A stretch of 64,000 nucleotides of DNA from Bidens hawaiensis (lineage: Eukaryota; Streptophyta; Magnoliopsida; Asterales; Asteraceae): positions 1 through 64,000 of the forward strand of contig JAIQDT010005835.1 of NCBI GenBank assembly GCA_021521415.1, given 5' to 3'. Under the pieces are notes generated by a model that made no database searches, was not told the origin of the DNA, and saw only the letters and a list, made by a program, of their open reading frames with translations. The translations under genes and the position numbers were made by a program. Every line of letters begins with the position of its first letter. Position 1 is the stretch's first letter. This document shows positions 1 to 64,000 of this stretch, piece by piece.

Positions 1-146
1 GCGCATTGGTGGTGCAGTTCGAACGCTTGCATCGACGCGAGCCGCTTGAGACCCGCCTTAGTATTTTTGGACAATGGGAGTTAGACCCAGACGTGACAAG
101 CTACCAAAAGACAAGGGCCAAATATGAAAAATTGTATCCGTGAACC

Positions 147-436
147 CATCGCGATACGCGATGAGTCCAAGAACAAGGCCATCGCGATACGCGATGGTTC
201 GTTATGACTCAGCGGCACATGTCGCATCCAATCCTAAGGTCTGAGACGACCCAAAAAGAAATTGATCAGATCACGATCTATTTTATAAGCCTACTTGGGT
301 ATTGAGTATTTATTTGTAAGGGGGTGACACGTGGCATAAGTGTTAAACAACGTGGCAACACGTGGCACTCTTTGACCTACATGAGTCATCGCGATACGCA
401 ATGACCATAAGAAAAGGTCCATCGCGTATCACGATG
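147..436. repeat. Four near-palindromic 17-mers CATCGCGATACGCGATG
   Basis: Copies lie at 147-163, 180-196, 387-403 and 420-436, arranged as two pairs each spaced by 33 bases. Each has arms CATCGCG and CGCGATG around a 3-base centre. The third copy carries one arm change. The fourth is present in the reverse orientation, also with one change. They sit just upstream of a TATA-like box. Confidence 0.8.
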
Positions 437-450
437 GGACCCAGTTTAGG

Positions 451-460
451 CTATAAATAG
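451..460 (+). promoter_or_regulatory. TATA-like box with CT-rich downstream tract
   Basis: CTATAAATAG is followed 30-70 bases downstream by CT-rich stretches (CTTTCTCTCTCT), as in many plant core promoters and LTR U3/R junctions. It lies immediately after the fourth near-palindrome. No ORF follows within 1 kb, so this would be an element promoter if it is functional. Confidence 0.4.
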
Positions 461-1802
461 AAAGGGTCACGGCATTCATTTTTCACACCAAAAACACTTT
501 CTCTCTCTAGAATTACTTTCTCTCTACATCGTTTTGCGTGTCGAACATCGTTTAGCGTGTCGATCCTCGTAATCCGTGCCATATACCCAACGTTTCCTCG
601 AAATGCGTGCCACCCAAAAGTAACCCGACATTATGCCTCGAAATGCGTGCACGACCCTGCGACGGCCGAATGTTGCCTCGCTTTGCGTGCCAAGAAAAGT
701 AGATCAAGAATACCCTGATAGTCGTGCAAGTCCGGAAGTGCTGCCGAAAGTCTAAGTAATTACTAAGCTAAGCAAGGTTAATCATTTATTCATTCATAAA
801 GGTTTTCAAACGAGATCACCACATCATACAGAAAAGACAATCACAGGTGAATACGTTAAACCTTTTTCAGTCAAGATAAACAGGTTGTTTGTTTTAAACA
901 AAGTCAGTCAAATAAAGATTTATGGGATTACATGATCCCTATTAAAATGCAAGATAGAAAATAAAAGCAACTCAGACCGAGTACACATGTGTATGGATCC
1001 AAACATAATTAATCTAGTCTATCAATCAATGCTATGTGGTCGTAGACTAGAGATCATAATAAAAGTTCTCCGATGGGCGTCAGTTCCCGAAGAACCGTAA
1101 TTGTGTGTGTATAGTAGTGGCACAATCCCATAAATAAGATACGTTTCTGCTGAGATTGTTCAAGAAAACTATCTTGTAGTCAAAGAAAGATTTATAAAAT
1201 ATTTTTAGAGTCAACGATTCACCAGCTTATCGCTGACGTATACTCCCCCCCCCCAAAAAAAATATATTTTAGGGAAACATATTAGTACAAGTAACAAGGA
1301 ATTAGAGACATTCAAGAAGATATACGCTCGCAAGGTAGAGATGGCTCCGTTTTTAATTATTAAAATATTGTAAACAATATGATTTGTAAAATCAAACAAG
1401 GTTTATAAATTAAACACTCGAGTATTTATTATCCGAGAAGCTTTTCAATTAAATTAATATATTATTATATATAAAGGTTTACAACAAAAAGTATATTAAT
1501 ATTTTTATTATAAATTAAAGACTTCCGCTAAACTCTTATATATTTACAAAAAAGGTACCAACTATTGGTCACACGCCTAGGCTCCAAGGTGGGGTGTAAC
1601 AGGATATACTGCATTCGGTTTAATATAATCGCCGGCATATGCATCAAAGAAGACATAGCTGTCCCCTGACATATTATAATATAAATGTATATCTGCAACA
1701 TATGGTTAAGTTTAAAATTGTTAAATTATGAAAATGCTAACAATACCATATACAAAGAATGTATGTAATTTTAGATTTTTAAACCATTGGTTAGACGAAT
1801 AC

Positions 1803-1945
1803 CCTTATCTTGTAACCATTGCATGCAAAGAGCAGCTAGTTAATTATCATCAAAAATCCTACACCTGACTGGCTAGCCAATAAAGATAGTACTTGAAGAT
1901 TGCCAAACGAACTCTCCAATGTCTATCCTCTGCAAGTTCAAAAAT
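1803..1945 (-). pseudogene. Broken fragment of PP2A 65-kDa scaffold subunit A
   Basis: On the minus strand the first block reads ELAEDRHWRVRLAI and ends LASQ. After a frame change a second block reads LAALCMQWLQDK. Both match adjacent parts of one HEAT repeat of the PP2A A subunit, which scaffolds the catalytic and regulatory subunits. The blocks are in different frames, the linker between them is garbled, and a stop precedes the second. No further HEAT repeats are recognisable on either side. The fragment is therefore a decayed, non-functional relic. Family assignment rests on recalled conserved residues and is strong because both blocks occur in the right order and spacing. Confidence 0.8.
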
Positions 1946-3092
1946 TGATCTAGCTTGACAATAATATTGAGACATACATTCATACGTGTTAACCATGCAT
2001 TCAATCTGCATTATTAAAATTTAAACACAAACCAAAAATCAGAATATGATATTTTTAATTATATATATAATCTGCCAATTTAACTATATAACCTGCCAAT
2101 TGGCAATAGTATGACTATTTTGTTTCTTGATAGCATCACCTTTTCTTGGAGGCTTATTTTGCATTAAAAAAAATCAAACAAATTAAAAATACATATTTGA
2201 GTGTAATTATTTAAAATGATTTAAGATACAAACAGATTAGATAGCGAAACCTTACATCGAACAACTGGCTAAATCCGATTTCCCATAACCGATCAAATAC
2301 ATCCATAACGCCTTCTTAACCTTTTTTAAATGGCAAATTACCAACAAACGCAGTTCTTACCAACTTTTCCTCCAGAGGTGGTAGTCACCGGCAGCGACTT
2401 TGCTGCTGGTTGAATTTGAATTAGCTCTTTCTCTTTTTTTGTGTGTTTTGTCGTGGATGAGCTTCCAGAGGAAGATTGACGGAAGCTTCCACATAAATCT
2501 TTGTAAATGTGGTGATGAGCCAAACCAGAACGATTGTCGTCGGATTACTGACGCCGTCACCGTCGATCTTTAAAGGTTCCACCACCACCACGACCGTTGT
2601 GTGGTTGTTGACTTAACCGAAGGCACCAAACAACAAAGCATTCAAAGAAAGTATCAAAGAAACTGAACCACAATTAGAGAGAAGCGGCGATGAAATATAT
2701 ATATATATATATGATAAATTAGATATATTTGTTTTTTTTTTGTTTGAAAAGATATAGTATGGTTTTCTTGGATAGTGGAAACATTTGACATTTGAATAGG
2801 CCGCTAGATTTTTTGAACAGAGCTTTCAAAGGAAGCTATCTATTGGACCTCCTCTAAGCATGACCCATAAGCCAAATGACCTTAGTGATTGACACGCCAG
2901 CATAGTTTGTAATAGGATGACAAGTGTCCTAAAGTGTTCTTTTATTATATAGGGAGATAGATAGTTGTGATCCCCTTTGTTAGGAACATGCTTTTTCATT
3001 ATTCACAAGATCTCACCTTAAGCCACCCCTTATATAAATGATTGTTTAACAAGTTTGGCTTTCTTTTGGTTATTGAATTAAGTGAGGTTATA
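1946..3092. other. AT-rich intergenic sequence
   Basis: Apart from the exon-like stretch noted at 2263-2690 and a short (AT)n run near 2697-2711, I see no gene, RNA gene or element ends here. Confidence 0.5.
2263..2690 (-). other. Possible 5' exon remnant, unrecognised
   Basis: A minus-strand stretch carries overlapping 61- and 67-codon frames. The 61-codon frame is Ser/Thr-rich, then Lys-rich. A second open stretch of about 20 codons ends at a GTAAGG that could be a splice donor (about 2254-2259). It lies upstream, in minus-strand sense, of the PP2A relic, but I see no PP2A similarity in it. It may be a decayed first exon and leader of that or another gene. Function is unknown. Confidence 0.2.
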
Positions 3093-3097
3093 ATGTT

Positions 3098-3650
3098 TGT
3101 TGGTGCATTTTGTGACCGTCGCTATGCAATTCAGACCAGCGGAACGCCACAGGCGAAGTTAGCACAACTTCGCCTTAGGCGAAGTTAGAACAACTTCGCC
3201 AACTTCTGCCTTAGGCGAAGTTATCACAACTTCGCCATAGGCGAAGTTATGAACAACTTCGCCTACTGGCCCAAGCCCAAGCCCGAGAAGATGTTTTGTC
3301 TATATATATGTGTGTCTTGTTTAGGTTTTGTATCCAGAAATTAGTGTATTGTGTGTTACAGTTTATTTGTCTAGAGAGTAATAGAGAGGAAGTGTCGTGT
3401 GAGACGACCCGAGGTAGAGCTCACCTCGGGTCAGTCGTGTTTTCTGTTTTGGTTACGGTATGTAACGTGTTTTGATTAATATAAGAATCTGCAGATTTGT
3501 TTATCCCGTTTTTGTATTTATTCGTGTATTTGTTCGTGTACGTGTTTGTGTTCTTTATCTTTACACCAATAAACGAGTCTAGGAGGATTCCGCACTCCTA
3601 GACCTCGTGCGGATCTCGTATCGATCGGCGACGCCCCGGGGGGACCTACA
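3098..3650 (+). repeat. 5' LTR, type A (553 bp)
   Basis: It runs from TGTTGGTGCA to GGACCTACA. A GGCGAAGTT inverted-motif array lies at about 3150-3265. It is followed by a TATATATAT stretch near 3300 and a GACCCGAGG...CCTCGGGTC inverted repeat near 3404-3435. It is nearly identical to 4916-5375 outside the array. Confidence 0.85.
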
Positions 3651-3652
3651 AG

Positions 3653-3665
3653 TGGTATCAGAGCC
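3653..3665 (+). other. Primer binding site, tRNA-iMet type
   Basis: TGGTATCAGAGCC lies two bases after the LTR end. It matches the usual complement of the 3' end of initiator tRNA-Met used to prime reverse transcription in many plant LTR elements. Confidence 0.85.
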
Positions 3666-4904
3666 TTAGGCTCTTATGCTATGGTTCGAGATCTGCGTTT
3701 TGGTGTTTCTAGCACGTTTCTGTGCGTTTCTGGCCGAACAGCGCCGTAGGCGAAGTTATTGTTCATCAGGCGAAGTTGCCGTCACTGTTCGTAGGGTTTC
3801 AGCGAAGATATAAGGTCTGGCGAAGTTATGAACAGGCGAAGTTGACTTTAGGCGAAGTTGACTTCTCGGCGAAGTTATAGCCAGGCGAAGTTATGAACAG
3901 GCGAAGTTATGAACAGGCGAAGTTAGCAACCAGGCGAAGTTATGGCCAGGTGAAGTTAGCAGCCAGGTGAAGTTAGCAGCCAGGCGAAGTTATGGCCAGG
4001 TGAAGTTAGCAGCCAGGTGAAGTTAAAAAAAAAAAAAAAATTGTTTGGAGTTTTCGTCTGTATGGCCAGGTGTACACGATTATTGTGAGACCAGAGATGT
4101 TGTTCCGTCAACGAGTGATCTTGTTATCTCTTGGTCTTACGTGTGAACAAATACGTGTCAACTCTGGATTTGGAGTTGAGTTTGTGAATGGGATATTGAT
4201 TGAAACTGAATATTGACACATATTTGGGTGTTTGTGGGCAATGAAATTGTTGTTGTTCGAGGTGACCAATTGAAGAAAGTCAAATTAAACTAAAGGTTTT
4301 TGTCATTACTGGATTGCGGTCAGAGCATATTATTAATGTTACTTTCAAGGCGTTCGAGAATTGGATCCTGAAACGTGATGCTTATTTATTAGAGTGAAAA
4401 TTCTGGAACAAGTTGGATTTAATCGGGAACTAAAGTGTTTATGTTCTTGATCGTTATCCCTGGTGATTGAAGATGCTTCGGATTAATTAATGGTCATGTG
4501 TTAGATTCTGTCAAGGTGGTTTTGTGATGAAATTGATCACTTGATGTTGAGTAGTTGAAGATTAAACCTTATCGTATGCCGACGAGTTGGTGAAGTTGTG
4601 GAGGAAGCCCAACTTCATGTGTTGGTGAAGTCAGATGGACTCACGTGATTGGTTGAGATGATCTATTGGCACGAGGATGCATGCATTTCAAAGACCTCAA
4701 TCGTTATAGTCGGAGAAGCTTACACTGAAGGGGAGATCTGATATGGAAGACGCTGGGTGATTGGTAGATTTGTGAAGCTACATGACAGTTTCAGACACGG
4801 CTGGTTGAAGGGCAAACAGAAGATCATCACTTAAGAGGGAGTCTGTTGGTGCATGTTTTGTAACAGATGATCTTTTGTGTTTGTTAGAATTGAGAGCAAC
4901 GGTC
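3666..4904 (+). mobile_element. Non-coding internal domain of type-A element
   Basis: There is no ORF of note. The first 360 bases (about 3740-4025) are a direct-repeat array of GGCGAAGTT or GGTGAAGTT units, commonly spaced 17-21 bases and joined by linkers such as ATGAACA and AGCAGCCA. The array ends in a poly-A run. The rest is unique low-GC sequence. With its two LTRs this is a short non-autonomous element. Confidence 0.7.
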
Positions 4905-4915
4905 AAAGGGGAGAC
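4905..4915 (+). other. Polypurine tract before second type-A LTR
   Basis: AAAGGGGAGAC abuts the TGTTGGTGCA start of the second LTR, the position expected for plus-strand priming. An equivalent AGGGGGAGTC precedes the type-B LTR at 8921-8930. Confidence 0.75.
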
Positions 4916-5375
4916 TGTTGGTGCATTTTGTGACCGTCGCTATGCAATTCAGACCAGCGGAACGCCACAGGCGAAGTTAGCACAACTTCGCCTTAGGCGA
5001 AGTTAGAACAACTTCGCCAACGGCGAAGTTGTAACAACTTCTGCCTTAGGCGAAGTTATCACAACTTCGCCTACTGGCCCAAGCCCAAGCCCGAGAAGAT
5101 GTTTTGTCTATATATATGTGTGTCTTGTTTAGGTTTTGTATCCAGAAATTAGTGTATTGTGTGTTACAGTTTATTTGTCTAGAGAGTAATAGAGAGGAAG
5201 TGTCGTGTGAGACGACCCGAGGTAGAGCTCACCTCGGGTCAGTCGTGTTTTCTGTTTTGGTTACGGTATGTAACGTGTTTTGATTAATATAAGAATCTGC
5301 AGATTTGTTTATCCCGTTCTTGTATTTGTTCGTGTATTTGTTCGTGTACGTGTTTGTGTTCTTTATCTTTACACC
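4916..5375 (+). repeat. Second type-A LTR, 3' truncated
   Basis: It matches 3098-3557 closely but stops at ACACC, losing the last 93 or so bases. The motif array differs from the first LTR: it has gained a GGCGAAGTTGTAACAAC unit and lost another. The truncation point joins directly to TATATAAGG of the next segment. Confidence 0.85.
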
Positions 5376-6103
5376 TATATAAGGTTTTTTAAACAGTGAT
5401 TTTCATTATTTTCAAAGTATCAGCGAACTTAAGCTCCGAATTTTCCGGCGAACTTAAGAATTTTCCGGCGAACTTGTTTTCTATTCCGATTTCGATCTTC
5501 GTTTCCAGTTTCGATTATCACTTGAGAGTACGTGTTGTCGATATACATCACTAACATGTTCATTCATAGACGTTTTTACCCGGTTCGAGACCTCGGGTCG
5601 TCGGACCTTCAAAACCGAGTTTTTTCAAACTTGTGTTACGTGTTCATGGACGAACTTTTCGTCTTAATAACATTATTATGTTGTGTTTTTCTCTCCTGGA
5701 TCGTCAAATCGTGCGAAATCATCGGATTTTTGGCCGTTTGAATCTGAACAGTCGCCGATTCAGATGAAGGCGAAGTTAGGGTTTAGGCGAAGTTCTCCGC
5801 AACTTCGCCTGGGGCTTAATTTCGCTTGAGGCGAAGTTATCCGCAACTTCGCCTGAAGCTTAATTTCGCCTAAAACTTATCTTCGCCTGAGGCTATGTTG
5901 TGATAAGGCGAAGTTAACATCAACTTCGCCTAGACCAGTTTACTTAAAATAATTAGACGAACTTATAGATGAAGCGAAGTTGTTTCCAACTTCGCCTCAC
6001 CTTTAAGTTCGCCTATACATGTCTGATCACAACTTCGCTCATGGTATAAAGCGAACTTGTGAGTTGCTTAACGGTTATCTAACTTAGTTCGTTTAGTGCA
6101 GAT
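5376..6103 (+). promoter_or_regulatory. Motif-rich leader of the long frame
   Basis: It begins TATATAAGG, which resembles a TATA box about 730 bases before the ATG. It then carries two sets of GCGAACTT or GGCGAAGTT motifs in both orientations (5420-5480 and 5765-6060). Several form arms such as GGCGAAGTT followed within 10 bases by AACTTCGCC, so the transcript would fold into serial hairpins. The short ORF at 5532-5741 is not conserved-looking and I do not call it a gene. Confidence 0.5.
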
Positions 6104-8866
6104 ATGGCTGCTGTTGGAGGAGCTGGTGGTGATGACGGTGACGATCAGAGGCTATTCTTTCCGGCACATAACCAGTTCATCACTCTAGATCCAGATGCAA
6201 AAGGCGTGGAGGACTACCGGGAGATTATTACCTTTCTACTGCGCTCAAGAATATTTCACGCTATCACCACTACCCTGCCTATTTCACTGCCGAATATTGA
6301 AGACTTTTGGCAGACGGTAGAGTATGATTGCCGGGTTGAGCCCCCGGTGATGCGAGCCACCGTTAATGGTCAAGTTGTTCAGTTTTCCTCTGAACACATA
6401 CGGGTGGCGTTGCAATTTGAAGAAGAAACAAGAGATGACCCCACGGAGTTTGTTGCTCCTTTTCGTGATGGCGCGTTCCTAAGGATGGGGTATTCAGGCC
6501 TCTTAGGGGATACACAGCGAAGGAAAGGATTCTTATTAGATCAGTGGCGCTTCCTAATGCATGTCATGATAGTCTGTATGTCGGGACGGAAGGCGGGCAC
6601 TGATGGAATGGGTGCGACGATGCAGTCTGCTATGACTGCCCTGACTTACAATAAAAGATATTCTTTTAGTCAGATGATCTTTTACGAGATCGATCGTCAG
6701 AGGAGGGCTGTGGCGCGTGAGCGGTTTACAATGTATCCACGATTCCTACAGATGATTTTAAATCATGTGGCTCCGTCGCTACCTCAAAGACGCCCTATTC
6801 GATACGTTGAATGTGTGACGAAACGTATCTTTGCTCAGTGTCGCACTTCCAGCGCACGAAGCAAGCCTGAGCTGCGTCCCAGGCATACTCCGCTTTTTGG
6901 GTATCTTATTAACCCGGAGTATGTGCCTGCGGCAGGGGACGAGTTTAGGGATCCAAGACAACAACAGGCGGCAGCACCCCAGGCTGTATCAGCTGCTCCT
7001 GCTGTATCTACTGCTGCATCTGCTGCTGTGCCAGCTTCTGAGATTGATCTTGACGCCATGTTCGGCGGGCAAGGGTTGTTTGATATGGACCGATTTGATC
7101 CACATGAGAATATACCAGTCTCGGGTCCACAAGCTGATTTTGATGATGTAATGGAAGAGGCCAGACAGATGATGGTGAGACATGAGAGAACGGTGGGTAA
7201 GCAGAAGAGAATTGTTGATGACGAAGATGAGGAAGCTGATGAAGAAGAGGCTGTGCAGCTGGTGCGTAAGCGCTCAAGAAGGGAAACGACAGGTATGGGT
7301 GTAGGAGCCGGAGAGACTTCAAGGTTTGCACGTTTTGCTCCACCTGCCTTGTCTGGTATGTCCCTTGTTCCTACCTCTGTGCAGGTATCGAGTACAAGCG
7401 CTACGGTTGTTCCCGTAGTGGCTATATCGTCGGCTGACACTCCATCGGTCACGGCCGTCCAGACGTCGGCTCCAGAAATTGTGTCTCTACCACCTCAATC
7501 GCGTACTCCACCGGTGGTAGTAGCACGATTTGTTGAGTCTACGGTCACCACTTCTGCAGGAGTATCGGGTACGGTACCACCTGCGGACACGCCCAGTTCT
7601 GACTCGGAACGGATAGCTTCACTAGAGCGGATTGTGGCTGAGCAGTCAAAGACTATTCAAAGCCTAGTGGAAGCAAATCAACTGCAGGCATCCCTCCTGG
7701 CTGAGCACGGGAAAATCAAAGATGCCTTGAAAGCGTTCTTGGCATCTCAGGGGGAGATGAGCTGTAGAGGTGATGAGTTGAGGACCAAGCGTAGAGAAGA
7801 CCGAGACGATGATCCCAATGCACCGGAAGGTGCAGGTGGTGAGCTGCCAAGAACCTCACAAGCTCTTGGGGCTTCCACAGCTGAGGGGGAGTCTACCGAA
7901 GCGGCTAGTGGTGATGATGACGTGATCGATGCGCTGAAGGAACTTGATGATGACATGTTCAGCGACGATGTATTATTTGATGAAGATGTTCTGCCAATCA
8001 GTGAGATTGAAAAGATTGGTGCATAAATTATTGTTGAGGATGTGATAGAGGAAGGAGAGATTGTGGAAGAAAATGTCGAGCACGAGATCCCTGAAGTTGA
8101 GAAAGCCGATGTGAGGGCTGAGATGGATGAGACTACTGAGTGGGAGGAGTAGCCTAGGTGGAAGGAAGGCTGTGCTCATTGGTTTATCAAGACCAAGAAG
8201 CCTGCTGTTCCAGCCATGTTCAAGAAAAGCTATAACATTAAAGGCTATGCTGAGGCGAAGAAGGGGATAATCTGTTGGATTTATGATGAACAGATCAAGT
8301 TATTTGTGGTAAAACGCTATGATGGCATTCAATACTTCAGGAGAATGTTGAGATCTCTCAACACGTTGCCAGAATGCGAGGTGAAAGATTTGGGCAGATT
8401 GGGCCTGATAAACAGAAGTAACAACAATATGGCAAGAATGATTGAGAAGATTGTGTGGAAAGAAGGCGTAAAAGAAAAGAAGTTTGAACTATTAAAGCCA
8501 CAGAAGGGAAAGCTCGTGGAGGATAAAGAGAGGGGATTGAGAGCGGATGGCAAGCCATGGATGGTGATGAAGTACAAGCCGATCCGATGCATCAAGGAGG
8601 TTCCAATGAAGAATATGCCTCAAGATGTGTTGAAGAATCTAAAATGGTGGTACGTTGATTGCCAGACTGCTGAAGCCGTGATGGAAGACGAAGATGAACA
8701 AGAAGTGCTGAGGGTGTATGACCCGATGCATCTTGTTAACTTATCGAAAGCTGATTTGCAAGCGTTGAACGAAAAGAAGATATTCTATATTCCTGCTTGG
8801 AAGGATGAAGCAAGGAAATATCAGCGAGTAGTCACGGTGTGTGTTAGAGAAGGAGTGCACGCATGA
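6104..8866 (+). pseudogene. Long retroelement-borne ORF with two in-frame stops
   Basis: One frame of 921 codons runs from ATG at 6104 to TGA at 8864-8866, broken only by TAA (8024-8026) and TAG (8150-8152). The first part (640 residues) has a folded-looking N-terminal domain (to about residue 270) and then an Ala/Gln-rich linker. A very acidic stretch next to RKRSRR (about residues 365-393) could be a nuclear-localisation signal. A coiled coil lies near 499-550, and the tail is acidic. The part after the stops is basic and aromatic, with blocks such as KPWMVMKYKP and LKWWYVDCQT. I see no gag zinc knuckle, DTG, YVDD or DDE residues. Similar extra ORFs are, as I recall, carried by Asteraceae retrotransposons without a known function. 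The stops may be recent damage or readthrough points. Confidence 0.65.
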
Positions 8867-8920
8867 AGATACAGGATTACAAGACAAGAGCTGAAAGATC
8901 AAGATATGAAGCTACTGCCA

Positions 8921-8930
8921 AGGGGGAGTC
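8921..8930 (+). other. Polypurine tract before type-B LTR
   Basis: AGGGGGAGTC directly precedes TGTTGGTGCA at 8931. It lies 55 bases after the stop of the long frame, the normal place for a plus-strand primer. Confidence 0.75.
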
Positions 8931-9399
8931 TGTTGGTGCATAGATGTCAGTAGTTCATATGTATAAAGTCTGTAATCGAGTCTGTAATATTGTTTATGTA
9001 ATTGTTTGTGTAACAGCGAAGTTGTTGACAAGTTCGCTTAGGCGAACTTGTTAACCAAGCGAAGTTGTTGACAAGTTCGCCTAGGCGAACTTGTTCAACG
9101 AGCGAAGTTATTGACAACTTCGCCTGTGGCGAAGTTGTCGTGTATTTAAGTAAACCTACGGGTTACTGTTTCAGTGTTGGTCATTTTAGGTTTTTGGTTG
9201 ATAGAGTTCAGTTACGTGTGAGTCTATTGACGTGAGTCTGTAAGCATCTCGGTTTGAGTTATCAATATAACGTGTGGTTGTTCATATTGTGTGTACGTGT
9301 GTTCGTGAGCTAATATTCTACGTCCGTAACGATCTACACAGGGATTCCGCACCTGTGTATATCGGGATATCTCGTGTAAGATCCGTCCAGGAACCTACA
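8931..9399 (+). repeat. 3' LTR, type B (469 bp)
   Basis: It starts TGTTGGTGCATAG and ends GGAACCTACA. Between 9013 and 9140 it carries alternating GCGAAGTT and GCGAACTT units in inverted pairs. A TATTTAAG box follows at about 9143-9150. An inverted repeat ACACAGG...CCTGTGT lies at about 9335-9357. The body is unlike the type-A LTRs even though both ends and the motif are shared. Confidence 0.8.
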
Positions 9400-9404
9400 A
9401 TGTT

Positions 9405-10073
9405 AACGAAAATTGCAATGTTTATTGGTAAGGGTTACGCACTTAATATAATGTTTAAACTCAATGTAATAGTTGATAATAATGATTTGAATAAAACACA
9501 TGGCATTGTCGAATTAGAGGTGTAAATTTTAGTTCGATGTGTCATTTGTTTAAATTAAATAATATTCCAAACCGATTTGAACTCCTGATGTGAAACTTTT
9601 GTTTAATATAAACTAACAAGGTCATCTTTTAGTCGATCGAAAGAATAACTGAACCACTTGATCTCATTCATATGGATACGTGTCATCTAAAATCAATATT
9701 TACTAATGATTGTAGAAGTTATTGATACGTATACTTACTTAAAACTAAGGATGAATCAATAGACAATTATCTTGTACAAAACTGAAGTTGAGGATCAACT
9801 TAACAAAATAATCAAATTGTAAAATGTGATAGATAACTAGGTAAATATGTTTCACCATTTACGTATAAACGTGCACATCATCCTACTATACTATTAAAAC
9901 AATTGAGATGGAGTCCACATGGCCCTTCTCTATTGGTCTATTCCTTTTGTTTTCAAATATATCCTATACTTCTCTAATTTTCTTAACAATTAAATAAATC
10001 AAAAAGAAATTCAATTACCAATAATTAATGTAACCATTTAAGTTTAAGAATTAGAATATAATTACAATTCCCA
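9405..10073. other. AT-rich intergenic sequence
   Basis: No gene is seen. At 9881 TCCTACTATACTATTAAAAC resembles a Helitron 5' end and may be a second, outer start of the element called from 10074. Confidence 0.4.
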
Positions 10074-11196
10074 TCTACCTATACTATTAAAGCAATAAGT
10101 TTTTTGAAAACTTGACATTTTACTATTTGTCTATTTTCTCCTTTGCCAAAAATATCATGCACTCTTATAGTTTCTTCCTAATAAAAAAATTCATAATTCT
10201 ATTTAAAATACTTTTACACAGACCCATTTAAACATTTTATAACCCGTTTACCCGATTTTAATTTATTACCCACATCTAATAATACTCACATTTGACCTTC
10301 ATCCCATTATTTTCGTTTAATTTTAATGGTAGCATCTCTAATTTAATATGAGAATTTAAGTATATTGAAATCAGTTTTTTTAAATATAATGTGTTTCTTA
10401 AATTAAATTTCAGTTATATCAAAATGTAACAACCTTCCATTATTACAAAGAAAACCAAAATGAAAATCATTTTTTGACCTCTCTATATATACTTTCATTT
10501 TCACTAACGAATTCACACATCCTCATCGTTTCAACCTCTTAAGCATGTAACCTTTGTTTTTGTTATTGTTATTATTAGTATTATAGTTATTGTTCATACC
10601 ATATGAATATCAATTTAACATTATGATTGTGTTGTTTCTATTTTTTAACATCATAGTGGAGTCACAAACATAATCATGTTGAATGACTTGGATGCCCTCA
10701 AGAATGATTCTATTCTCATGGTTCAGATTTATAATTTTATGGCGTTTGAAGGACAATAAATGCTTTTTACTATGGCGTTTGACATTTAATGTCTTGAAGG
10801 TCTTTCATGTAGTAACTGATTTTCTACTACATTTATTTCTTATAAATGCAGCTGGTGAGTCAATGGATGCCTTTCATTTCAAGTTGTAAGGATTTACATA
10901 GGTTGAGTGTCACACCCAACCTAAGACGGAAATGTCGGGGCGTGAGCTGATTGTCACAGCTCTCAAGGTACTAACATGAAATATTTAAATGACAATATCT
11001 ATTAATTGAATTCAATTATCAAATAAATTACATACAAACAAGTACATAATTCATACAACAATACAAATTTTATATTTCTTGATTAAAATATTCTTCTAAC
11101 TAAATTCTTCACTAAGTCTTCACCAACCTGCATTAAATTCTACGATAACCTGCATATGCGTATAAAACAGAATATTTGGTCAACAACACATGTTGA

Positions 11197-11607
11197 GTGA
11201 GTAAAACACCAGTTTAAGACACAACAATAATAATATATAGTATATAAAGAAAGATGCAAACTGTTCCTGTGAGAATAAACAGTTAAGCCATATCACATAA
11301 ACAATCAATCAAACAATCTAGAAAGAAAGCAAACCATAAGGAAATGGCTCAACCAATCCATATAAATGGACATTGGTTACCAAATGAAGAACTAAACCGT
11401 TGCCATAAAAATGGACATCGGTTGCCGAAGTAAGCAAACAACGTTCAAATAAAGCAAGTAAGCAAATAGCAAGTTAAGCATAAACTGATATACACACAAG
11501 GATTAACAGTTGCGGTTTTGGATACTAGATAATAGTTAAATATATAAAGATACGCACATGTCCCCAAAACGGTTAAAAATAAGTAAAATATGGGAGTGAT
11601 TACTCAC
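11197..11607. other. Inverted-repeat domain enclosing hairpin units (LTR copy 1)
   Basis: GTGAGTAA (11197-11204) pairs perfectly with TTACTCAC (11600-11607) across about 395 bases. Inside are two related hairpins of about 44-base period: AACCAAT...ATTGGTT (11351-11378) and AACCG...CGGTT (11395-11423), both with loops containing AAATGGACAT. The same arrangement is present in the other LTR and, with different sequence, in the element at 50523. Confidence 0.6.
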
Positions 11608-12184
11608 CTGATCAAGTAAGCAAATCGGGAATGAATACGACAAGAAAGCGATAACCACGCTCGACGAGGTATACCAACAAACGAATTTACTAAGTAATAA
11701 TAATTACGGGAATTAAATAAGAATTCAACAACGAAACTAAAAATAAATAGAGATTCGGGATTTAATGATCTAACGGGTTCTTGCGAAAGTTAAAATAGAT
11801 TTATTATTAATTTTATAAAGTTTTATCATATATAATATGATTTAATTATATAAGTACCCAAAAATACTTAAATAAATATTTATAAAGATTTTATAGTTTA
11901 CATATAGAGATTCATTTTAAATAAATTTATTTAAAACTAAAAATACACCTTATGTTTTTATGTATATTCTTATTATTAGTAAGGACTTCTTTATAGGTAA
12001 ATACAGTAATAAATAATAACAATATTTATATAAATTTATGAACTTTTATAAAAACTTGAACTATAGTTTTAATACATGATTTTAACAATAAGTTTCAAAT
12101 ATCTATATAAATTAACAATATCTTATTAAATATATATTTTAGATTAAAACTATTTTTATATATTAAAACTCTTTAATAAACCAT

Positions 12185-12221
<37 letters not shown>

Positions 12222-12360
12222 CGTTTAACCAAAGTTTGGAAAAAGGATCGGTTTATATGTCGGTTTTAATAGAATAACGTTTATTTAATATTTAATATTA
12301 ATATAATAATCATTTGATCCTTTGAAACACTTAAAAAAATAAAAGAACTAAAAAAGAATT

Positions 12361-12433
12361 GGCCGAGGCTCGAACCTGGGCCTCAACCGGTTCAGAGTGT
12401 TAAGACACGCACCCACGACCAGCTGAGCTGGGG
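12361..12433 (-). other. tRNA-like block in LTR (copy 1)
   Basis: On the minus strand AGCTCAGCTGGT resembles a tRNA D-arm/A box. About 45 bases later GGTTCGAGCC matches a B box, with GTGTCTTAACAC between them. The acceptor ends do not pair well and a G run disrupts the 5' side, so it is not a working tRNA. It may be a tRNA-derived internal pol III promoter relic. Confidence 0.45.
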
Positions 12434-13929
12434 GGGGGGTCAGTTTGGTAAAGAATGAGAACATAACTTTATATACAAACAATTAAGATAACAAATCAGT
12501 TAGAACCCTAAACTTTCCAATTTATCAAATCGCTAATCGATCGATAAATTAACATTGGGGTTATTAGAGAGGATTCAAAGACAAACTTGATCCATATATT
12601 TAATTACCCGATTCACTAATTCTTGATAACGAATTAAGAACGACAAGCGGCGGCCCTAAAACGATCCTGAGTACGATAACCAGTTGATGTTACTTCAATT
12701 GAGATTAAGGGTTTTATTGGCGATATCTTAAGAATGGTGAATGTAGGTTTAATTGAATTTTGGTGGTTGTTACCTTGAATATACATGAACGGGTAAAGAC
12801 GGTTTTGATAAAATATTAATACGTATAAGTTTTGATTTCGTTTTCTTAATTAACAATGTCGGCGATGACTATTTAGGCAAGAAAATCACCATACATTAAT
12901 CAATTTCCAATTTTGAAGCGAAGATTAAGGTCCAAGCTAAGTAAACGGGTCATGGGTTTAAGAAATGGATCGGGTTTGGTACATGGGTTACTGAATTGGA
13001 ATTTTAATAATATATATATATAGTATTTACATTATGGTCCCCGGAGATTTAAGGTGGAAGCAATTTGAGTTAAAGTTTTAGTTTGGGTTAATTTTGTCAA
13101 AATGTGAAAGTTATAATTATATAAATTATAAGTAACTAAACAATAATATAACAATAATTAATCTTCTCGATAAACACGATAATTTTATATATAAAATTTC
13201 CTGAAAATGAAACGGGTCGGGCTATATAAACTGGTAAAACCGAGTTGTTATAGTCTTCCCTACTTTAAGGAATTTCATCCCGAAATTAAAGGATACCATA
13301 ACAAATCCATTAAGTATTTGAGGAAAAGAAAAACTTTAAATAAAATTTAAAAATTTATCATAGTACAGAACTTTGAGTAGTCAAAACAACGCTCTAAATG
13401 CAAATCCGATAAGGGCACTTATATATAGGATGTACCTGCGGTGTATCCACCATGTCCTTATCATCTTTACATTTGTACCGTTATCTCAACCACTTTCGGT
13501 TCTTTATTATAACACACAATCTTACGCATCATGATTTCCATGCGAGGCTTTCAATAATTATGTTCCGGACCATATGTTCCGGACCGTAATTATTTAGATC
13601 GTCGGATGGTCCACATAACTTGTCTTATCGTGTGGGTTTACAAAAACATGTGAAAATATAATTTTAATAATAGAAATCCTTTAGGGAAAAGATTTTAAGT
13701 GAGATGTTTTTAAATAAACAAAAGTTAATAGTTTGGTGATTAAGAATGGGGAATTTTATAAAACCACCATATGATAATTTTAAACTCTACTCGAGAGGCA
13801 TAATAATAGGAAATCTTAATTAGTATTTAAAAAATTTATAAAAACATTAATTCAAAATTTATTAGATAGTCGATACGAAGCAAAAATATAATTCAACTAA
13901 GATAGAATACGACAAGCGACAAAGTCTTC

Positions 13930-14406
13930 TTAGTAGCTTAAATCTTCAGTTGCACATGTCTTGGAACCCTGAAACTTGAGCATATTGAGTAATTTGATCC
14001 ATGAGAGCTTGAGCGGTTGAGGTGGATTGATTCCGCATTGCTTGAATAACTTGAGCGTGAATGGTTTGCAAGAGGGTGGTTTGGTTAGAGTAGGTTTGGT
14101 AAACTTGAGCTTGCGGGTGTGGTATATGCAAGGACGATCGAAGCGATCACATTGGGTGAAAAAAAAACGACATGAGGATAGAGTCGAATGATGAAAGTTA
14201 CTAGTGGGGCATAACGAGTGAAATACCGATGAAGAGTTTCTTGCTCGGGATACTTTGATTTTGTCGAGGTTTATGATTGATTTGATTAACATCATAGTTT
14301 TTATGATTAGACTTGCATTTGTTGTTGTTGCTGCGAGGATGAGTAGGGGTAAATTAATTAAAATTTTTATCAAGGAAGATAATGAACAAGTTTGAATTGG
14401 TTGCAT
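13930..14406 (-). pseudogene. Degenerate coding remnant, possibly gag-related
   Basis: A 158-codon frame and an overlapping 61-codon frame lie in the internal region of the LTR element. The shorter one (13946-14131) is Gln-rich, with blocks such as IHAQVIQAMRNQ and AQALMDQITQYAQ that look helical. The longer has no recognisable family. Given position and strand it may be what is left of gag, but I cannot confirm this. The rest of 13253-15604 shows no coding potential. Confidence 0.3.
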
Positions 14407-15604
14407 TAATGTATTGAATTTGAGTTTATATTTTAGAGGTTGCAGCAGTTAACTCCTTGGTTGTACACGCGATGGTTATGAGAACTAGATTATTGATGTC
14501 GAGGACGACGGTGAATTTCTTAGAGAAGACATTCTATGAGGATCAAAAATAACAATTTATAATATGAAGGATTAGTTGCGGAAATCATTTAAATAATACA
14601 AGTTTAATTGTTTTATAGTAACTTTGTTTTTAAGAAATGGGGAATTTGTGTCGTATCATGAGGAATAAAGATAAAGTTTATAAGGTAAGGGGTATATAGC
14701 GTAAATAGTTTTTAGATGGTGTAGTCAATATGATTAAAGTGTGATGATTACACGAGGAGAAAAGTCAATTTAAAAATTTAGATTTTTATTTAATTAAGTT
14801 TACAATAAACTAACGAAATATAAATTGTGGATGTTAGCCTCCCATTAGCTTTCTATGGCAATTTGAATGGCCCAACGAACTAACGAATAAAATAACTGAG
14901 TTGGACAGCCCATGAGTGTTACATGGCAATTTGATTGTCCCAACTAAATAACGAATTAACAATGCAATGAAGTTTGTCGGCCCGATGAGCGTTACATGGC
15001 GTTTTAAACGACCAAACTAAATAACGAACTAACGAAATAAAATTTGGGTAATTGGAGTATCTCGTGAATCACCACATAGGATGACCCTAACAAAAACATA
15101 AAACAAAGTGAGAAAATAGTCGGGATTCCCGACTAACCATGAAAAATAATGTAGAAACCATAATCGGAAGGTTACCGAATTTAAGCCACGAATCACCGTG
15201 GATTCGATTTAAAAACAACCTAAGATGTCGGTCGTATGACAGTTGTGTTACTCTTTGGTCGAGAGGAACTTGTCATGCTACCTAGCCTTAAGATGAAGGA
15301 GTAAAAAAAAATAGGGAATTCTTAAGGAATTTCCCAAAAATAAAAGGCAATATAATTTAATTTAAAACATTTATGAAAAATTTTCTTTGAAGGTTGAGGC
15401 ATAGCCTCGGAGTTGTGTGTGTGTGTGCATAACAATATAATAATAAGAATAATCATTATTTAAACAGTTAAATAAGTACTTAATCTAACAAGCAATTACG
15501 TAAGCTGTAACAATCAAATAGAACACATCAGGTAAAAAAATAAGCACGTACGGGGCTCCTAAGCATGTTACTAGGGCACCACTAACAACCTATCTTAAAC
15601 CTTC

Positions 15605-15617
15605 GACTCTGATACCA
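15605..15617 (-). other. Primer binding site, tRNA-iMet type (minus)
   Basis: GACTCTGATACCA is the reverse complement of TGGTATCAGAGTC. It lies three bases from the right LTR and sets the element's orientation as minus. Confidence 0.8.
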
Positions 15618-15620
15618 ATC

Positions 15621-16902
15621 TCTCACACCCCAACTTAAGGCGGAAATGTCAGGGCGTGAGCTGATTGTCACAGCTCTCAAGGTACTAACATGAAATATTT
15701 AAATGACAATATCTATTAATTTAATTCAATTATCAAATACATCAAATACAAACAAGTACATAATTCATACAACAATACAAATTTTATATTTCTTGATTAA
15801 AATATTCTTCTAACTAAATTCTTCACTAAGTCTTCACCAAGCTGCATTAAGTTCTACGATAACCTGCATACGCGTATAAAATAGAATATTTGTCAACAAC
15901 ACATGTTGAGTGAGTAAAACACCAGTTTAAGACACAACAATAATAATATATAGTATATAAAGAAAGATGCAAACTGTTCATGTGAGAATAAATAGTTAAG
16001 CCATATCACATAAACAATCAATCAAACAATCCAGAAAGAAAGCAAACCATAAAGAAAGGGCTCAACTAATCCATATAAATGGACATTGGTTACCAAAGCA
16101 AGGACTAAACCGTCGCCTTAAGAATGGACATCGGTTGCCAGAGTAAGCAAACAACGTTCAAATAAAGTAAGCAAGCAAATAGCAAGTTAAGCATAAACTG
16201 ATATACACACAAGGATTAACAGTTGCGGTTTTGAATACTAGATAATAGTTAAATATATAAAGATAAGCACATGTCCCCAAAACGTTTAAAAATAAGTAAA
16301 ACAGGGGAGTGATTACTCACCTGATCAAGTGAGCAAAGCGGGAATGAATAAGACAAGAAAACGATAAACCACGCTCGACGAGGTATACCAACAAACGAAT
16401 TTCCTAAGTAAAAATAATTACGGGAATTAAATAAGAATACAACAACGAAACTAAAAATAGATAGAGATTCGGGATTTAATGATCTAACGGGTTCTTGCGA
16501 AAGTTAAAATAGATTTATTATTAATTTTATTATCAAAGTTTTATCATATATAATATGATTTAATTATATAAGTACCCAAAAATACTTAAATAAATATTTA
16601 TAAAGATTTTATAGTTTATATATAAAGATTCGTTTTAAATAAATTTATTTAAAACTAAAAATACACCTTATGTTTTTATGTATATTCTTATTATTAGTAA
16701 AAACTTCTTTATAGGTAAATACAGTAATAAATAATAACAATATTTATATAAATTTATGAACTTTTATAAAAACTTGAACTATAGTTTTAATACATGATTT
16801 TAACAATAAGTTTCAAATATCTATATTAATTAACAATATCTTATTAAATATATATTTTAGATTAGAACTATTTTTATATATTAAAACTCTTTAATTAACC
16901 AT

Positions 16903-16933
<31 letters not shown>

Positions 16934-17966
16934 TGCTTTTAACCAAAGTTCAGAAAAAAGATCGGTTTATTGTCGGTTTTAATAGAATAACGTTTATTTA
17001 ATATTTAATATTAATATAATAATCATTTGATCCTTTGAAACACTTAAAAAAATAAAAGAACTAAAAAAGAATTGGCCGAGGCTCGAACCTGGGCCTCAAC
17101 CGGTTCAGAGTGTTAAGACACGCACCCAAGACCAGCTGAGCTGGGGGGGCGGTCAGTTTGGTAAAGAATGAGAACATAACTTTATATACAAACAGTTAAG
17201 ATACCAAATCAGTTAGAACCCTAAACTTTCCAATTTATCAAATCGCTAATCGATCGATAAATTAACATTGGGGTTATTAGAGAGGATTCAAAGACGAACT
17301 TGATCCATATATTTAATTACCCGATTCACTGATTCTTGATAACGAATTAAGAACGGCAAGCGGCGGCCCTAAAACGATCCTGAATACGAATACTAGTTGA
17401 TGTTACTTCAATTGAGATTAAGGGTTTTATTGGCGATATCTTAAGAATGGTGAATGTAGGTTTAATTGAATTTTGGTGGTCGTTACCTTGAATATACATG
17501 AACGGGTATAGACGGTTTTGATAAAATATTAATACGTATAAGTTTTGATTTCGTTTTCTTAATTAACAATGTCGGCGATGACTATTTAGGCAAGAAAATC
17601 ACCATACATTAATCAATTTCCAATTTTGAAGCGAAGATTAAGGTCCAAGCTAAGTAAACAGGTCATGGGTTTAAGAAATGGATCGGGTTTGGTACATGGG
17701 TTACTGAGTTGGAATTTTAATATAATAATATATATAGTATTTACATTATGGTCCCCAGAGATTTAAGGTGGAAGCAATTTGAGTTAAAGTTTTAGTTTGG
17801 GTTAATTTTATCAAAATGTGAAAGTTATAATTATATAAATTATAAGTAACTAAACAATAATATAACAATAATTAATCTTCTCGATAAACACGATAATTTT
17901 ATATATAAAATTTCTCGAAAATGAAACGGGTCGGGCTATATAAACTGATAAAACCGAGTTGTTATA
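15621..17966 (-). repeat. 5' LTR of the 10908-17966 element
   Basis: It matches 10908-13252. The GTGAGTAA/TTACTCAC pair is at 15910-15917 and 16313-16320. A (TA)n tract lies at about 16905-16933 and the tRNA-like block at about 17072-17146. One terminal base differs (TCTCACACCC against TGTCACACCC). Confidence 0.85.
17072..17146 (-). other. tRNA-like block in LTR (copy 2)
   Basis: It is the same A-box-like and B-box-like arrangement as at 12361-12433, nearly identical in sequence, with one difference in the middle (CACCCAAGACC for CACCCACGACC). Confidence 0.45.
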
Positions 17967-18886
17967 TTGAGGTTATGAAACATGTCTCATTCACAAAGGA
18001 TATCTAAGTTATACATTGCATTGGTCCAATATACCATGCAAATAAGATTCTCTTGAATAATTAGTTATTTTTGAATCACACTTTCTATGTTGATTACAAC
18101 CTAACTGAAAACAATACAAAACTTTACTACATTTTTATTGTGTTATCGAACCCACATTGTAATTTGATTATTTTTGAATTAATACCGATTGATTGATAAC
18201 CTATTTTTAAATTTTGTGGATAAGAGCAAGTGGGGTTGTTTTTTCTTCTACATATAAAAGCTAAATTTATTATTATTGTTGTTAATATGACTACTACAAT
18301 AACTATTATTATTTGATTTTTTTAGGAAATCTGGTGATAATCAGTTAGAAATTGAGTTTTGGTTCATCATTTTATCAAGGTTATATTGGATTAAGATATT
18401 AAAATCAAAACCATCATTCAATGGTTTGTTTATATGTTTCAAGATATTTTGTTTAGAAAACACGTTGACTTCGTTATTTTGAATGATGGCATTATTAAAT
18501 TTCCGGGTTTACATGGTTAACAAGGTAGTTTGTAACAATAACGAAACTAGGAATTATAATGAATATATAACAATAATAGAAGACGATTTACAACATTTTC
18601 AAGATATTTCAAGATGCACGCTTGACTTTGTTATTTTGAATGTTGGTATTATTAAGCTGTTAAACCTACAATAATGACCATTTACAACATTCTAATACCT
18701 AAAATATCATTATGCTCTATGTATAGCTAATTGCTTAAAAATCAACTTAAGATTTTGTATTGTATATAAATAAAATTTTGGTATTAAAATATTACCTACA
18801 TTTAAAAAGTATATGCTTGAATCCTAAATTATGAGATACATCTTTTCATGTATCTATCTTACCATGCATCTATCTTACTGGTAATG

Positions 18887-18998
18887 ATGTATTCTTCGTT
18901 TCAATAGCTTTTCGTGGAGTATTTCTATGTCTTTTGTTAAATATGTATTCTTCGTTTCAATAGCTTTTCGTGGAGTATTTCTATGTCTTTTGTTAAAT
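18887..18998. repeat. Perfect 56-bp tandem duplication
   Basis: The unit starting ATGTATTCTTCGTTTCAATA occurs twice head to tail without a visible mismatch inside the Helitron, which suggests a recent slippage event. Confidence 0.85.
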
Positions 18999-19797
18999 AT
19001 GTAATCTTTTAAGGTTGTTTTTTATAATCCATGTAGAACATTTTGTTAGGCCTACTTTATGGTGTTAAAAATAACTACTTTTTGATGTTTTTGAGGTTAC
19101 TTATGTCTAAGATCATAATATTTATCCATAGGAAAGCTGAATTTACTTGCACAAATTCATAATTTTTATGAATTTTTTTGGTAAATTCATTAATATAGAT
19201 CTATGAAAAGTATTACTTTTGAGTACCCAGTAGATTAGTGTAGGAACTGGAACATTGAAGACCCTTTTAGAAAGATTAATGTGTCGATAGTAGTTTTTTT
19301 TAAAGTATATGTAAATTGTGGTTAGGAAGTAGAATAGACATGGATGTTATGAAAAATTGTTAAATTGTCATTTGGTTTATTGTAGACAAATGTAATCCCA
19401 CTCAAAGTACTAATGACTTTCCCTTATTCGTATTCTCTATTATTGTATATTTCTGGAGTAAAGACATGTAAGTTTCTTATATATTTTTTTATTAGTTTTC
19501 TATTATGTATCAGAGATTGATTTGAAGAAAGGATAAACAATGAGGATTGGTCGATTACAAAAGAGTAGTTGGAAAAACAGGTCAAAGTCAAAAAGGTGAT
19601 AACTTTGACGCTAAGAAGCTTAAAACAATTTATGATTTTTAGTTTTTAATTTTTCAAACCATGTAAAACCATAATTTTGCTTTGAACTATTGTAATATAC
19701 TAGGCGGTTTTATTTTTATCATTTTGTTGTTTATACGTTTAAGACTTACGAAATTTATATTGTTCAACCCGTGTAATACACGGGTACATAACCTAGT

Positions 19798-20367
19798 GTT
19801 GTTTTATAAAAAAATATTGAAGCTCTTTAAGACCTGATTTTTAAAGGTTGAAAAGAAAACAAAGTCTTAAGCATATTATATAAATCTTCATCTCATAATA
19901 CAAGTCTTAAGCATATTATATTAATCAACTTTAAATATGTTAATTTTAATTTCATAAAACCTTATAGATTTCTCGTCTAATCACCTCCGTAAAGTTATGA
20001 TTTTACCAACTAAGTAAAAGCCATTTTAAAATATTTCAAATGTTAATTTGATTAATTTATATTTTAGTTTTAATTCCGGTATCTTAATGAACGTAGTCGA
20101 TATCAACCAAACTCGCGCTGACTCATTACTGCAATGTCGGAATTTTACTGACCGAATAAGCATTTTCTTTAAATATGCTAACATTTATATCAAGGTATGC
20201 GAGTCACTGTTATTCTGAACGTTTGCTATTTTATTTTCTGTGTTTAATACTGATATCATAACGAACGTAATTGGCTGATTTAGTGTCACTTCGTTCATAA
20301 GTTTTACGGCTGCAGATCCTGTTTTTACAAGTTAAATTTTTTGATTTAGAGGCGGTTTAATAGTCTC
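19798..20367. other. AT-rich intergenic sequence
   Basis: It contains a partial tandem repeat of AAGTCTTAAGCATATTATA (about 19864-19925, 40-base period). I see no gene or element ends. Confidence 0.5.
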
Positions 20368-20371
20368 TTTA

Positions 20372-20732
20372 GAGCATTCTCAACCCATTCATTAAAGTTG
20401 TCAAACCTATATAATTTAGGGTAAATTTTAAGAAAACCATCAAAATCACCTCTATACCATTCCCTATTATGTGGATGCGTTATATGACAACTAAAGTAAA
20501 TCCCTAAATATAGGGACTCTTTTTTATCCATACCATATAATATATCACATATCTTCCAATCATCATTTACTATATAATAAGACAAAAGAGAAAAAAATAA
20601 TAAAGAATTAATTTATGGATATGAATAGGGAATAGAATGTGGAAGAATTTTGAAAAATGATAGATAAATTTGTAGAATAGTGTTTTTTAGCTAAATTATA
20701 GGGAAAATATATGGAATGGGATGTGAATGCTC
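20372..20732. mobile_element. MITE, 361 bp, TIR GAGCATTC, TSD TTTA
   Basis: The left end GAGCATTCTCAACCCATTC and the complement of the right end GAGCATTCACATCCCATTC match at 17 of 19 bases. TTTA flanks both sides (20368-20371 and 20733-20736). The TIR and T/A-rich target fit PIF/Harbinger-type MITEs, although those usually duplicate 3 bases. The minus-strand 79-codon ORF overlapping it is probably incidental. Confidence 0.75.
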
Positions 20733-20736
20733 TTTA

Positions 20737-21117
20737 ACAGTCGACGCGTTATTTTGCATTTGGCAAACGGAGTGAAGAAACCTGCCAATTTTCCCGTAGT
20801 ATCTCATTTGTCGGGCATCACAATTGCATCTCGCCTATCACCACCCCAAATCCCCGATTTCTTTATAGTTTATACATTAGCATATTTTAACAATAACAAT
20901 ATCTCGCAATCCCACCCTTCCAATTACTTCCATTAAAGTTTTGTCTCAACCGGAACCATGCATACCAGGTGTTCGACAAAATGCTTCACCTAAAATAAGA
21001 AAACCAAACCCCTTTTAGTTTAGCCCTTAACATCACTCAATGCAAAGTTACATATATTCTTCATTAGATTTTGTGGTTTCAGGGTTCATCCAAACCACAT
21101 AAATAAATGGTTCAATC
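20737..21117 (+). other. Upstream region/5' leader of the YqaJ-like gene
   Basis: No clear TATA box is seen. A TTTGTGGTTTCAG at about 21068-21081 could be a splice acceptor just before the coding exon, which would make part of this an upstream intron. A 69-codon frame from 20727 is not recognised. Confidence 0.3.
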
Positions 21118-21957
21118 ATGCTATCAATACCATACCGCCTCGGTTATTGTTGTTGCACAAGATTTCTATGCACCACAACCCAGCATCCTGTTCTCGAATC
21201 AATCAGTTTCAAACACCCGTTCAAAAACTGGCATGACCAAAGAACACACAAGCTCACCGCCAGCACATTCGCACAAGCCGTCGGCTTTTGGCCCAACCGC
21301 AGGGTCCTCCTCTGGCTAGAAAAGATAGGCGCAGTCGAACCGTTCGCAGGGAACCTCGCCACGTGCTGGAACAACATCAAAGAACACCAAGCACTCGAGA
21401 GATACAAACTAATAACCGGAAACCCCGTCACATTATCTGAATTCCAAGTTAATGTGAGCTCAAACCAAGAACACAGCTGGCTCGGTGCGTCCCCTGATGG
21501 AATAATTAACAGAAAGCTTTACGCTTTACCTTGCAGAGGGATATTAGAAATCAAATGCCCGTTTTATAAAGGCGATATGAGAAAGGGTTTCCCGTGGACT
21601 GGTGTACCGTATAATTATGTTCCACAAGCTCAAGGCTTGATGGAGATACTGAACCGGGATTGGATGGATTTTTATGTTTGGACTCCCAAAGGTAGTAGTA
21701 TAATTAGGATAGATAGGGATTTGGAGTATTGGAAGGTGTTAGAGCGCGCGTTATCTGAGTTTTGGTGGGATCATGTGCAGCCTGCACGCCAGATTTATTG
21801 TAAATATGAGGTTAGAGATCCGGTAACCGAGTTAAAAATGTTTTGCCCCGAGCCAAAGCATCAGTTATGTGACCATATTGTTAAAGAAAGTAGACGTGTA
21901 GCGGGTAATTCGAGGTTGTTGATGCGTGAATTTTTTGGGAAGTTGAGAGATTATTAG
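21118..21957 (+). CDS. YqaJ-like PD-(D/E)XK nuclease family protein
   Basis: This 279-residue protein fits the plant 'restriction endonuclease type II-like' / YqaJ exonuclease family related to phage recombination exonucleases. In order: THKLTASTFAQ (about 44-54), a helix with EHQALERY (about 88-95), GASPDG (123-128) with candidate metal-binding Asp127, GILEIKCP (141-148) with Glu144 and Lys146 of the E-x-K core, and PQAQGLMEI (169-177). The family core residues are present, so nuclease activity is plausible. The ATG at 21118 is the first Met after an in-frame TAA 21 bases upstream. The first 35 residues are Cys/Ser/Thr-rich and could be an organelle-targeting peptide or a mis-spliced stretch. 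The coding exon is uninterrupted. Nearby repeats lie outside it. The plant role is not established, and this is the only intact host-type gene seen. Confidence 0.8.
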   Translation: MLSIPYRLGYCCCTRFLCTTTQHPVLESISFKHPFKNWHDQRTHKLTASTFAQAVGFWPNRRVLLWLEKIGAVEPFAGNLATCWNNIKEHQALERYKLITGNPVTLSEFQVNVSSNQEHSWLGASPDGIINRKLYALPCRGILEIKCPFYKGDMRKGFPWTGVPYNYVPQAQGLMEILNRDWMDFYVWTPKGSSIIRIDRDLEYWKVLERALSEFWWDHVQPARQIYCKYEVRDPVTELKMFCPEPKHQLCDHIVKESRRVAGNSRLLMREFFGKLRDY

Positions 21958-22317
21958 CTTGTGGATCCGAGTCGATGGTCTTCAGGTATGTATATTGTTT
22001 ATGAATACATGTAACTAAAACTTAAGAGGCTAATATGAGAGAGTACACTACTAATTAGGAACATTTGATTGAATGAATCAAGGTTTTGCAGGACCTTTTT
22101 ACTTGTGGTTTAAGTTTTGTTGTAGTTTTTGTATACATGTTTATTATGAGATATATATGTGGAGGAAGGATCTTGGTATACTTTTATTATTTTGTAATAG
22201 TTATAAACATGTTGTTTTGTGTCCTTATTCAAGTGGCTTGCTTGCTACATGTATTTTGTGATTCTTGGCATACAGTTATCTTTAATGTTTTGGCTGCGGT
22301 GCCAGCTGCATCTACCA

Positions 22318-22703
22318 TTAAGGGTGTTCATGGTCTAGTTCGGCTGGTTTTGATGAAAATTTTGGGTCGAACTGGTATTACGCTTTTGTGAAAACACAAA
22401 CCGAACCGGCTGGTTTCACTGTTTTATGTATTGGTCTTTTCCGTTTTTGGACAAAAATTATTTAGTTTAAGAAGCATATTTATGTGTTAGTTCTAAAAAT
22501 ATAATAAAGACTAATCATGATTATAATATATCTCATAATATTATATAACGGTCGGTTTGGTTTACCCAGGCAGTTCTTAGTTCAAAATATTTAACCGAAA
22601 TGCAAACCATCGAATCACTAAAGTTGAACCGTAAGCCGGATAGCATATATTACTTTCTTCAGTATAGGCGGTTCATTCAGTTTTAGTGGCTTATGAACAC
22701 CCT
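22318..22703. mobile_element. hAT-type MITE, 386 bp, TSD ATCTACCA
   Basis: AGGGTGTTCAT on the left (22321-22331) mirrors ATGAACACCCT on the right (22693-22703). The 8-bp ATCTACCA is duplicated exactly at 22310-22317 and 22704-22711, which fits hAT-type insertion. No transposase is encoded. Confidence 0.8.
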
Positions 22704-22711
22704 ATCTACCA

Positions 22712-23607
22712 ATGTACCATTTTCTGATGGCATCTAAAATGTTCACTTAATTTCAGTTATATTAAATAGTTAAAAATTAATACCAGTGTGTAATTTGGAA
22801 CAGATAGTATTAAACCAACCATTAGTTTGGGACTTCGGTCTGGCCATATGTGTTTTTCTTACTGGGTTGAAAATAACGAAATATAGTTAAAACTTCCATC
22901 ATAAACTTCCAGTATTGACCCGTGCCTGTTTTGACCCGTTTGGTCATCGAATATTGACCAAGATTGTTGGGGCACATGATTTGACTGTTTGTGAAAATTT
23001 AAGAGGGATGTGAGACAAAATTAGTCTTGACTAACCAAGATCTTGCAATGAAGCAAGATATTGAAGGCTTCATCTCAACTGGAGACATACAGTTTATGTA
23101 TTAAAATTTTAAGTACAGAGGTGCTGGTTTTTTCTTTATAATTTTGTGACATCATTTATTCTGTAACAAGGAAGAAATTAGAGAGTAAATTTGTTGCATT
23201 CGACAGCAAGCATGTCAGAAAATATTACATATATTGATGGAAAATCACAACGCAATATCAGTGAAGTAGTAGTGAACTGCTTTGCCATGGATAGCACATA
23301 CAGAGACTAAAATCATGGACTACTGCTGAAAGCACAAGACAATATCAGTTCTTTTATCTCGTGCGTGGTACTGGTGAAGTGTAAGGTAAATATTTAAGTT
23401 GGATGATGATGTTATGACTGTGAAGTCCTAACTCCTAACTAGAGAACAAGATACATCAATTTACATTGCTTAATCTCTTAATCACCAACCAACTTGTTGA
23501 TGAACTCGGCTCAACCCAAGCCGACTTGTTTGAGTCAAGAATTAATCCTAATAGATCGAGGTACCGAGCTTAATACATTTAAACAAGCAGTCGATTTGTG
23601 TGTGCAG
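22712..23607. other. Intergenic sequence
   Basis: No gene is supported. A 34-codon open stretch ending at a TAA near 23103 is too short to call. Confidence 0.4.
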
Positions 23608-23815
23608 AAAAGCAATGCAAGTTAAATGTGGTTGAAAAGCAATTTAACTGTCCAAGCAACTTGGGACAAGGTGTTACACCCATGGTTGTAACATCCTGAC
23701 TAGGCGACGATCAATCCCGATTGTATCAGTTGTTGTAGGCATTGCTGGTGTTGTGGTTGTGGCTGTTGCTGTTGCTATGCAGTCTTTTAAGCTGACTCCT
23801 TACTTTGGCTTTTAA
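23608..23815 (+). pseudogene. Orphan 3'-terminal exon with hydrophobic tail
   Basis: A GTGTGTGCAG acceptor is followed by 68 open codons ending TAA at 23813-23815. The encoded segment has CPSNLGQGVTPHGC, then three Arg, then about 20 strongly hydrophobic residues (IPIVSVVVGIAGVVVVAVAV) and a short tail ending YFGF. The pattern suggests a C-terminal membrane anchor. No upstream exons are visible nearby, so this may be a relic or the last exon of a gene broken by insertions. I do not recognise the protein. Confidence 0.3.
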
Positions 23816-23905
23816 ACAAAAAGACTTTCTTTATTACATATAGTTCCTGATTGGATGTGAACAAATCATTTTATATGGATCGAGTTAATTGTACAAATTT
23901 CTTAC

Positions 23906-24083
23906 CTGTTAGGCCTTTACTAAAGTATCTTTCTTCGAAAACATTAATTCTATTCCGTAGTTCTCTTGCAGTTTCAATGTGTTGGTAAACATTGTAATCA
24001 CTCTTTTCATTTGTTTTAGTTTCCTTAGGGTATGGTTTGGTGAGAACATCAAACACATTTAGCATTGCCATCAAAATTGCAAC
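23906..24083 (-). other. Possible coding exon, unrecognised
   Basis: A minus-strand frame of about 60 codons ends at CTAACAG/GTAAG, a good splice donor. It contains a charged helical segment (HIETARELRNRINVFEER) and a Lys/Thr-rich stretch. No acceptor is clear upstream. It converges with the hydrophobic-tail exon on the other strand. Family unknown. Confidence 0.25.
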
Positions 24084-24470
24084 CTTTATTTTTTTTTTGG
24101 GAATGCTTAAACCCCATCATTAAAGTGTTCCAGCTTAACTACATTGCATGACGTTTGTTATAGACCCGTTGATGCCATCTAGCTAAATTGCTTCCAGAAT
24201 GATGTTTTAAGGGTATTGGAAATGGTTTGCTACTTCAAAACGTGTGATTTGCATCCTTAATCAACTTGCCTCGCTCAGTCTTACTGAACTTATAAACTCA
24301 TGCTAACCAATTGACACAGTCCAAGTTCCACCCAAGCCCAACTTCGACACATACCGTCATTAATACAAAGACGGCTCATGCCGATCCATAGTGGGAAGTG
24401 CGTCATCAAAATGTTATATTATGCCCATGGTCGCAACAAGAATGCAGGAGGATGCAACTTAGGGGACGTT

Positions 24471-25108
24471 TGGCTCACAAAAAGTTATTGATGGGATTGG
24501 AAAGCTTTGGAGGAATTGAAATTTGAAGGAAATGGAATTAATTCCGTTTATAAACTCTAATGTGTTTGGTCGTATGCATATAAACGGAATTGGAATGTTA
24601 AATATAGCATATGACAAAAATAGCCTTTAAATCATCCTCCAGTTTTTTTGGGCTTTTAGTCGTTCGTCATCCGACAAAAGGAAAAAAAATCAATTTCCAT
24701 GTGGCTACTGATGTTTAGAATTTATTGCTGCAAATGAAATTTTGATTCGAAGATTATTTATACTGGGTTCATGGGGCAAAAGTTTATTATAGAAGGGCAT
24801 TTTGGTAATGTCTTATTATTCTATTGGAGAGTGTGTTACGATGTTTTCTTGTGAAGAAAAAAATATGATTCCGATTGTTGGATTTGGTTTAAATTTGGAT
24901 TATCTAAGCTGAGGGCTTTTTGGTAATGTTTAAACATTCCACAAGAATGTTTGAAAATCTTTGGGTTATCGGAAGGAAAGTTGAATTCCATCAAATGGTT
25001 AAATCTTTTCCAATTCTAATTCCCTTGTTTAACAACCAAAATAATTTGGAATTGAAAATTTTCTAACGCTAATGCATTTTCTTTGAAATCCATAAACCAA
25101 ACAACCCT
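24471..25108. mobile_element. Probable hAT-like MITE, 638 bp
   Basis: The left end AGGGGACGTTTGG and the complement of the right end AGGGTTGTTTGG are similar. Sub-terminal segments are also complementary (GAAATTTGAAGGAAATGGA against pieces near 24930-25090). No convincing target duplication is visible, so the ends are approximate. Confidence 0.45.
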
Positions 25109-25280
25109 TTATATACCTTGTGAGGTTTTTATTAGTGATCACTCGGTTGCCGTCGATACGATCAATGCATTTTGAACATTGTACTAATTTTAGATAGTAT
25201 CTCGTTATTATTTTACATATTTATTGTTCTCTCTACCTGTATTAAAGGCTAGAGTTTTAGTACATATCCATAAAATCACA

Positions 25281-25380
25281 TTGAAATAAATAAGCTGATT
25301 TGCTTCTTGAAATCCTTTGATATATTATATACCTTGTGAGATTTTTATTAGTGATCAACCCAGTTTCCCACCGATACGAT
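25281..25380 (+). repeat. 100-bp flank repeat, left copy (partner 35154-35253)
   Basis: The stretch from ACATTGAAATAAATAAG to CCGATACGAT is repeated at about 90% identity immediately right of the 25381-35153 element. A third partial copy (TATACCTTGTGAG...CGATACGAT) lies at about 25112-25165. The repeat is far longer than a retroelement target duplication. Confidence 0.75.
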
Positions 25381-25809
25381 TGTAGAAACACCAAGTGAAA
25401 TCACTACAGAATCAAGTGTCTTTGTGTGTGAGGTGTTCTTGGTTTTAGTGTGAGATGACCATGAGAATGAAGCGTAGTTTATTATTGATATTCTGCCTAC
25501 ATATTACAAAAAGGATGTACACATATATAGGGTCTCGGAGGAATCTTTCCCCGGACTGTTACTCATAGGGTCTCATCTATTGTCCGTTGGTTTCTCCTCT
25601 TCCTCCTGACTTTGGCAGAGAGCTGGCTATTGTCCGCTGGACACTTCCTTCACTCCAGGAGTACGTAAGCCTCAGTTCTGTGCAACGTCCAGACTAATAG
25701 GGACAGGTCGGTCGTTGACCTAGGCTCTTGTCTGGAGTGCACTGGATACCATTGGGCTGGGCTTCACTTCTTGGGCTTTGTTTAGGCCGAATCTGATGTA
25801 GTATCTTCA
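25381..25809 (-). repeat. 3' LTR (429 bp) of the 25381-35153 element
   Basis: It runs TGTAGAAACA to GTATCTTCA on the plus strand. The pyrimidine run AGTCCCCCAG at 25810-25819 is the adjoining polypurine tract on the element's own strand. Confidence 0.85.
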
Positions 25810-26223
25810 AGTCCCCCAGTCTGTTATTTTTTTTATTTATGACAAAGGTGACAGATTTGGTCCAAACCCATCTTCCATCTTGTTCCCTATGTCTTCTTAT
25901 TCTGGATCTATGACGTTTGGCCTACCTCGCAGATGAGGCCCACCTTTGCGTTTCCTTAGATCCAAAATGTTCCTGGCCCATCCTCAGTCCATGGTTAAGG
26001 TGGTAAAATGTGTGGCGTAGATTGAACTGCACGCCTCCCCACGCTGTAATTATACTCTGGGTTAAACATCTTATCGCCATAAACTCTTCACCCATCCTTC
26101 CTTCTTTTCTCTCATCAAATTTTCCGACGACTCTCCCCTTTTTTGGCTGACCCTTCATCTTCCTATTTCCTGATCAGGTTAGTGCTTGTTAAACCTTTAT
26201 TTTTCATCTTCTTCTCTTCTTTC

Positions 26224-28453
26224 ATGAGTCATGAGGGCCTGTCTTCGATTACATCCGTCCTTACTAAAGATAAAATGCTTACATTGTGCTCACGATACCG
26301 TATTCCCTTGTCGCTATCTCCGATCTTGCCTGAACCTCACGAGACGGCCACCAGCCATCCTAATCTCATCACGTTGTATACAAAGAACCTAGAGTATGCT
26401 AACATCCATTATCCTCTTACCGATTTTCAAATGGCCTTGCTGAAGTTCCATAAATTAGGGTTTTCACAAGTTCACCCGTTAGGTTTCTTACGGGTTACCC
26501 ATTTCGAGGTTGCTTGCCGAGCCATGGGAGGCTTCGCAACAGTACCTTTATTCCGTCGATTCTATCGTCTTAAGGTTGACGGTGATTGGTTCACTTTTGA
26601 GCGCCGTCCGATGGAAAAACAGCCCTCGTGTTACTCGAAGATGCCCACTGGATTCTATCCCAAAGAGTGGAAGAATAGTTTTTCTTTGTTTCCCCTAACT
26701 TTGCTTCGGGTCTTCATAGCCGTCGTCGTACGGATTCCCTTATTCGTGATATAGCTCCTCGTCCTCCCACGAACCAAGATGATTTGTACAACTTGCTCGT
26801 TAATAACCCCACAGAGGCTATGACCTATCCCGAACCGTTATTGTATATGGCTGGATTGAGTCACGGTCGGATCCTTCTACCCGTCCTGCTATGTTCGAGG
26901 GCGATCGAGGTCCTCGTTCTGCTATGTTCAATGGTTTATACAACTTGGTCGTTTATTTTGAAGTTTATGACATTGTTTTCTTTTCTGTACAGAGATGAGC
27001 TTGACGGAGGCTTTGCAAAAAGGTTCTCTGAAGACTGCTGAGTTTGTCAGCCTTCCTGTGACGTCGGTGACTATTTCAGAGACCAAATCGGCTTCCTTAG
27101 ATTGATCCAACCCGGATTCGTTTCTTAGCGTGGACGACATCCCCAAACGTAAGAACCCGCTGTCGGACGTTTTTGATGCCTCTATGAAGAATCGTTTGAG
27201 GAGTTCCAAGTGTCCCTACCTGGGCCAGTCGTCTTAATCTCGTCCTGTGACTTCTCCCGCTTAGGTTGTTGATCTGGATTCTGAGTTTGCATTCCCGATG
27301 GTCACTTCCACCGAAGGACATCAAGGTACTGGTTCTTGTTCCGCCCAGGCTGATCCCAAGGGTAAGCATCCCGAGGATCCCATATTGCTTCCCCAAGACC
27401 TTCCTTCCCATGTAACTGAGAGACCAACTAGTATCAAATTGTTTGTCCCCAAATGGGACTTGGATGCTGGCTCATCTGTGCTTACTCCCCAACAAGCTCA
27501 TGACTTTCTTACTGAGGTTATTCCCCCGGTGGATTTCGCACATATCCGGGCCATGAGTGTGAATAATCTTGTGAGTGAATTCGGGACGCATATGTACCGG
27601 ACCCTAGCTTTAGGTGTCGCCACTCGTCAAGCTGTGATTGATGCAGACCAGCCATTGCAAAAGAACCAAGAGGAGATTCATACATTGGAGCAGACTATTG
27701 AAAAAGGCAGACAAATGATCCAGGGTCTGAGGCAGCAGATTGTACTGGCTGAGGAGAAAGCTTTGGAGATGTCTGGTTGGCAGCTAATCTGAAGAAGTCC
27801 CAGGATCGGGACATCCAGTGGACGGCAGATCTCTTTGCTTCCCAGGAGCGGGTTGCCATTTTAGAATCTCAGTATGCTGAAGCCCAGGCGAGCCATGAGA
27901 AATTTCAAGAGGTAAGTGTTCCTTTTTTTGCAACTAGTCTGATCGTTAATGGCTTTACTGGCAGTTGGAAGCTAATTTTAAATGAGAGCAGGAGGAGCGT
28001 GAGCTTTTGAGGTGTGAGGTGGTTGAAATCCGGGCTCAGAAGGATCCGTTGATTGAAGGTCTTCGCAAAGAGTGTGAGGAATTGCGGCAGGAGCGTGATA
28101 GTCTTAAAGCCGATCGTGCTTGGATGGTGGTGGAGGGTTTCAAACAGGTGTTTGAGCGGGCCAAGTCTTGTCATGAAACTTGACAGGTCCGGGATGTTTT
28201 GTACAGGGCGGTCTTCGCATCGAGGTTTCAACACGGTTTGAAGGAAGGCTATGATTATCAGGCTAAAGGGCTCCCCATTCTTGAGTTTCCGACCTTCTAA
28301 GAAAATGCCGAGGTGGAGGCCAAGGAGGCTTTTGTTGATTACAACACTTGCGAGCCCCCGATCTTAAAGCAGCTCTCAACCACCCCCGATGTGTCCGTGA
28401 ATGAGATCAAGGCTTTGTCCTCCGTGGTTGATCCTCCAACTCCTCTCCCGTGA
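26224..28453 (+). pseudogene. Antisense ORF of Tat element (gypsy-type 'transposase' domain)
   Basis: This frame runs opposite to gag-pol. From ATG 26224 the N-terminal part (RYRIPLSLSPILP, LGFSQVHPLGFLRV) resembles the domain that databases call 'putative gypsy type transposon', known from antisense ORFs of Tat elements. The frame shifts near 26690. A CTGTACAG acceptor at 26981-26990 opens a second block, which has stops. A coiled-coil block follows at 27298-27910 with a shift near 27780. GTAAGT at 27912 looks like a splice donor. The last block runs 27989-28453 with TGA and TAA in frame. Intron-like signals suggest the ancestral ORF was spliced on its own transcript. The function of this ORF class is not known. 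The frame at 26143 starts with TTG, so I prefer the ATG. Confidence 0.7.
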
Positions 28454-28580
28454 TTGTGTGGTCGTTGCCGTCGATGGGTAGTTATTACCTTTTTATGATC
28501 CTCTTTTGCGTTTTATGTGTTTTGTATGGATAATCGTACTATTTATCCCTTAAGGGTTTAGGTTTACACGTTCTTGTCTT

Positions 28581-28610
28581 CCCCCCTCCCCCCCAGGGAG
28601 GGGGGGGGGG
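28581..28610. other. C-run/G-run inverted repeat between convergent ORFs
   Basis: Two C blocks separated by one T, then A, then GGGAG and a run of about 11 G. It can fold into a very stable hairpin, and the G side could form a quadruplex. It lies between the ends of the antisense ORF (28453) and pol (29116). Confidence 0.6.
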
Positions 28611-29115
28611 TAAACTGGATATTTGAATCGCTTAATGGTGTTATGCTTTAATTGTGTTATGTGTTAATTGTGTGTGACTTGGAAATCTCCTGATTTCGTT
28701 TGCTTGCTTTGGTTAACCATGTAGCCTATCGGCGAGGCCTTCCCCTCATCTTTTATGATAGGGGGTATAGAATTGCCACTTGATGTGAGCTTGTCTAAAC
28801 GTTTTTCTTGGGAACAACTTCTTGATTTTTATGAGTCAATTTTTAACGTTTCTCAAAATTATGAATGACACATGAATGACCTCTCGGAGAAGGTATCAAA
28901 AACACTTAAAAATAAACTTCAGGTCATTAGAACTGGGTCATATTACACGAATAGATTACAAAAAGCACATTAGCAATGACCCGTTTTGCGGGTTCCCTCC
29001 CGCAGAGGTTATTGTGGGTTATAGAGGTCTTTCTTGGGAACACGTGGCTAGTTGTCACAAAATTTCTAATGGTCATCTATCGTGTGTTGCCTCTTCCCCC
29101 CCCCTCACTAGGGGC

Positions 29116-30376
29116 TTAGGCATAGTATTTCCTTAGTTGCATTGCGTTCCACATACGAGGCACTTCTTCCCCCGTGTGGTATGCTAGTTTATAGGCCCCT
29201 TTGTCTCCGACCCAGATGACCTGATAGGGGCCCTCCCATCGAGGCCCCAACTTCCCTTGACTTTCTTGCCTACTTGCTTCGTTTTCTCGTAGAATCAAAT
29301 CTCCAACCTTGAACTTGACTTCCCTTACTCTTGAGTTGTATTATTTTTTCCATATTTTTCTTATACTCGACTTCTCGCCTGGCCGCCGCCTCTCTCCTTT
29401 CCTCTGCGAAATTCAGGTTCAACCTGAGATCGTTTTCATTTTCTGCCTTAGTCAAATGCATTCTATTGGTGGGTAAGTTATCTCCACGGGTATCATGGCC
29501 TCTGTGTCGTAGGTTAGGCTGAAAGGTGTCTCCCCATGGCTGACCTTAGGCATGGTTCGATGAGCCTGTAGGACATATGCTAGCTCCTCTACCCATGAGC
29601 TCCGCTGCCTGACCAAACGGCCAGTGATACCTTCAACAATGCTTAGGTTTGCTCTTTCCACTTGCCCATTTGCCTGGGGATGGCAGACTGACGTGAAGAC
29701 CTGCTTGATCTTTAACTGTTTACACCATTACCGAAAGACTCCCCCCCGTAAACTGCTTCTCATTGTCGCTAATGATGGTGTGAGGCGGCCCAAAGAGACA
29801 AACAATGTTTTACCACACAAACCTCTTCACCTGATGTCCTGTGATTGTGGCTAGAGGCCTGGCCTCTACCCACTGGTGAAGTAATCGATAGCCACCACCA
29901 GGAACTAGCCTTCCCCGACCCTTCAGGAAAAGGACCCACTATTTCGAGCCCCATTTTTGAAATGGCCAAGAAGAACTGACTGGGACAAGTTTGAGCTTGG
30001 GTTTTCAGGTTATCAGGGCGTAGATCTGACAACTGTCACACTTCCGTATTTCCCTAATGGCACTCAATAACATGGTAGGCCAATAATATCCGGCTCTCAT
30101 GACCCGGGCTGCAACCATTTTTGCTCCCATGTGCATTCCACATATACCCTCATGGATTTCCCGGATGACGTATTCGGCTTCTCCATAATCGATACATTTG
30201 AGCAAAGGGCCTAGGTAGGACCTCCTATATAGAGCCCCATATATGATTTCATACTGGAGGGCCCGGATCCTCAAACTGCGGGCCCCTTGCTTGTCTTCTG
30301 GTACTATCCCCTCTTGCAAGTATCGGAGGATTGGGGTCATCCAGCATGGTCCAGGTGTTTCTATGCTGGCGACCAT
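29116..30376 (-). pseudogene. Integrase of the Tat-like element (broken)
   Basis: Reading leftwards: an H2C2 zinc-binding region (HEGICGMHMG...CDSCQ, 30005-30376), a damaged catalytic core (29452-30032, with FLAISKMGLEIVGPFP and then AHRTMPKVSHGETPFSLTY), and the C-terminal GPRWEGPYQV...YKLAYHTGEEVPR segment, ending YYA-stop at 29116. The pieces lie in at least four frames. The GPY-type C-terminus fits Ty3/gypsy integrase without a chromodomain. Stops and shifts rule out activity. Confidence 0.85.
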
Positions 30377-30510
30377 ATCATCCAGTATTGATGGTCACTT
30401 GATAGTCTCCACCTTGACGTCATTTTCCAAGTGTTCGAAGGCCACATATGCTAGTTTGCCCAAGGTATCATCCTTTTTGTTTAGCCCCTGGCAAATGTGT
30501 ACGACTTCAG

Positions 30511-31040
30511 CTACTTTGAAACTCTGCAACAACTCTTTTGTCTTTTCAAGTATTCTGTCATTTTGTGATCCTTGGCTTCGTAGTCTCCTTTGACTTGGTT
30601 GGCTACTAACAGCGAGTCCACGTGAGCTCTGATGCGTTGTACCGAGATTCTTTTTGTCATCCTTAGCCCTGCTAACAGGGCTTCATATTCAGCCTCGTTG
30701 TTGGTGCTGGGAAAGTTTAATCGCACGACGTACGTTAATTCTATCCCATCGGGGCTGATGAGAATGAGCCCCGCCCCACTCCCATCTTCATTTGAGGCTC
30801 CATCTGTGTGAAGGTTCCAAAGGGGCTCCTCCTGGTCCTTTGGAACTTCGACTTCGGCATCCCCTCGGTGATCTTCTTGGGGTATGGGTTCTTCGTTCTC
30901 GGGTAGCGGAGCCTCGGTGAGGAAGTCGGCTATCACTTGTCCCTTAAAAGCTGCTCGGGGCTTGTATTCGATGATCTCCCAGTTCTATCGCCCATTTGGC
31001 CAACCTGCCCGAGATTTGGGGCTTTATCAATATTCACTGA
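30511..31040 (-). pseudogene. RNase H domain of the Tat-like element
   Basis: The 141-codon frame at 30511-30936 has LHTDGASNEDGSGAGLIL with the first catalytic Asp and NNEAEYEALLAGLRM with the catalytic Glu, both standard for an RNase H fold. It is separated from RT by a degraded stretch that includes the connection region. It would degrade the RNA strand of the hybrid during reverse transcription. Frame breaks on both sides make it non-functional here. Confidence 0.85.
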
Positions 31041-31046
31041 AGGGGC

Positions 31047-32174
31047 TTATCGGTTAAGACCCGAATCACATGGGCTTGGAAGTATCGCCTCAATTTCCTT
31101 GCCATGTATATAAAGGATAGTACTAACTTTTTGATGGGAGAATACATTTCCTCTGGGCCTTTCAGCGTATGCCGAACAAAGTATATAGGTATTTGGGCTT
31201 CTTTTCATTCGACCATGAGAACGGAGCTGATCGTTTTGCCCGTATGTTAGAGGTAAAGGATTAATACCTCTCTCGGCTGCGATGCCATGATTATGGGGAG
31301 CTCGCAAAGATGGGATTTTAACTCTTGGAAAGCTTTATCGGCCTCTGTGTCCCAGCAGAATTTGTTCTTCTTCATGCTTCTTCTCAAGGCAGCCATAAAT
31401 GGGAGGGTTCTTTCTGCTATTTTTGAAAGAAAACGATTGAGAGCGACCAACCTCCCATCAAGCCTTTGTACTTCTTTGATGTTCTTTGGAGGTTCCATTT
31501 GAATCAATGCTTCTACCTTTTCAGGGTTCTCCTTAAAACCCTCCTTGGTGACTAGGACTTCCAGGATTTTTCCTTCTTCGACCCCGAACGAGAATTTACC
31601 GGGGTTAAGCTTCATGTTGGCTCGCCGGAGGGTGTTGAAAGTTTCTCTTATGTCGTCGAGCATCTTGTCTTCATCCGTACTTTTGATGACCAGGTCGTCT
31701 ACATAGATCTCCACATTCCTCTCCATTTGTTGATCTAAACAGTTGGTCCATGAAACGTTGATACGTGGCCCCCGCATTCTTCAAACCGAAGGGTATTTTG
31801 GTGTAGGAAAATGCCCCCTCATTGGTGTAGAACGCTGTCTTTTCTTCATCTTTAGGGTTCATTTGGATTTGGTAGTACCCTTTGTGTGTGTCCAGGAAAC
31901 ATCGAAGAGGGTACAGGGCGAGAGATTCTATCTTCTTTTCAACCTCCGGGAGGGGGTACGAATCCTTCGGGCAAGCCTTGTTCAGATCCTTGAAGTCGAT
32001 ACACATACGCCAACTGTTGTCCGACTTCGCGATCATGACTGGGTTCGATATCCATTGGGGATATTTGACTTCTCGAACGATCCCAGCCTGTACAAGTTTT
32101 GCCATTTCTTCTCGCACCGCTCGACTTTTCTGGGGGCCTTGGCTCCTCTTTTTTGTTTGATTGGTTCCATCCAA
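31047..32174 (-). pseudogene. Reverse transcriptase of the Tat-like element (frameshifted)
   Basis: Frame 31671-32174 covers fingers and palm, with IDFKDLNKACPKDSYPLP and FGLKNAGATYQRFM. Frame 31247-31777 covers EIYVDDLVIKS (catalytic YVDD at 31694-31705) and the thumb (MKLNPGKFSFGV, RLDGRLVALNRFLSK). The two overlap near 31740, where a single shift breaks the enzyme. A third frame (31047-31307) carries the start of the RNase H connection. Key residues survive, so decay looks moderate. Confidence 0.9.
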
Positions 32175-32274
32175 TGGAACTCGTCGAGGCTATGCTGCAC
32201 CAAGTTTCGCGGGACCCCGGTCATATCCTCGTGCTTCCTAGAAAATACTTCAATGTTACATAGCGGTACTTCTT

Positions 32275-32775
32275 TCAACCCGGCACTCCCTTATCAGATA
32301 GTTGTGACCCGATCCTTACCGTCTGATCCGGGTGTTCTCCATTGAGAACCCATTCTTCCACCCCTTTCTTTGCTTTGGTTCCCCTACCAATGCTGGCTAT
32401 TATCTCGGTGGATGATCGGATAGTGGCTATCCCTTTGGGAGTGGGGAATCTCATGTATCCGTGTACGATAGATGGGACTGCTCGGAGCGCTTTCATGCCT
32501 GGTTTGCCCAGGATGATGTTGTACTTTGAAGGTGCTCGAAGCACGGAAAAGCGAAGGTACACTGTCCGGGTCTTTTCCCCGTCTTGGAGAGTGAATGGGA
32601 GGGTGAGTGATCCCAACGATTCTACTACCTCCCCCGAGAACCCCGTCAACGGACATATATCCTCTTCTAATCTGCTTCGGATCTCCCTTTGCAACCTCAG
32701 AAAACAGTTCTCGTGCATCACTTCAACCCCACTTCCTCCGTCGACGTGGACACGGGCGACCCGGTGACCTACCAC
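32275..32775 (-). pseudogene. Aspartic protease region of the Tat-like element
   Basis: An open stretch of 166 codons contains VHVDGGSGVEVM (the DGGS form of the DTG active site, near 32731-32746) and the later FSVLRAPSKYNIILGKPGMK block typical of retropepsins. It would release gag and pol proteins. This segment itself is open, but it is not joined in frame to gag or RT. Confidence 0.85.
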
Positions 32776-32781
32776 ACTTGC

Positions 32782-34461
32782 TTATATGTTCAAAGGCATC
32801 TCCCTGGCCTCCTCCTTTGTCAGGCCCGGGAAAGATACCTCTGACTTCATCCATGTTGTAATGGCGGCGAAGGACCCCATTCTTCCTACTTTCAGGTCTC
32901 TCCCAAGGTCTTCTTCGTAATCATCTCTCCTTCGTATCATGTCCACAAAGTGCCTGTCCTCATCTTCTTCTTTTACTTTGGAGGGAGATCCCCTGGCCGG
33001 GAGGGGTAGCTGCCCGGACTTCAGGGATGCTCCCATAATATTTTCAGTTGGACGCAGCTATCGGTGGTATGGCCGTGACTTTTGTGGTAGTTACAATACC
33101 CAGTGGGATTGGGCTTGTATGCTTGCTTAAACGGACTGGACGTCTTGGCTGGGTACTTGGCCTTATCTTCCATCAGTACGCCTTCCCCTCCAGGGGGTGG
33201 TTTCTCCCCATAAGGGGGCCGGTACCGACCTCCTTCTGGACGCACATTGGGGAATCGAGGTGGATGGTACGTTATGGAGGGCGTGTAACTGGAGTGATCC
33301 CGGTGGGTCGGTAGGGTGTAAAACGAGCTTTGTCAAACGGTGTCCGGACCTTCCCGGGGCTGGAACCACCGATACTCTTCCCCTTAAGGGTATAGGTGTC
33401 CCCTTGTTTGCTTCTCATTCTCGTAGTTTGGACCCGGTGTCCTTTCCCCTAACGAAGGCTCGTACCCTGTCCATTGGTTGGTCAAAAGTGGCCGGGAAGT
33501 CTTCTCCTAGTTTTTCCGTTAATTGGGAAAATCTCACCCCGTTTATGAAACCGCTCATTTTCATGACTTCTGGGACCCCTTTAATGTTCATGCTTTCGGC
33601 CACATACCGGTCCATGAACTGCTCCGCCTTTTCCTCGTATCTCCTCCTGATGTGTAAGATCTCGTTGGGATTCTTCATGACCTTCCTCTGCTGACTGAAG
33701 TTTCGTAGAAATTTTCCCCTCATCTCCTCATAGCTATATATGCTTCCCGGTTCTAAACTGTCGAACCAAACTTGTGCCCCTCCTGTTAGTGTTTGAGGGA
33801 ACATTAGGCACCAAGCAGGCATGGACCACCCACTTACCATACCCGCTCCTCGAAAGGCGTGAAGATGGTCTTCCGGGTCCTGTGTTCCATCATACTTGTC
33901 CACGGTGGATAGATAACGCAACTTGGGAGACAGGGTGGCTTCGGCTACCCGCCGAGTGAACTTCGACACGTTGGACGTGTCCGATGGACGGTAGGGAGTG
34001 TCCAAGGTATCGGGTATAGACTTTACCTTTGTTTTACTTTGAACTGAAGAAAGAATGGTGACTAGAGATTCCAAAAGAACATTGGAATCCTTATTTTTGA
34101 CATTCCTGGGTTCATCCTAATCCTCTGGTCCTGGCGTTTCAAACGATTGGCATGTCTTAACCGCCATGAGTTTCTCCTTCTTTTCATGCTCATCAAGGCA
34201 TGCCTTGAGCACATCCCTGTGAGCCCGTATGAATTCAGGGGTTATCTCCCATCTCTCTTCAGGAAGCTTATCTTTTTCCACCCTCTTTCCATGGTCCTCG
34301 TTCTCCATCTCATCTTCAATCAACACCGGTCCATCAGTTTCTTGTGCATTTTCCTGAGACGAATCTGTTCCTTCGTCTCTCGCCAGTATTACCAGCGTAC
34401 TCCCGTTTCCGGGAATGGATTGGAACATTGACGATGTTTCTTCTGGATTTGAGTCGGCCAT
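32782..34461 (-). pseudogene. Gag of the Tat-like element (broken)
   Basis: It starts at ATG 34459-34461, 40 bases inside the primer site. A 114-codon acidic N-terminal part ends at an in-frame TAG (34114-34116). The same frame continues as the capsid-like domain (YDGTQDPEDHLHAF, WFDSLEPGSIYSYEEM, 33415-34074) to a TGA. After a shift comes a zinc-finger-like CNYHKSHGHTTDSC (33021-33245) and a final basic/acidic segment (32782-33036). It would form the particle core. At least three lesions make it inactive. Confidence 0.85.
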
Positions 34462-34500
34462 CTCTTCTAAAACCGTGGGGTGAGACTTGTTATTTACACA

Positions 34501-34519
34501 GGTCCCACGGATGGCACCA
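34501..34519 (-). other. Primer binding site, TGGTGCC type (minus)
   Basis: The reverse complement reads TGGTGCCATCCGTGGGACC, one base from the LTR. TGG(C/T)GCC primer sites are common in plant Ty3/gypsy elements of the Tat and Athila groups. Confidence 0.75.
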
Positions 34520-34520
34520 A

Positions 34521-34916
34521 TGTAGAAACCCCAAATGAAATCACTATAGAATCGAGTATGTTCGTGTGTTTGTATGTGAGGTGTTCTTAGTTTTAGTGTG
34601 AGATGACCATGAGAATGAAGTGTAGTTTATTATTGATTTTCTGCCTATATATTACAAAAAGGATGTACACATATATAGGGTCTCGGAGGAATCTTTCCCC
34701 GAACCGTTACTCCTAGGGTCTTATCTATTGTCTATTGGTTTTTCCTCTTCCTCCTGACATTGGCAGAGATCTGGGAATTGTCCGCTGGACACTTCCTTCA
34801 CTCCAGGAGTACGTAAGCCTCAGTTCTGTGCAACGTCCAGACTAATAGGGACAGGTCAGTCGTTGACCTAGGCTCTTGTCTGGAGTGCACTGGATACCAT
34901 TGGACTGGGCTTCACT
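34521..34916 (-). repeat. 5' LTR, truncated, joined to inverted LTR piece
   Basis: It matches 25381 onward but stops at GGGCTTCACT, losing its last 33 or so bases. At 34917 the sequence turns into the reverse complement of the same LTR. Confidence 0.85.
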
Positions 34917-35153
34917 TGAAGAGACTACATCAGATTCGGCCCATACAAAGCCCAAGAAGTGAAGCGCAGCCCAATGGTATCCAATGCACTCAAGACAAGA
35001 GCCTAGGTCAGCGATCGACTTGTCCATATTAGTCTTGACGTTGCACAGAATTGAGGCTTACTTACTCCTGGAGTGAAGGAAGAGTCCAACGGATAATAGC
35101 TAGCTCTCTGGCGAAGTCAGGAGGAAGAGGAAAAACCAATGGACAATAGATGA
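34917..35153 (+). repeat. Inverted LTR fragment
   Basis: TGAAGAGACTACATCAG to CAATAGATGA is the reverse complement of LTR positions corresponding to 25809 back to about 25573. With 34521-34916 it forms a near-perfect inverted repeat with arms of about 200 bases. Confidence 0.85.
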
Positions 35154-35253
35154 CATTGAAATAAATAAGCTGATTTGCTCCTTAAATCCTTTGATATATT
35201 ATATACCTTGTGATATTTTTGTTAGTGATTCACCCGGTTTCCTACCGATACGA
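35154..35253 (+). repeat. 100-bp flank repeat, right copy (partner 25281-25380)
   Basis: It is the right-hand partner of 25281-25380. After CCGATACGAT it continues AAATGCATTTTAAATATTATAC, like the third copy near 25165, so this side probably keeps the original continuation of the locus. Confidence 0.75.
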
Positions 35254-35523
35254 TAAATGCATTTTAAATATTATACTAACAAGATTTAGAGCCAGTGTAA
35301 CACTGGAGATTATATAAATTATAAAATTCCAAGTAAAAAAAATATAATTAGATAATGTATTTGAAAAAATGCATTACATTTATGCGTGTATCCATACTAT
35401 GTGTACATAAATTGATTTTATTTATATCACAAATGATTTTTTTTAAATGAACTTAATAAAAAATGCACGTGCAAAAACGTACCTGAGAATGTTCCTTTTA
35501 TTGAAACTTTTATTGTCAGTATA

Positions 35524-35526
<3 letters not shown>
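35254..35526. other. AT-rich intergenic sequence
   Basis: I see no gene or element boundary. Confidence 0.4.
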
Positions 35527-35589
<63 letters not shown>

Positions 35590-35672
35590 GATAGAATTCA
35601 AGAAGCAGACTACTCATATAATAGTAGTTTTGATCACTCAGCCTAAATACCGAAAGAGCATTACCTTTGTTG

Positions 35673-35729
<57 letters not shown>

Positions 35730-36239
35730 TTAAGGATCCTAAGATAACCCTTTGAAAATTGAGAACTTTGAGAGCCATTTTAAGCCACAAAAAACCTCTA
35801 AAAGAGTTTTAAAAAAAACAATAAAACAAAAAAAAAAAACAAAAATTTTTAAAAAGTAAAAAAAACCAAAATTCTTATATTTCATTCCGGTTTCATTAAA
35901 AAAACTTCGTATTATACACATGTGTATAATTTCATTTAATCTCTAGTTACGTAATATACACATATGTACATTATCATTTACCTTAAAATGTACATATGTG
36001 TATAAAAAAACACGTATTTACATATTTGTACATATTATACACATGTGTATAATTTAGCTAAACCGAGACGTTTTTTTATGAAACCGGGATGATAAATAAG
36101 AATTTCGATTTTTTACTTCTTTCATTTATGCGTTTTCCTATGTTTTATGATTTTTTTTTTATTTTTGATTTTTTTGTGGTCTAAAATTATTCTCAAAGTT
36201 CTCAATTTCAAACTAGTTCTCACATGATCCTGATCACAC

Positions 36240-36310
<71 letters not shown>
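35527..36310. repeat. Split (TA)n microsatellite
   Basis: (TA)n tracts at 35527-35586, 35675-35727 and 36243-36310 are interrupted by an 88-base unique stretch and by the MITE at 35728-36242. Confidence 0.9.
35728..36242. mobile_element. MITE inserted in (TA)n, about 515 bp
   Basis: Sub-terminal inverted repeats are clear: AAATTGAGAACTTTGAGAG (35756-35774) against CTCAAAGTTCTCAATTT near 36192-36208. TTTTAAGCCACAAAAAA and its partner near 36171-36187 also pair. Two exact copies of the 20-base palindrome ATTATACACATGTGTATAAT lie inside (35911-35930 and 36034-36053). Flanking (TA)n on both sides recalls the rice 'micron' MITEs, which insert in TA microsatellites. Confidence 0.65.
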
Positions 36311-36313
<3 letters not shown>

Positions 36314-36373
36314 AGGATTGAATCATTCTCACAACCTTACTATTCAATTTTTACAAATTTTATTAATTATTAT

Positions 36374-37006
36374 TGTTTTGGATAAAAATCTGCTAAGGAT
36401 AATGTATCCAAATCCGTAAAGTGAGGTATAGTGCTATGCTAATAACAATGATTGTATGAACGAAAATCGAATGAACACCGTGATTTGGTGCGAGGAAAAA
36501 CCCTTTGATCTTGTTCAGATCAAAAGAAAAAAACCCCGGGTGATGACAACTCGTCGATCACCAATTTATTAATCACATAAAAGGTTACAAGTGTTTGGAG
36601 ATTGTGATCGATGTTACAATAGAATGCTAGTGTATAGAGAGAGTTATGAGTTCTGCTCTAAGTGTGTGTGAATACAAGTGAGACCTAATCGATCATTATC
36701 TCGATGTTTATAAAGAAAAATACACTTAACAATAAGTCCTAACTATCCGCCACTCTTCCATAACTCCTCCAATGTTCCTTGACCACGTGCTGGGAGCTTC
36801 TAGTAGCGAATTTTAAGGTGGACTCAGTCTTAGAGTTGTTGCATTCGTTGAATAATAACCTACACACGTGAAACAATTGTTAATAATACCAACCTCTGAG
36901 GATCCTTGATCTTCGACATGGTTCTGGAACTCTTTATGAGGATAACTGATCCAGACATATCTTCAAGGATAACATATCCTCAGTATTGAAAATATCAGTC
37001 CTAACA
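36374..37006 (-). repeat. Isolated LTR (633 bp), possible solo LTR, flank ATTAT
   Basis: The plus-strand start TGTTTTGGATAAAAATCTGC is identical to the LTR start at 62963, and the end is CAGTCCTAACA. ATTAT lies on both sides (36369-36373 and 37007-37011), which fits a solo LTR left by recombination. The region is AT-rich, so the match could be chance. If so, it could be the 3' LTR of the 37408-62962 element, but no polypurine tract adjoins it. Confidence 0.7.
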
Positions 37007-37011
37007 ATTAT

Positions 37012-37401
37012 AATCACTAAATCACTAGCATAAGTCCATAAATAATAATAATGGTTTTTATTTTCTTAATTTTACTTTTTTTAACTAATTAAAATATTTA
37101 ACAAACTATATTTTTAAACACTAAACTTGGACAAGGATCGGCTTTAAATGTTTTATTTGTCGGTTAAACGATTTTCTTAGACTTGCTTTCATATTTTTTA
37201 TAGTTCGTATTTATATTGACTGAAACTTGTTTCATGATTTAAAAATATTCCATCGTCGCATGGTTTTATATATGTGTTTCAACGGTTAATACCTCACCTT
37301 TAAAATATTTTTTTTGGCTTGCTAATTCATGTTTATGAATTTGTGTTGGCACCGCTGATACTTACCGAATTTGTGTTGGTTCGCGGCTGTAGCGTGCCGA
37401 T
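37012..37401. other. AT-rich sequence left of the antisense ORF
   Basis: There is no gene. A short repeat of GAATTTGTGTTGG occurs at 37338 and 37368. Confidence 0.4.
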
Positions 37402-37407
37402 TTTTTT

Positions 37408-38984
37408 GGTTCTTCTTTACCTCCTTCTAAACCATCCGACCAATCTTCCGATGACTTTGAGTTGTCGGAGATGGAACCACAAAACCTCATAGCCAACCTT
37501 TCTATTGAAATCTGCAAACTCACGGATCCTGAAGTTGATGAGTTCCGTTCCTTGTTTCCTCCAAAAACCGTATTCCGACCGTACGATTCCAGCATCCGTT
37601 GCGACATATATTCACAGACTTGGGTGTGTTTTCCGGCTTGCCATTTCCTATTGGCTATCGTTATCCGTTCCCCCCTTTCACACAAAGCTTCTTCGATTCC
37701 ACTGGTATATCCAACATCCAGGCTATGCCTATGGTGTGGAGAGTCCTCGGCACTATAGAAAGAATCATTGAAGAGGAGAAAGTTGACTTCGGCCTTCAAG
37801 AGTTATCCCATCTGTATTCTCTTACTACCCATGGTCCAGCCTGAATTATATTGAAATCCAAACCTCGACAACCCAATCCGATTTTGAAAGTCACCTTGAA
37901 TGATTCCTTATGGAAGAATCAGTTTTTCTTCGTGAAATGTGACTCCATACCTGGAAGGGCTGACCTTCCTTCAAAATGGGTCAGAAAGGGTAGGATCCTG
38001 GATCCTTAAAAATGAAAGGATCCTTAATGATTAACTTAACCTTGATTCTTCTTTTTGCTTGCAGTTGAGAACTTCACTTCATTGGCTAAGCTACATGTAA
38101 CAGAAGAGAAAACAAAGCGGTTCCTCGCACTGGATTCCGAGGTTAGAACTTTTCAAACCCGGTTTATCAAAGATTTTGTGAGATCTCCTCAGACTCCAAT
38201 ATGTCAAGTAAGTTTAGTATAATAATTTGAAAATAAATAAAATTAGATAGAGTACTTGTCTGTCAACTTAACCTTGTAGGTGCCAAGAAGTCTCAAAAAT
38301 CAGCCAACAAGTTCTCCTTGGAAGACATTGATTGTATGATCATTCCCCAAGACATCAAGAAAGAGGCTCTGAAGGCAGCAACCAGTTCCGAGCCCAAGAC
38401 TGCAACTACTAGAGCCAAGTCAGCCGCTTCTAAGAGAAAGAGGTCCTCTGATCCCGAGACCCACTATAACACGGTTCTCACTGTAAGTATCCTTTATCCT
38501 GCTACGTTGAATTTAAGGATCCAATATCCTTCTAATTCTTACTCAATGGTTGGTTACAGGCTATGAATGCTTTCAAAGAGCATTATGAAAAGATTGTGAG
38601 TCAAATAAGTGACAAGTTGTCTGGGTTAGGGAATGCAGTGGTAAACAAGGATAAGGCTTTAGCCCAGCTCAAGAGACAACTTGAGGATCAGATATCCACA
38701 GCAGATGCCCAGCACCAAGAGGAATTCAAGCAAGCGACAGAGGAGGCTAAGATGTGGGCATCCAGGTCGGTTCTTCAAGCAACGATTAAGATGGCGATGG
38801 AGGCCGGTGATCCTGATTTCGATAAGGCGACCTGGAATGTAAGTGGAAGACTGCTCTGGTGGCTCTTGGTGGCGATGAGGACGTGGAGATGGCTGAGGAG
38901 AACGAGGCTGGGACGAGCGGAGTCAAGGACGTGGCTGAAGCCGGTGAAGGGGCAGGTGCTGCGGATGGTGAAGATGCAGCATAA
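37408..38984 (+). pseudogene. Antisense ORF of second Tat-like element, with introns
   Basis: The first exon (37408 to about 37990) is a conserved-looking block with DLGVFSGLPFPIGYRYPFPP and IQAMPMVWRVLGTIERI. A frameshift lies near 37600 and the start codon is missing. Intron-like gaps follow: acceptor TTGCTTGCAG at 38055-38064; GTAAGT 38208 to TTGTAG 38279; GTAAGT 38483 to GTTACAG 38559. Exon 4 is a coiled coil (DKALAQLKRQLEDQ). After a one-base shift at 38839 it ends in an acidic Gly/Ala/Glu tail with TAA at 38982-38984. Domain order matches the other antisense ORF at 26224. Function unknown. Confidence 0.7.
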
Positions 38985-39409
38985 ATGGGCGATAAAGGAT
39001 ATTGAAGACAAGGCCCGAGCCCATTTTTTTTATGTTGATGTTTTTATGAACAACGATTATGGTTTGTAACAGACAGTAGTAAGTAGGATTTAAGGATCAC
39101 TGATCCTCAAGACAATTCCCAGGGATATCGAAGGTGGATGGATCCTCTGATTGTGGGGATGAAGCCTTTGGTGCCCATGTTCTTTATTTTCCTGCACTTA
39201 TGAACAATTAGTACTACTTACTTAACCCGTGTGGATGGTCCATCTTTTGCATGGTGAAATCCGGGTTAAGAATTTTGGATAAGTCCAAGTGACTTATGTT
39301 TAATAATATAAATCTTTTTACTACCTGTTTGTTACTTGTTATTTTGAAAGTTTGTTTGATATAGATTTAGTCTAGTTGAATGTTTTAATCAATAACCTTA
39401 AGCAAAAAT

Positions 39410-39562
39410 TTTTAGGATAAAATACCTCACGAAAAATATTTAGGATAGAACATCCTTAAAATAATGAAAACTTTTAGGATAGAATATTCTTGAAAAATAA
39501 ACTGTAGGATAGATTATCCTTAAAAATTGATAAAATTTTTTAGAATAGAATATCCTTAAAAG
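39410..39562. repeat. Five-unit array of AGGATAGAATATCCTT hairpins
   Basis: Units of about 32 bases start at about 39411, 39440, 39472, 39503 and 39538. The core AGGATA-GAA-TATCCT is self-complementary. Units differ by a few bases. The array lies downstream of the antisense ORF and downstream of pol on the other strand. Confidence 0.75.
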
Positions 39563-39768
39563 GTAAATCCTTTAAACAAAAACGTTCAAAATCATTCCAG
39601 CTAAGACAAAGTAAATTCATTAATAGAAATCATACCATAAGGTCTAAGTAGACCTAAGTTATCATAAGTACAGAACCTTCGGTGATTCTTGTAGAAATAA
39701 GCCAAGGACTTTGAATCCATGAGTCTTGATTCTTGAACTTAGAAAATCTGTTGCAAACAACTTGTAAC

Positions 39769-39955
39769 GTTAACTGGGATTAAACCCATTAAACTGGGGA
39801 CAAGCCCAAATAAGAATCTGGGGACAAGCCCGTGCAACTGGGGACAAGCCCGTGACCTGGGGACAAGCCAAAAACTGGGGATAAGCCCAAACTGGGGACT
39901 GGCCCAAGGATACGAATGTCAACTGGGGACTCGCTCAAACCGGGATTTAGCCCAA
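39769..39955. repeat. Array of CTGGGGACAAGCCC units
   Basis: Seven or eight units of 19-30 bases carry GGG and CCC arms around ACAAG. They share the CTGGGGACA prefix with the LTR array of the unrelated element at 50523. Confidence 0.75.
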
Positions 39956-40335
39956 ACGTGAGATAACATGAAAATGTTATAAACCGGTGGTATGGTACGT
40001 CTACCATAAATGTTAGGATCCTCCATAGAGCCGAAAACAACGAAATTGTCAACTACTAAACGTGTACTGGTCCCGCTGCCCCGGACTATACGTTGGATAG
40101 CGTGCGCTCCAGGAGAGAGTGTAGAAACTCTAATTAATAAGAAAGGTGAAAACCTTTAAACCTTAGGGGATATGACCATCGGGGGTCATATCCAATCGTG
40201 GGCTAGGTCATGGGAAATAATAAAGTACCTTAATGGTGAAGGAGAGGTGGCCAACCTCTTGATCATTAAACAAACTATTAGAATCATGCATTGTTACTTA
40301 AAACTTGGAAGAAACAAATTGTTAAGAATATATTA

Positions 40336-40520
40336 TCCGTAAATTAATAATAAGAAATTGAAAAGAATAAGCAATCAGATAGATATTACCAATTTTCGAA
40401 ATCCTTGATCCTCTAAGAATAATGAATCCTCAAAGGAAAATTGATCCTGATAAGAAAAAGTACTTCTTGAGGTGGATAGCATTCCATGCTCTTGGTAAAC
40501 ACACAGGTGTTGCCTTCTGA
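40336..40520 (-). repeat. Duplicated integrase 3' end, left copy
   Basis: It matches 44996-45165 at about 93% and includes the last integrase codons (minus strand, with the AAGTACTTCTTGAGG end). An ACACACAG insertion lies near its right end, next to the Athila-like LTR start. Confidence 0.75.
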
Positions 40521-40931
40521 TGTGTTGCAAAACACACAGCGTTTTATCCTGTTTTTGTGTTGTTTTGTGCGTAAACCATTAACGAATGTAGAATTTTCTT
40601 GCATGAAATTAATTGTTTGTGTATATGATAGGTCCCATGTTGAAGAGAGCGAAAAAATGAGTTTAATGAAGAAAGAATCAGCTCAAACGGGATTCGGATG
40701 AAGCTGGTATGCGCGTTTGAAGATAAACGAGTCAGAAAATGAAGAAACGAGCACCCAGGACCTGGGCGCGCTACGCAACCAGGTGAGGCATCCATGCCTG
40801 CGCTATGCGATGTCTCACATGTCCCAAAGGCTGCCAAGAATGTTTAGGAATCAACTACCCCATCTATTTTGTTTTCTAGTAGGCCTTGTGGGCTTGTTTT
40901 AAACTATTTTATATTAGGAATGAGGTGTTTA

Positions 40932-40980
<49 letters not shown>

Positions 40981-42269
40981 GGCTAATACCCTATGAACGA
41001 ATTTAACATAATATTTCCAGTCACCACACCTGCTCTAGAGGAGAAACCAAGGAGGACATGCTTTACGGTTGTATCTTTTATCCTTCGGTTGTCGGTTTTG
41101 ACTATTTTAACGTTTGTGACTTTGTTTTTTCTTTTTAATCATTCAAACGTATTGTAATCAGATTTATATGAACATTTTTATTATTTATATATATTTTATC
41201 TACTGTTCATTGATTATGATTGGTTAATCCTCTTTGTTCTACCTAGGTTAGATGATTATTGTTCGGTTTGATGAACTAAATGGATTGTTTGATTAATATG
41301 ACTTGAATTTCTATTGAAAGTTTGGTTTAATGATGAATTAGGTTGTTTTTTGTGTCTGTGAGTTTATTTGTTTTAGCTCATAATCTCGTGCTTCGATTAA
41401 TTGAATTGGTTTTGATTGATAGCTGCATGTTCAATTCTTTACTTTGTGTTTAGAGTTTGTTTGCGGTAGGTACAACCGTATGGTTTTGTTGAGATTATTG
41501 ATTGAATGATTCAGCAGTTAAGCATCTTCTTAGAGACCGAGAGGTGATAGGAAGTAAAGTCATCTCATTGCTTTTACTTGTTAGGATTAGGATCGCGCGA
41601 GAGCGGGTTCGGTTCTTGTCGGGTTTGCGTTGTGAGCGATTAGTTGGTCTAGTTTGAGTTAAACCAAATTTTTCCTCTATCCTTGGTTGCGTAGTATTCG
41701 TTTCCATTAGGGTCGTGTGTCGGTGAGTCCGAGAGGAGATTTGGCATTAGAACACCTTAGTATTCGTTTCCCGGTTTGTTCTTAAAATCAGTTAAGTGTA
41801 AGTTAGGGTTTGTTAGTGAGACCGAGAGGTGATCTAGCTTTCTTGAGAGAACCTTAGTTGTATCATATTTAGATACCGGTGTCGTGAGATCATTCAATCC
41901 ATTAGCTTCTTAGACCGTCAATTTGATTCTTACCTAGGTAGACGTCTTCTCCATTGTTAGTCTCATTCTTAAAGTTTCATTAAGTCTTGTTAAGTTAAGT
42001 CTTTTAATTTGGTTAAAGTAAGTTAGGTAAAGTAGTTAATTATTAAAAATTATTTAAAAAAAATATTATTCATAGGAAGGTCTTGTCTAGGGTTTAGTTT
42101 TCATAGGCGTTTTCAAGTGTCCTCGTGTTCGATACTCGGACTTCCTTAGTTTTATACTACTTAAGATCGGTACACTTGCCGGTTGTGTGTGGATTCATTA
42201 GGAGTTTCGTTTTAAATTTAAAGCTTAGTTGTGAGATCCATAGAAAGAGCATTCATTAGACACACATCA
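40521..42269 (+). repeat. LTR of the Athila-like element
   Basis: It starts TGTGTTGCAAAACACAC and ends ACACATCA. It includes (TA)n at 40934-40976 and the GAGACCGAGAGGTGAT phrase more than once (41528, 41818). The left boundary is inferred from where similarity to the host element stops. Confidence 0.55.
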
Positions 42270-42275
42270 AGTTTT

Positions 42276-42293
42276 TGGCGCCGCTGCCGGGGA
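42276..42293 (+). other. Athila-type primer binding site
   Basis: TGGCGCCGCTGCCGGGGA lies six bases after the LTR end, matching the TGGCGCCGTTGCCGGGGA-type site of plant Athila elements. Confidence 0.8.
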
Positions 42294-42524
42294 CACGGTT
42301 TGAGGCGTATTGAGAACGGCTCGAGTTCGGGACTTGCCTATTGTATTTCGTATTTATATTTAGATTAAATTAGATATTTTAATTAGTTTAGTCTATATTA
42401 ATTTAGTGTAGTTTAAGTTTAGTTTATTTTTATTTTTATTATTATTATCGTTATTTTTAACTATTTTATCTATTTTTATCTGGTGCCCGTGATCCGTTTC
42501 TTTTGAGTGTTCTTTACAGGAAAA

Positions 42525-43272
42525 ATGTTAAGATTACAAGTTGGAGAACCATGGTGCAAAGTTTGTGGCGTAAATCATTGGGTGCATGATTCATATGAGA
42601 GGAGAAATATAGAAGTCGAGGCACGGAAAACTCCATGGGAATCACTTTTGGCAAAGCCTCCTCCATACCGATTTGCATATGATCAAATGACGACCTTCTT
42701 AGGGTATAAAGATTTGTCAGGGAGTATATTAGATCCCACCCAAGATTCGGAGGCAATAATGGATGATGTATTGTTTGCCATTAGAAATGATTTGGAATTC
42801 CACCTTCGAATCCACCTTTGTTTGAAACCCTGAGTGAGATTGAAGATGCCAGAATGGAGGAGAAGAGAGTGGAGGAGTATGTTCCCTCTTGGGAGGAAGA
42901 ATTTAAGGATGAGTTTGGTGAAGAGTTGATGGGATTGCGATTACGGATGAAGGCGATTTTGATCCACTTGGTGATCTAAAGCTGCTTGAAGATTTAATAT
43001 ATAACGAGCCAAGTGTGGGGATCGAGAAGGAGCTTTGTAAGGAGAGCCATGAGGTAGTTAGTGATTCGGTCCTTCCGACACTTCACCTCGATTGTGAAAA
43101 ACCAAAACATGAACCGTACTCAATCTCCATTCGGGACGTGTTAAGGTTTAAAAATTTGGCTAAAAGAATTAGAAGGAGGATTGCTGGGCAAAGAAATCGT
43201 AGTGTGATGAAGAGATTGACTTCCCCGTTTCACTTCGTTGAACCATTTTTGGGGGAATTCACGAGTTGGTAG
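42525..43272 (+). pseudogene. Broken ORF of the Athila-like element
   Basis: From ATG 42525 the frame encodes CKVCGVNHWVHDS, which resembles half of a zinc knuckle, and then an ordinary-looking segment. It shifts near 42795 into an acidic block (EKRVEEYVPSWEEEF) and again near 42935 into a basic C-terminal block (AKRIRRRIAGQRNR), with a stop at 43270-43272. The roughly 249 codons have no clear family. The position of gag and the zinc-like start suggest a gag remnant or a family-specific ORF. TTCTTTACAG just before the ATG could be a splice acceptor. Confidence 0.45.
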
Positions 43273-43821
43273 GCCGATTTAATTCATATGGTCGGTCCCA
43301 TGAAAGTTGTGCAATTGGTTTCTTCCCGACCAATTGTAAAAGAAGAGTGTTGAGGAGCATCGATGGGAAGAGGGTAAAGGAGAAGCCTCCTGATTGAGGT
43401 TTCGGGAGCGAGTCCGGCTAAAGACTATTTAATAAACTTAGGGCTTCCCAGGAGGCAGCCTGGTAATATCTTTCCTTATTATTTCATTTTTATTTCCGAG
43501 TTTTGCGGGGTGTTTCTTCTCTTACTTGCAAGTTATTCCTCGGTTGGTTGATGACGGTTGATGAGCTGGAGTTTTAAACAAGTGTGGGGATGCAATTTGC
43601 TTAAGGATTGCCGCTTTCGTTCGTTAATAATAGCTTGATAGAGAGCACTGGAGTTTTAAGCTTGCGTTCGAATAGGAGGGCGAGGAACATGATTCACCGC
43701 ACACTTGCATGATCACATATACCAGGGGAGTGTGTTCCACTTTATTTTTATTTATGTTTAGTTTTTTCTTTTCCTTGTCTCACATTGAGGACAATGTGAA
43801 ATTTTTGTTTGCGGATGGGGA

Positions 43822-43983
43822 ACTGACGTTTTCATTTTTAAGAAAAAGAAAAGAATATTGAAAATCTTGGGGGTTAATATTTAAAGAATAAAAAAAATGG
43901 GATACTGACGTTTTTATTTTTAAGAAAAAGAAAAGAATATTGAAAATCTTAGAAGTTAATATTTAAAGAATTAAAAAAAATTT
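43822..43983. repeat. 82-bp tandem duplication
   Basis: The unit starting ACTGACGTTTT occurs at 43822 and 43904 with a few differences, just after the CACATTGAGGACAATGTG signature. The rest of 43273-44995 is non-coding. Confidence 0.8.
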
Positions 43984-45108
43984 AAAGAAAAAATGTCCCT
44001 TGAAAATTGATTTTCTTCTACGTTAAGCCGGATATTATTTCCGTTGTGTTAACGAACTCTCGGAACTTTGAAATATATAATATAATAATTAAAGAAGAGA
44101 TGGTTTGCATATCTGATTTCGGTTGTGTCGGTAGGCCCAACTAGCTTTGATAGTCCTCTTTAGCAAATTTTATATATAATAATTTGAAAAACGGTGAAAC
44201 CGAATTTCGATGCTTAGGGAGGATTACCATAATCTAAAAACTTTGAGATGGTAAGACTTAGATGCACTCAAACCAGCACAGCACCACATGTCCATCTTTT
44301 TAAGAGCTTAGAAATAGTCATATACTTTAGGGTGATATAAAAAAAATGAAAAAAGAAGTATGTTTTGAAAGTTTATCATGAAAAGTTGTTCCAAAATGTA
44401 AATGATTGTGAGAAAGTTATGTATTGTAAAATGCCAAAGAAGCATTCTCAGTTAGTAAAAGAGGCCAAAGATGCATATACTATACGGGACTTAGAGTTTA
44501 CGTGTTACTAAGGGGATAGTGACTCTGAGGATACACTATTGGGGCTCGAAGGTTCTTAGTCAATAAATATCAAATTAGAAATTTATAGGACAAAGTCCAA
44601 TAATATTTAGGAATAGCTCGTACGGCCTCCACAGGACCATTCATCCATCAAATTTCACTGAGTGCGTCTAATTAGTACCATCAACGGGTCCTTGACTTAT
44701 GGTGATTTGTCAAACGAGTCTGCTTCGACTCTAGTTCTTCTATCTCTCTTTGTCTGAGATGGGGTAGGTGTAGTCGTAGCTTTTGAACTTAAAACGCTTA
44801 ATGAAATTGGGGTCTTGATTGGTTAGTGGCTGGGTTTAAAGTGGACAAATATACCGGCAATCGTGGTCAATATGCCGAGTTGTTTCTGATGCTTTTGTAT
44901 TATTAAATAATCTGGGAGTTTGTTGTTTTTCACATGGTTATGATCCTGTGTAGATTTCTTTTTCAGGGACGAAAAAGGTTCAAGTGTGGGGAATCCTTAA
45001 ATTAATAATATGAAATTGAAAAGAATAAGCAATCAGATAGATATTACCAATTTTCGGGATCCTTGATCCTCTAAGAATAATAGATCCTCAAAGGATAATT
45101 GATCCTGA

Positions 45109-45516
45109 TCAGAAAAAGTACTTCTTGAGGTGGATAGCATTCCAAGCTTTTGGTAACCTGTTGCCTTCCATAGTGAGCAAATGATATGCTCCCTTTCCTG
45201 CCTCCGACTCGATCAGATAAGGACCTTCCCATTTAGGTGCTAACTTCCCATCAGCCGGATTGGTCGTGTTTTGGAAGGCTTTCCTCAAAACTAAATCGCC
45301 TTCTTGAAATCTTCTAATTATGATATTCTTGTTGTACGCCCCAGCTACCCTTTGTTTATATGCTGCCATTCTGATCTTGGCTAGGTCTTTGAGTTCTTCA
45401 ACAGTATCCAATTCTTCAAGAAGAATTTCTTCATTGGCCTCAGGATCACGGATGCTTGTTCTGGCTGTAGGAACCACCATCTCTGTAGGGATTACCGCTT
45501 CTGATCCAAACACCAA
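45109..45516 (-). pseudogene. Integrase C-terminal part, second Tat-like element
   Basis: This 135-codon frame has VFGSEAVIPTEM, a basic linker, then KLAPKWEGPYLIESEAGKGA (GPY-type domain) and ends YFF-stop. It is the 3' end of pol. The frame is open but separated by a stop from the core to its right. Confidence 0.85.
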
Positions 45517-45667
45517 TGAGAAGGGTGTTTAGCCCGTTGCATTCTTGGGTGTTGTCTTGTCAGCCCAAAGAACATAAGGTAACTCTTCGGCCCACTTTCC
45601 TTTCTTGGATCCTAGTTTCTTCTTCAAATTGTTGATGATAATCTTGTTGCTAAACTCCGCTTGACCA

Positions 45668-46293
45668 TTAGCTTGAGGATGCACTGGAGTAGAGGTAAAT
45701 CATCTTGATGCCCCAACTATCACAAAAGTTAGTGGTTCTTTTCCCGATAAACTGGGAACCATTGTCATAAATAATTTCTGAAGGAATACCAAATCGAGTA
45801 ATAATATTTCTTTTAACGAAAGATATCACCTCTTTTTTGCATACATGAACAAAAGCTTCTGCTTCTATCCACTTTGAAAAGTAATCAGTCATTGCAAGCA
45901 TGAATACTTTTCCTCCTGGTGCCTTAGGTAGTTTACCAACAATATCCATGCCCCACTTCATGAAAGGCCATGATGAGGTATTGGATACATAGGTTATGCT
46001 GGTTGATGTAGGATATTTGCATGTCTTAGATAAGCATCACATTTCTTTGAATATTCCATGGCGTCTCTCTTCATAGTTGGCCAATAGTACCCTGTTCTCA
46101 GGATCCTTGAAAATAGGGCTCTACCTCCGGTGTGATTACCACAATCACCTTCGTGAAAGTCTTTGAGCACCTCTTGGATTTCAGGATCCTTGATGCACCT
46201 CAAATATGGACCTGCAAGAGATTTCCTGTATAGCATATCATCTAATAAAATATATTGTGATACCTTAAGTTTGAAAGATTTGGTATTCTCCAT
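45668..46293 (-). pseudogene. Integrase zinc-binding and catalytic core, second Tat-like element
   Basis: 45994-46293 carries the H2C2 region (FHEGDCGNHTGGRAL, GYYWPTMKRDA, KKCDAYLRH), in which the last Cys of the zinc motif is changed. 45668-45961 carries [13 protein letters not shown] and IIYDNGSQFIG, with the first two catalytic Asp. The frame then fails before the Glu. Together with 45109-45516 this would insert element DNA. It is non-functional as it stands. Confidence 0.85.
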
Positions 46294-46338
46294 GGCTGGA
46301 ATCTCTCTAGTTTGAATATATTTCTTGATTGGGAGGAT

Positions 46339-47337
46339 CTATGATTCTTGATTATTCAAGGATAACAGATCCCGAAGTACAATTTCTTTGTCATTTGTTA
46401 TCTCTCCAACTTCTTGTTCTCTTATTGCAGGCGAGAGAACATGAATGATTGGAATCTTCGTGTCTTCTGGAATTTTCAAAGATGAGGCTAAATTTGCCAA
46501 AGCATCTGCCCCGGCATTCTCTTCCCTTGGTACCTGTACAATACTAAATAATTCAAAGGATTTTGCTAATTCCTTCACAACATCTATATATTTGATTAGT
46601 TTTTCTCCATTAACAACATATGAGCCATTAAAGTGGTTTGTTATTAATAAAGAATCTATATATACTTGAAGATATCTGATCCTCATGCTTTTGGCTAATT
46701 ACAAACCTGCGATCAGAGCTCCATACTCTGCTTCATTATTCATTGCTTGGAACTCACAGGCTATAGACTAGGGTAATATGTCCCCCTGTGGAGATTTCAG
46801 TAGGATCCCTAATCCTGTTCCTCTTACATTGGAAGCTCCATCAGTGAAGAGTATCCAAGGATCCTTGGTCTCTTCTAGTTGTTGGACCTCCAAGTCAGCT
46901 TCTTTCTGCATGTCGCTACTGAAATCAGCCACAAAGTCTGCGAGTGCTTGTGACTTGATGGCTGTTCTTGGATCGTACTGAATATCATATGCACTCAGTT
47001 TCACAGCCCACTTGTCCATTCTACCTGATAACTCTGGCTTTCTAAGCACATTCTTAACATGATAATTAGTTCTCAAAATAATAGTATGAGTCTCAAAGTA
47101 ATGTCTCAATTTAGTAGAAGCCATAATAAGTGCAAGAATTAATTTTTCTAAATGAGAATACCTGGCTTCTGCATCTAAAAGACTTTTACTTACATAATAC
47201 ACGGGATGTTGTTCACCTTCATGATCCTTCACAAGGACAGCACTTACAACATTTCCTGAAACAGCTAGGTACAGATATAAGGATTCTCCATCCACAGGCT
47301 TCATCAGAGCTGGAACTGAGGATACGTAATCCTTCAA
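46339..47337 (-). pseudogene. RT connection and RNase H, second Tat-like element
   Basis: 46768-47337 contains the connection region (HPVYYVSKSLLDAEARYSHL) and the start of RNase H (ILFTDGASNVRGTGLGILL) with its first Asp. 46339-46686 continues with YVDSLL-type sequence (LQVYIDSLLITNHFNGSY). A stop and a short gap separate the two and remove the NEAEY block from frame. Confidence 0.85.
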
Positions 47338-47367
47338 GGCTTTGAGCGTAGCCTCATGCCTTTCTGT

Positions 47368-48353
47368 CTATTCGAATTTCTTATTCTTCTTGAGAATGTC
47401 ATAGAAATCTGTGCACTTCTTGGAGGATCTGGAAATGAATCTGTTGAGAGCAGTTATTCTTCCTGTCAGCCTTTGGACATCTTTAGCATTTGCAGGAGAC
47501 TTCAAGTTGATGATGGCTTCTATATACTCGGGGCTTGCTTCTATCCCTAATTTGGTCACCATATATCCTAGAAACTTTCCATCCTTAACACCAAAATGGC
47601 ATTTTGACGGGTTCAGTTTCATGTTATATTGGTCAAGGATATTGAAAGCTTCTTCGAGATCTCTGAGGTGATCCTCAGCTTTCTTTGACTTTACCACCAT
47701 GTCATCTATGTATACTTCTATAGTCTTGCCTAACTGATTCTTGAACATCATGTTGACTAATCTTTAATATGTTGCCCCTGCATTTCTTAGTCTAAATGGC
47801 ATGGAAATATAACAGTATATGCCCGTAGGAGTCATGAATGCAGTATCCTCTTGATCAGATGGTTCCATCTGAATTTGTTGAAATCCAGATGAAGCATCCA
47901 TAAAGGTAAGCATCTCATGCCCTGCCGTTGCATCCACCATGGAGTCCATATGTGGTAACGAGAAAGGATACTTGGGGCATGCCTTGTTTAAATCTGTAAA
48001 TCGACACACACCCTCCACTTTCCATTCTTTTTTGAAACAACAACCACATTAGCCAACCATCGAGAATATTTAACCTCTCTGATCATACCCGCCTTAAGAA
48101 GTTTTTCAACTTCTTCTTGTATGATCTTGTTCCTCTCAGGAGCGAATTTTCTTCGCTTCTGATGGACGGGCTTAACTATTAAATCAAGGCCTAATTTATG
48201 AGTAATTACCTCTTTAAAAATACCTGTCATGTCTGAACGTTTAAAGGCAAAGGTAGATTTTCTTCTCTTCAAGAAGGATACCATATCCTCCTCGATCTCA
48301 CTAGTGATACCAGATCCTAGGAACACCTTTACATATGGATCATCGGGATCCAA
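47368..48353 (-). pseudogene. Reverse transcriptase, second Tat-like element (broken)
   Basis: Three frames: 47988-48353 (fingers, KKNGKWRVCVDLQI), 47764-48018 (FTDLNKACPKYPFSLP, MDASSGFQQIQM) and 47368-47751 (VYIDDMVVKS, catalytic YIDD at 47701-47712, then the thumb). Breaks are near 48000 and 47760. The second is a stop in the conserved primer-grip region. Confidence 0.9.
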
Positions 48354-48416
48354 GTATACTTCTTTAATGTCTTTCTCCCGAGCTTCCAGTACGTCCCTAG
48401 GATGTTACTGTGGTTG

Positions 48417-49514
48417 CTATGCTATAGTTTGCTTGGCTGTTGGCTTCATTGATGAAGAATAGTAGTTCTTGGCCTCCACTTGGTCACCGTCTATCCTTAC
48501 TACTCCCCAAGGGTTAGGGAGTTTAATGCATTTATGGTAGGTAGAAGCCACCGCCTTCATCCCATGTAACCAAGGCCTGCCTAAAATAACATTACAACAA
48601 GAAAGATTATCAATAACCCAAAATCTTTTATAAGAATTTAACCCTTCGATGTATATTGGGAGGTTAATGTCCCCCAATGTCTTCTTGGTTTCTCCACTGA
48701 AACCAACTAGCACTGATGTTCTTGGGATGATCTTCGAGTCTGGTATGTTCATATTTTGAAGAACATAATGTTGAATGATGTTGACTGAGCTTCCTCCATC
48801 TACTAGGATCCTGCGTACATAAAGGTTAGCAATGAATAAAGTAACGATCAAACCGTCATGGTGAGGATCGCGAATGCTCGATTTATCTTCTTCGAAGAAG
48901 AAGAAGAAGATTCTTTTGTCAGTGGTTAAGGTTTTGGATATAACTGGTCGATCCCCGTTATCCATTTTGATTTCCTTGGCGAGCCTCTTAGCTGCAGAGA
49001 AAGAAGTTCCACATATGTCTAATCCTCCAGAGATGAAGTTGATCATACGGGCATCAGGTTCGTCATGGTGAGGATCCTGAATGCTCATATTATCTTCTTG
49101 ATCGAAGAAGATCCTTCTGTCGGTTATTGAAATAGTTGGAATAAGCGGTCTTACCCCATCATCCAATTCGGTCTCTTCGGTGAGCTTCCTCGTTGTAGAA
49201 CAGGAAGTTCGAAATACGTCATAGTCTCTGGAGACGAAGTTGATTACGTGCGCATCTGGCGGTGGTAGAGTTGCTTTTGGTGGAAGATCTTCAGGATCCT
49301 GGATCTTGGATTTCTTCCTTCCCAAGAGCTCTTTAAAGTGGCCCTTGCTCAGGAAGTATCCAATTTCCCTCCTCAAGTCGATGCAATCATCCGTCATATG
49401 GCCAAAATCTTCGTGGAAAGCACACCACTTAGACTTGTCTCTAAAGGTAGTTGACTTCTCGTTCTTTCGGGGCCACCTTGCTTTCTCCCCTAGATCCTTC
49501 ATGGCACAAATCAA
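48417..49514 (-). pseudogene. Nucleocapsid-protease segment with internal duplication
   Basis: The 365-codon open frame starts with a zinc finger (CAFHEDFGHMTDDC) and ends with an aspartic protease (ILVDGGSSVNIIQ near 48786-48805, then NVILGRPWLHGMKA). Between them two tandem units of about 75 residues align: VINFVSRDYDVFRTSC against MINFISGGLDICGTSF, and TDRRIFFDQEDNMSIQDPHH against TDKRIF...SSIRDPHH. The second unit has a run of six Phe, from an in-frame TTC repeat at about 48893-48915. Open over its whole length, it is the best preserved coding piece of this element, but it is not joined in frame to RT. Confidence 0.8.
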
Positions 49515-49525
49515 GCCATGGGTAT

Positions 49526-50517
49526 CTACGGAGAAGCAATACTATGAAATGCTAGGATAATCTTCATCATCATCCCCTTCTTCAACTGCTCGTACGTTTT
49601 GATTGTTGAACTTAGTGTACGGCTTGGAGTTGTTGTTCCTGTATGAGGATCCTTTATTCTTGTCGGGGGAATCTTGTTTCGTCTGAGCCCCCAATCGTTC
49701 TTGGACCTTTTTGTCGTCTTCAAGCTGTAGAAACCTTAGTGCTCTGTTCCTTACTTCATCTAGAGACCTTCAAGGAGTCATCACATGATCATCAAAAAGG
49801 GGGAGCCCCACTGAAGTCCCATCTTGAATGCTTCAACAGCAGTAGCCATGTCAAGATTAGGGATTTCCAGAGCTTCCCTGCCGAACCTTGTAACAAAATC
49901 CCTAAGGGATTCATCACTAGGTTGGATAACTCGGTATAAATCACTAGTTAACTTCTAAAACTTCCTACTACAGGAAAATTGACTGTTGAACAAGTTAACT
50001 AAGTGTAAGAAAGAAGTGACTGAAAAGGGAGGAAGACTTAGCAGCCATTTTAATGCTGATCCTGTCAGTGTGGATCCGAAGCCTTTGCACAGGCAGGCTT
50101 CCTTGAGTCTCTCAGGAATAGGATTGATCTCCATCCTTTCTCTGTACTGAGCCACATGTTCCTCAGGATCAATGGTCCCATCGTAAGTCTTCATGTTGGG
50201 GGTCTGGAATCGCTTCTGGATTTCAGCATCACCGATAGGTGGAGCAAATCTGGATAACTTGTGGCTTCCTTCCGGTATCTCGGGGATTGGACATATCACC
50301 CCGGGAACACTGTATATCATATCCTTAAGCTTTTGTAGTTCCTTGGCCATATCTTGGTTGATACCTGCATCCTGCATGGAACCACGGTTAGCATCTAAGG
50401 ATATAGGATCATACAAGTTACTACTTTGTTGGGCATAGGTCGGCATCCCGGATGAGTAGCTAAGATAAGAAGTGTCTGCTACCGGAGTCGGTCCTCCAGA
50501 GGCTATGGTCGGCATGG
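49526..50517 (-). pseudogene. Gag, 3' part, second Tat-like element
   Basis: It has the capsid-like block MKTYDGTIDPEEHVAQYRE and LTGSALKWLLSLPP (49955-50517), then degraded sequence toward the nucleocapsid. The right side ends exactly at the target duplication of the nested chromovirus. The remaining N-terminal part is at 62168-62875. Confidence 0.85.
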
Positions 50518-50522
50518 GAATT

Positions 50523-53500
50523 TGTAACACCCCGCAACCGCAGCGGAAACGTAAACGGGATGCGACAGACACCTCTGATATCAACCACATTGTTTATAAA
50601 GAAAACTGAATGCATTAATATACTTCAAAATTACATTATCTCATCTTTCATTACCGTCTAGGTGATACACACATCATACAATACGATTCATAATTCTATC
50701 TGTTATAATGTATCCTAACATCCCGCACACAAATCTTACACACATCAAGCACTTAGCTCGTAAGCAATCACTTCATCTAAATTGTACCTGAAAAGCATGT
50801 GAGAAAACGGGTCAACTACGAATAGTTGGTGAGTTTCACAATTTTAGTAAACCATTATAAATCCATATCATAATATAATGTTATCTGGGGACACTGTTAA
50901 CCCAGTACTGTACTCACTCCGGGGACACTGTTAACCCAGAAACACATCCAATAACCTCTGGGGACACTGTTAACCCAGAAACACATTTAATACCCTCTGG
51001 GGACACTGTTAACCTAGAAACACATTTAATAACCTCTGGGGACACTGTTAACCCAGAACACTGTTTCGGGCCTTACACTGTTAGCAACTCAGACAATTAC
51101 CATCTTAATACATTACCGTACGATTCCCGTACAATAAACATTATATAAATACATTTATTTCCATGCGATCAGCGTGTACTTAAACATTTTAATAGAAACA
51201 TGCTTTCCGCCCCGGGAAAATAATTAAAACAGTTCAGTAAAAAGGGGCTCGTGAAACTCACCTTAGAACATGCAAGCAGGTAACAACAATCATTATCAAT
51301 TAACGCGTCCAATCTGTAATATGATTCCTAAGATCGTTATTATACACTTATTGTTTATATAATCTTTTAACCATATCGACTGGTACATCTGGGGACACTG
51401 TTAACCCAGCACTGTACCCGTTCTGGGGGCACTGTTAACCCAGAAACACATCTCCGGACTCAGATTGTGATGTCGTTTAGAGTTCCATGGTCAAAACTAC
51501 TATTAGTCGTTTTTCTCGTTTTGCGTGCCTAGCACGGTTATCCGTTTTTAGGTTTCAAAAATGAGTTTGGTCACACACGACCCGAAAATAGTGGTTGACT
51601 GACAATTTAATTAAAAATGTGAAATTATAGCTCGGTTTAGACGTCCCGATTGGCCGCGGAACCCGTTTCCGTCTTTGGCGTACCGGAAACTGTTAAAATA
51701 GGTTAAAATTACTCAAATCATCCGAATTATTTTCGGATGATTCATTTTTACTTGTTTAACTCAATTATATGAAAATAGTTCATTTTTTAGGTTTTTTTAT
51801 ACACCAGTCAGCTCGCTTAAGCGAACTTCACCGGTTTACGCGTTTTAACTTTAAAAGTTTGATAATTAGCACAAATAATTATCCGTCTAATCTCGGATCT
51901 TGAAATTTTGCACAAATCACTTCTTGACAGTGGGGAATTTTATAAAAATATTTCCAGAATTAATTTCTATATTTAAAATTTATTTATCTATTTTTAAACA
52001 CCATTTAAACACTAAATATGTCGTAAATACCAAACGACCTTAGAAAAATCCCAAATTTTTCCTGGATGTCCCCTGCCATCCACATAGTCCCCTGTAATTT
52101 TTTCAGAACCAAAATCTTCTTTTACATGCCATTTTCACTAAAACCGAGCTAGAATCCCTAGAACTCGTTTAACCGAAAAGCCTACTTAGACTTCTCCAAC
52201 TAACCTCAAATTTTGTGTGTGACTGATACATGATATAAAAAGCTTATCTGCAATTTTCCAGAATTTTTCATGACATTTAACTATTTTTCACCATTTTTGG
52301 CCAAAACCGAGCATTAAATTAACCAAATATTCATCCTTTTCCAAAAATTACCAAAAATTCACAGAACTCTTATTTTCATGTGTAGAACATCCCTGTAAAA
52401 TTTCATGACCTAACTCTAAACGACCAACAATCTGTCAAAAAACACATACACCGACATAAACCGAATATACCTTTCGTTTTCCGCCACTACTAGCTACAAA
52501 CTCGTCTTTCCGCCTTATCTACCACTAAACACAGAGCCTACAAACAACATACCACAATACCAAGCAAGTCACACTCACGATCAAGCCATTTCTTTCATGG
52601 TTACGGTTATGATACAAAAACAAAGATTTAAACCGTAAAAATTCGTTCTTGGTTCGTTTAACCCCTTTCTTGGACCAAGATCCCTTGTATAACCCGTATA
52701 CATCACTTGATCATGCAAGAATCGGTTTTCATCTTTGAAACCTCATTTTCTTGCAAATAAACTCAAGAAACGAAGATGGAAACGTATATAATTCGATCTT
52801 TACCTTGTTTTTCTTGCTCCAAATCTCGGTTTTTAGTTCATGAAATTGAGAGGAATTGATGAAGCTTGTGGATTGTTGATTGAAAAAAGAAAAAAAAAGA
52901 AAATGAAGGCCAAGAGGCCGATCGGAATCCCATAAAGGGTGGGGTGGGACCCACATGTTCATTCTTGGCCACTCATTTGGATTTCCGTAATCTGGATAAT
53001 GTTTTGGATAATCTGGTTCAGTTCGTTTTTTGGTTAAACGTTTAATTCGGCTTAAAACGAGGCTAAAACGGTCTTTTTCGTCTTAAAAATGAAATTTATA
53101 TAAAACCGATTTAAAAACTTAAACCATGACATTTATTAACTTAAAACGTCATATTATTAGTTATTATGCATCTTTTTCGGCTTGATCGATCGTCTCTTGC
53201 TCGGTTTGGTATTAAAGGTTTCGTTTAACGTACCGACGTACTATTAAATCGAAATCCTTTTTCTGTGCTTTAATCCACTTATCCCGAAGCTTTAATACTT
53301 CGTAACATCACTAAATATCATATATCTCGTCTATAATTGAACCCTCGATTCATTCGGGTTTCAATAACTATCGATCGTTTGGTCGCATATTCAATACGGT
53401 GAATTATATATTCACGTAAAATCAATACAATGAACCATGTTTTCTCGTATAATTACCATGGTAACTCATGTACCCGACATTAAGTATGACGTAACTATTG

Positions 53501-53542
53501 TCTACCGGTTAGGGTATACCGGGTTTCGTCGGAATCGTTACA
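50523..53542 (-). repeat. 3' LTR of the chromovirus (3020 bp)
   Basis: It runs TGTAACACCCCGCAACC to GGAATCGTTACA. It holds the closing stem GGTGAGTTTCAC/GTGAAACTCACC (50828-50839, 51251-51262) and the GGGGACACTGTTAACCC array. The short ORF at 52729-52962 is in repeat sequence and is not called. Confidence 0.9.
50828..51262. other. Inverted-repeat domain enclosing hairpin array (LTR copy 1)
   Basis: GGTGAGTTTCAC pairs perfectly over 12 bases with GTGAAACTCACC, enclosing 411 bases. Inside, at about 50886-51064, five units of roughly 36-44 bases carry the core GGGGACACTGTTAACCC with CTGGG/CCCAG arms. Two more units lie outside at about 51389-51455. The matching domain in the other LTR is at 59445-59879. 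Confidence 0.65.
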
Positions 53543-54620
53543 TTCTCCCCTCGTTAAGAAATTTCGTCCTCGAAATTTTACACGCTCACTAACCCTTTCC
53601 GAGAGAAAGGTGGGGGTTTTTCCTTCAGAATACACCCTCGCGTTACCAGGTATAATCTGGTCCTCGCTGTGAATTCCACTTAATCTTAATCAATAAAGCT
53701 TGGTGTGCCCAAACTGTTTAGTTTTCCCGTCTACTATCTCTACGGAATTATTTATGATATCAAGTATGACTTCTATGAGTACCTCCATTACTAGTACTTT
53801 CGTTGCCTCATCGCTTAGGTACTTTTCAATCCGTATACATGGCAAAACATCATGTATAGTACTTAGCCCCTGGAATACTTTAATCAATAAACTAAGTGAC
53901 CAATCATGGAGATAGTCCCATGAGGCCCAATATATTAAGGAGCTATTTTCGGTTTTGGCAAACCTCATATCACCTCTCTAAGGTGATGCCTTAAAAATGC
54001 CTTGTCACCTCTTTCCAATGACAATGGTTTCCTATGAATGTTGGCATAAATCCTTTGCCAATCTCGCGATGCTTTCAACTCATCTTAAATATTATAAATC
54101 CGATTGGTTGTTTCTCGAATCAATTCAAATCTTATGGCTTGATTGACGCCCATTTTCAATTTACAAATTGATGATAATTACTTCACCCATAGAAAGCTTC
54201 AAGCTCTCGATGCTTCCTTCCCCGCCTTCCAATAATGAAAGTAGGATGACTATTTCGATCTGAGATCATTGAAAATGGTACTCCACGACGAGATACCATT
54301 TCACCATCAGGAGTTTGGGCGAGAATTCATTGTGGTAATCGTCATAGATTGGAATGAAATGCGAGGATTGGTTAATCGATCCGCGATTACCCAATTGTAC
54401 TCATGCCTTTGATATATCTTGGGAATTTGCGTCCCGAAATCCAATGTAATTTATTCCCACTATCATTGGCGACTTTTCTGTCGTTGTGGCGTTCCCAAGG
54501 GTTTTCGGTATGTAGCCTTATCTCTTGCACAACTTAAATATTCACCAACATACGTAACCATATCTTTCTCCAAACTCGGCCGTTAATAAAATCCTTTCCG
54601 ATATTCGTATCATCAATAGT
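53543..54620 (-). pseudogene. Chromovirus integrase/C-terminal remnants
   Basis: Next to the polypurine tract, 53690-53968 keeps the YLSDEATKVL...NNSVEIVDGK pattern of the segment before a Tekay chromodomain. About 54060-54480 keeps scraps of the core (VSRRGVPFSMISDRNS, WISGRKFPRYI). Stops are too many for any function. Confidence 0.65.
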
Positions 54621-55016
54621 CTAATCCGATCCCGGATGTATGGAATATTTCGATCTATGTGCTTCGTCCATGATTACTTCACGAAGGTCATGGAGGGTCG
54701 GGATCCAAACCCGATCTTTGAAATAGAGAATTTCGTCCACGCGCTGGTCGAAATTCTTCTCGTTGCCGTAAAGTTCCTCCTTTTCCAATTGTTCCTCTTT
54801 CAACGTCTCACGTTGGGCGACTCGAATCAGGTCCGAGAGATTCGACTGGACTATCATCCCCAGTGCTCGCACTCGCAATGGCTTAACCCGATCTTTCCTA
54901 CTCAAGGCATCGGCTACGACGTTAGCCTTGTCGGGGTGGTAACGGATGTCACAGTCATAATCGCTTAACAACTCGACCCCTCTTTCGTTGAATATGAGAC
55001 TGTGGTCTCTTATCAT
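54621..55016 (-). pseudogene. Chromovirus RNase H end and integrase start
   Basis: This 131-codon frame begins in the RNase H tail (LLSDYDCDIRYHPDKANVVA) and runs into the integrase N-terminal region (RVWIPTLHDLREVIMDEAHRS). Block order is normal for Ty3/gypsy pol. Confidence 0.85.
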
Positions 55017-55955
55017 CTATAAAGTTTGTACATTTGCGTTGTAAAAAGGATTATGAGTTGGGTAATGCTAGAAATTCTTCAATAAACCGCTGATAATCTC
55101 CGGCTAGTCCTAAAAATTGGCGCATTCCCTATGGCGCCTTGGGTGACTGCCAATTTTAATGGTTTCTATCTTATTTGGATCTATGTGAAATCCTTGTTGC
55201 TTTACAACATGACCAAGGAATTATGCCTTCTTTATTCAAAATCACATTTCGAAAACTTCGCGTACAACTCCTCTTGCTTTAACACTTCCACAATTTTCCT
55301 TAACCGTCGTTCGTGCTCTTCTTTACGTTGCGAATATATCAAAATATCATTAATGAATTTTATGAAAAAATTTGTCAAAATAAAGTTTACAGACTCGGTT
55401 CATGAGTTCCATGAATGCTGCCGGCGCATTTGTTAGCCCGAAAGGCATAACTAAAAATTCATAATGGCCGTAGCGAGTCCGAAACACTGTTGTTGCAACG
55501 TCCTCCTCTTGGATTTCTCATTTGGTGATAACTATATCTAAGATCAATTTTCTAAAAATAAATCGCCCCTTGCAGTTGATTAAACAGATCATTCACTTCG
55601 AAAAAGTGAGTACCTACTCTTGATCGTCACTTTATTCAATTCTCCCTAATCAATACATATCCTAACACTTCCGTCCTTCATTTCCCAAATAACACTGGTG
55701 CACCCCATGGTGACTAACTAGGTCGTATAAAACCTTATCCAATAATTCTTGCATTTCAGTTGGTGTAAGTCGGTAAGATGCTTTAGCAACAGGGCCAGCT
55801 TGAGGCATTAAATTGATTCCGAATTTGACATGTCGGGTTGGCGGTAATCCAGGAAGTTCTTCTGGGAAAACTTGTGGAAATTCGCGTACCACCGGGATAT
55901 CTTCTGTATGTTTTCTTTTAAATACTTTGGCAAACGCGTTTGTTAAATACACCAC
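55017..55955 (-). pseudogene. Chromovirus RT and protease-RT linker
   Basis: 55662-55955 has VVREFPQVFPEELPGLPPTR and ASYRLTPTEMQELL, the linker and start of RT. 55017-55661 retains [18 protein letters not shown], but the YVDD region is mutated and frameshifted (reads near YFDIFAT). No active site remains. Confidence 0.8.
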
Positions 55956-58900
55956 GTCTTCTTGTCGTAAATACTATAACATCTCCAAATGAGATTAGAG
56001 TGGTAACATAATACCGTACACTTTTCTCTGTATCTAATCGCTTCATCGTCCGAAGGAGAGCTTCTAATCATCTTCTTTTCATAATTGATTTCAGCTTCAT
56101 GTCGAGTTAGCCAGTCCATGTTAACTATTACGTCAAACTTCTTAACTTTACTGGTCGTAGGTCAATAAGGAAAGGTTAATCGTTCAGAATAATAGGACAA
56201 TTCCGAACAATTTAGTTAACCATTAGGGGTTTACCGTTAGCGATTCTACAGTATAGGGTTCTATAGTTTCACTAATCGGTATCTTTCCAAATGATAGGAG
56301 GTTAACAGGAGCTAACTTCTATCGACGACCGTAAAAATATCGCTGAAGTCTATTGATTTAAAACTACAACGTACTTAATACCACTTTTGGATCATGACTT
56401 GCTTTATTTGAATTACTCCCAAAAGCACGGCTCCTTGCTTGATCAGAGGTTGATGCTTGTCATGAGGTTCATCTTCCAACAACACCTTGGTTCAACTTTG
56501 GGCAATTTCTCTTGAAACGTTCTGTACTGCCACATTCCTAACAAGTACAACTGTTTGGCATAATTTGATTTCTTTGGATGGATTGTTATTGAAGTTGTTG
56601 GGTTCGGAGTGGTTGTACACGATTGGGTTGGGGTTGTCGGTTCACATGGCTTCACTTGGTTCTACAATTGTGGCATTACGTCCATCTTTACTACACCTGT
56701 GGCCTACTATCACTCGACATTCTTCTTCCTGCCGATAACCATATTTTCCACATTTAGGGAAGGACCCTTTATGCGGTCATGTTTTCACACCAGAACTAGT
56801 CTTAGTATAATTCTGGGTTGTAGGACTTACCTACTTATTCAAAGGCCTATCTTGCACTATGCCTTTATCACTTCTCTTCTTTAACACCCGACGTCTCACC
56901 TAACGTCCTTCCAGTCCGCTTCCCATAGAGTTAAATATATCGATGCTGGCTTGTGACACAACCTTTCCAAAGGTTGTATATTTTACCGGATTGACTATAC
57001 TCCTTATCGATGGAGTTAGTCCCCAATATAGCGCTCACTTCGCTTAGTTTCAGGGGTAATTAGCCATGTTACCAGACATGACAATTCCTTCAAACTATTA
57101 GCGTGTTCTAAGTAATCAGCACGCAACATTTCTATTTTTTTTTATAGCTCAGTTCCCAATCCCTGAACTTAATTACTCGAATAAAAGCGCTCTAGCACAA
57201 GAATTTTAAATTCCGACCATGTCCTCTGAGCAAAAATTTTCTAACAATAATTTTGTACCATCGTGTTCCATCACGATACAACATAATCTACCAACATATC
57301 TGTAGCATATTTCACTACACAATGTTCTAGTCTCTTACCAATATCCTTAACCATTTCGATCTTTTCTATCTACTCGTTAATCTATTCCTCCCTTTACCAT
57401 CAGTACCCTATTAATAATTTCCTTAACACAATCAACAGACATATCCTTCATACCGGATCTAATTCATTACGACTACTATTCATGTTTAGTTTATAACTAA
57501 TACTAGTAGTCATAATAGTATTCGGTGGAAATTATCACTTTTAGTAATACCACCAAGAATTGAAATATTCATATTCATGTGATTGCTCGATCTACAATCT
57601 TGCGATCACATTTGTATCAACACTAGCAGTGATCTGTGATACGACATTCGGTATCATCATCTGCTATCTTTGAGCAATCAACTAAATCATATCAATCTCC
57701 ATCATTGGAGTTACTCTTTTTATGTCATTCTGCCGTACTCATCCCGTACGCAGTAATCAATACTAATCTCACCGTATAGCTCGTCACCAGCTCAATCAAA
57801 ACAGCAGGTACACATACACACCAAATATTATCATACATATTACACATACCAGTATCTAGTATATATGTCCTATAAATATAATAACATATGGACTTAACCT
57901 GACGTCGGTTAACGTTTAAATATGTTTTATAACCCTTGTCACCAACTGACATATAGATCTTTCTCAACAAAGATTAATGTTTAATATACTTGATTTCAAT
58001 ATCCTTCTGCATGTCAGCATAACCGATACATGCTCACCGTGAGCACCAAACGATTACGTACCACGGAGTTATAATATCCGTGTCTATTCGTATATCCGGT
58101 ATACACGGTATACCACCTACGAATGAATAACCAACTATGCTATAATGATTCCAACACCTCTTTGTGTATGGGTAATCATTCTATTCGAGTATACATGGGT
58201 ATAGGCATCTAACGGATGTAAGGATAGCATAGGGAGTTGCAAAGTTCAAGGTAATCGTGCAACATGGGTTGCCTTCAAATATTATCAATTACTATTATGG
58301 GAAACTCTATCGTTTGCTCAGTCAATGTCCTCCGGCGTTCTAGGTTTGCTAAAATCGGTAATTCTCGATCTGGAAGTGGTATGACTCATATGTTTGAGAG
58401 TGAGAAATACATATATATATTTCTTTGTATTATTTTTATCTGCCCATTTATTATCAAATTCATTATTATTATTATTTTATTTTATTTACTTATTTATTTA
58501 TTTATCTTAATGGAATGAGAATGGGTTCAGGTACAGGTCCATCCGTACGTGAGGGTCAGCGGTTCGGGTGAACATATGGGGTTATTAGGATATACGGTAC
58601 CGGTGTTGGTAGGGTAGGGGATTTATCAATTTCGGTTGGGAGTGACGGTTACTAGATATTTCTGGTTAATGTCAATCGGGAGATCTAACTTGGTACTATC
58701 ATAACTATGACCCGATAAGTCAGACTCATCATCAACCGATGCTCTTAGAAATTTCAGCATCCTCGGTACTTTTATTATCTCATCCCCCGGTTCCTTATCC
58801 GGGTCCCATTTCTCAATACATGTACCCACAAGATATGTACATATATATATATATACACATTAGCACGTATAAATAATATTATATACTTTACACATATGTT

Positions 58901-59120
58901 GCCATTTTTACCTATTAATGTACCCCGTGACTTCCCCTGAATTCCCTCGTGCGAACAAGTCTGTTATTATGTTCCGGACCATAACAACTCACTTGTCCAT
59001 CCAAGTTCATCCAGACCTCGTCACTATAAATTATTAGTTGATATTCAGATCCTATAATACTTGAGCTACTGGTTATATTTTAGGTATCTTTTAAAGACAT
59101 CCTAATTCTTTTATAACCAA
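55956..59120 (-). pseudogene. Decayed protease, gag and leader of the chromovirus
   Basis: Near 56120-56145 a DWLTRHEAEI block marks the end of the protease. Near 56700-56760 CGKYGYRQEEC and VGHRC are a damaged zinc knuckle. Toward 57480 a start-like MNSSRNELDPV precedes scraps of gag. From about 57500 to 59120 I see only a non-coding leader with a TATT-rich patch (58440-58505). Confidence 0.5.
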
Positions 59121-59121
59121 T

Positions 59122-59134
59122 GGCTCTGATACCA
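59122..59134 (-). other. Primer binding site, tRNA-iMet type (minus)
   Basis: GGCTCTGATACCA is the reverse complement of TGGTATCAGAGCC and lies five bases from the right LTR. Confidence 0.85.
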
Positions 59135-59139
59135 AGTTC

Positions 59140-62100
59140 TGTAACACCCCGCAACCGCAGCGGAAACGTAAACGGGATGCGACAGACACCTCTGATATCA
59201 ACCACATTGTTTATAAAGAAAACTGAATGCATTAATATACTTCAAAATTACATTATCTCATCTTTCATTACCGTCTAGGTGATACACACATCATACAATA
59301 CGATTCATAATTCTATCTGTTATAATGTATCCTAACATCCCGCACACAAATCTTACACACATCAAGCACTTAGCACGTAAGCAATCACTTCATCTAAATT
59401 GTACCTGAAAAGCATGTGAGAAAACGGGTCAACTACGAATAGTTGGTGAGTTTCACAATTTTAGTAAACCATTATAAATCCATATCATAATATAATATTA
59501 TCTGGGGACACTGTTAACCCAGTACTGTACTCACTCCGGGGACACTGTTAACCCAGAAACACATCCAATAACCTCTGGGGACACTGTTAACCCAGAAACA
59601 CATTTAATACCCTCTGGGGACACTGTTAACCCAGAAACACATTTAATAACCTCTGGGGACACTGTTAACCCAGAACACTGTTTCGGGCCTTACACTGTTA
59701 GCAACTCAGACAATTACCATCTTAATACATTACCGTACGATTCCCGTACAATAAACATTATATAAATACATTCATTTCCATGCGATCAGCGTGTACTTAA
59801 ACATTTTGATAGAAACATGCTTTCCGCCCCGGGAAAATAATTAAAACAGTTCAGTAAAAAGGGGCTCGTGAAACTCACCTTAGCACATGCAAGCAGGTAA
59901 CAACAATCATTATCAATTAACGTGTCCAATCTGTAATATGATCCCTAAGATCGTTATTATACACTTATTGTTTATATAATCTTTTAACCATATCGACTGG
60001 TACATCTGGGGACACTGTTAACCCAGCACTGTACCCGTTCTGGGGGCACTGTTAACCCAGAAACACATCTCCGGACTCAGATTGTGATGTCGTTTAGAGT
60101 TCCATGGTCAAAACTACTATTAGTCGTTTTTCTCGTTTTGCGTGCCTAGCACGGTTATCCGTTTTTAGGTTTCAAAAATGAGTTTGGTCACACACGACCC
60201 GAAAATAGTGGTTGACTGACAATTTAATTAAAAATGTGAAATTATAGCTCGGTTTAGACGTCCCGATTGGCCGCGGAACCCGTTTCCGTCTTTGGCGTAC
60301 CGGAAACTGTTAAAATAGGTTAAAATTACTCAAATCATCCGAATTATTTTCGGATGATTCATTTTTACTTGTTTAACTCAATTATATGAAAATAGTTCAT
60401 TTTTTAGGCTTTTTTATACACCAGTCAGCTCGCTTAAGCGAACTTCACCGGTTTACGCGTTTTAACTTTAAAAGTTTGATAATTAACACAAATAATTATC
60501 CGTCTAATCTCGGATCTTGAAATTTTGCACAAATCACTTCTTGACAGTGGGGAATTTTATAAAAATATTTCCAGAATTAATTTCTATATTTAAAATTTAT
60601 TTATCTATTTTTAAACACCATTTAAACACTAAATATGTCGTAAATACCAAACGACCTTAGAAAAATCCCAAATTTTTCCTGGATGTCCCCTGCCATCCAC
60701 ATTGTCCCCTGTAATTTTTCCAGAACCAAAATCTTCTTTTACATGCCATTTTTACTAAAACCGAGCTAGAATCCCTAGAACTCGTTTAACAGAAAAGCCT
60801 ACTTAGACTTCTCCAACTGACCTCAAATTTTGTGTGTGACTGATACATGATATAAAAAGCTTATCTGCAATTTTCCAGAATTTTTCAAGATATTTAACTA
60901 TTTTTCACCATTTTTGGCCAAAACCAAGCATTAAATTCACCAAATATTCATGCTTTATCTAAAAATTACCAAAACTTCACAGAACTCTTATTTTCATGTG
61001 TAGAACATCCCTGTAAAATTTCATTACCTAACTCTAAACGACCAACAATCTGTCCAAAAACACATACACCGACATAAACCGAATATACCTTTCGTTTTCC
61101 GCCACTACAAGCTACAAACTCGTCTTTCCGCCTTATCTACCACTAAACACAGAGCCTACAAACAACATACCACAATACCAAGCAAGTCACACTCACGATC
61201 AAGCCATTTCTTTCATGGTTACGGTTATGATACAAAAACAAAGATTTAAACCGTAAAAATTCGTTCTTGGTTCGTTTAACCCCTTTCTTGGACCAAGATC
61301 CCTTGTATAACCCGTATACATCACTTGATCATGCAAGAATCGGTTTTCATCTTTGAAACCTCATTTTCTTGCAAATAAACTCAAGAAACGAAGATGGAAA
61401 CGTATATAATTCGATCTTTACCTTATTTTTCTTGCTCCAAATCTCGGTTTTTAGTTCATGAAATTGAGAGGAATTGATGAAGCTTGTGGATTGTTGATTG
61501 AAAAAAGAAAAAAAAAAAGAAAATGAAGGCCAAGAGGCCGATCGGAATCCCATAAAGGGTGGGGTGGGACCCACATGTTCATTCTTGGCCACTCATTTGG
61601 ATTTCCGTAATCTGGATAATGTTTTGGATAATCTGGTTCAGTTCGTTTTTTGGTTAAACGTTTAATTCGGCTTAAAACGAGGCTAAAACGGTCTTTTTCG
61701 TCTTAAAAATGAAATTTATATAAAACCGATTTAAAAACTTAAACCATGACATTTATTAACTTAAAACGTCATATTATTAGTTATTACGCATCTTTTTCGG
61801 CTTGATCGATCGTCTCTTGCTCGGTTTGGTATTAAAGGTTTCGTTTAACGTACCGACGTACTATTAAATCGAAATCCTTTTTCTGTGCTTTAATCCACTT
61901 ATCCCGAAGCTTTAATACTTCGTAACATCACTAAATATCATATATCTCGTCTATAATTGAACCCTCGATTCATTCGGGTTTCAATAACTATCGATCGTTT
62001 GGTCGCATATTCAATACGGTAAATTATATATTCACGTAAAATCAATACAATGAACCATGTTTTCTCGTATAATTACCATGGTAACTCATGTACCCGACAT

Positions 62101-62162
62101 TAAGTATGACGTAACTATTGTCTACCGGTTAGGGTATACCGGGTTTCGTCGGAATCGTTACA
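59140..62162 (-). repeat. 5' LTR of the chromovirus (3023 bp)
   Basis: It differs from the partner LTR at few positions by eye. The closing stem is at 59445-59456 and 59868-59879, with the hairpin array at about 59502-59685. All array units match the other LTR, apart from one unit repaired to AACCCAG. Confidence 0.9.
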
Positions 62163-62167
62163 GAATT

Positions 62168-62875
62168 ATATCTCCTTCATGGACTTCGTTGATGTTGAAC
62201 TCTTGAGGATCCTTAATTCTGAAGGAAGAATCCTTGAGGTTGGGAGTTATAGGTACCTTGGTGATATAACCTAGAGGATCCTGGCGGAAGGATGGATGAT
62301 CCTTCTTGGAAGTATGATGATCCTTGAGCTTGCTGACCCATGGACCCTTGTTGTAGGATAGAGGATCCTGGCTGAAACAACGAGGATCCTTGAGTCTGTT
62401 GCCCCATGGACCCTTGTTGAAGGATAGAGGATCCTGGCTGAGACAACGAGAATCCTTGAGTCTGTTGACCCATGGAGCCCTGTTGAAGGATAGATGATTC
62501 TTGTGTGAACTGAGTCATGGATCCTGGACTGGTGAAATCCAGCATCCTGGGCATCAGGGGAGTGTGATCCTCCGCTGGCCTCTTAGTCTTCTTGAGATCT
62601 TCTATCTCACGAAGGATCCTCTGGTTCGTCTTGTTCTGCTGCTCCATGTATGCTTTAACCTGCGAAAACATAGATGAAACATCACTGTTAGTATTAACCA
62701 CCGGCGCAGCAGCAGCGGTTTTCGAGCTCTGGAAGACTGGTAGTTGTGTCTTGCTCCCAGCAGCAGCAGGCTATGGCGCTCCCGTGATGGGCGGAGGCAT
62801 CGGTGGCAAAGTCCTTTATGAGAGAGGAACCGATAACGGCATGGTTGATGAAGCAGAGGTTGATTGAGAGGCCAT
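62168..62875 (-). pseudogene. Gag N-terminal part, second Tat-like element
   Basis: It starts at ATG 62873-62875. Stops fall in the first 35 codons, then an open stretch (62213-62701) has a helix (MFSQVKAYMEQQNKTNQRIL) and a Gln/Gly/Ser-rich region. That region has three imperfect units of about 22 residues around SSILQQGSMGQQTQG and further partial units. The repeated codons give frequent GGATCC in the DNA. The frame continues across the nested chromovirus into 50517. Confidence 0.8.
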
Positions 62876-62942
62876 TGATAGTGATATGGGTATGAGAATA
62901 TCGAAAATTGATGGGAATGATATGGATTATAGCACCAGTCAC

Positions 62943-62959
62943 CCCACGGTGGGCGCCAA
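62943..62959 (-). other. Primer binding site, TGGCGCC type (minus)
   Basis: The reverse complement reads TGGCGCCCACCGTGGGG, three bases from the LTR start at 62963. Confidence 0.8.
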
Positions 62960-62962
62960 ATT

Positions 62963-63019
62963 GTTTTGGATAAAAATCTGCTAAGGATAATGTATCCAAA
63001 TCCTTAAAGTGAGGAATAG
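62963..63019 (-). repeat. 5' LTR stub of second Tat-like element
   Basis: 57 bases match the isolated LTR at 36374 and then similarity stops at GAGGAATAG, where new sequence begins. Confidence 0.8.
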
Positions 63020-64000
63020 TTGATTATTATGTGAAACATATGGTTTAGTTTGGTATATTAGATGGTTATTTTGCAATTATCCTTTGATGAAGAAATGTTT
63101 TATCACGTTAACTCAATACATTAAGGTTGATGATTAATAATAATTTATGTTAACTCATGTTCTTGGAAACTTGAAATGATATAAAGAATACTCTGATAAC
63201 TTATTCAAGATAAAACATGTATCCTTATGTTGTACTTAGAAATGATGAGATATAAGTTATGATCTATTTCTCTAGTTTTGATAACTCTAAAATAACAATT
63301 TTAACACGATTGCATAGGTTATCATGCTAGTTAAAGAAATCATATGTTAATGGAATGTGTACTTATAACCTAATTAAATCAACCAAGGGGAGGTTGTGTG
63401 AGTTAACTACAACCACTCAAAGTTGTTATGATTGGTATTTGAAAAATCGAAGTCAATCATAATCTTTCTACTATACCAAACTGCTTGGCTACTTAAATTG
63501 ACATTCTCGTGGTAGCATAGCATTAGGAAAGGATGAACTTTAAAATGCGCAAGCTACTTTTTTTTATGTCATAGAATATGCTCACTTAGAAATGAGGGAC
63601 TATTCTGTCGTATATTATTAGGACAAGTTTATCACATGTTTATTTAATAGTCACTAAGGAATAATGGAGTGGATTCTTGATGTTAGATGGTAACCTTCAT
63701 ATAATTGAATTACTCACTTAGAATTTCTCTTCTTGTCACCTATATATTATATATAAATATTTCTATTTTATAAAAAGTTTGAAACTCAACCTCAAAATGA
63801 TCAAACCCTTCGGTTAAAGTAAGACGAAGATTCATTATTAGAGACGTCCACGGATCGATACTTGGTTCTTACCAATACTATTCTACACATACGATAGGTA
63901 CACTTGCCTATTTTGTATGTGTTTAGTCTTAGTAGAAATCACTTTTATAAATTTAAAACACGATCTTGTGCGAAAGCAAAACCTCCAATCTCTTACATTT
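63020..64000 (+). mobile_element. LTR-like sequence running off the window
   Basis: There is no ORF. The end (63860-63950) has CGATACTTGG, a TACTATTC block and GATAGGTACACTTGCC, the same layout as 42130-42180 in the Athila-like LTR (CGATACTCGG ... GATCGGTACACTTGCC). It is probably another Athila-like LTR inserted in the stub. Its end lies outside the window. Confidence 0.5.

What the first reader, a model, noticed from the sequence alone, without database searches (positions are those of the whole stretch)
10908..62162. Covarying closing stem around hairpin arrays in two LTR families
Four LTRs share an architecture. In the 10908-17966 element GTGAGTAA pairs with TTACTCAC (11197/11600 and 15910/16313). 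In the chromovirus GTGAGTTT pairs with AAACTCAC (50828/51251 and 59445/59868). Stem positions 7 and 8 are A-T in one family and T-A in the other, so pairing is kept while sequence changes. Each stem encloses 395-411 bases with family-specific hairpin units. This suggests a conserved folded domain in LTR RNA (packaging, polyadenylation or dimerisation) or a cruciform.
Basis: partly seen in the sequence, partly recalled or inferred. Interest (0 to 1): 0.75.

Follow-up and report, generated by a model that had tools for sequence, protein, structure and literature searches.

The report
Probable intron inside retrotransposon LTRs
The two short matching arms in these plant retrotransposon repeats look less like a conserved RNA stem than like the two ends of an intron lying wholly inside the repeat, a layout that could let one RNA serve as genome (unspliced) and another as messenger (spliced), but no RNA data were available to prove splicing.

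Summary
The arms are real, at essentially the stated places, in all four LTRs. Both elements are encoded on the minus strand (PBS). Read that way, one arm is a full-consensus splice donor (CAG/AAG|GTGAGT); the other lies 41-47 bases before a CAG|GT acceptor, with a TTGAC branch-point-like motif between them. MAG|GTRAGT occurs four times in 64 kb, exactly at these four sites, sense strand only. The 3' half of the module has 36,291 hits in this genome (4,101 and 32,190; backward controls 1 and 0). AG precedes GTGAGT in 77 of 83 scored copies, against 22 of 245 other GTGAGT in the same loci. The claimed covariation fails: position 8 changes independently on the two arms; position 7 shows one joint change plus two breaks. 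A role for pairing is not excluded: the 12-bp chromovirus stem is predicted to form (24 of 24), the other family's is not (0 of 19). Two searches for spliced-out LTRs found none, against 768 unspliced counterparts of one of them. Best reading: an LTR-internal leader intron, retained in the RNA genome. No transcript evidence.

The parts
10908..13252 (-). Element 1, 3' LTR (sense = minus strand)
   Evidence: direct repeat of 15622-17966, spacing 4713; TSD TTGAG at 10903-10907 and 17967-17971
15622..17966 (-). Element 1, 5' LTR (first base approximate)
   Evidence: PBS TGGTATCAGAG on minus at 15607-15617 beside it
11150..11607 (-). Predicted intron in element 1 3' LTR, 458 nt: CAG|GTGAGTAATC ... 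TATGCAG|GTTATC
   Evidence: splicing itself inferred
15864..16320 (-). Predicted intron in element 1 5' LTR, 457 nt
11600..11607 (-).
11197..11204 (-).
16313..16320 (-). Donor arm, element 1 5' LTR
15910..15917 (-). Partner arm, element 1 5' LTR, 46 nt before the acceptor
11179..11195 (-). CAAC-n-GTTGAC small hairpin with TTGAC branch-point candidate (A 30 nt from the intron end)
   Evidence: branch-point consensus recalled
50811..50828 (-). CAACTATTCGTAGTTGAC small hairpin with TTGAC (A 24 nt from the intron end)
50523..53542 (-). Chromovirus-type element, 3' LTR
   Evidence: direct repeat, spacing 8617; TSD GAATT at 50518-50522 and 62163-62167
59140..62162 (-). Chromovirus-type element, 5' LTR
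   Evidence: PBS TGGTATCAGAGC on minus at 59123-59134
50788..51261 (-). Predicted intron in chromovirus 3' LTR, 474 nt: AAG|GTGAGTTTCA ... CTTTTCAG|GTACAA
59405..59878 (-). Predicted intron in chromovirus 5' LTR, 474 nt
51251..51262 (-). Donor arm GGTGAGTTTCAC of the 12-bp stem
50828..50839 (-). Partner arm GTGAAACTCACC; its ACTCAC ends 41 nt before the acceptor
59868..59879 (-). Donor arm, chromovirus 5' LTR
59445..59456 (-). Partner arm, chromovirus 5' LTR
51353..51361 (-). TATATAAAC, TATA-like box 92-100 nt upstream of the donor (start site inferred; box present in only 8 of 24 scored chromovirus copies)
50885..51058 (-). Five copies of the GGGGACACTGTTAACCCAG-type hairpin unit (four at 39-nt spacing) inside the predicted intron

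Best explanation
Each LTR carries, in the sense orientation and near its 3' end, a complete U2-type intron (457-474 nt in the window, 389-508 nt in the scored copies): donor AG|GTGAGT, an ACTCAC box, a small CAAC/GTTG hairpin ending in a TTGAC branch-point candidate, and a CAG|GT acceptor about 240-265 nt before the LTR end. The 'closing stem' is the donor and the ACTCAC box. Inferred mechanism: RNA starts upstream of the donor; unspliced RNA keeps the whole R-U5 and is the template for reverse transcription, while RNA spliced in the leader is set aside as messenger. Pairing of the donor, either locally (GTGA..TCAC) or with ACTCAC, could lower splicing so that enough unspliced RNA survives. 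Shown: sequence signals, orientation, copy number, no spliced-out copy in two junction searches. Inferred: splicing, start site, use as messenger, masking.
For: Both elements minus-strand by PBS. MAG|GTRAGT 4 times in the window, all at the four donors, none antisense in the LTRs. Donor and acceptor occur together across divergent LTRs: 40 of 59 copies fetched by the 3' half alone have GTGAGT 250-530 upstream, 34 of those 40 with AG before it; 9 more have a recognisable mutated donor at the same place, 10 are not locatable. AG before GTGAGT 77 of 83 versus 22 of 245 others in the same loci; 117 of those 245 are the partner arm read on the other strand, none with AG, leaving 22 of 128. The A of AG (80 of 83) never pairs with its opposite base except none: 0 Watson-Crick or G-U of 83. 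Exon-1 ends differ between copies yet mostly keep AG|GT. The 3' module has 4,101 + 32,190 hits with backward controls 1 and 0. Branch-point candidate 24-30 nt from the intron end.
Against: No RNA data. No spliced-out LTR: 0 chromovirus, 0 element-1 type at up to 3 mismatches, which fits either non-packaging of spliced RNA or no splicing. Upstream ATGs are not concentrated in the intron: per base 0.024 intron versus 0.021 exon 2 in element 1, 0.032 versus 0.042 in the chromovirus, so splicing would not clear the leader of them. Within-family conservation of 11 splice-signal sites is not unusual (16% and 41% of shifted site sets are as conserved). The chromovirus intron is not U-richer than its flanks (T 0.35 vs 0.385 and 0.364), the element-1 one only modestly (0.452 vs 0.409 and 0.339). 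6 of 83 copies lack AG. A TATA-like box at the expected place is seen in 8 of 24 chromovirus copies and 0 of 59 others. Copies share ancestry, so they are not independent.
Confidence: 0.68

Rival explanations
1. The pairing itself is the selected feature: a long-range RNA helix closing a folded LTR domain (packaging, dimerisation or poly(A) control), with or without splicing.
For: Chromovirus 12-bp stem predicted in 24 of 24 copies on the sense strand; one joint A-T/T-A switch at position 7 and a pair there in 81 of 83; outer CAC/GTG complementarity in many diverse copies; palindrome-like donor arms (20 of 25 distinct arms with G-U allowed versus shuffle mean 6.4).
Against: Core predicted with p>0.5 in 0 of 19 element-1 and 4 of 40 diverse copies; position 8 varies independently; the A before the donor, TTGAC and CAG|GT are outside the helix.
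Confidence: 0.16
2. Donor without splicing: GTGAGT is kept as a U1 snRNP site that suppresses premature polyadenylation in the 5' LTR, as in foamy viruses, and is masked by structure in the 3' LTR.
For: Donor in the LTR with structural masking is described for foamy viruses (PMC3694450, abstract and section 11 read); the arm can pair locally or at a distance by prediction.
Against: Does not explain the branch-point-like and acceptor signals conserved 400 nt downstream. Poly(A) site not located here.
Confidence: 0.09
3. A palindromic protein-binding motif (GTGA-n-TCAC) present twice in the LTR, acting on DNA.
For: Both arms are individually palindrome-like.
Against: AG before one arm only (partner arms 0 of 117), strict order and sense orientation relative to the element.
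Confidence: 0.03
4. Chance inverted repeat carried by descent.
For: 8-mer inverted pairs are abundant in these AT-rich LTRs.
Against: Module shared by several sequence families, 36,291 hits versus 1 in the backward controls.
Confidence: 0.04

Closest known systems
Foamy virus LTR major splice donor and U1-controlled poly(A) choice (PMC3694450; abstract and one section read)
   Same: Splice donor inside the LTR; donor accessibility set by RNA structure.
   Different: From general knowledge, foamy virus acceptors lie downstream in the genome; here the acceptor too is inside the LTR. No U1 or poly(A) evidence here.
Introns of plant LTR retrotransposons: Ogre, EVADE, BARE1 (PMC12786077 and PMC3735527, passages read; the latter also names Bagy2 and CRR)
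   Same: Sense introns in plant elements that yield a second RNA class; in BARE1 only an unspliced transcript is thought to be replicated.
   Different: The introns described there are in or between coding regions, not in the LTR.
Diaspora, soybean Ty3-gypsy element (PMC1142308, passages read)
   Same: Predicted donors in a long LTR and acceptors near the gag start.
   Different: Prediction only, acceptors outside the LTR; its authors wrote in 2005 that no intron upstream of gag was reported for any LTR retroelement.
Cauliflower mosaic virus 35S leader donor (PMC4498817, passages read)
   Same: Leader donor in a plant reverse-transcribing genome; part of the RNA stays full length.
   Different: No LTR; main acceptor in ORF II.

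Membership tests
U2-type spliceosomal intron | AG|GTRAGT donor | tested here: met
U2-type spliceosomal intron | CAG|G acceptor with branch-point-like motif 18-40 nt upstream | tested here: met
   consensus and distance range recalled
U2-type spliceosomal intron | Plant intron richer in U than flanking exons | tested here: inconclusive
   modestly so in element 1, not in the chromovirus
U2-type spliceosomal intron | Spliced RNA or a reverse-transcribed spliced copy | tested here: inconclusive
   RNA not available; genome junction searches, not a test of RNA
Conserved RNA stem | Repeated compensatory changes | tested here: not met
   one joint change at position 7; position 8 independent; positions 1-6 not testable because selected on
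Foamy-virus-type LTR donor | Donor within R upstream of the poly(A) site | not testable with these tools
   no transcript ends; TATA-like box upstream of the donor in 8 of 24 chromovirus copies
Chromovirus (Tekay lineage) | gag-pol with chromodomain and Tekay-type RT | tested here: inconclusive

The most novel reading that the evidence does not exclude
A whole group of plant Ty3/gypsy-like elements carries a complete, regulated leader intron inside its LTRs, duplicated with every transposition and protected from loss because only unspliced RNA is reverse transcribed, with the donor masked by pairing to a box beside the branch point: a plant counterpart of the retroviral split between genomic and messenger RNA, at tens of thousands of places in one genome.
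Probability: 0.4. Interest if true: 0.8.

Novelty: new variant of a known kind. Interest (0 to 1): 0.6.

Why it matters
If spliced, these LTRs solve the messenger-versus-genome conflict by a cis-acting intron that a single reverse-transcribed spliced RNA would erase, so its persistence in thousands of copies implies strict exclusion of spliced RNA. It would also mean that such insertions, solo LTRs included, can bring an exon-intron-exon cassette next to host genes. It gives a testable alternative to reading inverted repeats in LTRs as RNA structure.

Tried and rejected
Folding test of the stem in flanking context: forms in the chromovirus, not in element 1 on the sense strand. In one search I mis-registered the chromovirus arms by one base in the folding part; corrected. 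Rfam: nothing at gathering in the two LTRs scanned, one sub-threshold match E 0.88. Viral contigs: 0 hits of one form of the 3' module. Covariation of the small CAAC/GTTG hairpin above its fixed core: 22 of 36 distinct forms keep a fifth pair, shuffle mean 16.4, maximum 26, so not convincing. Within-family conservation of splice sites: not significant. Upstream-ATG clearance as the benefit of splicing: not borne out. Pfam on the internal regions: one fragment in six pieces.

Rows dropped: L001-L004 (chosen by the pairing pattern) from all copy counts; L080 (my coordinate slip); 11 of 30 loci and 6 of 30 that did not hold both intact motifs; 19 of 59 pattern copies without intact GTGAGT (examined); 21 of 24 scored chromovirus copies left out of the tree. 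Where a locus had several GTGAGT in range I took one after AG; this touched one locus, L092, whose two candidates both have AG. The 19 element-1 and 24 chromovirus copies include the window's own LTRs.
Full report
What is there. The four LTRs belong to two elements with target-site duplications (TTGAG; GAATT). Primer binding sites TGGTATCAGAG(C) lie on the minus strand beside 15622 and 59140, so both elements, and the RNA that matters, read on the minus strand. The inverted arms are present as reported, with a 12-bp version in the chromovirus. On their own such arms are common in these LTRs.

Read in the sense direction. The arm at 11600-11607 reads CAG|GTGAGTAA and that at 51254-51261 reads AAG|GTGAGTTT. 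The motif MAG|GTRAGT occurs four times in the 64 kb, at the four LTR sites and nowhere else, always on the sense strand. The other arm, ACTCAC, is followed by a CAAC-n-GTTGAC hairpin and by TATGCAG|GTT or CTTTTCAG|GTAC; it ends 41 (chromovirus) or 46-47 (element 1) bases before the intron end, and the A of TTGAC is 24 or 29-30 bases from it.

Copies elsewhere in the same 3.47-Gb genome. The palindromic arm pattern of element 1 has 454 places against 27 in the backward control. The 3' module without the donor has 2,078 + 2,023 hits (control 0 + 1) in one form and 15,997 + 16,193 (control 0 + 0) in the other; the two forms exclude each other by one letter, and only the first 100 or so places of each were listed. 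These are counts of sites, not of elements. Arms with GTTG beside one of them at 400-430 nt: 2,757 against 83. Fifty-nine copies chosen only by the 3' module were read: 40 have GTGAGT 250-530 nt upstream, 34 of them after AG; 9 others have a mutated donor at the aligned place, five of these with the first G changed (L072, L089, L098, L110, L118); 10 could not be placed. Across all 83 scored copies AG precedes the LTR donor in 77; other GTGAGT in the same loci have it in 22 of 245, or 22 of 128 without the partner arms. In the stem alignment the A of AG is unpaired in 83 of 83; the G can pair by G-U in element 1 and by G-C in the chromovirus. The exon sequence before the donor comes in several types (...GATCAG...CTAAG...ATAAG...ATTGAG) that recur with different intron bodies.

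Covariation. On a tree of 62 copies, position 7 shows A-T in 50, T-A in 10, broken in 2, with one joint switch; position 8 is paired in 33 of 62 with 10 changes on the donor side and 7 on the other. Over all 83 scored copies position 7 is paired in 81 and position 8 in 54. Within the element-1 family 5 of 19 scored copies have T opposite T at position 8; among the 29 other copies aligned, 7 differ from the window at the donor-side position and none at its partner. Positions 1-6 were part of the selection and say nothing. Predicted folding on the sense strand: core pairing above 0.5 in 24 of 24 chromovirus, 0 of 19 element-1 and 4 of 40 diverse copies; local donor hairpin above 0.5 in 0 of 24, 6 of 19 and 8 of 40. 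Distinct donor arms form a GTGA..TCAC-type hairpin more often than shuffles (20 of 25 versus 6.4 with G-U allowed; 12 of 25 versus 2.0 without), which leaves room for donor masking.

Spliced-out copies. If spliced RNA were reverse transcribed, LTRs lacking the intron would appear. None was found for the chromovirus or for one common element-1 exon type with up to 3 mismatches, while the corresponding unspliced exon-donor pattern of the latter has 768 hits, control 0. The exon-2 half was not counted separately, and other exon types were not searched. This fits retention of the intron in the packaged RNA, but also no splicing.

Weak points. No transcript was seen. Splice-signal sites are not significantly more conserved than shifted site sets within either family. 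The chromovirus intron is not U-rich. Start and poly(A) sites are unknown; a TATA-like box 85-110 nt upstream of the donor is present in 8 of 24 chromovirus copies, 0 of 19 element-1 and 0 of 40 diverse copies.

Literature. Eight full-text searches, seen as listings, and passages of the 12 papers opened showed no report of an intron lying wholly in an LTR; most subscription papers are not held. A 2025 review says plant LTR elements generally lack introns, naming Ogre and EVADE as exceptions (PMC12786077, passages); BARE1 splices inside its coding region (PMC3735527, passages); Diaspora's authors knew of no intron upstream of gag in 2005 (PMC1142308, passages). Some insect endogenous retroviruses splice env from an exon upstream of gag (PMC12992720, passages). 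A review of human LTR12 says that LTRs do not usually contain splice sites (PMC11853044, passages). Foamy viruses have the major donor in the LTR and control it by U1 and RNA structure (PMC3694450, abstract and section 11), the closest mechanistic parallel.

Noticed in passing
50523-62162: The two LTRs are 99% identical over the 601 bases around the intron but the internal region has no ORF of 150 aa and one recognisable Pfam fragment in five pieces scanned: recently moved yet apparently coding-dead, perhaps mobilised by another element.
   Followed up: partly
LTR copies L005-L124, exon-1 end: Exon-1 end types recur with different intron bodies, suggesting recombination close to the donor, as template switching in R could give.
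   Followed up: partly
50885-51058 and 51387-51452: GGGGACACTGTTAACCCAG-type hairpin unit: five copies inside and two outside the predicted intron, with TTAA in the loop.
   Followed up: partly
21103-21957: Plus-strand 284-aa ORF that looked to me like a viral-type YqaJ exonuclease; recalled impression, not scanned.
   Followed up: no
13253-15605: Element 1 is short between its LTRs (about 2.35 kb) with one 172-aa frame without a Pfam match: looks non-autonomous, with 2.3-kb LTRs.
   Followed up: partly
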